Assembly (NCBI GenBank): GCA_022925895.1
Contig: JAKSYS010000467.1
Location: forward strand, 1 to 50,470
Direction of reading: 5' to 3'
Source of the DNA: Fragilaria crotonensis
Taxonomy: Eukaryota > Bacillariophyta > Fragilariophyceae > Fragilariales > Fragilariaceae
DNA: 50,470 nucleotides
Made by a program: the position numbers and the translations under genes
The notes under the pieces: model-generated
What the model was told of the DNA's origin: nothing
Database searches by the model: none
The model's input: only the letters and a program-made list of their open reading frames with translations
Shown: one piece after another, positions 1 to 50,470 of the stretch
Position numbering within the stretch: position 1 is the first letter of the stretch
Layout: each line of letters begins with the position of its first letter

Positions 1-170
1 CCCTAACCCCTTACGCATGATTGTTTCTCGCACGGACGACGGCCAGACGTAAACCCTAACCCCTAACCCCTTACGCATGAAAGTTTTACGCACGGACGAC
101 GGCCAGACGTAAACCCTAACCCCTAACCCCTTACGCATGAAAGTTTCACGCACGGACGACGGCCAGACGA
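1..170. repeat. Terminal 60-bp repeat with telomere-like units
   Basis: Three head-to-tail 60-bp units start at 1, 61 and 121. Each opens with CCCTAACCCCTTACGCATGA and closes with a cggacgacggccagacg segment; the joins read CCCTAACCCCTAACCCC. The C-rich strand running 5' to 3' from base 1 is the orientation expected at a left chromosome end. The internal tract at 23,104 has a clean 7-bp unit (AACCCCT), so the telomere unit is probably TTAGGGG or a mixture with TTAGGG. Confidence 0.85.
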
Positions 171-184
171 AACTGCAACCGTAT

Positions 185-600
185 CACGTTACAACCGTAC
201 GTCACTATGACAGTACGACAATACAACGATACAACCATTCAACGGTACCACACTATGACGGTATGACAATACAACGATACAACCATTCAACGGTACCACA
301 CTATGACGGTACGACAATACAACGATACAACCATTCAACGGTAACACACTATGACGGTACGACGATACAACGATACAACCATTCAACGGTACCACACTAC
401 GACGGTACAATATTACGACGATACAACTATTCAACGGTACCACACTACGACGGTACGATATTACGACGATACAACCATTCAACGGTACCACACTACGACG
501 GTACGATATTCCGACGATACAACCATTCAACGGTACCACACTACGACGGTACCTCCTTACAACAGTACAACATGACAACAGTAACAGACTACGACGACAA
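185..600. repeat. 48-bp subtelomeric minisatellite
   Basis: The phrase acaaccattcaacggtaccac recurs at 231, 279, 327, 375, 423, 471 and 519, giving a 48-bp period. Because 48 is a multiple of three, long open frames run through on both strands, encoding a 16-residue repeat; these are a by-product of the period, not evidence of a gene. Copies diverge toward 600, where irregular acaaca/acgacg-rich sequence continues to about 830. Confidence 0.9.
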
Positions 601-831
601 TGTGTATAAACGGTATGGCATCACTACAGTGCCGACACCACATCGTCACGACATGACATCGGCCGCATGTCGTCACAACATGTCAACGGTTCGACGACCG
701 CATGTTGTCACAACATGTCAACGGTACGACGACGTCGCAATCGAAACGTGGCAACGTCGCACGTTGCAATCGACGACGTTGCAATCATCGTTCGACGTTG
801 AACGAACGTCAATACGTTTGTACAGTGTGCG

Positions 832-1200
832 ATGAATTGTTGTGTGTGTAACGATATTGACACTGTACAAACATGCGTGGAAGTTTACGTAGAAAATTGT
901 TGTGTGTGTGAAGACACCAACACCGTACAAATTTACGTGGATGATTACGTGGAAAATTGTCGTGTGTGTGATGACACCGACGGCGTACGAACCGATACGA
1001 CAATTGTCGTGTGTGTGATGACACCGACGCCGTACGAACCTAAACGACAATTGTCGTGTGTGTGATGACACTGACGCCGTACGAACCTTGTAACTAAATA
1101 CACGTAGAAAATTGTCGTCTAGCATGTGACACGTAAAAGTTTGTCGTATGCGTGATGACAATGACGCAGTGCGAACCTACGTTGAAATATATGTAGAGGA
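832..1200. repeat. Degenerate 45-60-bp subtelomeric repeat
   Basis: Units built around gaaaattgtcgtgtgtgtgatgacac followed by cgtacgaacc recur about every 60 bp at 891 and 951 and at shorter intervals to about 1,200. Related phrases (gtgtgtgatg, gcgtacgaacgcacg) reappear inside the window near 10,270-10,370, suggesting that region was once close to a chromosome end. Confidence 0.75.
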
Positions 1201-1766
1201 TTGTCTTTTGTGTTGTGACACGGATGCAAACAAGTACTACCACTTACGTACGCGTACCAAGTGACGTACGAACGCATGACGTTAATTGTATATAAACGTC
1301 ATCGCAAAACGTCAGTTTTGTTACACGAAATGAATCGTGTTTTTATTTTCAACGCACAGATTTGTCCATGATTCCTTTAATTAAGGAATCTTAGACTTCT
1401 AGTTAAGGCTAATTAAATATAGTGTAGAATATATTAATCCAACCATTCAATTATTTATTACTATTAAATGCAAGTCAATAATAATCTAAGTACCGGCATC
1501 TTTCAACTCCCATCATTGTTAAACATACATTTGCATGACTTGTATACACATGAAACACTTAGCTTTCATGTATGTGTATTGAATGTGGATACTAATTAAT
1601 TTGTTAGCAAATTAAGTCTTACTAAAAATTTATTACTTACAAATATTCTTAACAAGAAAGCACAGGCGCCTGTAACTAAGCATGTTTGGAATCACTTTTT
1701 TGTGTTTTCTCATTAATCCTGCATCGCTTCTGTGTTGCCCTTTAATGTTTGTACTCTTGTAGCGAA
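1201..1766. other. AT-rich DNA upstream of the oxygenase gene
   Basis: No coding frame is convincing here. The sequence is AT-rich and contains an imperfect inverted repeat near 1,548-1,582 (acacatgaaa against tttcatgtatgtgt). Similarity with the second oxygenase copy starts only at gtactcttgtagcg (about 1,750), which looks like a splice acceptor (cttgtag); an upstream exon or promoter could lie here, but nothing specific can be pointed to. Confidence 0.5.
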
Positions 1767-3035
1767 ATGGACGCTGCTCACCATGATGTACCAGGTAGCC
1801 GCAGAGCCGAGACCAATGACTGGGGGGCCATGATTAATGCGACGGCATACATGGTTCCTCCTATCATTGAGAAAATGGACACAGCTAGTCTGGACATCGG
1901 GAATGGTGACAGAGCCCAGATCCACATGAATACACACAGCAAAGACAACTCAGATGATGATGTAAGTGATGACAATCCCAATGCTAAGAAGCGGGGGTTC
2001 CAGCATGTCTACAAGTCAAAGACAAATTCCAGTCACAGAGTGATGGTGGCACATGAAGCATCGACAACAAAAGGTACGCCAAATAGCAAGCTGGGCAAGC
2101 GTAGAGATAATAAAAAGTCAAAGAAAATTGACAGCCTACAGGAGGTGTTGCCATCAAATGTGCACGCAATGGGAAGGTCATTCTTGAGCACACGCCCAGT
2201 GTTTTATAGTGGGACACCCAGGAGAAGTCTTCCAAATGCCATTGACAATGGCATTATGCTTTCAGCAATGGAAGATCTAAAGGTAATCGATACCATTTTT
2301 GGTGCCAGAATGGAGTCTGCTGCTGGTGACACTGTGTTTACCTTGATTCCCCGTCATGATGCAATCCATAAAATGACACATGTGAAAAAAACAATTGCTT
2401 CTTTGTACGCCTTGGACGATGCGAAGCGTGCAGCTGAAGTGCGTGGAAAGACTCGAATCACTGTGGCAGAAGACAATGGCAAGTATGTGACAGTTGGCTT
2501 GAAACCAAACCGAGGCTCTGTGGGTGTTTCTGAGATCTGGCCGCAGAAATTGACCATTGCTGACAGGAACTCAATTAGGAAGTTAATGGCACGTTGTGAG
2601 GAGGCTGCCAAGGGCTACATTCCATCAAATGAACTCCGTGGTCTGCGCATTGCACAAGTTCTTGGTGAGTGGAAGGAGATCAGTGGAGTGTCCTCCAATC
2701 CAATCTGGGGAAGTCTTGCTTGTGGGCGGAACTACTATTTGAATTCCCATGTCGATGAGGACTTTTTTTATTCTTTGACAACCGTTACTTCTGAACATGG
2801 ACTGCAACAAGACATTGACAGATACAGCATGGATGCTGATGTCAGTAACTATTTCACTTTTGCTGAACAAGGAATCGCAGTTGCATTGAGACCAGGTGAC
2901 ATGCTGATTTTCAATCCGCTGTATCACCACTGTTTGTCCTCCCGTACTTCTGCATTTCAAAGCGTGGATGTCTTTTGTTTGTCGTTGTACCTGAAGACGG
3001 CAGTGGTTGGTAAGAACGACAATACTTTGCACTAA
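1767..3035 (+). CDS. 2OG-Fe(II) oxygenase-like protein, copy 1 (complete)
   Basis: About 422 residues from the first ATG; the open frame extends a few codons upstream, but only from a TTG. The N-terminal third is acidic then basic and looks disordered. The C-terminal part carries a double-stranded beta-helix signature: H-V-D near residues 328-330 (NSHVDED), a Y-F-T-F strand, R-P-G-D-M-L-I-F-N-P, a distal H-H at 387-388 and Arg 393 (HHCLSSR). The H-x-D...H...R order fits 2-oxoglutarate/iron dioxygenases, and I recognise the TAVVGKNDN ending from diatom proteins of this type. The substrate is unknown; a Tet/JBP-like DNA-modifying role is possible but unproven. It is convergent with the helicase gene of element A and may travel with it. 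A second copy at 39,606 is close to identical but lacks the catalytic half. Confidence 0.75.
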   Translation: MDAAHHDVPGSRRAETNDWGAMINATAYMVPPIIEKMDTASLDIGNGDRAQIHMNTHSKDNSDDDVSDDNPNAKKRGFQHVYKSKTNSSHRVMVAHEASTTKGTPNSKLGKRRDNKKSKKIDSLQEVLPSNVHAMGRSFLSTRPVFYSGTPRRSLPNAIDNGIMLSAMEDLKVIDTIFGARMESAAGDTVFTLIPRHDAIHKMTHVKKTIASLYALDDAKRAAEVRGKTRITVAEDNGKYVTVGLKPNRGSVGVSEIWPQKLTIADRNSIRKLMARCEEAAKGYIPSNELRGLRIAQVLGEWKEISGVSSNPIWGSLACGRNYYLNSHVDEDFFYSLTTVTSEHGLQQDIDRYSMDADVSNYFTFAEQGIAVALRPGDMLIFNPLYHHCLSSRTSAFQSVDVFCLSLYLKTAVVGKNDNTLH

Positions 3036-3183
3036 TCACAAATTTAAATGTACATTTTGGAAGGCGGAGGGTACTAGATTGCACAACGATTATTGTTGTG
3101 ATCATTGCGTTGCCGTATTCATACATTGTAGCAGCAGTAGCATTGCATGTCTACATAAACGAGATCCAACATGGTATTCATTA

Positions 3184-6048
3184 CTATGTAGTTCGAAGAA
3201 TTGGAACACAATTAACGCCGGGTGTCGGTAATGCTGTCTCCTGGGAGGTCAAAAACTTACAAAAAGATGCTTCAGAAGTATAAATTTCTTCGATATACGC
3301 CTGAAAGGTACCGGAAACTTTTGCTTGGAGGAAGTTGTGCGAGAGTAATCGTCGCAATCTGCCCTTTACTGGGCAGCTGTTGCTTTCGTGCTTTGGGGCA
3401 CCTGCTGCTCCTTTGAAAACCCAGCACTCACAGCACGCTCGGTTGTTCATGTAATCTTTTTTAAACGGGCAAAGTTTGCGATCATGTGTACTCACACCGC
3501 ATGCGTAGCACATTTTCCATTGGAAGCAAATGTCTTTGTTCTCTGGCAGAGTCTTACTTCCAGTTCCACGTAAGAGTGGTATTCCTCGACATGACGGTTT
3601 TCCACACACAAGACATGCCGTCGTCAATTGTAAGAGAACACGTCGCGCAGCACTTTCGTTCTTTTCAGCATGTCGAATACGGTGAGTGGCCTCAGTTTGG
3701 AGATTTGTCAATGGAATGGTGCGACAGAAAGGACATGCTCCACAGTTGGCAAGCGTTTCTCTCCCAAATGAAGCGGACAAAATCTTGATCGCACAACCCT
3801 TTTGTCCTTGGGATGCATCGAATAACCAGTCGCGAACTGCGCATGATGTCATAACAGCTTTGAAATCACAATGGTCTTGTGGTGTCACAATGTGTTCATT
3901 CAAGAGACGAGTGTATCGATACTCATCATCCCTTACGCGGTGGTCAGAAAGGTTGTCTGGTACAGCAAATAGGACTTGGCCAAACTCTTTTCGCATGCTC
4001 TTCCGTAATCGACCAAACAATTGAACAATCTGCATGGAGTCATACAAATAGCCGACACATACCAAATGTCTGCAGGAGGGATTTTCGTTGCCAACCAAAC
4101 CCATTGTTGTTGAAATGAGAACATCCAACTGTCCTTTGCTCCATTCCGTGGCACTTTGATTAACATCGTCATGAGTGGAGTCAGAGGAAACAAATTTGCA
4201 TTTGAACCTATTGCTCAACTGTTCAAATAGAAGAATCCCATCCCTTTTCTCAGCGACGACAATATGGACAGCTGCAAGTCCCCTTCCAGATTCCAACTTT
4301 GTTTTAACAAAGTGAGCGGCGACATACACATAACGTGAAGAAATTGACACTTTGATTTCAAACCCCTGTGGGAATTTGCCAACCACATGATTCCCAAGGA
4401 TAAGTTTGACGTCGCTGAGGTCATCGGTTCTTGATAAGCCAAGATGCCTTGCAAATCTTTTAACCATAAAAATTGGAAGCGACCCACTCAAGACAACAAT
4501 GGGAATACCCAGACTCGGGAGTTCTGAATAAACCTTGTATTTGTTGTCCCGGAACCTCATTTCAGATAGGATGGTGTGCACTTCGTCAATAACAATTTTA
4601 TCGACAACGTCCACCCAAGACTTGAGAACTTCATAGAACCACATGAACAAATTGCTGATGGCATCGAGGCTCAAAAAGACCAAGCTTGGGAGATTTTCTT
4701 TCTCCCGGAGTTCTTCTGGTAGTGGGCCATCAGAGGTGATGTCCCGCCCCAAAAAAACACAGATGTTTGACTTGAGGGAAAGCTTCTCGAATGCCGTGGA
4801 TGCCATTGCAAACTGATACCCAGCCAAGAAACGATATGGTGAAACATGGATGATTGTCTTTGGTTTTTGGTTCGCAAGGTGGCGAGCAATAGTCGGAATT
4901 ATATACGATTCCGATTTGCCCTCACCTGGTGCTAGTAGAGCAAGACAGTGCTGGGGCTTGTTGTTTAACTCAGTACCATAGCCAAACTCAACCAACTCTT
5001 TCTGCTGCAGCGATAGATAGTGTTCATGGCCATTATTTGGACTAGCAGAAGTTGGATACCGAAGTCGCATTGCAGTGCGTAGGTCTGCCAAGGAAAGGCG
5101 CGTGATGGTGGATTGGGATATTAGATAGGACGTGTCTCCAATAGCACAATGATACGCATTAAAGTGTGCCTCTTCTGAACCAACTTGCTGGCTGGAATAC
5201 GCAATGGCATGTGTCGTTGAAGAATGACCCATTTTTGATGCCCCCATGGCACTCGCTGACAAGAACATGCCAGGTTGATGGCCACCACCGGTCACGAAGT
5301 TAGAAACACCAGCCCAAAAATGCCTTACTTGTGTCATGTTCGGAATCGCAGATAAAGAAAAAATGTCTCGGATGATATGTGATGGTTGAATGACGGAAGC
5401 ATTAATCCTTGTCGGGAATATGAGATTATGATTGTTGTCACTGGTGTTACTGCAGAACATACTGCTTGCTTTCGTTTGGATCAGAGATCGAAACAACAAA
5501 AAGTATCTGGAGATAACTGGGGGTAGCTTGCGCTCAATTTCTTTGCAAGTGCGTCGTGATGCGCTATTGAACCCTTTCAATGAAGAAAGTGTGTAATAGA
5601 CCGTACCATTTGTGTAGAGACAGTGGAACATGGTCGGATCGCGGAGCTCATTCAACCTTGCGGAACCACCACCGAAACCGTGGAAAGACATTTCTAAAAG
5701 TGCCTTCAAATGGTCGAAACAATCCAGAGAGAAAAGTGAACCTTGTTTCCACACGGGACTCACATCTGCTAGAAAAAGGTCACCTGTGTCACAATCAACG
5801 TGGACCTTTATATTGGTCAGAACATCGATTACCGGTTTCCACCAAATTCCCTCTGCTAAGTTTGAAATTGCCACCTTCATCAAATAAACTGTCTTTGGAA
5901 CAATTTGCGACCAGTCATCAAACAGAAAAGAAAACTGATCTATGACAATGTTCCCCCTTTTCATCAAGTGTCGTCTTCCTCCTTTTGGGGAGTCTGCGGT
6001 GCATTTCACGAATTTGGCGGAGCATAGGTGACAGAGAATGGATGACAT
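3184..6048 (-). CDS. RecQ-like helicase with tyrosine-recombinase-like and zinc-knuckle domains (element A, C-terminal part)
   Basis: An open frame of 954 residues. From about 365 it reads as a superfamily 2 helicase: Walker A APGEGKS (Lys 378), DEVH (488-491), SGS (521-523), and motif VI QLFGRLRKS (Gln 676, Arg 680, Arg 682). Upstream, QVRHFWAGVSN (Arg 242, His 243) followed by MGHSSTTHAIAYSS (His 275, Tyr 284) resembles the LRH and GH...Y boxes of tyrosine recombinases. The C-terminus has a CCHC knuckle (Cys 847, Cys 850, His 855, Cys 860) and a second Cys/His cluster at 872-893. It is probably a self-mobilising DNA-processing enzyme. The true protein joins the zinc-finger frames to the right; an extra A in an AAAA run near 5,990 breaks the connection. 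The helicase call is strong, the recombinase call tentative. Confidence 0.8.
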   Translation of the reverse strand: MSSILCHLCSAKFVKCTADSPKGGRRHLMKRGNIVIDQFSFLFDDWSQIVPKTVYLMKVAISNLAEGIWWKPVIDVLTNIKVHVDCDTGDLFLADVSPVWKQGSLFSLDCFDHLKALLEMSFHGFGGGSARLNELRDPTMFHCLYTNGTVYYTLSSLKGFNSASRRTCKEIERKLPPVISRYFLLFRSLIQTKASSMFCSNTSDNNHNLIFPTRINASVIQPSHIIRDIFSLSAIPNMTQVRHFWAGVSNFVTGGGHQPGMFLSASAMGASKMGHSSTTHAIAYSSQQVGSEEAHFNAYHCAIGDTSYLISQSTITRLSLADLRTAMRLRYPTSASPNNGHEHYLSLQQKELVEFGYGTELNNKPQHCLALLAPGEGKSESYIIPTIARHLANQKPKTIIHVSPYRFLAGYQFAMASTAFEKLSLKSNICVFLGRDITSDGPLPEELREKENLPSLVFLSLDAISNLFMWFYEVLKSWVDVVDKIVIDEVHTILSEMRFRDNKYKVYSELPSLGIPIVVLSGSLPIFMVKRFARHLGLSRTDDLSDVKLILGNHVVGKFPQGFEIKVSISSRYVYVAAHFVKTKLESGRGLAAVHIVVAEKRDGILLFEQLSNRFKCKFVSSDSTHDDVNQSATEWSKGQLDVLISTTMGLVGNENPSCRHLVCVGYLYDSMQIVQLFGRLRKSMRKEFGQVLFAVPDNLSDHRVRDDEYRYTRLLNEHIVTPQDHCDFKAVMTSCAVRDWLFDASQGQKGCAIKILSASFGRETLANCGACPFCRTIPLTNLQTEATHRIRHAEKNESAARRVLLQLTTACLVCGKPSCRGIPLLRGTGSKTLPENKDICFQWKMCYACGVSTHDRKLCPFKKDYMNNRACCECWVFKGAAGAPKHESNSCPVKGRLRRLLSHNFLQAKVSGTFQAYIEEIYTSEASFCKFLTSQETALPTPGVNCVPILRTT

Positions 6049-6223
6049 GCGATTTTCTTACCGCCGTGATGAGAGCAGGACCGTGTAACGTGAACGCGTC
6101 TTCAGAAAACGAACATATAACGGAACAAATACCGGCTTTCAAAACAGATGTTACCTTAGCGATAAGCGAGGAAACAGTGTCACACGATATCATTTTGATT
6201 TTGGAATCCTCTTTTTTGGACAC
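5918..6223 (-). pseudogene. Bridging frame of the element A helicase gene
   Basis: This short frame carries the segment linking the N-terminal frame to the helicase frame. It includes MISCDTVSSLIAKVTSVLK, which matches element I at about 35,130-35,200 (MISCDTVSSVFSKISSVLK) in the same relative place. One frame change near 6,190-6,220 and another near 5,990, at an AAAA run, separate it from its neighbours. Since element I has its break at a different spot, the ancestral gene was continuous here. It is either decayed or affected by homopolymer sequencing errors. Confidence 0.7.
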
Positions 6224-7367
6224 GGAATCCAGACATTAAACAGAATTCAACCGCCAATGGATGATGTTGCACTGAAGGTGGTATTTCAAGCATTAAATCC
6301 TTCAGAAAGTATGCAATTGAAAATCCATCTCTCTCGTTGAATTTCTTGTTGACAAACAGACCTCGTCGGAAGGAATATGCTAAAAGCTTTTTGAGTTCAA
6401 TTAGTAATGTAGATGGATCGTGTTGCATGGTGTATGTGCATCGTTGTGACACATCTTCAATTTCACCACCTTCAAATGTTTGCAAAGCAGCCCGAAGATC
6501 ACCAGGTACCATTTTTATGTTCTTCTGGGCATAGTTCAGAAGCCAGACTTCAGCAAGCTGGTGAAGTTTAACCAGGAATACCTCAGTTGATGGATTTGGT
6601 GGTGAATGGATCAAGTTGAAGTCAGTTTTGATTTTTTCAATAAATTGTGTGCCACCGCCACAGCCAAAAATAAGTGGGGTGAACATATGAGTATACGTGT
6701 CGTCCTGTCTTTCCCTTTGAGGTAGTAGTGGCAACAAAGCAGTTCTCGCCTCGCCGTAATCAAATTGTTCCGTGATGCGAGGTGCTTTGTTGAAGAAAGC
6801 TGAGACTTGGGCATGGGAAACGTATCGACCACAGCAGAGTTTGATGAGTTCAACTTCCTGCAGCTGCAACTCATTGCAACCCATATTTTTGCAATGTCGA
6901 AGAGCGTTATCTTTCCTCGGAAAGACGGAACCGCAAGTGCACACATATCCTGTATAAGTTTTTTTGTCACTACGGTACGGCTCTATGGTGCAGGATTCCT
7001 TCGCAACGAGAACTCTTTTAGTAAATTCGTTCAACACAGAACGGACTGTAGACATTCTACTGTCCATGTGATGTTTTAAGGTGATCGCGGATGGATCTCT
7101 CTCCATGTTGATCATGTTGTGAGCATTGCATTGACGGCAGCAAAGGCCGAATGGTGAGAAAGTGAAAAGTTCTCGAATAGGATCAAGGGTCGATCTCTGT
7201 GCTTTGCACCAGAAGACGGACAGAAACAACAGGACTGATAATTCCGTTAACCAGCTTTTGTATTGGAGGAGAGCTTGATGATGGCATGATGGGAATGATG
7301 AGTTTGTTATGGACAAGCCGTGATGTTTGTGTGCCTGTGTAATAAAGTCAGTCGGGAGCCGCGCCAA
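6180..7367 (-). CDS. N-terminal zinc-finger region of the element A helicase protein
   Basis: An open frame of 395 residues holding the family hallmark FTFSPFGLCCRQC. In better preserved copies this hallmark (FTFSPFGLGCxxC) is followed by HLKKH about 20 residues on, giving a C2H2-type finger. A second metal cluster follows (C-T-C-G ... R-H-C ... G-C), then LIKLCCGRYVSHAQV and a conserved QFDYGEARTALLPLLPQRE block. By position this is the likely DNA-binding end of the protein and the best candidate to read the tip iterons, though no binding is shown. The first ATG may not be native: copies E and I start with M-x-P-I ... K-R, which is not clear here. The frame ends at 6,180 and the protein continues in the bridging frame. 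Confidence 0.7.
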   Translation of the reverse strand: MARLPTDFITQAHKHHGLSITNSSFPSCHHQALLQYKSWLTELSVLLFLSVFWCKAQRSTLDPIRELFTFSPFGLCCRQCNAHNMINMERDPSAITLKHHMDSRMSTVRSVLNEFTKRVLVAKESCTIEPYRSDKKTYTGYVCTCGSVFPRKDNALRHCKNMGCNELQLQEVELIKLCCGRYVSHAQVSAFFNKAPRITEQFDYGEARTALLPLLPQRERQDDTYTHMFTPLIFGCGGGTQFIEKIKTDFNLIHSPPNPSTEVFLVKLHQLAEVWLLNYAQKNIKMVPGDLRAALQTFEGGEIEDVSQRCTYTMQHDPSTLLIELKKLLAYSFRRGLFVNKKFNERDGFSIAYFLKDLMLEIPPSVQHHPLAVEFCLMSGFRVQKRGFQNQNDIV

Positions 7368-7404
7368 TTTCGATAGTACCGAATTCTACTTGGATCGATC
7401 GTAA

Positions 7405-7568
7405 CTCCCGACGTACAAAATCGAGCTGTCTAACGTAGGAATCATTACTGGGGATCCTCTCGACGTACAAAATGTCCCTCCCGACGTACAAAAATCACTC
7501 CCAACGTATCTAATAAAAGTATCCATACCTGAGGATATATAATCTACATAGAAGCTCGCCCCCTTAGG
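7405..7568 (-). repeat. 5' tip of element A: iterons plus terminus
   Basis: Iterons of the form CTCCCGACGTAC start at 7,405, 7,457 (CTCTCGACGTAC), 7,478 and 7,498 (CTCCCAACGTAT), with spacings 52, 21 and 20. Then come TAATAAAAGTA, a weakened hairpin partner (TACCTGAGGATA) and the terminus GCCCCCTTAGG. Directly after it begins coding sequence of element B. The join reads TTAGGGGTAAACATATG, and the uninterrupted sequence in element A is GTGGGGTGAACATATG, so GGGGT is shared at the joint. Confidence 0.8.
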
Positions 7569-8196
7569 GGTAAACATATGTGTGTAGGTGTGGTCGTCTT
7601 TTTCACGGTTTGGTAGGAACGAGATGAGTGCCGCTCTTGCCTCAACGTAATCAAATTGTTTCGTAATGTGAGGTGGCATGGAAAGGGATTCGATTTGACT
7701 CGAAGACACGTATGAACCGCAACACAGCTTAGTGAGATTGACTTGCTGTAGCTTTGTTGGGTCACAGCCACCCTTCTGACAATGCCGAATGGCACTATCC
7801 TTCCTTAATTGAAAAACTTTCCCGCAAGTACATGATACACCCTTGTATGTGACATCATCAACACGATATGGCTCAATTGAGCGATAAGAACGCTTGACTT
7901 CCTCAATTTGTGTTTCGAAGCTTTGCAAAAGGGATTTTGCAGTAGAAATCCCGCTCTCCATTCCATGCTTTTTGAGATGGATTTGAATGCTTCTCAGATT
8001 CAATTGAATCGTTACCGATTTCTTGCATTCGACACCCCAGACCAAATGGCGAGAAGTTGAATGGTCCACAACTGAACGCAAGAGGAGAAACTACTGGAGC
8101 AACACGATCCTGCCATGGGGAAATCTCTGTTGCTGCTTGTCTTTTTTTTGGTGTGGGAGTGATTGGGAACATGGTCGCAGCATCAAAAGCAAACAA
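7569..8196 (-). pseudogene. Element B gene remnant, cut on its telomeric side
   Basis: The frame preserves the family N-terminus: a start MFPITPTPKKR, FNFSPFGLGC, HLKKHGM, the C-T-C-G ... R-H-C cluster, LTKLCCGSYVSS and QFDYVEARAALISFLP. It ends abruptly at YTHMFTP, where element A's tip is attached. Everything that should follow (recombinase-like, helicase and knuckle regions) is absent. A frameshift near 8,030 separates FNFSPFGLGC from HLKKHGM, so the remnant is also internally broken. The lost part is the telomere-facing part of the gene. Confidence 0.8.
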
Positions 8197-8336
8197 ATGT
8201 GATGTTTCATGCAGTACTGTGTGTGTGATGTACCGACGGATTGGAGGTCCGCGCCATATTTTTGTGGCTGATCCGCGCCTGCCATGCTGATGATGTGATG
8301 ACGACGATTATGGAGCCCTACAGCGGAGCTCTGTAC

Positions 8337-8705
8337 CACCCGATGAAGAGGTTGCGTATCTAATGGTACCACCCAATGCTGAAAAAGACACACCCGATGC
8401 AAGTTTTCCCATATTAAATTCCCACCCGATGTATCAAGTAAAAATATATAAAACCAAATTATAAGGTTATCACCGTCCATGCCCGGTAGAACATAGTGCG
8501 TACCCCGATCCGGCGGTTAATCCGCGAGATCTTATTTAGTAGGGAACTCCCCAATTATTTTCGCCGTGCAAAAAATGAAGTCATCGTTGTCTGCGTAGAT
8601 CCCTCTTGGCGAGATATACCAATAGATTTTTTAACCATACGTGTATCAAGTAAAAAAATACATCCCTGAAGTAATTTTATATAGAAATCGGACCGCCCCC
8701 TTAGG
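8337..8705 (-). repeat. 5' tip of element B: iterons plus terminus, with insertion
   Basis: Iterons CACCCGATG / CACCCAATG start at 8,337, 8,370, 8,391 and 8,423, with spacings 33, 21 and 32. The last runs into GTATCAAGTAAAAA at 8,431. That sequence is repeated at 8,643, with about 212 bp between the two copies; after it the tip continues to ACCGCCCCCTTAGG at 8,705. Element C (11,927-12,083) is nearly identical without the insertion. Confidence 0.85.
8445..8642. other. About 212-bp insertion inside tip B
   Basis: The stretch is flanked by the direct repeat GTATCAAGTAAAAA (8,431-8,444 and 8,643-8,656) and is absent from the matching place in element C. It has no obvious terminal inverted repeats. 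The minus strand gives a short peptide-like stretch containing IYADNDDFIF, so it could be a scrap of coding sequence, but it is too short to name. The 14-bp flank may be a target duplication or a product of template switching. Confidence 0.6.
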
Positions 8706-10108
8706 AAGAAAAACAGCTGTCTGGTGCCCGTTTAAAATCTTTGAGAGCCCTTGACAAAGCTCAGCCACCTGCTTTTCACCACAGTACGCCACTAGATGAG
8801 CAATCGACTTGTCTGTCGGAGTCTTCCGATGAAGGCGAATATCGAAATAAGGTAGTGTGTCCACCATTCGAGACCGGAGAAACTGTGTGTACTTGTGACG
8901 TAAGGTCATTGTCGAGTGTTTAAGCAATATGTAACCTGCCACAACAGGAATCCCCGCCTTGGGCGTGACATTAGACTCGTGAATCTTCAGATTGTTCAAT
9001 TTCATTGCCGACTGGACATGAGTCGAGTTCCTCCACGAAATGGGATTCTCGTTGAACGCAAAACGTACGGCGAATACAATCAACTGCTTTGTATGCACCT
9101 TCGTGATCTGGGGTTCCAAATACTCATCAAGATCAGAAACCGTCAACTCATGTACTCTTTTTGGATGGACTAGTTCAGCGCTGTCCCACATGTAGAAACA
9201 TCCATCGGCTTCCATAAAAGTAATGCTCAACATTGCATGGATTTCCGAAAGGAGACGCTGTTTGTTGTCAGCCAGGTCGTTGAACTCCTTCTGCACAAGT
9301 TTCCATTTAAACGAGATGCGATGAGCGCCGTCATTGGTCGTGACTTCATTACTTAGTGTAAAGGCTGATTGTTTAGCATCCGACTCTGAGTTTGATTCTC
9401 CATCTACATCGAAAGTCGTATTTCTCAGTGACGTAGATGCCTCTTCTGGGTCCGATCTTGGAGAATCGCATTTGCTTCCTGTCATTGCCTCAGAGTCCGG
9501 AATACTAAATCTTGTCATTTTATTGGGTAATCCGACTTCCTCCTCTATGATGGGACAGTTTGGCGTGGTCATTGGTGGCATCTTGGCATTGCGTTTGTTT
9601 ACACCTTTCACTGCCTTCCACAAACCTTTGTCCATATGCTTTGCGAAGTAAGCAATAATGTGCGGCCAATTGAAACGCTCTGTGTCCATTTCCAAGGACT
9701 TTGGTGAATGTTCAAGCAGGAAAGGTTGAGAAACTTTGTTTGCCCACGCATAGAGCTTAGGCGAGACGTTAAGTTCTCGATCCACATAAGACTTGTAATT
9801 AAACCATACAAGGCGGTGAAAACACAGTGGGTCAGAGTTACGCTGTCGCCAAATCGTATCGAACTCCTGTCCACTCATCGCCTGGAATCCCAAGGACGTG
9901 AACCGATGCCAACTAGTCGGTGAAACTGCACGGCGATAGCCATCATCATCAGCCTCCCTTTTTCGAGCACTGCTTTCAAATCACTATCGCGTTCGATCAA
10001 AACAGGGTTTGGAACGTAAGCAACTATAGTGAAACTGAACTCAGATGAGGTGATATCCAATGAGATATCGGAAGCGAAGAACGGCAACGGGGCCGTTCCT
10101 TCGGTCAT
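8706..10108 (-). pseudogene. Gene of unknown function, C-terminus cut by tip B
   Basis: Two minus-strand frames make one protein. The first (from a Met at 10,108) includes PFFASDISLDITSSEFSF and VPNPVLIERDSDLKAVLEKG and runs to about 9,900. The second (8,706-9,893) includes WPHIIAYFAKHMDKGLWK, an acidic Ser/Glu/Asp-rich linker and a folded-looking end with FDIRLHRKTPTDKSIAHLV. A frame change or small intron near 9,900 separates them. I recognise the pattern as a repeated diatom protein type but know no function. The open frame continues past HQTAVFL into tip B, which adds about 16 foreign residues. The missing end again faces the telomere. Confidence 0.6.
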
Positions 10109-10163
10109 GGTGAACGGTGCGGAGGTACGCAACAACTTCCTACTGTTTCTACGGATGTACGGT

Positions 10164-10500
10164 CGAAGGACAGAACTCAATGTAAAAACTCGAAACTAGA
10201 AAATTGTGTGCAATTACGCAATTACGGACAACAGTCAGAACGTACTTGCAAAAAACTAAATTAGAAAATTGTGTTTGTAGTCGTCTTAAATCAACATGTG
10301 TGTGATGGCACTGCTGGCGTACGAACGCACGAATTGAATCTTCTTCGTGTGTGCGACTGTACGGTTGCCGTACAAACGTTTGTGCGAAGTCAAAATAGTG
10401 CAACATTGCGACAGTACAACATTGCAACGGTTCAACACAATAGTGTAACATTGCAACATTACAACATTGCAACGATTCTACATAGCTACAGTCTACAGTA
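10164..10500. repeat. Relic subtelomeric repeat sequence
   Basis: Phrases shared with the terminal 1.2 kb occur here: gaaaattgtgt, gtgtgtgatgg, ggcgtacgaacgcacg, then a run of acattgcaac/agtgtaacattgcaac units. No coding frame is convincing. It is probably an old chromosome-end repeat now buried about 10 kb inside. Confidence 0.55.
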
Positions 10501-10507
10501 CAACATT

Positions 10508-10740
10508 ACCCCCAACCCTATCAGACTTATGAAGGAATTTCATCACCAACCTTAACCCTATTAATCTTATGAAGGAATTTCAACACCAACCTTAACCCTA
10601 TCAGCCTTATGAATATTTCAACATCAACCTTAACCCTATCAGTCTTATGAAAGAATTTCAACACCAACCCTATCCCTATCAGTCTTATAAAAGAATTTCT
10701 ACACCAACCCTAACCCTATCAGTCTTATGAAAAGAATTTG
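10508..10740. repeat. 40-bp tandem repeat containing telomere-like AACCCTA
   Basis: Units of the form cttatgaaggaatttcaaca + ccaaccttaaccctatcagt start near 10,528, 10,568, 10,608 (short copy), 10,646 and 10,686, about 40 bp apart. Each contains AACCCTA or CAACCCTAACCCTA. It follows the relic subtelomeric block and supports the view that an older chromosome end lay here. Confidence 0.8.
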
Positions 10741-11084
10741 TTCTTGTTTTGCGACCATAGCATTGGATCACTTGAAATTTTGACACTTAGAAAAGCAAAT
10801 TTTAGATGCTTTGTATCCCCTTATTTGTTCTTGACGCCAAAATGTTCTCACCGTACCACTTGGTTATACATACCATTCTTATTCTACAACTGGTCTTATT
10901 AAAAAATCCAGTCCCTATTCAATCGGCATTCAGGAAATTTCAATGTGCTCTACATGTTTTTATATACAGTCCATAATCATGCTCTGGTCTTATTAAAATC
11001 TCAAGTCCAATTATTGACTCTGATAATGCGCTGTCATTCAATTTCAGATTTCATTCCTTGTGTATTCCGGCCATAATATCAAGC
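10741..11084. other. AT-rich spacer without recognisable gene
   Basis: I see no coding frame, RNA gene or repeat structure here. The phrase tggtcttatt aaaa occurs twice (near 10,892 and 10,984), so part may be a diverged duplication. Confidence 0.4.
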
Positions 11085-11555
11085 ATGGTCTTTGACAAAT
11101 CATTCCGTCTACCATTTGGTAGCGCTTGATTTGTCAAAGACCGTGCATGGAAACAGTTAACCATGATCTGATACCGGCCACTAGCCCTGCATTCTGTCTT
11201 GTCTACCATTTGGTAGCGTCGGAGTTGCATGAGCCTGCCGAAGACAAATCATTCCGTCTACCATTTGGTAGCGTTTGATTTGTCATCGGAGCTCGGTATG
11301 GGTTAACCGACTTGTCTACCATTTGGTAGCGTCGGAGCTGCATGAGCCTGCCGAAGACGAATCATTCCGCCTACCATTTGGTAGCGTTTGATTTGTTATC
11401 GGAGCTCGGTATGGGTTAACTTTGTAATTGCAAGTGGCCCCTTGCACTGTATTTTGAGTTGTCTACCATTTGGTAGCGTCAGAGTAGCATTGATGGAGAG
11501 GTTGTACTGTAGAAGATTTAATGCTAAGACTGACCTAGCTCACCATTTGGTGGTT
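11085..11555. repeat. Cluster of CTACCATTTGGTAG palindromes
   Basis: The 14-bp palindrome-like CTACCATTTGGTAG occurs at 11,109, 11,203, 11,258, 11,316, 11,371 and 11,463, with a decayed copy near 11,541. The first sits in a larger palindrome, GTCTTTGACAAATCA ... TGATTTGTCAAAGAC. Copies alternate between two contexts (gcgtcggagctgcatgag and gcgtttgatttgt), and the composite unit repeats after 113 bp (11,203 to 11,316 and 11,258 to 11,371). It could be a binding-site array, a hairpin-forming locus or remnants of a small foldback element. Confidence 0.8.
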
Positions 11556-11699
11556 AAGTTGCCCGCGGTGTTTATTCTCTCGTCAATGCTCACATAGAAT
11601 TATGTGGGGTTGTTTGAACGTCAGAACGCAAGAATCAACCCTGTTTGAAATGTGAACTGAACAGAACGATACCAAGAAATGTCTCTCAATGTGCCTTCA

Positions 11700-12083
11700 G
11701 ATTCCTCATCATTGCGTGTCCTGTTTTTGTGTAGCAGTGATTGGAAACATGGACAACACAATCAAAATAGCAGACGACTGTGATGTTTGTTGTGATATCT
11801 TGTTTGTGTTTGTGATATGCTGACGGGGATTGGGAGGTCTGCGACACATTTTGGTGGCTGATCCGCGCCTGCCATGCTGATGATTTGATGACGACAAATA
11901 GGGACCCCTACAGCGGAGCTCTGTACCACCCGATGAAAAGGTTGCGTATCTAATGGTACCACCCAATGCTGAAAAAGACACACCCGATGCAAGTTTTCCC
12001 ATATTAGTATTCCACCCGATGTATCAAGTAAAAAAATACATCCCCGAAGTAATTTTATATAGAAATCGGACCGCCCCCTTAGG
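11700..12083 (-). mobile_element. Element C: 5' end only
   Basis: Only the start of the gene (MFPITATQK, about 11,730-11,760), the leader and the tip survive. Iterons CACCCGATG / CACCCAATG start at 11,927, 11,960, 11,981 and 12,013 (spacings 33, 21, 32), followed by GTATCAAGTAAAA and the terminus CCCCCTTAGG at 12,083. The leader and tip nearly match element B, so B and C belong to one lineage and share iterons. The rest of the gene, on the telomeric side, is missing. The right end abuts the truncated gene of element D. Confidence 0.8.
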
Positions 12084-13164
12084 CGGAATTTCAAGCATCA
12101 ATTCCTTCAAGAAGTATGCAATTGAAAATCCGTCTTGGTGATTGAATTGCTTGTTGGCAAACAGACCTCGTCGGAAGGAATATGCTAAAAGCTTTTTTGA
12201 GGTCAATTAGCAATGTTGATGGATCGTGTTGCATGGTATATGTGCATCGTTGTGACACATCTTCAATTTCGCCACCTTCAAATGTTTGCAATGCTGCACG
12301 TAGATCACCAGGTACCATTTTGATATTCTTTTGAGCATAGTTCAGAAGCCAGACTTCAGCAAGCTGGTGAAGTTTAACCAGGAATACCTCAGATAATGGA
12401 TTTGGCGGTGAATGGATCAAGTTGAAGTCGGTCTTGATTTTTTCAAAGAATTGTCTGCCACCGCCACAGCCAGAAATAAGAGGGGTGAACATATGAGTAT
12501 ACGTATCATCCTGTCTTTCCCTTTGTGGAAGTAGTGGCAACAAAGCAGTTCTTGCCTCGCCGTAATCAAATTGTTCCGTGATGTGAGGTGCTTTGTTGAA
12601 GAAAGCTGAGACTTGGGCATGGGAAACGTATCGACCGCAACAAAGCTTGATGAGCTCTACGTTCTCTAGTTTGGAAGCATCACAACCAGCCTTCTGGCAA
12701 TGTCGAATTGCACTTCCTTTTCTGGAATGAAAGTGCTGACCGCAAGTGCATGAATACCCTGAGTATGTTTTTTTGTTGTCAATACGGTATGGTTCAATGG
12801 TTCCTGATGCCTTTGCAACATCAAGTTGTGCTTTAAACATGTCATGGACTGAACGAACTAAGGCAATACCACTTCTCATACCGTGCTTTTTTAAATGATC
12901 ACGGATGCACCTTTCATCCATCCGAATTGGAACATTGATTTTGCATTCTTGACAGCCAAGTCCAAATGGAGAAAAGGTGAACAGTTCTTGAATCGGTCCA
13001 AAATCCGGCTCTCTCTCTTGGGGTGTGGAAGTAACCATAGTTACTAGTGTGATGCTTTGTTGTTTGTATGATTGACGATGTTTGAATGTGATGCGAAGTA
13101 CTTCTACAACACCAGTGCGCGCCAATTGAGATAGTACAGGATCTACGGGATCTTGGCGTAGCAC
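12084..13164 (-). pseudogene. Element D gene, N-terminal part only
   Basis: The frame carries FTFSPFGLGCQEC, HLKKHGM, CTCGQHF ... RHCQKAGC, LIKLCCGRYVSHAQV and QFDYGEARTALLPLLPQRE, closely matching element A. It then shifts frame at a T run near 12,197 (T6 here, T5 in A) and continues as SFRRGLFANKQF and DGFSIAYFLKELMLEIPP, where element C's tip is attached. The recombinase-like and helicase regions are missing. The first Met of the open frame overlaps the outermost iteron, so a later Met (about 13,038, MVTSTPQER) is a better start. Confidence 0.8.
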
Positions 13165-13320
13165 CCGACGTACACGTCTCTAAATAAAAAGTGACACACA
13201 ACGTACAAAAATTGACACCCAGCGTACAAATCCTCAGTTAAAAATGACACCCACCGTATCAAGTAATATTATCTATATCTGAAGATATTTTATCTATTTT
13301 TAGGCCCGCCCCCTTAGGGG
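13162..13320 (-). repeat. 5' tip of element D: iterons plus terminus
   Basis: Iterons CACCCGACGTAC, CACACAACGTAC, CACCCAGCGTAC and CACCCACCGTAT start at 13,162, 13,195, 13,216 and 13,248 (spacings 33, 21, 32). ATCAAGTAATATTATC, CTGAAGATATTTTATC and the terminus GCCCCCTTAGG follow. The join to the next gene reads TTAGGGGTTGCC. Confidence 0.85.
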
Positions 13321-14843
13321 TTGCCATCAAGCTGACGCATGGTGTACTAATTGGGTGGGATGGTCGCGTCATACGGCACTGTACGTCCGTAATGGATCGT
13401 GAGAATCCAGCGAAGCACGTGTACGGTTCGTTTTTTGCGGCGAAGACTTCCGTCGTAGCGTACGGTGCGCGAATGGCTTTTGTGCGTGAGTCGTTGAGAA
13501 GAGTCCGTGCAAAGCAGGACCGAAGACGGGATCGACGAAGAACTGCTACGGGCGAATCTGTGGGAAAGGCATTGACATGTGTTGGTGAGGGTGGTGTAGG
13601 ACTTGGCAATGTTCTTGGTGCCCCAATTCCAAAGAAGAATAAACAGGATGACGTGGCGATGGATCGTTGTTCTGAGGACGAGAGGTCGGTTGATGGTGAG
13701 GAATCTTGGAGTGACTACACTTATGCTAGTGGCGGCAGCGATTCCACTGGCGGTAAGGACGGTGGCTTGATTTTGGAAAGGGATCCGTTTGTTGAACGCG
13801 TGGAAAACGATTTGAAGGAGACGAAGGCTGGTGATGTTGTTGCGATCGGTGGCGAGTTGGCACCTCCTGTTGAGCAGGGTACCGGTCCCTTAACGTATTG
13901 TTTCTCTCGTGAGGTGCCGGTGCCCGGCAGCTGTAATCGCGCGCCAATTGATCTCGTAGAATGCGACGACGGGATCCGCGGTTACGTGGATTGCGTGGCG
14001 CGGTGCCCTGGTGATGTCGTATCTCGTGATACGGGTACGATTTTCGAGGAAAATTCCGATCGACGTGGAAAAATCCGTTCCAGGGAACATCACTCGAGTT
14101 CCGGTGTGGCTGCTGGTTTCATCGGCGGATGTGACGATTATGTTGATGGAGAACGTCAAACAAGCGGGTGGGAATCGCTTCGGAGGTGTCGAAACTTGCG
14201 GTCATGGGAATTTGAGGTGTGTGGAACGCGAAACGCACCTCGTGAACACAGATACGGCGGTCGGCATCCGGATCGGAGCGGTCGCGAGGGTGAGCCTGGC
14301 TATGGTGGCAAGGGCTCGTCGGATAACCACCGGAGTCTTTGCCGCAGTCGTGATCCGGGCTCGTCGGATAACCACTGGAGTCTTTGCCACAGTCGTGATC
14401 CTGGTTCGTGGCATGGTGAACGGAAGCGCCCACGTTCGGGCGTTTGGTGTGATATTGAAGGTGACGGTATGCAGTGTGCGTTGGGTCGAGAAGGTGGTGC
14501 GCCTGATTGGGAGCCTCGTGAACACGGTCGACACTGGGAGCATCGTCGAGGAGGAGACATCATTGACACTCGTCGTGATTGTTGTTTTGGCACTCCCAAA
14601 CGCGAGTCACACCGGCAAGAGGGTCATGGGAGCAACCAGGGGCACCGGGGAAGCGACAGACTGGGGGTACCCCGTGGAGATCGATGGGATGGTGTGCCGC
14701 CGGGTACGACGCATCGTGGTGATTCGTCGTGTAGAGTGTCACGTGCTGCACGCGGATGGTGTCGGACGTGGAATGGTGTGCCTGAAGTTGATCGGCAACC
14801 CGGTGTTTTCGGAAGTGAACACACACAAAAAATGCAGCGATAA
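13321..14843 (+). pseudogene. GC-rich gene, 5'-truncated; same family as the gene at 43.8-46.5 kb
   Basis: The frame is open from the junction with tip D and reads VAIKLTHG, WDGRVIRHCTS, then HVYGSFFAAK, followed by a basic segment and about 400 residues of Gly/Arg/Asp-rich low-complexity sequence. The gene near 45.8 kb has MAVKLGHV, WDGRVVRHCTS and HLYGTFTAAKE in the same order, so both belong to one family. The upstream half, with the HFDVNDASQGFSLW-like segment seen at 45.66 kb, is missing. The first internal ATG (13,392) is therefore not the original start. The H-x-D / RHC pattern may be a dioxygenase-like fold; function is unknown. A 45-bp tandem duplication lies at 14,312-14,401. Confidence 0.65.
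14312..14401 (+). repeat. 45-bp tandem duplication in coding sequence
   Basis: Two in-frame copies start at 14,312 and 14,357 (gggctcgtcggataaccac ...), encoding a repeated 15-residue unit starting GSSDNH and ending SRDP. Confidence 0.85.
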
Positions 14844-14920
14844 GTCGTGAAAATCATAAAACGAATTATTGTAATGCTGCTTGGAGTTTTAAGTCAAGGG
14901 GAGTCAAGTGCGTAGACAGA
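14844..14920. other. Short spacer left of element E
   Basis: AT-rich sequence between the stop of the GC-rich gene and the 26-bp repeats of element E. The 3' limit of element E is not defined and may lie in here. Confidence 0.4.
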
Positions 14921-14998
14921 ATGACACAAAACATCTACCGATGCGAATGACATGAAGCATCTATCAATGCGAATGAAACGAAACATCTACCGATGCGT
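14921..14998 (-). repeat. 26-bp x 3 repeat at the 3' side of element E
   Basis: Units atgacacaaaacatctaccg, atgacatgaagcatctatca and atgaaacgaaacatctaccg start at 14,921, 14,947 and 14,973, each ending in atgcg. The period is exactly 26 bp. They overlap the gene's last codons and may mark the 3' end of the element. No equivalent is evident beside element A's stop codon. Confidence 0.75.
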
Positions 14999-15577
14999 TG
15001 GTGTTTTTAGTGCTGTCTCCCGGGAGGTCAAGAACCGACAGAAAGATTCCCGGGAGGTGTAAATTTGTTCAATATATGATTGGAAGGTTCCCGTTGACTT
15101 AGAGCGTACGAAGTCATGTGAAAGCAACCGGCGCAATCGGCCTTTCACGGGGCAGCTGCTGATCTCGTGCTTTGCGGCACCTTCAGCACCTTTCATAACC
15201 CAGCACTCGCAACAGGCTCTGTTATTGATGTAATCCTTTTTAAAGGGGCAAAGCTTGCGATCATGTGTACCCACACCACACGCGTAGCACATTTTCCATT
15301 GAAAACAAACATGTTTATTTTCAGGCAAAGACTTACTTCCAGTTCCCTTGAGGAGAGGTATCCCCTCGACATGCTGGGTCGCCCTATGCTTTTTCAGGTG
15401 ACGACGAATGTATTTCTCATCAAACTCGAGTGTTGTAGACTTTATACATAGAAGACAGCCTAAGCCAAATGGTGAGAAGGTGAAACATTTTCGAATCGAC
15501 ACTGGATTAGTTGAAGATGGAAGATCTTCAAGAACATATTGCACCTTTCGTTTCTTTGTTAGAGTGATCGGAGGCAT
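14987..15577 (-). CDS. Intact mini-protein of element E: zinc finger fused to zinc knuckles
   Basis: An uninterrupted 196-residue frame. Start MPPITLTKKRK; FTFSPFGLGCLLC followed by RRHLKKH gives the N-terminal C2H2-type finger (about residues 33-64). At HRATQH/VEG the sequence jumps to GIPLLKGTGSK, matching the far C-terminus of element A, with the CCHC knuckle CYACGVGTHDRKLC and the second Cys/His cluster. The deletion removes well over 1,000 residues yet the frame stays open; one extra G beside the junction (GAGGGGATA against GAGGAATA in A) keeps it in phase. If expressed it would retain the presumed DNA-binding ends without the enzyme, so it could repress or be mobilised by full elements. 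That role is inference. Confidence 0.75.
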   Translation of the reverse strand: MPPITLTKKRKVQYVLEDLPSSTNPVSIRKCFTFSPFGLGCLLCIKSTTLEFDEKYIRRHLKKHRATQHVEGIPLLKGTGSKSLPENKHVCFQWKMCYACGVGTHDRKLCPFKKDYINNRACCECWVMKGAEGAAKHEISSCPVKGRLRRLLSHDFVRSKSTGTFQSYIEQIYTSRESFCRFLTSRETALKTPTHR

Positions 15578-15667
15578 GACAAAGGTATTTTATGTGGTGA
15601 TGTATTCCGAGAGGAAAGAGCCAAAGGGCTGTTTCAACAGTACTGAAACCCACGGGGGATCTCTGTA

Positions 15668-15823
15668 GCTCCCAATGCACATTTCACTAATTGAACAGGC
15701 AGCTCCGGAGGTTCAAAATTGGCTCCGGAGATCAAATCTCTAAATAAAATTGCTCCGGAGGCCTCAAGTAAAAATATATGTACCTGAGGATTTTTTATCT
15801 ACTTTGAACCCCTTTTCCTTAGG
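15668..15823 (-). repeat. 5' tip of element E: iterons plus terminus
   Basis: Iterons GCTCCCAATGC, GCTCCGGAGG, GCTCCGGAGA and GCTCCGGAGG start at 15,668, 15,702, 15,722 and 15,752 (spacings 34, 20, 30). Then CTCAAGTAAAAATATATGTA, CCTGAGGATT and the terminus CCCCTTTTCCTTAGG end at 15,823. The outermost iteron context (gtagctcccaatgca) is shared with element I. Confidence 0.85.
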
Positions 15824-15835
15824 AGTACTCGCATG

Positions 15836-15851
15836 ATACAATACTGTACTA
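15836..15851. repeat. Target-site duplication, left copy
   Basis: ATACAATACTGTACTA occurs here and again at 21,269-21,284, immediately outside the LINE. The 16-bp exact match marks a retrotransposon insertion. Confidence 0.85.
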
Positions 15852-16633
15852 GGCAGGAGGGGTTCTTCAGGTAATCCGCGGCGATATCACGACAACTGTA
15901 TTCGGTTCTCCCATCGTTGATCCCTCTGGTCTCGGTCGATGGTGTGGGTTTACCATTAACGGATCTGGGGGACAAAAAATGTAGCATAATCACTGGGTAC
16001 CGCACCTGCTCGAGCTCGATAACAACAGCACCTCTCGGAAGCACGTTTCATCGGGAATACGAGTATTTCCAAGCGCAAGGATTCCGTCAACCGCAACCCA
16101 GGACTCAATTCGTGGATGACCTATCCTCGACAATCCGGTTACTCAGAGAGGAAAACCATGCACTCGTGGTTATGATGGATGCTAATGCCGTCTTCTCCAA
16201 AGACACCAAGTTGAGCGATATGCTTCGGTCCCACGATCTCGTAGATCTTCACAAATCCCATCCAGCTCCATCTACATACATTGGTTCAGCACACAGAAGA
16301 ATCGATTACATCTTCGGATGTCCTAGAACTGAAGCGGCAATGAGTAGACAGGGTACCCTCTCATACTTTGAGGGTCCACAATCAGATCACAGAGCCTTAT
16401 ATGTAGATTTAAATTTATCCCATCTGTTCGGATCAATGCCAGAGGACCGTCTTCCTAGCCTTCAACGCCGGGCACTCAGGAGCGGAAATCCAGAGCTGAT
16501 CACACTGTACACCAGGACGATCAAACAATATTATGCAGATCATCGGATGCAAGACAGGATCGACGATTTGTTCAAAACATTCCAGCCTGACGCGAACTCA
16601 AGTGCGACGTCTACTTATTGCGTGGGACGATGA
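15852..16633 (+). pseudogene. LINE endonuclease domain (partial)
   Basis: The main frame opens near 15,917 and contains SIITGYRTC, MMDANAVFSKD (catalytic D-x-N), HPAPSTYIG, RRIDYIFGCP and GPQSDHRALYVDL (catalytic S-D-H). These are the late motifs of the apurinic-type endonuclease of LINEs, which nicks the target DNA. The early Asn and Glu motifs are absent because of truncation. A frame change near 16,600 separates this from the linker at 16,533-17,276. Confidence 0.85.
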
Positions 16634-17276
16634 CCAAGGAAGAGCTATGGAACATGCGGAAAGTGTTCTACGAACGCAACCAAAAATGTATAAATGGTCT
16701 CCTCGTTTGCGGAATGCCGGCGTCCTGTTACGTTACTGGAAATTGCGACTCCGCGAACTCACACATGTTGAGGATTATTCTGCGACATTCGCAAGGTGGG
16801 AGCGAAAGATTCAACAATTCGATTCATCGTTTGCACTGCCGCATAGAACCCAAGAGTTGTCAATCGACGAAGTTCGATCCCATCTCAACCAAGCCAACAG
16901 GACCCTTCGGAAGACTCAACGGGAAGCAACGGCTCTACACAATTTAAGCTACGAAGAGTTACTGGATTCATACGAATCTGACATGAATCCCAACACGCAA
17001 GCCGAATCTCAACGTAAAGCCGTAATTGTCAGACGAACAATGGCCGGAGAGAACAGTCGCCAGTTATATGGCAAAATAAGACAGATCGTGAAACCCAGCG
17101 AGGTATCCGCACTGCAACAATTGCTTGTACCAAGACACGTTGACACGACAACAGCCACGGTGCCAGGTCAAGTCCACAATATCCTGAAGTTTACAGCTCC
17201 TGAAAATCTGATATGGGATACAGTGATCACGCGAGAGGACATTGAAGACCATCTCCTTCAATCGAGACGCCTTTAG
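16533..17276 (+). pseudogene. LINE linker between endonuclease and reverse transcriptase
   Basis: This frame of about 247 residues connects the two catalytic domains. It contains a charged helical stretch (HLNQANRTLRKTQREATALH, then NLSYEELLDSYE) typical of the region before the polymerase fingers, and ends TREDIEDHLLQSRR where the RT frame takes over. No catalytic motif lies in it. Frame changes at both ends show that the polyprotein is broken. Confidence 0.75.
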
Positions 17277-18708
17277 AGCTGCAGCAGAATCGCCTTGTGG
17301 GCATGGGTTGATACATGACGCCTTAACGTTCTCAAGTCTATCACCGGAGGCAGAGTCATTGCTTGCAGGCGAAATTCCACCAGAATGGCACGGCGACCGA
17401 TATCTCCTGCGTGAGTTTCTAGCATCCTTTCAGATACCAGGTTCAGTACTAGAGGGAGATCCGATTCCAATGACTATCACAGCGGACGACATCGTTAAAG
17501 GATTTAAATCCTGGAAGGAAACGACTACGACGTCACCGTCTGGACGTCATCTCGGGCATTATAAAGCACTGATACAGGATCCAATACTCTTGGACTGCCT
17601 CCGCAAGTTTCTTAACATCGCAATCTCCCGAGGCATAGCCATACCACGATGGTGCAAGGCGGTGAATGTGATGATCGAAAAAGACAAAGGGAGCCCCAAA
17701 ATCAATCGTCTCCGCATTATCCATTTGTTTGAGGCCGACTACAATCTGTTTCTAAAAATTATGTGGGGGTCTCGTTTAGTTCGCCGGTCAGTACAACTTA
17801 GCTTACTCAACGACGGACAACACGGCTCGGTGCCAGGACGAACAACAATGGACCCAGTTATGTTGAATCAACTCACTACCGATCTATGTCGACTCCTGAA
17901 GGTAAACTACGTCCGGTTTGATAATGATGCCTCAGCATGTTTCGATCGCATCATCGTGGCGTTGGGAATGTTGGCTGCGCGCCGTTGTGGTATGCCCAAC
18001 GAAGCCGTCCGAACACACGCTAAATCCCTGGAGCTGATGCAATATATGGTGAAAACGGTATACGGTGTTTCAAATACGTCATACAAAGGGACCACTCTGG
18101 AACCATTGTTTGGCACTGGGCAGGGTAGCGGCGCATCTCCAGCGGTATGGTTGTCCTTAGTAGTAGTTCTCCTGAACACACTAGAGAAGGTCGTTCCAGA
18201 TCGTATCAGTTTTCGATCGGTTGACGGTACTATCACTCACCAACGCCTCGTGGACGCTTTCGTGGATGACACAGCTATCGGCATCACTGATGATGGTACC
18301 AAGACGTTCCGAGAATTAGTTCAAGCGTTGGAAAATGCTGCTCAGACATGGGAACAACTACTGCATTTTTCAGGAGGTGCCTTGAACTTAAAGAAATGTT
18401 CGTGGTATGCACTCTACTGGGATTGGCGACAAGGACGACCACAGCTCAGAGAACTTTCAGATGAAGACCCAACAATCAAACTTTATCAGGGCTCGTCGGA
18501 TACAGATTCCACCGTTCAAATCGACCGGCAAGGCATACACACATCAGCTCGGATCCTTGGAGTTCACCAAACTCCGACAGGCGACTTCTCGCACCATCTC
18601 CACGTACTGAAATCCAAAGCGGACCAATATGCTGGCTATATTCGGTCGCCCCGATTATCGCCATCGGACATCCGTGTTTTCACCGAACGATATACGCTCC
18701 GGCTATGA
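17242..18708 (+). pseudogene. LINE reverse transcriptase domain
   Basis: A frame of 488 residues. Motifs in order: TSPSGRHLGHYK, the KINRLRIIHLFEADYN region, GSVPGRTTMDP, motif A RFDNDASACFDRI (catalytic Asp), GTGQGSGASPAVWLSL (template-grip box), and motif C AFVDDTAIGI, where F-V-D-D takes the place of the usual Y-x-D-D. A conserved FSGGALNLKKCSWY follows. All catalytic aspartates are present, so this domain alone looks well preserved. It would copy element RNA at the nicked target. The frame ends at 18,708 and the thumb/connection region continues in other frames. Confidence 0.9.
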
Positions 18709-19592
18709 GATATTCATTACCAGCGATCGCGGTGGACGAAGAAGAGTTCGAAAGGTTCAAGCAAAATTATTCCATCTATCGTCCAGAAGCTCGGTCTATC
18801 CAGTCGATTGCCGACTGCAATTCGACATGGACCAGAATCAATGGGAGGACTTGACTAATTGATCTCAGGACCGAAGGAGGCATCGAAATGCTGAAATACT
18901 TCCGTCACGAAGTATACGGCAATACGGAGGTCGGACGTTTACTTCTGCTACAACTTCAGGCCTCCCAAATTGAAGCAGGTATTCCAACCCCATTGCTCGA
19001 GGAACCAAGTATCATTATCCCGTACCTACTCCGACATGGATCCTATCTATGCGACAATTTATGTCCAACCACAACGTCAAGATCACAATCACGGATACCA
19101 TTCTTCTACCACTACAGAGTCCCAATGATCAGTACGTCATGAATCTAGACCGACTCAAAGGCTACAGTCCAAGACAACAGCTGGACATCAATCTTACACG
19201 GATTTATCTGCAGATAACGACGTTAGCCGAGATGTCGGATCGCACATCCCCAGCCAACATATCACTGTGGGCTCTACAAGGCGAACGGCCTGCCGACTTT
19301 GTCTCTAAGGATGCATGGCCCCGTCAATTACCTCCGAGTAGACACCAACAACGACTTTGGAAACGATATATATCGTCTCAATTCCTACGATATGATCGGA
19401 AATGGAGAGCAATACCAACTCTTATATCGACAGGACGAGATACGCCCGACCCGATTCAGCCAATTAATTCCCAACAATCGAGGCCGTTAATGTCGTATCT
19501 CAAAGGACTCCCGCGGAACAAGAAAAGGTTGCTGACTCACATTCAATTTCCAGAGCATGAAGATCGCATCTGGAGAGAATGTCAACGTAAAC
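18709..19592 (+). pseudogene. LINE connection region, frameshifted
   Basis: Coding-like pieces in changing frames join the polymerase to RNase H: EMLKYFRHEVYGNTEVGRLL near 18,890, then a frame from 19,049 with ITITDTILLPLQSPNDQY, LTRIYLQITTLAEMSDRT and KDAWPRQLPPSRHQQRLWKR. These are recognisable as LINE connection sequence by position only. Confidence 0.65.
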
Positions 19593-21151
19593 AGACACTG
19601 ACCATCGCATCCGACGGCGGTTTGAAAGGCCGCCAAGGGACATTCGGCTGAGTCTCACCACTCCTCAGAACACAATTCTGTGCGAAGGGCGGGACCTGTA
19701 GACGGACCTTTGACACGGCCAACTCGACTCGTTGTGAACTCGGAGGATACGCGGCAGCTCTGCTTCTGATCTCACTCCTTCAACGCTCCTGGGGTAAACG
19801 ACATCAATGCACATTCCGATGGGTTACGGACAGCAAATCGGCGATACGCAACGTCCAGAATCACACGCAACAACGGCAGATCAAGGAACGACAGCCATCC
19901 AACCCTGATTATATGAGCATCATAAAGCACGAAAGCAAATTCATTCGACGAAAGATCTCGCACGTCTGGGTCAAAGGACATCAACTTGATACATCTCAAA
20001 TATCAAGCGGCACACATAAGAAAGATGTGTCACGTAATTCGCACGTGGATCAACTCGCCACATGGTATCGCGAGCACTCACACAAACGACAGTCCATCGA
20101 GAAAACTGATCATACTCCCGAAGCAAAGATCACCATCTCAGTCAACGGTGTCAGACTAGTATCGCAGATGGAATCCTGCTTGCGCTTCCACATCAACGGA
20201 TACCATCTTCGATCGTATGTTCAGTCCAAACACAAGTGGACAAACAGCATCTGGAATCGCATCGATGTTGAAGCTTACGGCCGATTCCATCGACGGCTCT
20301 CTCCATCAGCACAAGTCGCACAAACGAAATTCATGTTTGACCAATGGAACACAGGAAAAGTTCGATGCCGCAACGCAAAAGTTAGCGATCCCACCCTAAG
20401 TCTATGTCCCTGCTGCAAAACACAACTCGAGACCACCAATCATGTCCTCCGATGTCACATGAATACTGAACACGACAACGGCCTGCTTCGGTTGCGGACA
20501 TCCCTGTCATCGGCAGGGTCTCATCCGGTTTTTCACCTTATAAAGGAGAAGGTACTTGACTGGCTTGAGTATAGAGGTGATAGCGATGATGCAGTGAATG
20601 CGAAGGAATTTCCAGTCAAGTTTCACGACAGAATCCGTGCGGCTCTTACTGACCAACAGGAAATCGGCTGGGAAAATGCAATCAAGGGATACTTGAGTGT
20701 CGAGTGGAGGAACATGGCTGAAGAAGGTCTATTCGATACAGATACTCCTCAATCCCGCCTCGGCTACCAACGCCTCCAAGTAATATTCAAGGCTTTACAC
20801 ACTTACCACCAGACGGTATGGAAGGCTCGGAATCACACCCTACACAACACCCAGACTATGGAGACTCGTCAGATAAGGGACACCGAATTATATGAGATCA
20901 CAGATTTATACGAGAAGAGAGACAGGTTGCGAGCGGGGGATAGACATTACTGCGAACAGCCATTAGAGGGGATACTGAAGAAATCGCCATCCTCTAGACG
21001 ACGATGGCTATTGTTTATGAAGCGGGCTATACTTAGGTCATCCGCAGACGGCAAACGACAGACACTCATGACAAGTTTCTTCAGGCCAAATGTAACACCA
21101 GGTACAGACACGGGAACAAGAAGCGACGGACCAACGATTACGTGCGATTAG
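19593..21151 (+). pseudogene. LINE RNase H and zinc-binding C-terminus
   Basis: RNase H starts with TIASDGGLKGRQG (catalytic Asp) and shifts frame at about 19,650. It continues as CELGGYAAALLLISL (Glu), RWVTDSKSAIRN (Asp) and HVWVKGHQL (His) into a frame of about 412 residues. Near 20,230-20,460 come KHKWTNSIWNRID, FMFDQWNTGK and the zinc-binding CPCCKTQLETTNHVLRCH. The shorter LINE fragment at 38,614-39,400 has HKWPDKVWDTID and CPLCKELEENIHHFLHC in the same order, so the two are related. The frame ends GPTITCD at a stop inside a telomere-like run. Confidence 0.8.
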
Positions 21152-21268
21152 GGTTAGGGTTAGATAAGTCACCGCCTCCCTGCAATATGGGCAGGCCATG
21201 ACAGGGTACACACACTGGCCTTGACGAAAGACCGGCGAAGGTGCTAACCCTATAATTAGTTTATATAT

Positions 21269-21284
21269 ATACAATACTGTACTA
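21269..21284. repeat. Target-site duplication, right copy
   Basis: ATACAATACTGTACTA, identical to 15,836-15,851. It fixes the 3' boundary of the LINE. Confidence 0.85.
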
Positions 21285-21690
21285 AAAATTATACGCTACC
21301 ACCATACCGTAGTACACAAAACACAGCGCTATAGTAATGAAAGTACCGTACACAGTACCACACTACCATACACACAGACCACGCCGTAGCTACCATACTG
21401 TACACCACCGCACCATACTAAACGTACTGTAGCAGGCACCGAACACCATGCACCATGCACCAGACACGCCCATAGCTACTTGTACAACGTACAATGTACA
21501 GCGTATAAGCAACAACGAACCATTGCGCTAGTACGACGGTAGTATCCCAGCTGACAGCACTGTAAAACCGCTGTATACTGTACACTGTGGCACAACCAAT
21601 AGTCCACCCACGATACACCATGCTACCCAGTATTTTGTACAAAACACGACAGTACTCGGTGTTTTATGTGCATCGAAATAATGAAGAAAA
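21285..21690. other. Low-complexity TAC/GTA/CCA-rich DNA
   Basis: The sequence is dominated by short words such as tactgtac, ccatac, gtaccg and caccat, without a fixed period and without a credible gene. The LINE inserted into this DNA, since the target duplication matches its left margin. The style resembles the irregular end of the terminal minisatellites, so it may be old subtelomere. Confidence 0.55.
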
Positions 21691-21692
21691 AA

Positions 21693-21901
21693 GCTCAGGA
21701 ATAATACTGCAGTAGTTCAGGAGCAAAAAAAATTCTTCATAAAAATGAGGAAACAGCAAATGTCGGAATCCTGAACTAAATAAATAAACCAGAAAAAAAC
21801 TTCAGGAATCCTGAACTAAATATGGGAATCCTGAAATTTTTCCAATAAATATGATAAAAAATTCTTGTATCAACTATGGTACTTAGTTTTGGCACCCTTA
21901 G
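21693..21901 (-). repeat. Element J: divergent 5' tip only
   Basis: Iterons GGAATCCTGAAC / GGAATCCTGAAA start at 21,765, 21,805 and 21,825, with related GCTCAGGAA and GTTCAGGAG at 21,693 and 21,715. One spacer contains CTAAATAAATAAA, as in other tips. The end reads GTATCAACTATGGTACTTAG, TTTTGGCACCCTTAG, which parallels the CTAGTTTGAACCCC...CCTTAGG ending of the family. Directly after it begins the truncated gene of element F. The gene of J itself is absent. Confidence 0.65.
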
Positions 21902-22494
21902 ATGAAGAGATGCGACTTGAGCATGTGACACGTAACGACCACAACAGAGCTTGATTAAATCAACTTTCTGCAATTTAGCGGGGTCACAACCCAATCTTTG
22001 GCAGTGGCGGTGCGCATTATCCTTTCTCAGAAAACTTGACCACAAAGGCATGAAAATCCATTGTTAGTACTTTGGTCAATTCGATAGGGCTCGATGGCTC
22101 CTGTAGCCTGTAATTCTTCCACTTGCATTCTGAGAGTATCAAAAAGGGAAGGGATTGTGGCATACCTCCTTGCCAGTCCATGTATTTTAAGATGGTCACG
22201 AATGCATCTTTCATTGAGGCGGATAGACACAATTTTTGGGCAGAGTCGACATCCAAGTCCAAAGGGAGAGAAGGAAAAAATTCCTTGGCCTGTAACAGAA
22301 GTGTGGCGGTAAAGTGCAGGTGCTACCATTTCACATCTAGCATTCGGCAAATCTTCAGTGGTGACCATGTCAACAATATGATATGATAACAGCCGTGATG
22401 AAGGCACAATTGCCGAGTGCATATCTCCAAAAATGCACCACAGAGTCAAAAACAGGGATACCAGGTTATACATACGGGCGGATTGTTGGGCCAT
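21902..22494 (-). pseudogene. Element F gene, N-terminal part only
   Basis: Two frames carry FSFSPFGLGCRLC, HLKIHGLARR, GFSCLCGQVF, then (after a frameshift near 22,030) LRKDNAHRHCQRLGC, LIKLCCGRYVSHAQV. The sequence stops at VASLHL where tip J is attached. Everything further toward the C-terminus is missing. The upstream residues include a hydrophobic stretch (LVSLFLTLWCIFG) in frame, but the native start is uncertain; copies E and I start nearer the FSPFG box. Confidence 0.8.
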
Positions 22495-22529
22495 ATTTTT
22501 TAGGAGGAAGGGTTCATAGAGTCTTCCAC

Positions 22530-22674
22530 CTCCGGACGTGATAATTCCTAAGTAAAAAATCCCTCCGGACGTGAAAAATCCTCCTCCGGACGTATAATCA
22601 CCACTCCGGACGTAGCAAGTAAAAGCATCTATACTTGAGGATTTTTAATCCAGTTTGAACCCCTTTTCCTTAGG
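22530..22674 (-). repeat. 5' tip of element F: iterons plus terminus
   Basis: Iterons CTCCGGACGTG / CTCCGGACGTA start at 22,530, 22,563, 22,584 and 22,604 (spacings 33, 21, 20). The long spacer holds CCTAAGTAAAAAA. Then come GCAAGTAAAAGC, TATACTTGAGGATT and the terminus CCCCTTTTCCTTAGG at 22,674. Confidence 0.9.
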
Positions 22675-23103
22675 AGAAAAAATGATGAAGAATTGTGTAG
22701 AATATATACTGTAGTCTACGGTGGATAAATTGATTTCTGACCCCATTCCTTAAAGTCGTTGTCTTCTCATGATTGAAAATACTTATGATATTGTCATCTT
22801 CAGTATACTTCGAATGGTTATGAAGCGTGCTGGATATTTGACCAGCTTGACGTATTGGCAACGAAATATTGATCAGAAAGAGGAACCATAATGGACAATT
22901 TCTACACGAAAATCGTGTAGAATATATACCACGCTTTTCCAAAAAATTCACTCCGATGACAAATTTTGAATGAACTGTGAGAACATGATTTCACCACAGA
23001 ATACTTACAGAGTTAGAATGCCAGATACTTCAATAAATAGTCGGTCATCGGTCACTCAGCATCTTTGCTGGGACGTCTCAAGTTGTCATAGTGGAATTGA
23101 ATG
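22675..23103. other. AT-rich spacer with a duplicated 15-mer
   Basis: No gene is recognisable. The phrase gtgtagaatatatac occurs at about 22,695 and again near 22,914, with cacgaaaatcgtg (a small palindrome) beside the second copy. The right end runs into the telomere-like tract at 23,104. Confidence 0.45.
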
Positions 23104-23130
23104 AACCCCTAACCCCTAACCCCTAACCCC
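23104..23130. repeat. Internal telomere tract capping element G
   Basis: Three perfect AACCCCT units plus AACCCC (27 bp) lie in the C-rich orientation expected at a left chromosome end. The next base starts element G coding sequence in mid-domain. This is the structure left when a broken end gains telomere repeats. Confidence 0.85.
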
Positions 23131-23513
23131 TTTACATGCTCACCGATGCATCTCTCTTCCATCAGAATCAAAGGGTTGATTTTACACTCCCGACAACAAA
23201 GGCCGAATGGAGAGAATGTGAACAAATCTTGAATTGGTAATAATGGTTCAACTGCCTCCTTTTTCTTGTTGTTGCAGCAGGAAGCATTGCAGTTAAGATG
23301 AAGTGCTATTAAGCACAACTCTGAGACAATGTGTGATGGATGTTCAAAATGCATTGAAGTTGGCAGTGATAAACTTGGTTGCAGAATGGAATACTCACTA
23401 AGCTTGCGGTGAAGTTCATTTTCAAACAAAATTAACATACCAAGGAAGTTGTAGAAAGCTCCGTAACACCCAGTTTGAAAGTTGTTAAATAATAAGGTAC
23501 CACCGGACCTCAA
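23131..23513 (-). pseudogene. Element G gene, N-terminal part only
   Basis: The frame contains LFTFSPFGLCCREC and MEERCIGEHVK, matching the family finger (compare MDERCIRDHLKKHGM in D). It breaks off inside the finger at the telomere tract. Upstream residues include a Cys/Asn-rich stretch (CNASCCNNKKK) of uncertain status. Nothing of the recombinase-like or helicase domains remains. Confidence 0.75.
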
Positions 23514-23621
23514 AAATCTACACCAACCGTAAAATCCTTAAGTAAAAATCCACCCACCGTATCAAGTAAATATATATATACTTGAGGATATTTTATCTAG
23601 TTTGAACCCCTTTTCCTTAGG
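23467..23621 (-). repeat. 5' tip of element G: iterons plus terminus
   Basis: Iterons CACCCAGTTTG, CACCGGACCT, CACCAACCGTA and CACCCACCGTA start at 23,467, 23,501, 23,521 and 23,551 (spacings 34, 20, 30). The long spacer holds CCTTAAGTAAAAA. The hairpin TCAAGTA ... TACTTGA is perfect, and the terminus CCCCTTTTCCTTAGG ends at 23,621. It is followed by the upstream region of the PstS-like gene. Confidence 0.85.
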
Positions 23622-23811
23622 CGGCATCTCACCCAATTCTTACGAGCGAAGATTCAACTGCTAAATGTCGTTAAGTAGAAAGATTCAGCAACATTTTAAG
23701 ATTCACTTCGAGATACGCTCCTCCGAGGTCTGTGTCAACTTTACCCGCGTGTCCCTTTACTCCGAAGTTGTGCACGAATCCATACGTTCTCATATTTCTT
23801 ACTCGACTAAG

Positions 23812-24970
23812 ATGATGATCCTTCGTACTACAGTCGCTGCGTTCGTGCTTGGCGCGGCCACCGCCCAACCTGCCGGATGTGGATCTTCAGGTTTCAGAGT
23901 TGCTGGATCCTCAACCGTCTACCCAGTTGCCGTCGCATGGGGTAGGGGTTATGCTACGGTGCGGCAAAGCAACCACCATCGGTGAGGATGTCAGTAATTT
24001 GCCGGCCGCGGCTAACGATAATGTTGTTGTCGTTGGGGTGGGTCTGGCGTTGGCGCTTCCAGAGTTTGCGGTGGTTCTGTTGAAATTGGCACCATGTCTC
24101 GAGAATGGAGGGCTACCGAGGCAACTTCCGATGATGCCTGGAACTTCAAGTGCGTTGCCGCCGGAAACCGTTTGGTGACTCGCGTCGAGGTTGCCATCGA
24201 TGGCATAACCGTCGTTGTCAAGAGAGGAGGGCCTGGAAGTACGTGCATCGGCTTTCTCAAGGGCTTGACACCGGATCAGCTCCGTTTTATGTACTCCAGC
24301 CTCACCAGACAGCAGCTCATCCAGGGAGGATGGTCGGCAAGTTCCCTTTCCGCGGGAAAAGGAGGAGATCAGCCTTTGTGGAGCACTCTAGACAAAAGAT
24401 GCGAGGACAAGGAGTTCAATTTATCAGGACCTGATCAGTCGAACTCAGGAACAGCTGAGTTCTTCAAGGAGAAGATTTTGAAAAATACTGCTGAGTTGTT
24501 CGATAACTCTGGAGCTCTTGGTTACAGGGGATTTGTGAGTGATGGAGACACATTGAGTTACGTCAAGAACAATGATGCCGCCGTTGGTTTCTTCGGTTAC
24601 TCATACTATTTCAGTAATGCTGGAGTTGTCCTTGCTGCACCGATTAGAAACAGACTTAACGTGTATGTGACCCCGTCGAAGGCAACGATCCTCAGTAATG
24701 AGTACAACCCTCTTACTCTCAGGATCTACATGAACGTGAACAAAGCCAGCTTGGCACAGACCTTGCCTTTCTTGGAATACGGATACACCTCAGCTGGTGA
24801 CAAACTAGTGGAAGATACTGGAAATGACGCAGTCCCAGCGGCTGACCAAATTCTCATGCTTTCCAGACTCGGAAGTGCTAGTGGGATTAAAATTGCCGAT
24901 ATTGTGTGTGAAACGAATGGCAATGTGAGAATTGGAACTGGCAATGCGGCTCAACGTGCACGCTTCAACG
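23812..24970 (+). pseudogene. PstS-like phosphate-binding domain (5' part of a split PstS-Hint gene)
   Basis: Start MMILRTTVAAFVLGAATAQP is a good secretion signal. VAGSSTVYPVAVAW then matches the PstS-family phosphate-loop start, followed by CGGSVEIGTMSREW, EVAIDGITVVV, GLTPDQLRFMYSS, SGPDQSNSGTAEFF and VGFFGYSYYF, all typical of periplasmic-type phosphate-binding proteins; related eukaryotic proteins occur in diatoms. Between 23,950 and 24,050 the frame shifts twice (a short intron is less likely, since each frame carries homologous residues). The coding frame is interrupted at 24,970 by the Ngaro-type element. Across the element it continues in phase at 31,928 as AWSLLYTAKCPKVDV. Probable role: extracellular or membrane-bound phosphate binding; now inactive. 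Confidence 0.8.
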
Positions 24971-25270
24971 AAATAAATTCCGAGTCTTGTCCGCATTTCT
25001 CTAAGTCCGTTTAGTCGGATGAGTCGGCCGCCTAGTGGTTTCGTCGTACCGCTGTCTCGCGTACTGTCGCGTCGATTCGTGTGTTGCTGTGTGTGGTTTT
25101 CTGGATTCTCCTTCATGTTCACGAGGCTAGTGGAACTAAATAGATGGCATCGGAATCTGGTCCTAATAGTTTTGTCTCTCTCTCTCCTGGTTCGTCTCGC
25201 GGGGTCGGTCCCGTGATATTCATCTAGCGGGGGTCCGTCGCGTCGTTGTGAGTCGACCTGGTTTCCGCCC
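24971..25270 (-). repeat. Split direct repeat b, outer copy
   Basis: Begins aaataaattccgagtcttgt and ends cgacctggtttccgcc. It nearly matches 25,509-25,806; the main difference is a few extra bases in a ctctctct run. Confidence 0.9.
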
Positions 25271-25361
25271 CATGCAGTGCATGGCCAGGAGGTAACCGGC
25301 GCCGGAGGCGCCGATGAACCTAGGCATCGGGCCAGGAGAGGAGGTGTGGGTGGGTGGGATT
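25271..25361. other. Spacer between repeats b and a with palindromes
   Basis: Contains CATGCAGTGCATG and GGCGCCGGAGGCGCC, two short palindromes, in a G-rich stretch. It is not repeated elsewhere in the element. It may be a recombination or replication feature, or a small insertion. Confidence 0.5.
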
Positions 25362-25508
25362 AACTAGAGTAGTGTCTTTGTTGATTCGAGTTCGTCCGGA
25401 TTGTGAGCAATTCGCATCTTGTGTTGTGTCCGGGTGTTCGTCTGTCTGTGTCTCGTGTTCGTCTGTCTGACGGCGACTGCTCTCCCTTTCCCGAACTTCG
25501 GACATGCC
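25362..25508 (-). repeat. Split direct repeat a, internal copy
   Basis: Begins ttaactagagtagtgtcttt and ends ttcggacatgccacg. It is matched by 31,776-31,927. The junction ccacg|aaataaattcc with repeat b is the presumed circle junction of the element. Confidence 0.9.
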
Positions 25509-25806
25509 ACGAAATAAATTCCGAGTCTTGTCCGCATTTCTCTAAGTCCGTTTAGTCGGATGAGTCGGCCGCCTAGTGGTTTCGTCGTACCGCTGTCTCG
25601 CGTACTGTCGCGTCGATTCGTGTGTTGCTGTGTGTGGTTTTCTGGATTCTCCTTCATGTTCACGAGGCTAGTGGAACTAAATAGATGGCATCGGAATCTG
25701 GTCCTAATAGTTTTGTCTCTCTCCTGGTTCGTCTCGCGGGTCGGTCCCGTGATATTCATCTAGCGGGGGTCCGTCGCGTCGTTGTGAGTCGACCTGGTTT
25801 CCGCCA
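25509..25806 (-). repeat. Split direct repeat b, inner copy
   Basis: Runs from aaataaattccgagtc to ggtttccgcc and continues directly into the recombinase reading frame, whose C-terminal residues it encodes. Confidence 0.9.
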
Positions 25807-27088
25807 TTTTCCGGTTGTCGTTCGTCCGCAGGATCATGGGCGACTGTGAAGAAAGTTTGTCGATTCGTCATGCGCGTGGCGACCCCGATCGTGGTGTCTG
25901 GCACTTGGATGCGTAGGTATCTCATGAACGTCCTGCTCCGCCAACGGCCCACCATCTGTATCGTTTCGCTTGGCACACCTGCCAAGTGCATTGCCATGGC
26001 CGCGCCCGACCTAATCGAGTGCGTACCGATTCGATCGGCCTGGAGTCCCAGCCTCTCCTCTCCCGATAGTATTGTCGCGGCCCTCAGCTGTTCGAGGATC
26101 GTTTTCGAAGAGACGTGTTCGAGCTCGTTCGATGTTGTCGATACGAAAGCGTTTATCTTCGGGTTCGTCCGACCAAGTCGTTCGTAGCCTCTAATTCTGT
26201 GAATCAATTCCGCAAGTGTCCGTACCGGACATATGTCTGCCTGACCGGGGTTGTTGTTCCTGTGCTGCGTCACCTTCGCTCCTTTGTCTCCGTTCTTTGT
26301 TGTCGATAGGTGATCGTTACGGCGTCTGCATTTCGGGTTTGTTCGTAGGAGAAAGTCGTCAGCGTTTCGTCCTGTTTCCTGAATCGAACGTCGTCTACTC
26401 TGACTACCGATGTTCGTCTGCCGCCTCCCACGTCGGAGTATTCGCAAGACCTCATGGCGAAGAAAAAGGCCGTGACCACCAGTTGTCCGACTGCCACGTC
26501 CAACTCGTTCCTGGACCAGGATCTCACCTTCCTGATCACTTCAAGAGGAATGGCTTGTTGTTGTGCGACTCCCGGGTCGTCGTCCGCGTACTTCTTCAAT
26601 TGTAAAGCCAGAAGGGGGGTCGAGGCGTCCGGCGGAGTCGTGGATTGGGCTCTCAAGTTTGTTAAGCCTGAAGGTCTGAGCCACACCGTCGAGGGTGGCA
26701 CGAATGGTACCGGACATGGCTCCATTGCCATCTGTCGCAGGCTGTCTGGAGCGAAGCCGTCCGTCCCGAAGGGCGGCAGCGAAACACGCGAAGATTTCCG
26801 TCCTTTCGTTTCGTCCGAACCGGCGGAGAAAAGGGTCGAGGTCGACTCCGACTCGCTCGAGGAATCGTGCGTAGCAGTTCCAGCTGCTGCTGCGCTTGGC
26901 GCGGGTTGAGTCGGCAAGAGCTGCGTTTTGGGCAGCAGACGCAGCCAGTCTCCAATCTGCGAAATGAGGGCTGGCTGCAAGGGGATGATCCTGAAGTTCT
27001 GTGGGACAAAGGGTGAGCCATGTTTCCTGATGAGCGAGGTGACCTCGTCGTCGTCGAGCGCGAAGTCTCGCGATAAAATGTCCGCCAC
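25704..27088 (-). pseudogene. Tyrosine recombinase of the Ngaro-type element
   Basis: The core-binding region lies at 26,541-27,000 (ADSTRAKRSSSWNCYARFLE). The catalytic domain is split between two other frames: FFFAMRSCEYSDVGG carries the first Arg, and THSIRSGAAMAMHLAG (H-x-x-R), then VGRWRSRTFMRYLRIQ (Trp and the nucleophile Tyr) carries the rest. All catalytic residues are present across frames. It would integrate the circular cDNA. Frame changes near 26,550 and 26,300-26,440 break the gene. The coding end overlaps repeat b. Confidence 0.85.
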
Positions 27089-27728
27089 CTTGTTCTCTCG
27101 CCCCGGGAACCATTGAGTGTAGTGGTCGATCTCGTGCGTCAGACAGAAATCAGCGAAACTCCTCGCGATGGTGAGGTGAAGCGGACAGTTGTCGTCGAAG
27201 CTGGACTTTGCCAGCCACCCTGCGGCCGAGGTGCTATCCCCTTGGCTTAGCAGGACGTCCGAGACTGGCGACCACTTTTTTTCCTTCGCGGAATTCGACT
27301 ACCATTCCCACGAAGGCTGCTAGAAACTCCAACGTATTAAGTGTCGCTCGTCCCGCTAGATCTTCGGGCAGTTGGTATCGCCAAGCAATCCCGCTTTGGA
27401 GACCATATCCTCCTATCCCTTGCGGGCAAGCGTCCACCCGAACGATTCGCGTCGGCCACCTGCAGACCAATCTGTTGATGGAGATCCCTTGCGCCGCTCT
27501 TCGCAGGAAGCTCCTCCAAAGGCTCAGGTCATCGCGTTGGGGATTCGTCAGTCTCGTCTTTCCACTTCGTTTCGATCTCTCGCATGCCTTGTAGAGTCGC
27601 CCCATGAAATGCCTGGAGTACGGGACGACGTATGCGGCGTGGCTGAGTCGTCCGAGGGTCTTCTCAGATCGTTCGTCGTTACGTGCGCATGCCTGTTCGC
27701 TAGGATCTTGTCGATCACTTTCGTCCAT
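26996..27728 (-). pseudogene. RNase H domain of the Ngaro-type element
   Basis: RIVRVDACPQGIGGYG carries the first Asp and LNTLEFLAAFVGMVVE the Glu. Further on, in a second frame, SQGDSTSAAGWLAKSSF carries the next Asp and WFPGRENKVADILSRD closes the domain just before the recombinase frames. This order is typical of DIRS-order elements. A frame change near 27,234 interrupts it. Confidence 0.8.
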
Positions 27729-27896
27729 GCGTGGTATTTGTCCTCAGGCAGAGCGACCGTGAAGCGGCGTGTGTCTACCAGCCATCCCAAGATCATCTTC
27801 CGCTCAGATGGTTTCGCCTCGGCCAGGAACTTCGGGATGGCAAGGATGTCGTCTCTGGGAAAGGATTCGTTTCCTCTGCGTTGTGGGGTCTTCCCA

Positions 27897-28643
27897 CTAT
27901 GTGCAATGCAAGGGGAATCGCTGCCGAGCTCTTTTCTGCGTCTCTTGGGTTGAAAGCCCCAAAATGTCGTCCAGGTAACAGTCGAATCTGGGTAGATCGT
28001 CGTCGTTTGCGATCGGGTAGTTCACAGCGAAGAAATCGGCTTCTCCGAATTCGCTCGACCCGTCGATCATTCCATCGTCGTTATCTACGGCTTCGTCAGA
28101 ATCAAGCAAGTGTTGATGCGGCGAGTGGAATACCTTCGGGTCCCAGTCTGATCTCCTGACGAGGTCATTCGCAAGGTCCGTGATTACTTCGGACACGTCG
28201 CTCCACTGGGACGGGTTTGGTGCTCCTCCGAAAGTCATCCTGAGTGCCACGAGGAGCAGGTCGTCAATGCTAGTGCAAGACTTCAGGGCGGTTCGTGCCT
28301 TTAAGTGTATTCGTCTGTAGGCGGATTTGCAGTCCACCTTTGTGAGGAGGATGGGTTCTTTCGGCCACAATTGTCTGAGGTACGAGATGTGGTACATCAG
28401 TCGACTGAAAGCCCTGCCAAATCGTGCGGTCGTCAGTTGTGACGTGTCCACTCTGTCGTTTACGCTTCGTCCTGGGATCCCGCTGGGGTTGAATGACTGG
28501 TCGTGTGTGAGCCTTAGCTTCTCGATGGTCTGTCCCTTCTCGTCGATCGATGTCTGTGCCACCATGCCCAAAGGCGCCACCTCGCAGCCTTCTAATTCCA
28601 GAGCGGCCTCCCTCGGTAGGGGCAGTTGCCAGCCCCTTTCCAC
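27897..28643 (-). pseudogene. Reverse transcriptase of the Ngaro-type element
   Basis: The frame of about 248 residues contains KLRLTHDQSFNPSGIPGRSVN, ILLTKVDCKSAYRRIHL (motif A with catalytic Asp), VALRMTFGGAPNPSQWSDVSE and FDCYLDDILGLS (motif C, Y-x-D-D). This is a DIRS/Ngaro-type polymerase; D-x-K-S-A-Y-R and F-G-G-A-P-x-P-S-x-W are characteristic. The start at 28,643 is arbitrary: the gag-like frame overlaps upstream, and RNase H follows after a frame change near 27,900. Confidence 0.9.
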
Positions 28644-31600
28644 TTCTTCTTTAGCATTGATATCAACTTCGCTTCGTGGCCTCGGGCCGATTTGTGATTG
28701 CCACGGGCGAGGTTGTCGCGGACGTCGGCGAGGCGGTCGGCGTCGGAAATCTCGCGGAGGGAAAATCCGCGCCGTCTGAAATGCGCTCTTGGAAGCGCGA
28801 CCAGAGCGGGTGTGCGGAGAGGAGCGGCGCCAGGAGCGCGGCGGATCGAAATTCGGATCCGGGTGTCACCGCGCTGAACGGTTGGGCGTCCACGGCTGCC
28901 CTGAGGTCCAGCGCGTAGCGCCGGAGGACTGCCAGGTTGTGAGCGGCCGCCTCGTGAGTCCATTCGAAGCGGAATTCGGTCGGGTGCGTCGTCGGCTGGG
29001 GGCGTCGAGGATGCTGGCCAGAGCATCGGCGAGTCGAGGTTCGGGAAGGCGCGGGAAAGGCGAGTCGACATTCGGAAGCGGTATCGTCGGAAGTGGAACC
29101 AGGGCGAGTGACTTACCGTTGGTCCTAGGACCCCAGAGGGTGTCCAGGAGTCGTGACGTGAGACGAACGTCCTCGTTCGCAGTGCCGGGGCGGTCAGCTC
29201 CGCGGCGGACGGTCGTGGGCGGTCGGGCGGGGCGAGGCGGTGTCGCGGCCGCGAGCGATGTCTCATGCGTGGCGATCGTTGCCGTCGGGCGTGGTTGTGC
29301 AGCGGGATTGCTATGGACGGACCCGCTATGGGTCCATCGGTCGGCTGGCGCGAGTCGCGGAAAGGCGGTGCGTCCCCTGTCGTTCGTCGATTGTGAAATT
29401 CGCGATGGGCTGCCTCGTGATCAAAGGACCACCGGGAAGGCTGAGCGACGAAAAAGTTGTAGTGTAAGCAGATGCAGAGGGTCCTAATTTCGTTTTCTTG
29501 CTGGGCGGCGTCGAGTCGGACGAGGGTCATGCGCATGCGCGCCCTGCATTGTTCGATCCATGCCCTAACGCTCGCGGTTTGTTCGGTCGTAAGGGCGACG
29601 TGCGAAGCGCTCAGGAAGCAGCTCCGGACACACTTGCCGTTCAAGTGCCAGCGGCAGCACATGTTCGGGAGCGGCCCGCTCCGCACGTGATCGAGGAAGA
29701 CCTGCCAGACGTCGTTGGCGTCCTTCGTGAACAGGTCCTGCTGCGGGTTCGTGACAGCGTCTGCTGGTTGTCCCTTTCGTCCAGATCGTGCGCCGCCTCC
29801 TCCTGATGCGCTGGGGCTTCCGCCTTCGCGGCAGCGCTGCCCCGGACCCCATCCTGTCTTTCAAGAAGTCGCAGGCGGAAGACGAAGGCTCCGTCCTCCA
29901 GTTGCTGACGCGTCGAACGGAAGTCTAGCAGATTCAGGTTGATATCGTCCTCGTGTTCCACTCCTGCGCACAACACCAAGTATTGTTGCGTGCGTTTCTC
30001 GATGAACCAACCGAGGCGACAGGCGGCCGAGTTGTCTTCGTGAGCTAGCTGTCGTAACGTCGCTAAGGTCGATCCGACTGCTCGCGTCAGGAAACGACAC
30101 CACTCGTCCAACATATGCGTCAACGGGGACCGCGGGCCGAAGAGGAGCTCGGCCACCCCGCCATGTTCTCGAGTAGTCGCGCGAGCTCGTGAAAATCACG
30201 CGGGATAGTGAAATTGAGCTTCGTCATGCTCTTGATGTCTTTGTCCGAGAATCCAGTTGTCGTGTCTGTCGTCTTAAGTTGCATTTGAACAAGGGTGCTT
30301 GCGTGGTCGAGAGCATCCCTGCCCGTCGCGTTCGATCGTGCGAGCGTCTGGGGCCCGCAGCAAAAAAGGCTGAAGGCTCCTGGTCTGTCCGAAGCGTCGG
30401 CTAGGAAGGATGCGGTCCGAATGGCTGCGCAGAAACCCATTGGGATGAATGCATCCCTCCCTTTCGTGTTGCGCAAGAAATGGTGTATGTGGTTTTGGAC
30501 GTACGCCACGTTGCTGAGCGCTAGGATGTCTGCGAAGGTCTGGACGGGGCGAGTTGGGGTCCTCCCCAGGCGTCCTTCTCCGAAACGAACAGGATCATCC
30601 GCTTTGTCGACGGGGGAACGAGTCGAATCCTGTCTTCGGGATTTGAGGAGATGACGCGACTGCGCTAGCGACCTGTCTTTCGAGGAGGCTCGACAAGTTT
30701 CTGATGGCGTCGTTCTCTCGTCCTGGCGTTTCTGACTGATCGTCCGATTGATGAGGCTTTTAGCCTTCACGGCCAGGTACTTCATGTGTAGGACTTTCGC
30801 CCAGTCGTCCGCTCGCCTAGAGTAAGCTGACGAAGCCGCCACTCCCCACTTTGTTGGACCGTGAGTGGTTCTGGTGCTCGCTGCAACGCAGAGAACCCAT
30901 CGAGGTACGTAGGACGCTGCTTCGGCCAACCTCGACGCCCGGTCGGGTCCGGGTCCTCACTCGCCCTCTGTTTGATGGTCCTGACTATCATCAGGGCCAA
31001 TTCCTCAGGGTCGGTGACGTATGATTCCATGATGGCTGCTGCGATGAACGCCGGAACTGGTACTGTCGGTTTCATGGTGAAACCGACGACCGTGACGTCT
31101 TCTGTGTCGTCCGCGTCCGCGTCGTTCGTCTTGTCTTGGTCGTTAGTCTCGTTAGTATGTTTGCTCGACTTGGATCTGCCTCTTGGGGCACTGCCTTTCT
31201 TGGGGCGTCCTCTCGTCGCTGCCACAGGAGGTGGCCCGCGCCGGCGCCGATGCCTGTCCGGCGCTCGCTGACGCCTGACACCGAAGATCTCGTCGTCACC
31301 AATTCTTCAATCGCTCTTCGTACGTCGGACGTAGAATTCCACGTGAGCATTTTGGACCAATCGTAAGGCGTTCCAACGTGGCTTCTGACGATCTGTTTCG
31401 TGTCGACCGCCATGGCGGCTGCGAATCCACCGCCGCCGAGAAGTGCCCATAGGGCGTTCGTTCCGTCGTTTAGTCCGTCGTCGGCGTCGTGGTGAAAGTG
31501 GTGGAACAGACGGATCGTCCCGTGCGTGTTTACCATCAGGTGTGCGATGTCCGGCGAACACAGGTGTACAAACCCTGTAGACTCCGTATTAATCGAATTC

Positions 31601-31710
31601 GATTTCGTGTGTAATCTGTTGAGCTTCGGGACCACTTCCCACTGGTCAAGGGCACGGAAGACGTCTTCCCACGTAGACGTCATCGTCATAGGGGACGACA
31701 TGTCGGCCAT
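28592..31710 (-). pseudogene. Gag-like region of the Ngaro-type element
   Basis: Several overlapping minus-strand frames run from a Met at 31,710 (MADMSSPMTMTSTWEDVFRA) through 31,225, 30,929 and 30,156 to 28,592. The most informative part is MCCRWHLNGKCVRSCFLSASH near 29,600, a Cys/His finger (C-x-W-H-x-x-G-x-C-x3-C-x5-H) typical of nucleic-acid-binding gag proteins in these elements. The N-terminal part contains DIAHLMVNTHGTIRLFHHF. Frame changes occur at each overlap. The region is GC-rich and continues into the polymerase frame without a clear stop. Confidence 0.65.
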
Positions 31711-31769
31711 CCTATCTGCGTTCGTCGTTCGAGTCGTCGGTCGGTTGGTGGTTTGAGGGAAGAGGCCAG

Positions 31770-31927
31770 ATTAAATTAACTAGAGTAGTGTCTTTGTTGA
31801 TTCGAGTTCGTCCGGATTGTGAGCAATTCGCATCTTGTGTTGTGTCCGGGTGTTCGTCTGTCTGTGTCTCGTGTTCGTCTGTCTGACGGCGACTGCTCTC
31901 CCTTTCCCGAACTTCGGACATGCCACG
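31770..31927 (-). repeat. Split direct repeat a, outer copy
   Basis: Matches 25,362-25,508 from ttaactagagtagtgtctt to ggacatgccacg. It marks the right (5') end of the element; the host gene resumes at cctggagtctac. Confidence 0.9.
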
Positions 31928-33075
31928 CCTGGAGTCTACTCTACACAGCGAAGTGCCCTAAAGTAGATGTCATCCTCAGCAGCATCGCCCCCGCTGCAAC
32001 TGCCCATGGACAGGCTCTATCGCGCACTTGAGCCACAGGCGTGAACTCTTTAGATGTCGGAGCAACCAGTGCACTCGCAGACAATTCCGTTTACAAGGTT
32101 ACTGATAAGGACTACGTCTTGTCTTGTCCAACACCTTCTGTCAAGAAACTCATTGAGCTGGTCGTATCCTGGAGTTTTTGCGTATGTGAATAATGCAGCT
32201 GTCCTTCCATCAGTCGCGGCTTCCTTCGATTCTGCCTGAGCCCTCAGGGTACTACTCTTCTTGACAAGCTCGGCCTCGCTTCGAATGAGCTGGTCAACAA
32301 CGATGCTCACCAACCGCATCCCGAAAGGCTTTAACCCCTGTTTTTCGGGCAGCAACACCGCCGAAGTGAAGGGCAGAGGCGAAGTTGCCATGAGAGACCT
32401 CGCGATCGGGACATGGTCAAGGTTTCAGGAGGCAAGTTCTCGAGAGATCTATTCCTTCGGTCACTACGACCATGATGTTGAGGCTTCTTTCCTTTCTATT
32501 GATGCCGGGCTTGAGAAGCCTCTCGTTCTCAGTGGAGACCACATGGTTTTCGTCGACGACAAAGCCGTCGCTGCTTCAACGTTAGCGGTTGGTGACAAGC
32601 TGTCCCTTGTCGGTGGGTTTGCGACGGTGAAGATGATCAAGGCTGTCACTGACGTTGGGGTGTTCGCTCCTTTCACAAAGGACGGAACCATTGTTGTCAA
32701 CTCTGTTGTTGCCTCTTCTTATGTCAACCTCAAAGGCGAGGACTCGCTTCTCATTGGAGGCATCTTTGCCTTCGACCTTCACTGGCTTGCTCACCTGTCC
32801 CAAGCCCCACACCGTCTTGTGTGCGAGATCAGCGCCTCTTTCTGTGCTTCCGAGACCTACAATAAGGGGATTCCGTGTGGGTTGAAACGCCGCTCGCCGT
32901 CGCGCTCTGGCTGGTCAAGCAGAACCCTGTGGTTATGACTGCTGTCTTCGTCCCAGCGTTCGCTGTCGCTTTCCTCGCCGCTGCGGTTGAAGCTCTTATC
33001 TCCAGTCCGGCACTCCTCTTGATTTTGGTTGCAACTGCATTTATCATGTCGTCCAAAACGAAGAAGTCCGCCTAA
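31928..33075 (+). pseudogene. Hint (hedgehog/intein-type) domain with C-terminal membrane segment (3' part of the split gene)
   Basis: The first residues (AWSLLYTAKCPKVDVILSS) continue the PstS-like frame once the inserted element is removed. An in-frame TGA lies at 32,029. The Hint domain starts at Cys (CFSGSNTAEVKG, about 32,339), continues IYSFGHYDHDVEASF and LSGDHMVFVDD (the conserved His block), and ends IVVNSVVASSYV. A C-terminal hydrophobic stretch (MTAVFVPAFAVAFLAAAVEA and on) is followed by a basic tail SSKTKKSA. Hint domains self-cleave at the N-terminal Cys; Hint proteins of this style are familiar from diatoms. Frame changes near 32,190-32,260 and 32,870 add to the damage. Confidence 0.75.
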
Positions 33076-33743
33076 AATCGGATTTCGTTACATATTATGT
33101 GAAGTGTTACTACCTAGAGCGTCTTGCGCAAAATCAAGTCACTATTACGAAACGTCATTAATGCAAACTACTGAGCTGAATTGAATGTGGGGAAACACAC
33201 AAGATTGATCATGAAGCGAATGGATGGCTGTTAGCCTTAATTGAACGTAGGAAAACACACAAGATTGATCCCGAGCGAATGGATGGCTGTTAGCCTCGAG
33301 GGTAATCGCTGTATCAGTGATGTTTGATTGACCTACGACTACTAGTACACAATTTTCTAGTTCAGTTTCGCAACATACGTTCTGTCCGCCGACCGTATTT
33401 GCGTACACCGAATAGGAAGTTGTCCTGTAAATTTGTCACCGTTCCTTCTCCGACGTGTTTTTATAGTATCATTTCTACACACTCTAAGAGCACACCTCCA
33501 GTCATGAAAGGGAGGTTCCCGAACCTCCTCGTTTCGATTCGACCATTGTCCCCTATCCACCTGATAAGGGCAATGATGTTCCTGCAAAGACATATTCAAC
33601 AGAGCAACAGGGTGAAGAGAAAACAAACCACATTGATAACACTTTTCCCACACAATTTTTTATTTTAGTTTTCGCAAATACGAGTCTGTCCGTCAGCCGA
33701 TTTGCGTACCCGAAATAGGAAGTTGTCGCGTGAAGAATCAATC
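33076..33743. repeat. Relic repeat block: two 60-bp units and a duplicated 80-bp unit
   Basis: Two units with acacaagattgatc ... gaatggatggctgttagcc lie at about 33,175-33,235 and 33,236-33,294. Two units with ctgtccg ... tttgcgtac ... gaaataggaagttgtc lie at about 33,345-33,428 and 33,650-33,730. The vocabulary (ttgcgtac, aaattttct, gttgtcctg) resembles the subtelomeric repeats of the first 1.2 kb. No gene is convincing. Confidence 0.6.
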
Positions 33744-33998
33744 ATGACGAGCCATCGGCAACGCCGGTCTCTCGTTGCAGCAGGACTCCGTGATCCGGAT
33801 AATCGTGACTTTTCGCCTGATACCCCAGAATGGAACGAAAGCATCTTGTTTGAAGATATTGTTCCTCTTTCTCGTACGGAAGTTCGGAGGTATCATCTGA
33901 CTCAGTTTAAGTCCATCACCAATCCAACGGCTTGGAATCGATACTTGCATCTCGGGCTCTATGCCTACGATGACGGTTTAGAATTCGACTGTATCTGA
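33744..33998 (+). CDS. Small hypothetical protein next to element H
   Basis: An 84-residue frame starting MTSHRQRRSLVAAG, with a basic N-terminus, WNESILFEDIVPLSRTEVRR, and an aromatic-rich end (NPTAWNRYLHLGLYAYDDG). The stop lies within 3 bp of the preserved part of tip H. I recognise no domain. The composition is protein-like and the ATG is well placed, but with no relative it stays hypothetical; it could be the cut N-terminus of a larger protein. Confidence 0.4.
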   Translation: MTSHRQRRSLVAAGLRDPDNRDFSPDTPEWNESILFEDIVPLSRTEVRRYHLTQFKSITNPTAWNRYLHLGLYAYDDGLEFDCI

Positions 33999-33999
33999 A

Positions 34000-34072
34000 T
34001 CCACCCACCGTATCAAGTAAATATATAAATACTTGAGGATATTTTATCTAGTTTGAACCCCTTTTCCTTAGG
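34000..34072 (-). repeat. Element H: last 73 bp of a 5' tip
   Basis: One iteron (CACCCACCGTAT), the perfect hairpin TCAAGTA ... TACTTGA and the terminus CCCCTTTTCCTTAGG remain. The other iterons and the gene are missing on the telomeric side. It matches the end of tip G nearly base for base. The terminus abuts the truncated gene of element I. Confidence 0.85.
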
Positions 34073-36301
34073 ATGTTGGATATCGGAGTTGCATTGCCGA
34101 CCGCAGATTTAGCCAAGGATAAAATATTCTGACATCTCGAGAATCCATATGATGTATCTCCTAAAGCAAAGTGATAGGCATTGAAGTGGGCCTCTTCTGA
34201 ACCGACTCGTTCACTGGAATAGGTAGATGCATGAGTAAATGTTGAATGACCCATTTTGATGTCCGATGGTGCTTGAGCACAAGTACTTGTGTTGCTCACC
34301 ACCAGTAACAAAATTTGAGACGCAAGCCCAGAACTGACGAACCTGTGTCATGTCTGGTAATGACAACAAGTTGAAGAGATCCTGAATCACATGAGATGGT
34401 CCAAAATCTGATCGATTGACTCGCCTTGGAAAGATTAATGATTGAGAGTCTTCATCTGAGAAAAACTTCCATTGTTTTGGATCAGGGATCGAAACAACAA
34501 AAAATATCGGGAGATAATTGGTGGAAGCTTGCGTTCAACTTGTTTACACTTTTGTCGTGAAGCATTGGTGAAACCTTTCAATGATATAAGGGAATAGTAG
34601 ATAGTATCATTGCTGTAAACGCAGTGAAACATTGGTGGTTCAACCAATTCGGTCATTCGTGCCGAGCCACCACCAAATCCATGAAAAGACATCTCGAGTT
34701 GTGCAGTTAAATAAAATCCAGATGCTCGAGAGGCAAGCACAAACCTTGCTTCCAAACTGAGTGAATATCGACAAGAGCAAGGTCCCCTGTGTCCTTGTCT
34801 ACCCTTACCTTGATATTTGTTGCAAGGTCAACAATGGGTTCCCACCATAGCCCGTCTGCCAATTCAGTAATTGCATCCCGCATCAAGAACACTGTCCGAG
34901 GTACGATTCGAGACCATTCATCAAATAAGAAAGAATATTGATCAACCATAATGTTGCCAACCGTATCAAGTGTTGTCTTTCTCCTTTAGGCATGCGACGA
35001 CGCATTTCACGAATTTGACGAACCATCGGTGACAAATGTGAATCACTGGTGATTCACGTACTGATTTGACAAGTGCAGGACCAAAATTGTAAATGACTGG
35101 TTGGAAAATGAACAGATAACGGAGCAAACGGCTGCCTTCAGAACTGATGAGATCTTTGAGAAGACAGAGGACACTGTGTCACAAGAGATCATGTTGATTT
35201 CTGAACCATTGGTTGAGACTCGGAAAGCAAACATTAAACAGAACTCTGCAACGAAGGGAAGAGATGCCACCGATTGAGGGACTTCAAGCAACAAGTCCTT
35301 CAAAAGTAGGGCACTGCAAAGGCATTGCTTGTGTCAAAGCCTCTCGATGCAAAGAGACCTCGTCTGTAAGAAAAGGATAAAGCTTTTTCAACTCTGGAAG
35401 CAAACCCGTGGATCGTGTTGCATTGTGTAGGTACAACGATGTGATATCTCTTCTATTTCACCACCTTCAAATGTTTGAAGTCCAGCGCGAGATTGCCAGG
35501 AACCATCAATATATTTTTTTGCACGAACTTAAGGAGCCAATCCTCAGCATGCTTGTGGATTTGAACCAACAAGAACTCAGTTGATGAGCACGGTGATGAA
35601 TGGATCGAAGAAAAGTCGGATTTTATCTTCTGGACAAATTGTTTGCCACCACCGCATCCATGAATAAGGGGTGTAAACATATGTGTGTACATATGATCCT
35701 GTTTTTCCCGTTTTGGAAGAATAGGAAAAAGCACAGCTCTTGCCTCACAATAATCAAATTGCTGTTTTGAATTGTGTGGTGATTCGTTGAAAAATGAAGT
35801 GACTTTAGCATGAGTCACATACCTGCCGCAGCAAAGCTTGATGAGATCAACTTTCTGTAGTTTTGAAGAATCACAACCCACAGTCTTGCAGTGTCGATTT
35901 GCATTTCCAATCTTTACAAAGGATTGACCACACACACAAGAAAATCCAGCATAGGTCTTGCTGTCGCTCCGATACGGATCGATACTTCCCAAAGCCTTTG
36001 CATGAAGTAGTTCCTTTTTATATTCTTCAAGGAGAGAATGGACTGTAAAAACCCTACTGTCCATACCATGTTTTTTCAGGTGAAGTTGAATGGATCTCTC
36101 GTCTGACTGAATTGAAGTGGACCGAATGCATTGTCGACAGCCTAGACCAAACGGAGAGAATGTGAAAACTTCTTGGATAGTCATGATGGGGTGGACAACA
36201 GGAGAAGGATTCTTGAAAGCAAAGCCATTTGCTTCAATCAATGCTGGCAAATGTATCCCATCCGATGCGCATCGCTTCCTGGATGTTGCAATCGGCAGCA
36301 T
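34073..36301 (-). pseudogene. Element I gene, N-terminal two-thirds, frameshifted
   Basis: Start MLPIATSRKRC at 36,301, then EVFTFSPFGLGCRQC, HLKKHGMDSR, GFSCVCGQSF ... RHCKTVGC, LIKLCCGRYVTHAKV and QFDYCEARAVLFPILPKRE. After several frame changes come MISCDTVSSVFSKISSVLK, VDQYSFLFDEWSRIVPRTV, EMSFHGFGGGSARMTEL, LPPIISRYFLLFRSLIQ, MTQVRQFWACVSNFVTGG and KMGHSTFTHASTYSSERVGSEEAHFNAYH. Each matches element A in order, including the recombinase-like Arg and GH...Y. The gene stops just before the helicase domain, where tip H is attached. It shows that the recombinase-like segment is conserved within the family. Confidence 0.85.
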
Positions 36302-36385
36302 GGTATGATTTTATTGTGATTGCCAAGGGATGAATGGTATGGAGTTTGAATTCATGGATACCAGAGTCTACAGAAGCAATCCGTA

Positions 36386-36542
36386 GCTCCCAATGCATAT
36401 TTCCTTAAGTTATCAGTGGCTCTTGATGCAGAAAAACAGCTCCCGATGCAAATTCACCTATGTAAAATGGCTCCTGATGTATCAAGTAAAAATATATATA
36501 CTTGAGGATATTTCATCTAGTTTGAATCCCGTCCCCTTAGGG
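36386..36542 (-). repeat. 5' tip of element I: iterons plus terminus
   Basis: Iterons GCTCCCAATGCA, GCTCTTGATGCA, GCTCCCGATGCA and GCTCCTGATGTA start at 36,386, 36,419, 36,439 and 36,470 (spacings 33, 20, 31). The hairpin TCAAGTA ... TACTTGA is perfect; the terminus GTCCCCTTAGG ends at about 36,542. Confidence 0.9.
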
Positions 36543-36902
36543 TTGCCACGCGTATGACGAATCGACAAACTTTCTTCACAGTCGCTCATCATCCTGCGGA
36601 CGAACGACAACCGGAAAATGGCGGAAACCAGGTCAACTCACAACGACGCGACGGACCCCCGCTAGATGACTATCACGGGACGGACACCGCAAGACAAACC
36701 ATGAGAGAGAGACAAAACTATTAGGACCAGATTCCGATGCCATCTATTTAGTTCCACTAGCCTTGTGAGCACAAAAGGAGAAATGAGGAAAAACCACATA
36801 CAACACACAAATTGACACGACAGTACGCCAGACAACGGTACGACGAAACTACTTAACAGCCGACTCATCCGACTGATTCGGACAAGACTCGGAATTTATA
36901 TC
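36543..36902 (+). mobile_element. Fragment of a second Ngaro-type element (recombinase tail plus repeat b)
   Basis: The plus strand encodes the recombinase C-terminus (TRMTNRQTFFTVAHHPADE) and runs straight into a diverged copy of repeat b, ending gactcggaatttat at about 36,902. It lies opposite in orientation to the full element at 25-32 kb. Repeat a, which should follow an inner repeat b, is absent, so the copy probably lost it by recombination between the two b repeats or by deletion. Its telomere-facing part is missing where tip I is attached. Confidence 0.8.
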
Positions 36903-37182
36903 GACATCACTATGAACATGGACAATTTTAAATATATTAAAGAATTTTCAGTTTTCAATTGACGTATAGATGTGTAACCCTACAACTGAATAAGTGGCAA
37001 TTCCAGATTTCCTAGGAATTCCGAAATCTCCTGCTGGCGTCCTCATGTTCGATGACGTACATACATACCAGCACCGTTTCCCGTACAAGCTAGTACTCGA
37101 ATACCTCCCCGTCCACGCTATCATACATTTATCGCAGCCGTATTTACTCGAGCTGCGAGCGCTGCCAATCAAGCGAAACTTT
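36903..37182. other. Spacer without recognisable gene
   Basis: Short open frames exist on both strands (for example from 36,994 on the plus strand) but have no recognisable motif. AT-rich at the left, more balanced toward the peptidase gene. Confidence 0.4.
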
Positions 37183-38605
37183 TTATGAGAGAACGAGCTC
37201 CATATGAAAGCAGCTGTTTGAAGTTCGCTCGTCAATCAGTTTCACGCGTGTTTTGACACTTGCCACAAACCTCTCTCCCAGCAAACCCGGTAGGGCCGCT
37301 GCACCCACGTCGATTACACTGATCTGTGTTGGGTCTCCACAGTGCCTGGAAACGTTTCCGGGTCCTACCTCCTTGATCTTCGTTTCCATGGCAGCTTCAA
37401 TAGTTGCTCTTGAATTAATGATCCCGTTCAGATTAAGACCAATCACCTTTTCCACGAATACATCGATCACCATATCTCCATATCCTCCGTAGAGGGCACG
37501 CTGTTGCTCCACGTTTTCCGCCACCGTTCTTCCAGCGTTGATGAGGTTGCCAAACATTGCTCGGGCTTGATCTGCTGGCGAGCGTGTTGTACTTGTAATA
37601 ACTCCTTTGGGCTGACCAGCAGCACGAAGTCCGTCTTTCACAATGTCCAGCATTCTAGTCGGCACCTCTGAGATATCGGCATTTGCTCCAGCAACAACAG
37701 CAACATCGGTAATGGAGTATGTGCTTGTGCCATCACCGGCAGTTGCCTGATGTGAGTCGTACTATCAGGGTTTGCCTCCAGCAACGTTCCTGCGACATTG
37801 ATTGGCCCGTGTGATCCAGGGGCTGTCCCACTGACTGCAATGGTTGTGAAGAAGGAACCGCCAATGCGGTCAGAAGCGCCAGTGCCGGAGGCCCAATAAA
37901 GTGTGACTGGCACGTCTTTGGTGAGAGTTGCTACCACCTTGTACGTAAGGGCCAAACCTCCCTCATCAGGGCTCCATTCGAGCTTAACGTCCTCCAGACC
38001 GTCATTGCTGATTTCCTCTACGAAATCGACGAATACGGCAGAGTCGTAGGCGCTATCACGAACATTGGCAACACTTACAACGACTGAGATAACGTCACCT
38101 GTGGATGAGACAGGGGCCAATACCTCGCGCCAGTTCGTGGAACCTGAGTTTAGGTCAAAGGCGTTCAAGCCGAGAGAGTTCATACTGTTAATCTCCCCCA
38201 AAGACTTTCTTGCTTTCTTGCTGGTGACTGAAGCGGAAAAGTAGTCATTATATGTAGAACCAAAATAACCTCCTGGGATTTCCAAAGTAACAAAACGGTA
38301 TCGCAATCTGACTTCCGTAACCCCCGGCTTCGTCGTGAATTCTCGGCGTGCAAAGACAGGCCCTACATCAGAAGTCGATAGCACAAGATCGTTGTTGACC
38401 ACATCAACAAGTCCGCGGCGGCGAACTCCGGCAGGTGGTCCAGCATCCTCGATGTGCTGTGTAATCGATGCGGCGATAGGATTCATCGCGATATCCCACC
38501 CGTCCAATCCCTTGCTGAAGTCATTATTATTTACGACGCTTGGACCCACAAAACTGAAGACCGCTAGATTAGTGCCTGTTGCCGACGGCACTCCACCTGC
38601 AGTGC
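37183..38605 (-). pseudogene. Bacterial-looking surface protein with M15-like peptidase domain
   Basis: The N-terminal part (37,750-38,591) is a beta-rich adhesin-like region: DFSKGLDGWDIA, GGYFGSTYNDYFSASV, LNAFDLNSGSTNWREV and a repeat ending VAGTLLEANPDSTTH. After a frameshift near 37,750 it continues TDVAVVAGANADISEVPTRM and a C-terminal domain with GVITSTTRSPADQARAM, SRHCGDPTQISVIDVG and CFHMEL. The S-x-H ... D pattern and late F-H-M-E resemble the metal ligands of M15/VanY-type peptidases, which cut peptidoglycan peptides. The architecture is prokaryotic in style, so horizontal transfer is likely. The 5' end is cut at the LINE fragment: the frame stays open to about 38,605 with no clear start. 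Confidence 0.55.
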
Positions 38606-38613
38606 CATGTTAG

Positions 38614-39400
38614 GGGTTTGCCGTTTTGACGCGTTTGAGCCAACGTCGTCGAACTGAGGGCCGGCTTTTGAGGTCGGAACGAGATTGGGGTTTGAGTGGT
38701 AGTGCCTGAGCTCTGCGGATTCCATGGAGTAGTAGATTGTTTTGTCTTTGTCGTCTTGGTGCTGGTGGAGTATCTCATTTTGTCCGAGCCGTAGGTCTCG
38801 TACCAAACGAGTTATGGCTCCGATTGCCACTTGCGTTCTGCTGCGTCCTGCCGATAGAATAATCTGTCCAAACTTTGGGGTGCCCATGGAGGCCAGGAGC
38901 AGCCACTTCTTTGATGTATATCCCAAAAGGAGGTGATGCCAGCCAAGGAGCGTTTGTTCCTCGATTGCCTCGTGTAGAGTTTCGTAGAGGTGCCCGTGAA
39001 ATTTCTCGTTGTGAAATTGTATCGGTTGACCGGGGCTTTGGAGATACTGTTCTAGACAGGAGGCAAATGCTGCACGGCTTGGGTGGTTATCCTTCGGAAT
39101 GGTTTTGACCATGAGTTTAATGCTCTTCTCGCGATTTGGATTGTTGTGACAGTGCAAGAAATGATGGATGTTCTCCTCCAGTTCTTTGCACAGAGGACAA
39201 AGTTTCAAATGAGGGTCTTTGACGGGCGATCGTTGATACAGTTGGTCTCCTAGGGGCAGTTGGTTGTGTATGAACTTCAGATGTGCGGGTTGGTGATTTA
39301 GTGGGATTGCCTTGAGGTTCCTCCCAAACGCTGTCATATCTATTGTGTCCCATACCTTGTCGGGCCATTTGTGTTGGGTTTGTGTGTATTACCCTCAAAC
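38614..39400 (-). mobile_element. LINE fragment: C-terminal end only
   Basis: One frame encodes HKWPDKVWDTIDMTAFG, AHLKFIHNQLPLGDQLYQRS, the zinc-binding CPLCKELEENIHHFLHCH, EEQTLLGWHHLLLGYTSKKW and AGRSRTQVAIGAITRLVRDL. The order matches the C-terminus of the LINE at 20.2-20.9 kb. Polymerase and endonuclease are missing; the frame begins near 39,395 after a stop. The last residues run into the peptidase gene junction. Confidence 0.8.
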
Positions 39401-39605
39401 TCAGAAAGAGTCACAATGCAAATCCAAGTTGCTACTTCAAACTATTTGAAATGAAACATGTCGACCATTCTTCAGCGATCTCCGTTATGTTATCAAACAC
39501 CAGCCAGTGATCTCAAGTTTATCCTCTCTGCTAGTTCCCAAGACCAATCCAAGCACGGGGCCTACATCTCTGGCATGCTCAGTATACGAGTACTCTTGTA
39601 GCGAA
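39401..39605. other. Short spacer before oxygenase copy 2
   Basis: Not similar to the sequence in front of copy 1. The frame of copy 2 is open back to an ATG at 39,507, but similarity with copy 1 begins only at gtactcttgtagcg (about 39,590), so the upstream residues may be intron or unrelated sequence. Confidence 0.45.
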
Positions 39606-40446
39606 ATGGACGCTGCTCACCATGATGTACCAGGTAGCCACAGAGCCGAGACCAATGACTGGGGGAACATGATTAATGCGACGGCATACATGATTCCTCC
39701 TATCATTGAGAAAATGGACACAGCTAGCCTGGACATTGGGAATGGTGGTAGAGCCCAGATCCACATGAATACACACAGCAAAGACAACTCAGATGATGAT
39801 GTAAGTGATGACAATACCAATCCCAAGAAACGGGGGTTCCAGCATGTCTACAAGTTGAAGACAAATTCGAGTCACAGAGTGATGGCTGCACATGAAGCAT
39901 CAATGACAAAAGGTACGCCAAATAGCAAGCTGGGCAAACGTAGAGATAATAAAAAATCAAAGAAAATCGCCAGCCTGCTGGAAGTGTTGCCATCAAATGT
40001 GCATGCGTTGGGAAGGTCATTCTTGAGCACACGCCCTGTGTTTTATAGTGGGACACCCAAGAGAAGTCTTCCAAATGCCATTGACAATGGAATTATGCTT
40101 TCAGCAATGGAAGACCTGAAGGTAATCGACACCATTTTTGGAGCCAGAATGGAGTCTGCTGCTGGTGACACTGTGTTTACCTTGATCCCTCGTCATGATG
40201 CAATCCACAAAATGACTCATGTGAAAAAAACAATTGCTTCTCTGTATGCGTTAGATGATGCAAAGCGTGCAGCTGAAGTGCGTGGAAAGACACGAATCAC
40301 AGTGGCAGAAGACAATGGCAAGTATGTGACAGTAGGCTTGAAACCAAACCGAGGCTCTGTGGGTGTTTCTGAGATCTGGCCGCAGAAATTGACCATTGCT
40401 GACAGGAACTCAATTCGGAAGTTGATGGCTCGTTGTGAGGAAGCTG
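39606..40446 (+). pseudogene. 2OG-Fe(II) oxygenase-like gene, copy 2, cut by a DNA transposon
   Basis: From MDAAHHDVPGSH to RKLMARCEEA the sequence follows copy 1 (1,767-2,610) almost residue for residue. It then meets CATCAGAAGGTGGG, the terminal inverted repeat of the large transposon, and reads only a few foreign codons to a stop at 40,469. The catalytic half (NSHVDED ... HHCLSSR) should resume beyond the right edge of the window. Differences from copy 1 are mostly silent or conservative (for example SLQEV/SLLEV), suggesting that both were functional until recently. Confidence 0.85.
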
Positions 40447-40482
40447 CATCAGAAGGTGGGATATGTTAACTATTTTTTAAGC
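40447..40482 (+). repeat. Left terminal inverted repeat
   Basis: CATCAGAAGGTGGG followed by ATATGTTAACTATTTTTTAAG. It pairs with the right end of the window. Confidence 0.9.
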
Positions 40483-40875
40483 TTTGAATTGTTACCGGAT
40501 AATGACATCCCTATCGCAAGTTCTGCACATGTATGTTAAGTGGCTAACACATATGTTGTCTCAAACATATATTGTATCTTTTCACAATTTAGGTGCAATA
40601 TTGTATTCACAATGTGACACATATTGTTACATATCAAATAGTTTGTCAACATATTTGTTTAAATGAAATAGTTATAAAAAATCACATATGGCGATATCAT
40701 GCTATACCTTGGACATATATTTTGCCAAGTCACCATATATATTTGTTCTTTACGCATTGCGGTGTTCTCATTTCAGCATACATTGTATCAACTTAGCCAT
40801 TTGTTTTCATAACATTCACCATTTTAATGCATTTAATGAACTATGGCTGCCAGCAGCAGCTGTCGCAATCACAAG
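40483..40875. other. Left subterminal region of the DNA transposon
   Basis: AT-rich with repeated acatatgtt, acatatattg and cacaatgtgacac words in both orientations; no gene. Such word clusters often bind the transposase, but none is shown to. Confidence 0.5.
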
Positions 40876-42641
40876 CAACTACGACTCATTTTCGTCATCC
40901 GAGTCCCATGCTGCCTCCACAGGTACCTTTGCTACCGCTGTTTCCAATGCATTGTTGTCAGCACCAGTACCGTCGTGCTGTTCTTGCCGCTCATCGCCAC
41001 GGGCATTCTTCAATCCTGCCCGTGTCCTGCAGAATGCCAGCAGCTCACGTTCCATGTCTTTTGACTGCGGGCATGCCCTGTTCTCTTTAACCATTATGCG
41101 CAGTGCATTGAACTGTCTTATTCCGTCATCGCTCCACCCACCATACTTGCAGGTTCCTTTTTCTTTTCAGTGTACTTTCCCGCTTGTCTCTTTGTTTTCT
41201 TCGTCGTCATATTCTGCCCATCATCTGCTTCCGTTGGGTTGTCTTCGTCAACCAACTCCGTGCCGGTTTTCCATTTTTCCAAATAGTTGTCAATCAGCAA
41301 CAATCCAAACGCTTCGTCACTTGTTGTTACCATTTTCGAATTGTCGCTGTGCCGCGCCTCCGATACAAGCATTGTTTTCTTCGCGATTCTCCACGCATTT
41401 GCACCACATACACACTCCAAGAAGTTATTGAAGAAGAAGAAGAAGGCCCTTTTCTCCCTGTCTGTTGTTGCTGTCCTAAGCTTACAGAATTCTTCAAACG
41501 TGAAGAAGTCTTCGCCGCGTTTTTGAAATCCTTATTGATTGCGCCCGAACAATTCTGAGACCAGCTTGTTCACACGTACTCCTTTTCTGGTTCAACGCTG
41601 TATTGAAACATTTCTCGTATGTCAACTGAAAAAGAAATGATTTTTGGCTTTTCGATTTCAAGCACCTTTCGAAACGCCCTTCGAACATTACTGGACTGTT
41701 AACAAACTTACATCGACGGAACAACTCGTTTTTGACGTATATCACAATTCGATTTCTCACGTGCTTCTCTTCTCGTGGCGGCGCATTGGACTCATTGTCA
41801 TCGCAATCATCGTGCTGAACATGCGTAGACGACACCTTCTTCTTCGCCGTTGGAGTATCATTGTCATCTGGAGGATCCTCCGCGCCTTCCTGGGCACAGT
41901 GGTTCAACTCCTGACCAAGACGTCGTCTTGCATCCATTGCTGTTTTCCGACATCTCTAACAAACTGATCCATTCTGAGAACAGAGTCGTCATCATCTGAC
42001 ATGTCATGTGTCACCACGTTGTTGTCATCACCCGCATTACTTTTCCCCTCATCCTCCCTGTCATCATCTGATTCGGACTCTTCATCGTCAACCTCTTCAA
42101 ACTCTTCATCGTCAACCTCTTCAACTGAGTAAGAGGAGTCATCAATTTCCTCAGGAGCGCTCCTTCTGCTCACCACCACCACCTTTTTTGGTGCCACTTT
42201 CCTCCTCTTCTTCTTACCACGAGGAGGAACAACACGTCGTTTGCGTCCCTTTGCAGTGATCTGCACTGGGTCTGGGTTAACTGCTGTCGCGATCTGCACT
42301 GGTGGGTCCGGGTTAACTGCAGTCGTCGATGCTTTAACAGATTTAGCTGCAGTCGTCGATGCTTTAACAGATTTAGCTGCAGATTTAGCCGCAGATTTAG
42401 CGGCAGATTTAGCCGCAGATTTAGCCGCAGATTTAGCTGCTGCTTTCTTAGCAGCTGCTTTAGCAGCAGCTTTAGCAGCTTTAGCAGCTTCAGCCTTTTG
42501 CTGTGCCGCCATCTCATTCCTCTTGGCTCTTGTTGTCGGTGTGTCAAGTTCGGCGTTCTTCGTCTTGGTCTTGGTCGCGCGTGGAGGCGTGGTCCGAGTA
42601 CTAGCCACTGAAGGTTGCTTAGTTGGAGATGTTTTCGGCAT
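40876..42641 (-). pseudogene. Ala/Lys-repeat nuclear-type protein (transposon passenger)
   Basis: From a Met at 42,641 (MPKTSPTKQPSV) the protein has a basic start, an AAKS repeat region, a KGRKRR/GKKKRRK basic cluster and an acidic segment with repeated EEVDDEE, to about 41,904. Coding then continues in other frames: VRNRIVIYVKNELFRRCKFV (41.5-41.9), ECVCGANAWRIAKKTM, TSDEAFGLLLIDNYLEKWK and AGKYTEKKK (41.1-41.4), and ENRACPQSKDMERELLAFC (40.88-41.09). I recognise this order as a repeated diatom protein type of unknown function. The breaks may be short introns or frameshifts. The charge pattern suggests a DNA- or chromatin-associated protein; this is a guess from composition. Confidence 0.6.
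42341..42492 (-). repeat. 12-bp coding repeat (AAKS)
   Basis: Tandem gcagatttagcc-type 12-mers encode Ala-Ala-Lys-Ser repeats, next to two copies of a longer gatgctttaacagatttagc unit. Confidence 0.85.
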
Positions 42642-42776
42642 GAGGACGAATGAATCAAAATGTAAGAAGAAGCAAGCAAGGGTTAGAATAGCGGTCTCAG
42701 TGGTTGTATCAATTTGCAGCAAGTATGAGACGACTTGTAATTTTGGGTGATGAATTTGGGATTTTGAATCTCCCAC

Positions 42777-43774
42777 CAGTTTTCAAAATTGTATGAGTTG
42801 TCCCTGTTTGTTCATTTTCTACCTGTACATGACTTATACAAAAAATGTATCGCTTACTACTTATATTCACAAAACATGTGCAAGTCGTTTATTTTTTTAA
42901 ATGCACTTACATGTTCACTATTTAGCTTCCCACATTTTCCGTTTATATACTTGTATGAATATGTGTGACTATAAAATTATTTATGACATGATGATCACTG
43001 CAGTCTTGTTTTTGCGTTGACGTACTCGCAATCTTGTTTCACTACCAGTAGTTGTCGTACTCGGAGTATGCAACACCAGTGTTCTTATACCGGCAGCTAG
43101 TTCTTGGTAATCATTCAAGGGTGTCGTGGTGCGTATGCATACATGATGTAAATTACATATATATGTACATCCATGTATTGAGCAAGCATTAAATTTTTGC
43201 GTTCGTACTGATTTGTTGCTACGTACTGGTGCAGTATAGTGTACCTGTACCAGTATGTAGTCCTGTCCTGGGAAACGAATGTATCATCTATACATGAAAA
43301 TGCTATGTACTGTAATTACTTTTTCATTTAACTAAATACATAATTTTATTATAATCGATGGATGTGTATATAACGTAATTCAATGTTATATACATCAATA
43401 ACATATATATGCTGCATTTAGAGGTCTTGGAAAGAAGTCCCAGGTGCAAAATGCCCTACATTCGCCATAGTACTTACAGTACGTCGATTTTGCTGCTTTT
43501 AGTACCTTTGGTGAATGGTGACACCAAAAAGCACAATCTGATGACAGAGTACTCTCATGAAGTACTCTTGTTTTGGTTGTTTGTTGCAACATCATCACGT
43601 CGCCGTCGGATAGTTCTCGCTGACTTTTCAACAAATAGATAGTCCACGCCAGGATTGCGTGTTGATTGTCTTTGTTGGAGAGCGCGCTCGACAACCATCC
43701 TCTGTGGCTGGTTGTTGTGAGGTTGGAACAGGCATTGCGCGGCCTTCACCTGCCAGGAAGCAGGAGAGAGCCCG
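42777..43774. other. AT-rich intergenic region inside the transposon
   Basis: No convincing gene. Composition shifts abruptly to GC-rich near 43,700. It lies upstream of both the Ala/Lys-repeat gene (left) and the GC-rich gene (right) and could hold a divergent promoter; no motif is specific enough to call. Confidence 0.45.
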
Positions 43775-46539
43775 ATGTCGCCCGATCGACGTGGCGTTGA
43801 TGCTGTGGAAAAGGTGGTCGTGGACGGGAGGGATGGGGAACGGAAGGTTGGGACGAAGAAGGCTGGGAAGAAGAAGGTTGCGCAGAAGACGGTTACAAAG
43901 AAGAAGGTCGCGCAGAAGACGGTTACAAAGAAGAAGGTCGCGGAGACCGGGAATAAGACTTCCCCGAGCGTGACATCCGTGAGAAACCTTGGGAACTCGC
44001 CACGTGTTCCGGGAGTCGGTGATGTGGCGGACGGGGGGAAGTCCCTCCCCACTCACCGCGATGAGAGGCGGACTCGCCCGACTCATGTGCGCATGATGTC
44101 GTTGTTGTCCATGGCCGTTGTTCCGGAGGCGAGGAGTGCGTTCCGGCAAAGGTTCAGGACGGCGAGCGGGGTTGGGTGCAACGAATTCTTGTGTCAGACT
44201 CGATCAGCGTCGTTGCCGAAGCTTTCGGATGTGAAAGCCGTTCCGACTGCGTTCGGCGCCGACATGTTCCCGAGTCTGACTCCAGTCGGAGTTCCTCAAC
44301 GAGTTCTACGTGATGGACGTGGTCCTCAACCGGGCTCCTTCGCCGGCCGCGGTGTCAAACGGTTGTGGAAGGCGGGGAGTGCGGCGGTGTCCAGTCTTCT
44401 GACGTCAATTTTGATGAAGTTCGTCACGTCCTGTCCCGCAAACCAGAAGATGCTGCCCCTGCCGGATTATTTCTACAGGGCGGCGATTTTGTTCCTGCCT
44501 CAGTGTGGAGTGTTCTACTGTCATCGGGACCGTCACATTGGGGATGCTGGAGTGCCGGCTCATTGAGGGCGTATGACATGAGCTGGCTCCGCTTGCGGAG
44601 GAGGAGGGTACAAGCGACGACTTCCTCGTATACCTTCGGCAGTGACAGCTTTGTGAGACGGTTCTATTCGGAACGTGGGAACCCTGAGCCTTACGGTCCG
44701 AATCATCTTGCACAGTTCCGCTATCTCAGCGAGAACCGCCGCGTGTCCGCCTGGAGAATCTCTACGGGATACCGGCACTGTTCCCTGCAGAACCGGGTGG
44801 TGTACAGGGCTGTCCAGTGCCACGACGCCGAATTACCCGGGTTGCCACCGATTTCATTGCTGGCGTTGACCTTCGGAACGTCCCCCTGACTACCGGGCTT
44901 ACGAATTCCGGAACCAACTTAAGACATCTAGTAGTGCAAAGTTTGATTGCCGGCACTACGTTGATGGCAGCCACCACTATGATATTCCTGACTCCTGCTG
45001 GGTCATCGACGCGGACGAGACCCACTTCGTTGACGTTCACGTTGGCGTAGTTGGCATTCCGGATCGTGAGTCCGTTGTCATGGTCGGAATGTCACGAAGA
45101 TTGATGCGCACGATGACCACCTTGAGTTGCTGGAGCGGCTGACGTCTCGGTGTCGGGAGCTTCGAGTGTCGGGGGAGGGGCACCAAGGGCTAAGTCGGCT
45201 GATGTTGGTTCGATGTTCGCGCTTGGCACCAGGGTAGAACGAAGGAGTCGCCCGCCGCCCCTGTTTACAGCAAAATTCCGTACGCAGCGAATTCGTGTGT
45301 TGCGGACGGCGTCCTCCGGGTCTCGTCGTTGACTTGGCGATATCCCAGTCGTTGCTTCCCGCAGGTGTACTCCGTTGTGGGACACCGAGGGGAACTCCGG
45401 TTTGAGTCCGGTTTCGCCGATGGACGGCGTCGTCCTTCCGACGGTCAACGGCGGGGTGCTGGTGATGGGAACGTTGTCGATTGTGACGACGACAACGACA
45501 ACGATGACGGTGACGATGACATTGTGACGTTGACGTCGTCAACTACAATCGCGGTAACGTGCGAGAATCTTCGGGAGAGAATGGAGATGCTGGAACGTCG
45601 CCAACGGGTTGGGTACACCGTGGACATGAGCGTCAACCTCGGGAATTCGTCGCACTTTGACGTGAACGACGCCTCGCAAGGTTTCAGTTTGTGGACGAGG
45701 AAGTGCCGGGCTGTGGGGAGAACTGGTACGTTCTTCCCAACGTACGGCGTAAGACCAGATGGAAGAACCAAGTTCCACGGCATGGCGGTGAAGCTTGGCC
45801 ATGTGTGGCCATCAGCTGGGATGGCAGAGTTGTCCGACACTGCACGTCTGTTTCCTGTCCGGATGGGAAGGAATTCGGGTTTGTGACCAGGGGGAGGGAC
45901 TCTTCCTTCCGGAACCATCTTTACGGAACGTTCACGGCTGCAAAGGAGAAAATTGTGAAGGCTGGACGGGCCTCGTGTGCTGCCGGTTACTGTCCCCCCG
46001 GGGCGCCCTCTCCGGCTGGCTCGAAGAGAGCTAGCAGGAAGCGACAAAAGAAGAGGGGAGGAGACCCCGCCGGGAGGCAGCCCTCGGGTTGAAGCCGGGG
46101 TGCCGCGGCCACGGAGCCCGGTTGGCAAGCCGGCGGGTTGGCGTCTGCTGCTGAGGCGGCTGTCGAGCTCCTTGACATCGGGCTGCCGCTGTGTTCGGAA
46201 GGTTCCGATGCCGTGCGGCGATTCCGTTCTGGCAAACGGGAGCGTGATGTTGGTGATTCGCCGTCCCGTGCGGACGGGCGGGAGGACGGAGCCGTTGGTG
46301 GCGGTGGTGGTGAGCTGCATTTTGGTTCTCGAAAACCAAACGTGGCGGTGAGTGCCGGAACACCCTGCGTGGGTGGACGGAAGGGAGATGGAACAGCCGG
46401 TGACAGCTTGACTTTCGGTGGCTGGCAGGTGCAACTCGCTGACCTGGAGGTTGGTGGACGATACAAGATACCGAAGAAACAAAAAGTAAACATGTTCAAC
46501 TTTGATTACTGGTTCTACTACTACTGCGGAGTTTCCTAG
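43775..46539 (+). pseudogene. GC-rich gene with possible H-x-D...RHC fold (transposon passenger), frame-disrupted
   Basis: Plus-strand coding pieces change frame repeatedly. MSPDRRGVDAVEKVV leads into a KKKVAQKTVT repeat; then VNFDEVRHVLSRKPEDAAP, FVRRFYSERGNPEPYGPNHL, DYRAYEFRNQLKTSSSAKFD, YVDGSHHYDIPDSCWVIDAD and ETHFVDVHVGVVGIPDRES follow, to NSSHFDVNDASQGFSLW (45.66), MAVKLGHV, WDGRVVRHCTSV and HLYGTFTAAKEK. The last part matches the truncated gene at 13.3 kb. His-x-Asp in SHFDVND and the later RHC could be metal ligands of a dioxygenase-like fold, but this is unproven. I recognise the pattern as diatom-type. The tail to 46,539 (QLADLEVGGRYKIPKKQK) may be a separate exon. Confidence 0.55.
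43863..43945 (+). repeat. 30-bp coding repeat (KKKVAQKTVT)
   Basis: Two and a half copies of aagaagaaggttgcgcagaa + gacggttaca encode a Lys-rich repeat in the GC-rich gene. Confidence 0.85.
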
Positions 46540-46560
46540 CTGACAACACTGGGGGACTGC

Positions 46561-49500
46561 CTACTGGCTACCCCTACCCGTCTTCGCTGGGGCCACCCGT
46601 TTGCGTTTAAAGTTTCCCGCCAAACGTTGTGCGGTGGACGCTGGGGCACTCGACTTCTTGCCTGGGTTTTCGGCGGCCTTCGCGGCCTTCGCGGATGCTT
46701 TCTCTGCGGCGGCGTGCTCCTTCTTCTTCTTGGTGGCAACCTTTTCGGCTTTTTCCGCGGCTACCTCCGCAGCGAAGTCTTCTGGGGTCTTGACACTGTA
46801 AATTTCCCTACCACTTGGCAGGCGGTTGATCAATTCGTCTTTCTCATACTCCTCTTCAAACCAGGTGTCATCGTCGACGTCATGTTCCAAATCATGGTGG
46901 CACCTGTTTATGAGGGAATCCCACGCACGGGGCCACTCTGCTTTGCGACGGATCAGGAACAGGTAATGCCGCTCGTTCATTGGAGGTTTCACTCCAAATT
47001 GAACATCTGGAATACCTAGTACCGGTGACCTTATGGACTCAACATCCACCAGGAAGAGGGTTGGATGTCTGTCGTTAAAGGAATGGAAATGTGGGGTATA
47101 ATGACCTATGAGGGTGTTCGGTGTGTTGAGGTCACCTTCGTCAACTGGATTGAAGGAGTGGGCGACGGCGTACAACCCGGCTGTCAATTTTGTCTGTCCA
47201 TTCGAGTTGATGTCAATGGAGTCTCCTTTCGGAAGCCCGCGGAGGTCAACGAACGTGTGGATGAACACCGGTTCGGGTTGTGGGTACCCTTCCCACTCGA
47301 TCATCGCGTAATCGTTCCATGCCTTGCCGTCGTAGCAAGGATGGGCGCGGTAATTGTTGCCGTCCTCGTCGTTGAAGGACGTGAAGCATGGGAGCTCTCC
47401 CTTCGGCATTTTGGGCAGGCAATGTCGACTCAAAGGCCGTTACTCGGTGCGAAAGATGGGCCATCTCCAAGTTGTCTCCGGAGCGCGGGCGAGTCCAGCG
47501 AAATGTGGCGCGTTCATTGCCTTCCTCCCATGCAAGGTAAAAACGACGACCACCCTTACCATCGGAGAAAGGGTGTCAACGTCAGCTGCACTGCTGTCGA
47601 CGTTGCGTTTGACGTCATTCTCTACGTCTGTAGAAGCGAGTGAAATGACTAAATTTTCAGTATAGCGATTGGCTGCTTGTTTTGTGAAGGATATGGCTCG
47701 CTTCTGTGTGTTTCGGGATGTCGCCTTCGCGAGTGGGATGTGAGCTGACTCAGCGTAGGCGCTGTTCACGTTGTCGGGAACACCGTGGTCAAGGATGTCT
47801 TCGCACAGATGCAGTACCAAGTGCGTCTTGATCGTATTGTTTCCCATTGCTCCTGGACGGGCGCCACTTCGGCGACAACACGCATCAGCCACTGCAAGCA
47901 GGTGTGCGAACGCTTGACCATCTTTGACATCATCGGTTGTTTCATCCATTGGTGCCACACCAGGAGAGATGTAACAACTCCTATCCAATCTTGAATGTGG
48001 TTTTCATAACGAAACCTCTGGTCATCCCCTACTACAGCTACCTTTTTCCCAACCTCGAAGATGCCTCGAAGTAGGTGGTGTGCAGTGCAAATAATGTGAC
48101 TAAAAGACACCCTGTCATCTCGTGCCCCATCAGATTGGATCCTGATGAAAACCCCTTGGGAAGTTCGTTCGGGGATGTCGCGATCGCTCTGTCTGGACAA
48201 TGATCTGCCCAACTTAGCGCACAGCACATCGTATTGTTTCAATGCGTTTGAATTGGGACCAGCTTGGGCTGAGAAGGCCTGCAGGCAATATTTAAACCAA
48301 CCGAGGGAAATCAAATGGAGCATTTCGCCTGGGCAGGCTCCAAATATTCCGCGCTGATTGTGGAGACCAAACCTAACCTCAGCGAATCCATTCTTAAGAT
48401 AGTTCTGGGACAGCAACTGGAGCTCAACGGTGTGGCCCTTACTCACAAGAGCATCGATTTTTGGGAACACGGTGGCGAAAGTTGGACTTGGAATAACCAC
48501 TCAAGTATGGGACATTCGCAGATGCGACAAAGCTGTTGTATCTGTGAAAATCGGGCGGTGTAGTGACCACAAAGACGGTCGTGCCCTCTGTGTCACCGAT
48601 GATGAAGGGTACATACGGGTGGAACACGACGGGGTGGATCTTTCCATTGTAGCTAAGATCCCATCGGAAACCATGATTCTGTAATCTCAAAAACCGGATT
48701 CCTCTAGGATGAACTGGATCTGCATGTGTGTCTCGTTCAGGATTAACGTTGACCAACTTACGTCTTTGGGGCACCGCGGGTCTTCAACACGGGCGGTCCC
48801 CTTGGCAAGTCAGCGGGTGCATTGAACTCGGCATCTATTTCGGAATCTGAAGGGAGATGGGCGGGGTGCTGTGATTGATGTATCCGAGGATTCGCATGGC
48901 AATTGGGAGCCGACGTATTGAGTGGTTCAGAAGACCATGAGAGATTGTTATTGGCTCCATCTGAGTCTGCCTGCCATGTCGATGTATGTCTTGTCCATTG
49001 CCATGATACAGGGGAGGAGCATGTCGACATCAGGCTTCTTAATCAGGGCGTCGTATGTCTTTCTGTAGCAACGGCCTGTGTGGATGTCACCCACGTGGGA
49101 TGATGTTTCTGGTGCAACAAATGGATCCTTTGCTTTGTCAAAGAAATAATTCCCATCTTGATTGAGCGTGGGACATGAGAGTAGCGATGCGAATACTTCA
49201 CTGGCGTCAAAGAATATCAACGAGACGGTCCTCTGTGTATAAGGCAGGTACAATTTCTTCTCTTTCGGGATTAATCCTTTCATGTTGTACCTTTCAAATA
49301 AATTTGCGATCACCTTCTCACGAGTTGGTTGAAATCCCTCACGGAATGAATGGCCGCTCCCGTTTGATTTAGCAGCCCACTTAAGTACTAGGGTGAATGC
49401 TTTGAGAGGACACTTCAGATCCCTAAGAAGCTGCAACAACTCAATTTGGACTCTTTCCTCCCGAGAAAACGCGCAAGACCGAGCGGGTTTGCTCGCAGCT

Positions 49501-49936
49501 TGAACAGTTTTAAGTACAAATCCAAAACGCTGAGATCAGGACCTTCCTCCGATTCAGTTTCTGAAATGTCTTGATCGTCAGCATCGCCTTGCTCGGGAAT
49601 ACCGTCGTCGTCAAACATAATGTAGTCATCGACTTCGTTGACATCTTCAACACGCAGCTCATCGTCGGCCTTTCCAGCAATTCCCCCACTCTCCAATACT
49701 GGAAGCAATCCATCGGACAAAGGAGAACTCAAATTTGGACGGAAAGTGCGAGAAGTACCACCTTGCAACAAATTACCGGTTTTCACGTGGCCGATGTTTG
49801 ATACAATGGAGGGCACTGTTGTTGCTGCTTTGTCACTTGCCATGTAATGAGATTTACATGCCAAACTCTGATTAAGGTGGTGCAAAAGTCTCTTGAAACT
49901 CTTGTTGCAAACCGTACAATGATCAGGTGTTACCAT
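46561..49936 (-). pseudogene. Large transposase-like protein, probable transposase of the 10-kb element
   Basis: Minus-strand pieces in order: an N-terminal finger CTVCNKSFKRLLHHLNQS, an acidic stretch, then (frameshift near 49,460) KKLYLPYTQRTVSLIFFDAS, HTGRCYRKTYDALIKKPDVD and MLLPCIMAMDKTYIDMAGRL. FIIGDTEG follows near 48.6 kb, GACPGEMLHLISLGWFKYCL near 48.3, SRQSDRDIP near 48.2, LLQWLMRVVAEVAPVQEQWE near 47.9, and HLVLHLCEDILDHGVPDNVN near 47.8. The intact 290-residue C-terminus (46,561-47,433) has NYRAHPCYDGKAWNDYAMIEWEG and a Lys/Ala-rich tail. I recognise this chain as a repeated diatom family resembling Plavaka/KDZ-type DDE transposases; acidic residues in MAMDKTYID and FIIGDTEG may be catalytic. 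At least four frame changes inactivate it. Confidence 0.6.
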
Positions 49937-50433
49937 CTTGTTGGATGAGAGTGTGTGTGGAGTTAAGACAAAATATCACAATTTTGTTCCCACGTAAGCG
50001 TATATTTGGAAGGAGACAAGAAATGGTTGGTTCATAAAATGCTCGTCTCCCCCAAAACCAAAAGCTTGAAAATTTCGCAAACCAATACCAAACAATGGAT
50101 GGTCGTAAAAACATGGCTTAAATGTATATGGCGTATGAATATCTAGAGTCTGTTCAGAACAAACAATTTAATGAGCCACATGCGATACTTACCACATGTA
50201 TTCAGTATAAAGTAAAAATGTTTAGAGAAACATTGTTACATTTGCAACTGTTAAGGTAAGTTATACGCATAGATGCTACTAGGTAACACACATTGGTTTA
50301 ATATAAATATATTTTGCCACAGTATATGACTCTGAGAAATGTCGCAGTATAGAATGACTAAATACATACAAATAGTGATAACATATACGTGACTTCAAGC
50401 AACATATTACAATTTCTTAACAAATAGTTAACA
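49937..50433. other. Right subterminal region of the DNA transposon
   Basis: AT-rich sequence with acatatac, aacatatt and gttacat words like those at the left end; no gene. Confidence 0.5.
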
Positions 50434-50468
50434 TATATTGTCAGTGATACAAAACCCACCTTCTGATG
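50411..50468 (-). repeat. Right terminal inverted repeat
   Basis: Read on the minus strand: CATCAGAAGGTGGG (50,468-50,455), an 18-bp stretch not present on the left, then ATATGTTAACTATTTGTTAAG. Two bases (TG) remain beyond it. Confidence 0.85.
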
Positions 50469-50470
50469 TG

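Follow-up and report, generated by a model that had tools for sequence, protein, structure and literature searches.

The Y' elements of Saccharomyces cerevisiae are subtelomeric tandem repeats of 5-7 kb that code for a helicase, and tandem copies often have telomeric repeats between them (145 of 234 junctions; PMC13177704). Fungal telomere-linked helicase (TLH) genes adjoin the telomeres and are also found as truncated copies (PMC12857005). In geminiviruses, short private iterons upstream of the gene for a DNA-binding protein are read by the cognate protein (PMC12548392).

The window, the whole stretch of 50,470 nucleotides analysed here, is a subtelomeric contig of the diatom Fragilaria crotonensis. 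An element codes for a single protein of some 1,300 residues, in which two N-terminal zinc fingers precede a DEAD-type helicase. Each repeat seems to be built to recognise its own tip, because the letters of its iterons change in step with finger residues of the same repeat. It is probable that the two-finger helicase of an element reads the element's own tip, and it would do so to join or copy the element onto broken chromosome ends.

Pfam searches of the element protein identified the helicase domains (DEAD and Helicase_C) and, weakly, a C2HC domain. DEAD and Helicase_C were the sole domains above or near the cut-off in copies A and C84, and none of the matches was to a transposase, nuclease or reverse transcriptase. 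A HUH endonuclease gave no Pfam match at E up to 10, a search in which the filters drop most weak matches and a strongly diverged domain is possible. A sequence search of the PDB rendered two weak matches only, to RecG across the helicase and to a CLAMP finger. The helicase has at least 44 relatives among the matches listed, some of them labelled RecQ by the source, and viral contigs, scanned with both the protein alignment and a tip pattern, gave no match. A conserved 3' terminus was looked for in a few copies and not found. In element A the helix of finger 1 deviates throughout, apparently via a frameshift. The telomere probably lies beyond the left end of the window, since the satellites there resemble those on the telomere side of another contig (Table 1).

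Like Y' elements, the diatom elements are subtelomeric, lie in one orientation and carry a helicase gene, with proximity to the end known only for the contigs with a telomere array. Y' elements often have telomere tracts between tandem copies, whereas the junctions listed here have no such tract and the tips sit directly on truncated bodies. They also differ in the finger-iteron code found here, and the comparison is one of description and not of sequence kinship. TLH genes, likened by description as well, share the position by chromosome ends and the truncated copies, but the sections of PMC12857005 that deal with them do not describe private terminal iterons or a defined 5' terminus, both of which are present here. 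Telomeric retrotransposons (HeT-A type, FoTeR and MoTeR) are likewise stacked at chromosome ends with truncated copies, but they carry a reverse transcriptase, and none was found in copies A and C84. HeT-A attaches by its 3' side; with the 3' end of these retrotransposons on the chromosome they are arranged unlike the diatom element, in which the 5' tip points inward.

Private iterons read by a cognate protein are typical of iteron/Rep systems and Helitrons, and the covariation described below suggests the same relation here. Those systems have a HUH Rep domain, whereas none was found here and the putative reader is a zinc-finger pair fused to a DEAD helicase; iteron/Rep replicons also differ in that the diatom element is linear and chromosomal. 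The cut-and-paste transposons Ac/hAT and En/Spm have subterminal repeats that are read by a transposase zinc finger. They resemble the diatom element in family-specific subterminal repeats near a defined end and in an element-coded DNA-binding domain, but they have a transposase and two termini, whereas the diatom element has no transposase domain, one precise end and no second terminus seen.

It is tentatively proposed, at somewhat under even chances, that these elements belong to a new class of mobile DNA: builders of chromosome ends without reverse transcriptase or known transposase, with a helicase for the own tip and a code for self-identity. If so, the helicase adds the element tip-first to broken ends, serving its own tip only; numerous lineages, each blind to the others, live side by side in one genome and jointly build the subtelomeres; and identity shifts via point changes in matched residue-base pairs or via a swap of the tip/finger cassette. 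The elements also hint at helicase-based building of chromosome ends in diatoms.

Iterons at the element tips

The initial annotation described four short sites at each of eight tips, and all eight sets are present with exactly the spacings claimed, including the iteron that elements B and C have in common (Table 1). The remaining element, H, has one iteron left. About 180 foreign bases interrupt the terminus of B near 8461, ahead of CCTTAGG at 8699-8705. The body of element G is lost and its sites 1 and 2 are degenerate, and the long gap in element A contains a degenerate fifth site when inspected by eye.

Table 1. Coordinates of elements A to I and other features in the window (base numbers refer to iteron positions, residue numbers to the finger helix)
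Feature	Position	Strand	Details
Satellites	119..1182		By eye like those adjoining the telomere array of contig C754 (L047)
A, DEAD/Helicase_C part of protein	3184..6048	-	In other copies a single ORF with the fingers
A, N-terminal two-finger part of protein	6180..7367	-	Finger 2 at 6876-6941
A, four iterons	7405..7508	+	CTCCCGACGTA type; starts 7405/7457/7478/7498; spacing 52/21/20; base 2 T, base 8 C
A, terminus	7494..7568	+	Ends CCTTAGG; joined directly to truncated body of B (7568/7569)
B, finger 2	7764..7832	-	Helix RKDSAIR; residue 3 Ser
B, four iterons	8337..8433	+	CACCCGATG type; starts 8337/8370/8391/8423; spacing 33/21/32
C, four iterons	11927..12023	+	CACCCGATG type; starts 11927/11960/11981/12013; spacing 33/21/32; base 2 A, base 8 T
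C, terminus	12009..12083	+	Joined to truncated body of D (12083/12084)
D, finger 2	12682..12750	-	C2HC; helix RKGSAIR; residue 3 Ser
D, finger 1	12886..12981	-	C-x2-C-x15-H-x3-H; residue 6 Asp
D, four iterons	13162..13258	+	CACCC..CGTA; starts 13162/13195/13216/13248; spacing 33/21/32; base 2 A, base 8 C
D, terminus	13244..13318	+	Joined to sequence behind the gene of E, which contig C490 shares up to about 190 bases from the junction
E, finger 1	15389..15484	-	Residue 6 Arg; internal deletion fuses finger 1 to the C-terminal part
E, four iterons	15669..15763	+	CTCCGGAGG type; starts 15669/15703/15723/15753; spacing 34/20/30; base 2 T, base 8 G in 3 of 4
F, finger 1	22183..22278	-	Residue 6 Asp; finger 2 core at 22001-22018
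F, four iterons	22530..22614	+	CTCCGGACGT; starts 22530/22563/22584/22604; spacing 33/21/20; base 2 T, base 8 C
F, terminus	22600..22674	+	Followed directly by the 947-base remnant of G, in the same orientation and with its own finger 1 and tip
G, finger 1	23127..23222	-	Residue 6 Glu
G, four iterons	23467..23561	+	CACC..CCGTA; starts 23467/23501/23521/23551; spacing 34/20/30; not significant alone
H, terminus	33998..34072	+	Joined to truncated body of I (34072/34073)
H, one iteron	34002..34012	+	Next to the otherwise intact 75-base terminus
I, finger 2	35873..35938	-	Helix KIGNANR; residue 3 Asn
I, finger 1	36071..36166	-	Residue 6 Leu here, Ile in several other copies
I, four iterons	36387..36481	+	CTCCCGATGCA type; starts 36387/36420/36440/36471; spacing 33/20/31; base 2 T, base 8 T

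The best consensus of the iterons is N0-C-W-C-N-N-R-W-N8-G-Y-A. In a site-blind search for four similar 10-mers in each of 21 tip clusters, with 60 dinucleotide shuffles each, the same sites and spacings were recovered in 11 clusters, each exceeding all 60 shuffles (floor p 0.016). This p value is not specific by itself, because six further clusters also exceed the shuffles via shifted or other words; two of these contain part of the set and the rest are composite or truncated tips. The search was not significant in the other four clusters: G (p 0.25), H, the 8705 terminus and one truncated tip.

That the iteron words are private to their element is borne out by a comparison in which sites of the same number were exchanged among 16 lineages. 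Sites within an element differ on average at 1.94 of 11 bases compared with 3.90 after shuffling (sd 0.125, minimum of 5000 shuffles 3.42). The likeness is found at bases 0, 2, 4, 5, 7 and 8 (z -5.8, -9.3, -6.9, -7.2, -8.4 and -12.2). It is slight at bases -1, 11 and 12 (z -3.1, -2.8 and -2.6) and absent from the flanks (bases -5 to -2 and 13 to 17, z -1.7 to +0.5). Gene conversion of whole repeats is ruled out as its source, because particular bases carry the likeness and the flanks barely do.

The architecture stays largely constant, as the initial annotation had it. Over 20 lineages the spacings fall into three narrow classes, near 2, 3 or 5 helical turns, with one exception (a gap of 12 bases) and no wide scatter. 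The first gap is 32-34 bases in 18 of 20 lineages and 52-53 in two, the second is 20-21 in 19 and 12 in one, and the third is 30-32 in 15 and 20-21 in five. A position of all sites on one face of the helix is compatible with these spacings (R = 0.81 at 10.5 bp) but not proven, because the scan optimum is a period of 11.2 (R 0.84) and the spacings are partly inherited.

The iterons sit between the terminus and the coding region, as operators would, and finger 1 starts about 290-440 bases from the tip of its element. The protein might read them as operators of its own gene, giving a low and private expression without any role in mobility, and covariation would then look identical. However, the distance from the last site to the very end of the element is 70-71 bases in all 20 lineages, which an operator does not need, and the part predicted to bind DNA is joined to a helicase in the same protein. 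Such autoregulation is considered rather unlikely.

Covariation between zinc fingers and iterons

It had been predicted that the finger with the sequence FTFSPFGLGC covaries with the iterons, and this is the case at helix position 6: iteron base 8 is C with Asp or Glu, G with Arg and T with Ile or Asn (61 of 64 sites; 16 of 16 lineages by majority base). An acidic residue at helix position 6 is known to pair with C. The second finger, of C2HC type and absent from that prediction, covaries at helix positions 2 and 3. In 15 lineages base 2 tracks residue 3 (T with Asn, A with Ser) and base 0 tracks residue 2 with a looser fit: A or C accompanies Asp at all 36 sites, and G accompanies Gly at 13 of 16 and Ala at 3 of 8.

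None of 5000 lineage permutations, in which lineages were treated as exchangeable, reached any of these three pairs after family-wise correction for 48 pairs. When 608 pairs were scanned openly with 300 permutations, 19 of the permutations had a maximum as high as the z of the finger 1 pair, and one had a maximum as high as that of the finger 2 pair at base 2. For single copies, 50 of 52 pairs fit at base 8 and 38 of 39 at base 2, where the search pattern allowed only Asn or Ser. The three misfits are stubs that have lost their body, so that the finger scored is that of the adjacent element. The rule for base 8 was set from eleven lineages and held in three of five read later; the other two (K1 and K2) have an unforeseen Asn with T.

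In the AlphaFold2 model of protein D both fingers fold as beta-beta-alpha with Cys/His ligands, as is characteristic of the C2H2 type (finger 1: strands 62-65 and 68-71, helix 84-93; finger 2: strands 134-138 and 144-146, helix 149-159), with pLDDT of at least 88 for each ten-residue block of residues 61-190. The variable residues are located at helix positions 6 and 3. In the C2H2 code bases follow helix positions -1, 2, 3 and 6, and here they follow positions 2 and 3 of finger 2 and position 6 of finger 1. Finger 2 has R at position 6 (one W, one not read) and R or K at -1, opposite the invariant C3 and C1. Published C2H2 fingers include RSDNLRA for (a/c)AG and RSANLVR for GAG, with Asp at position 2 selecting G/T 3' of the triplet (PMC3919609), and RSDALTR and RKDALNR for GTG and RSDSLLG for TTG (PMC2634973). 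The predicted reading by finger 2 fits these specificities, as far as they are covered in the two sources. For finger 1 the published code is matched at position 6 only, and positions -1 and 3 are left unexplained by it.

Both fingers of an element's own protein would thus bind each of its iterons, with bases 0-3 (GAG or GTG on the bottom strand) contacted by finger 2 and bases 8-10 by finger 1. An arrangement in which two fingers read in opposite directions is unusual. If both fingers bind each iteron, the element's own tip would be loaded with several adjacent helicases, and the tip of a foreign lineage would not.

A correlation without contact is conceivable, in that the tip and finger 1 are neighbours and may recombine as a block, thus correlating by descent. 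Chimeric elements do exist: in lineage 5 another tip and finger 1 are joined to the body of lineage I, the block having moved as one. However, all six combinations of base 2 (A or T) and base 8 (C, T or G) are found, with matching residues wherever both fingers are readable, and the strongest pairs are at canonical contact positions in both fingers, with finger 2 obeying the published code. In addition, base 8 is scattered on trees that lack the pair, with 7 changes on a tree of tip DNA without iterons and 8 on a tree of finger 1 without helix columns, both weakly supported. Linkage as the sole cause is thus improbable.

Phylogeny of the protein body was ruled out as the source of covariation by trees of the protein outside both fingers, on which base 8 and the class of its partner in finger 1 (residue 28) have 7 changes each and base 2 and its partner in finger 2 (residue 88) have 4 each. 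In four sister pairs (T-D, 9-F1b, E-J and 5-I) base 2 differs if and only if residue 88 does, and base 8 if and only if residue 28 does; well-supported branches are few in the lineage trees, and two of these pairs remain under a strict support mark.

A host protein such as a telomere or silencing factor could also read the sites, with lineages drifting between its variants, since in contigs with known ends the sites are found in subtelomeres, a place of action of host factors. Such a reader is not expected to prefer a separate private word in each element, and it is residues of the element-coded protein that the words track, which makes a host reader the least probable of the alternatives. The covariation instead supports the claim that each element's own protein reads its own sites, insofar as this can be judged from sequence.

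The roughly 16 natural lineages of this one genome provide zinc fingers paired with matching targets, and several times a single residue and a single base have changed in concert. Small purified domains would allow tests of the way selfish elements prevent their machinery from working for rivals and of the evolution of natural C2H2-type specificity.

Junctions and chromosome ends

The orientation of the tips is uniform in all 17 contigs with at least two tips (80 tips), and the genes read towards the telomere. Tips are present in each of the four contigs that end in a telomere array, and they all face in one direction. Judged by the reading direction of the genes, the tips of 8 of 28 contigs lie outside the half of the contig that the genes head for. 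The end of the element that is precise and faces inward is the 5' end of its gene-bearing strand. CTTAGG ends 84 of 91 tips, and 75 distinct sequences adjoin. The interior of an element from another contig is matched at 26 of these distinct junctions, in the same orientation in all 26 once self-matches and matches to twin contigs are left out, and the breaks are scattered 33 to 3,607 bases from the tip of the partner element. The other 49 are without an independent element match. No telomere array follows CCTTAGG in the junction sequences listed.

Recombination and break-induced copying among subtelomeres have been proposed for the yeast Y' elements. Unequal recombination combined with such copying might produce one-way arrays here as well, without tip-first addition. 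Some junctions are common to two contigs (for example C411:34072 and C121:57786), which indicates that copying between ends, or haplotypes, exist. On the other hand, homologous copying yields no precise end against unrelated partners, as the CTTAGG ends are, nor does it suit independently matched partners broken at scattered points. It is doubtful that recombination accounts for the arrays. Under tip-first addition, the tip may, with less certainty than the binding itself, be loaded or opened when the element joins or copies onto an eroding chromosome end, and the outward 3' side may then erode until the next element is added.

Stubs of 14 bases (GCCTTCTCCTTAGG) were considered as genome-wide excision footprints and rejected, as they are mostly associated with tips. 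Among the 12 listed, three are tip ends of lineage 9, seven lie behind other tips and two further stubs are found at C588:16358 and 16708.

Iterons and layout of the element tips

The sample of 62.1 Mb in 881 contigs, which includes the window as one complete contig (C411, 50,470 bases), yielded at least 91 tips on 28 contigs in 21 clusters, these being the best candidates of the searches. CCTTAGG occurs nine times in the window, always on the + strand, compared with 2.7 expected; eight occurrences close a full 75-base terminus and the ninth, in element B, closes an interrupted one. From the tip inward the terminus is followed by the iterons and then by a minus-strand gene that encodes two zinc fingers ahead of a DEAD helicase, an order that identifies the tip as the 5' end of the element. 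Fingers and helicase share a single open frame of 1,254-1,324 codons in other copies.

Some tips deviate from this layout. The B tip contains about 180 foreign bases, and about 32 bases of the tip recur after this insert, resembling a long target duplication by their offsets. Element E lacks the middle of the gene, with finger 1 fused in one frame to the C-terminal knuckle part, and is likely a non-autonomous copy. The inverted repeat TCAAGTA...TACTTGA, with arms of about 7 bases, follows the last iteron in many tips, before the element ends, and has decayed in lineages A and C.

The initial annotation regarded the iterons as private to each element, and sequence comparisons bear this out. With the iteron written as N-C-W-C-N-N-R-W-N-G-Y-A and numbered from base 0, sites within an element differ on average at 1.94 of 11 bases, against 3.90 when same-number sites are dealt among the 16 lineages. 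The likeness is concentrated at bases 0, 2, 4, 5, 7 and 8, bases 1 and 3 are invariant, and 60 of 64 sites have G at base 9. The flanks display no within-element likeness except slightly at bases -1, 11 and 12. Copying of whole repeats was rejected as the cause because it would have evened out the flanks too; likeness limited to particular bases would be the mark of a protein reading those bases.

An unbiased search regained the same iteron sets in 11 of the 21 tip clusters; six exceeded shuffles with shifted or other words, and four, including that of element G, were not significant. All spacings in the initial annotation were correct when measured again. Among 20 lineages, the first gap is 32-34 bases in 18 and 52-53 in two, the second 20-21 in 19 and 12 in one, and the third 30-32 in 15 and 20-21 in five, and the last iteron lies 70-71 bases from the element end in all 20. 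The proposed helical-turn spacing stands in that the gaps are close to 2, 3 and 5 turns; the phase test is weak because the lineages share descent, and the fit is marginally better at a period of 11.2 than at 10.5.

Covariation between fingers and iterons

Helix position 6 of finger 1 (residue 28, directly before the first zinc-binding histidine) tracks the majority base 8 in all 16 lineages, with Asp/Glu-C in six, Arg-G in five, Ile-T in three and Asn-T in two. By site, 61 of 64 fit, and single sites depart in lineages T, G and E. The covariation expected if each element's protein reads its own sites is thus present. The base 8 rule was written from 11 lineages before 20 further stretches were fetched. 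Three of five further lineages fit (J, 13 and 13b; for lineage 13 the iterons, not the finger, had been seen before), and in K1 and K2 T is paired with Asn, which the rule did not cover.

The link between the second finger and the iterons was revealed by an open scan of 608 residue-base pairs. Helix position 3 of finger 2 (residue 88) tracks base 2 in 15 lineages, 13 from the scan and two added by hand (Asn-T in 11, Ser-A in four). At position 2 of the same helix (residue 87), all 36 sites with Asp have A or C at base 0; of the sites with Gly 13 of 16 have G there, and of those with Ala three of eight. Among the 48 pairs at canonical contact positions, each of the three pairs was reached in 0 of 5000 permutations, family-wise, and the pair ranking after them, base 0 with position -1 of finger 2, in 265 of 5000. 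The corresponding family-wise figures for the open scan are 1 of 300 for the base 2 pair and 19 of 300 for the base 8 pair.

Among 109 tips, comparison of individual copies gave 52 readable pairs at base 8 and 39 at base 2. A last site off the fixed offset excluded 16 tips, and the remaining unread tips have no readable finger in range. The fit is 50 of 52 and 38 of 39 respectively, where many copies are near-duplicates and the finger 2 pattern admitted Asn or Ser only. The three misfits are short stubs, so that the finger read there belongs to the next element.

Covariation of this kind could also reflect common descent. On a protein tree without both fingers (13 lineages), base 8 and the class of residue 28 each need seven changes, and base 2 and residue 88 four each. 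A tree built from every column behind finger 1 (14 lineages) scatters the label no less than shuffling does (7 changes, shuffled mean 7.0); with the iterons left out, the tip tree requires 7 against a shuffled mean of 7.9, and the finger 1 tree without helix columns needs 8. Branch support is modest in these trees. The clearest picture comes from sister pairs: in 9/F1b and in E/J both bases (2 and 8) differ, and so do both residues (88 and 28). T and D differ at base 2 and residue 88, and at base 0 and residue 87, with base 8 and residue 28 the same, and 5 and I differ at base 8 and residue 28, with base 2 and residue 88 the same. Lineage 5 (L080, C578:13795) has a body near-identical to that of I (L064) from behind finger 1, combined with another finger 1 and another tip, which identifies it as a natural chimera with a swapped tip/finger 1 cassette. 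Descent was rejected as the cause based on the scattered labels, the sister pairs and this chimera.

In finger 1, Arg-G at the 5' base of the top-strand triplet 8-10 fits the zinc finger code, in which an acidic residue at position 6 pairs with C. In finger 2, bases 3-1 of the bottom strand read GAG with helices of the RKDNALR type and GTG with those of the RKDSAIR type. In the portions available of studies on selected fingers, RSDNLRA binds (a/c)AG and RSANLVR binds GAG, Asp at helix position 2 prefers G or T beside the triplet and Ala has little influence (PMC3919609), and RSDALTR or RKDALNR binds GTG and RSDSLLG TTG (PMC2634973). G or T beside the triplet corresponds to C or A at base 0 of the top strand, which matches the Asp pairing seen; the finger 2 pairs fit the published C2H2 code. 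The two fingers would thus approach a single site in opposite directions, an arrangement that the linker of about 45 residues may permit. Both fingers take the expected fold with high confidence in AlphaFold2, and the residues that vary occupy helix positions 6 and 3.

Junctions and chromosome ends

Terminal telomere arrays (CCCTAA/CCCCTAA) were detected in four contigs, C23, C490, C592 and C754; each of them bears tips, and the gene always reads towards the array. No tip was found on C427, which has two internal arrays facing each other across 26 kb, possibly a misjoin or fused ends. Satellites at the left end of the window are alike, by eye, to those adjoining the C754 array. Orientation is uniform in all 17 contigs with at least two tips (80 tips, E < 0.001); this cut leaves out two weak matches in the opposite orientation (E 0.15 and 0.42). 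In 20 of the 28 contigs the genes read towards the contig half that holds the tips.

CTTAGG ends 84 of the 91 tips, and these adjoin 75 distinct sequences. When compared with elements of other contigs only, 26 of the 75 junctions match the interior of another element, always in the same orientation and 33 to 3,607 bases from the partner's tip; the other 49 gave no such match. Some contigs of this nanopore assembly may be duplicates or haplotypes of one another, and C411 and C121 have several junctions in common. The pattern would fit repeated loss of the outward 3' end and renewed addition of an element with its 5' tip inward. G directly follows CCTTAGG at 43 of the 75 junctions. The terminus may therefore be CCTTAGGG, an inward-pointing single unit that resembles a telomere repeat; alternatively, a one-base microhomology may be involved. 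Stubs of 14 bases, GCCTTCTCCTTAGG, equal to the end of lineage 9 tips, occur single or paired directly behind tips of other lineages, with 12 copies listed in the genome.

Coordinates of junctions, stubs and other features
Feature	Location	Remark
Junction	window 7568	matched independently to another element
Junction	window 12083	matched independently to another element
Junction	window 13318	probable element-element junction
Junction	window 22674	meets G remnant, which has its own finger and tip
Junction	window 34072	matched independently to another element
GCCTTCTCCTTAGG stubs	L071 (C588:12140-12167), C783:10392-10419, C754:12758, C588:8562, C389:17895	
Misfit stubs	C269:57353, C508:9899, C754:13121	170, 119 and 364 bases
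Insert in B tip	window 8462-8641	
Repeat around insert	window 8430-8461, 8642-8673	
Element E	window 14987-15577	
Inverted repeat	window 36478-36510	example
C427 arrays	70399-70746, 97113-97146	
LINE-like element	window 15917-21151, + strand	RVT_1 at 17242-18708
Possible retroelement	window 24968-31710	tyrosine recombinase match at 25704-26447 on the minus strand
Repeated frame	window 1749-3035, 39507-40469, + strand	two copies

Possible function and other window features

The comparisons establish private, spaced and base-specific sites with matched residues in two fingers, as well as a helicase on the same protein and precise 5' tips in one-way stacks. Four molecules of the element protein would line up on the element's own sites, open or present the tip, and help it to be joined or copied onto a broken end. 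The protein showed no recognisable nuclease, transposase or polymerase. The main rival is that the iterons may be operators, a role that could hold alongside the one proposed here.

The individual parts are familiar from yeast Y' elements (PMC13177704), fungal telomere-linked helicases (PMC12857005) and viral iteron systems (PMC12548392); judged by the partial descriptions of these systems, the combination appears to be new. No account of such an element in diatoms was found in literature consisting mostly of titles and abstracts, with few subscription papers. In the accessible text, 'helicase' was not found in the Phaeodactylum telomere-to-telomere paper (PMC9266582), nor 'telomer' or 'transpos' in the assembly paper for Fragilaria crotonensis SAG 28.96 (PMC9476933).

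The window also holds a LINE-like element between E and F and, further on, a tyrosine recombinase match followed by RT-like frames, with duplicated stretches of 215 and 153 bases, which we take to be perhaps a DIRS/Ngaro-type retroelement. The two copies of the repeated frame are 94% alike over 300 bases, and the stretch around the first copy also follows the lineage 9 element in C578, where it is 95% alike.
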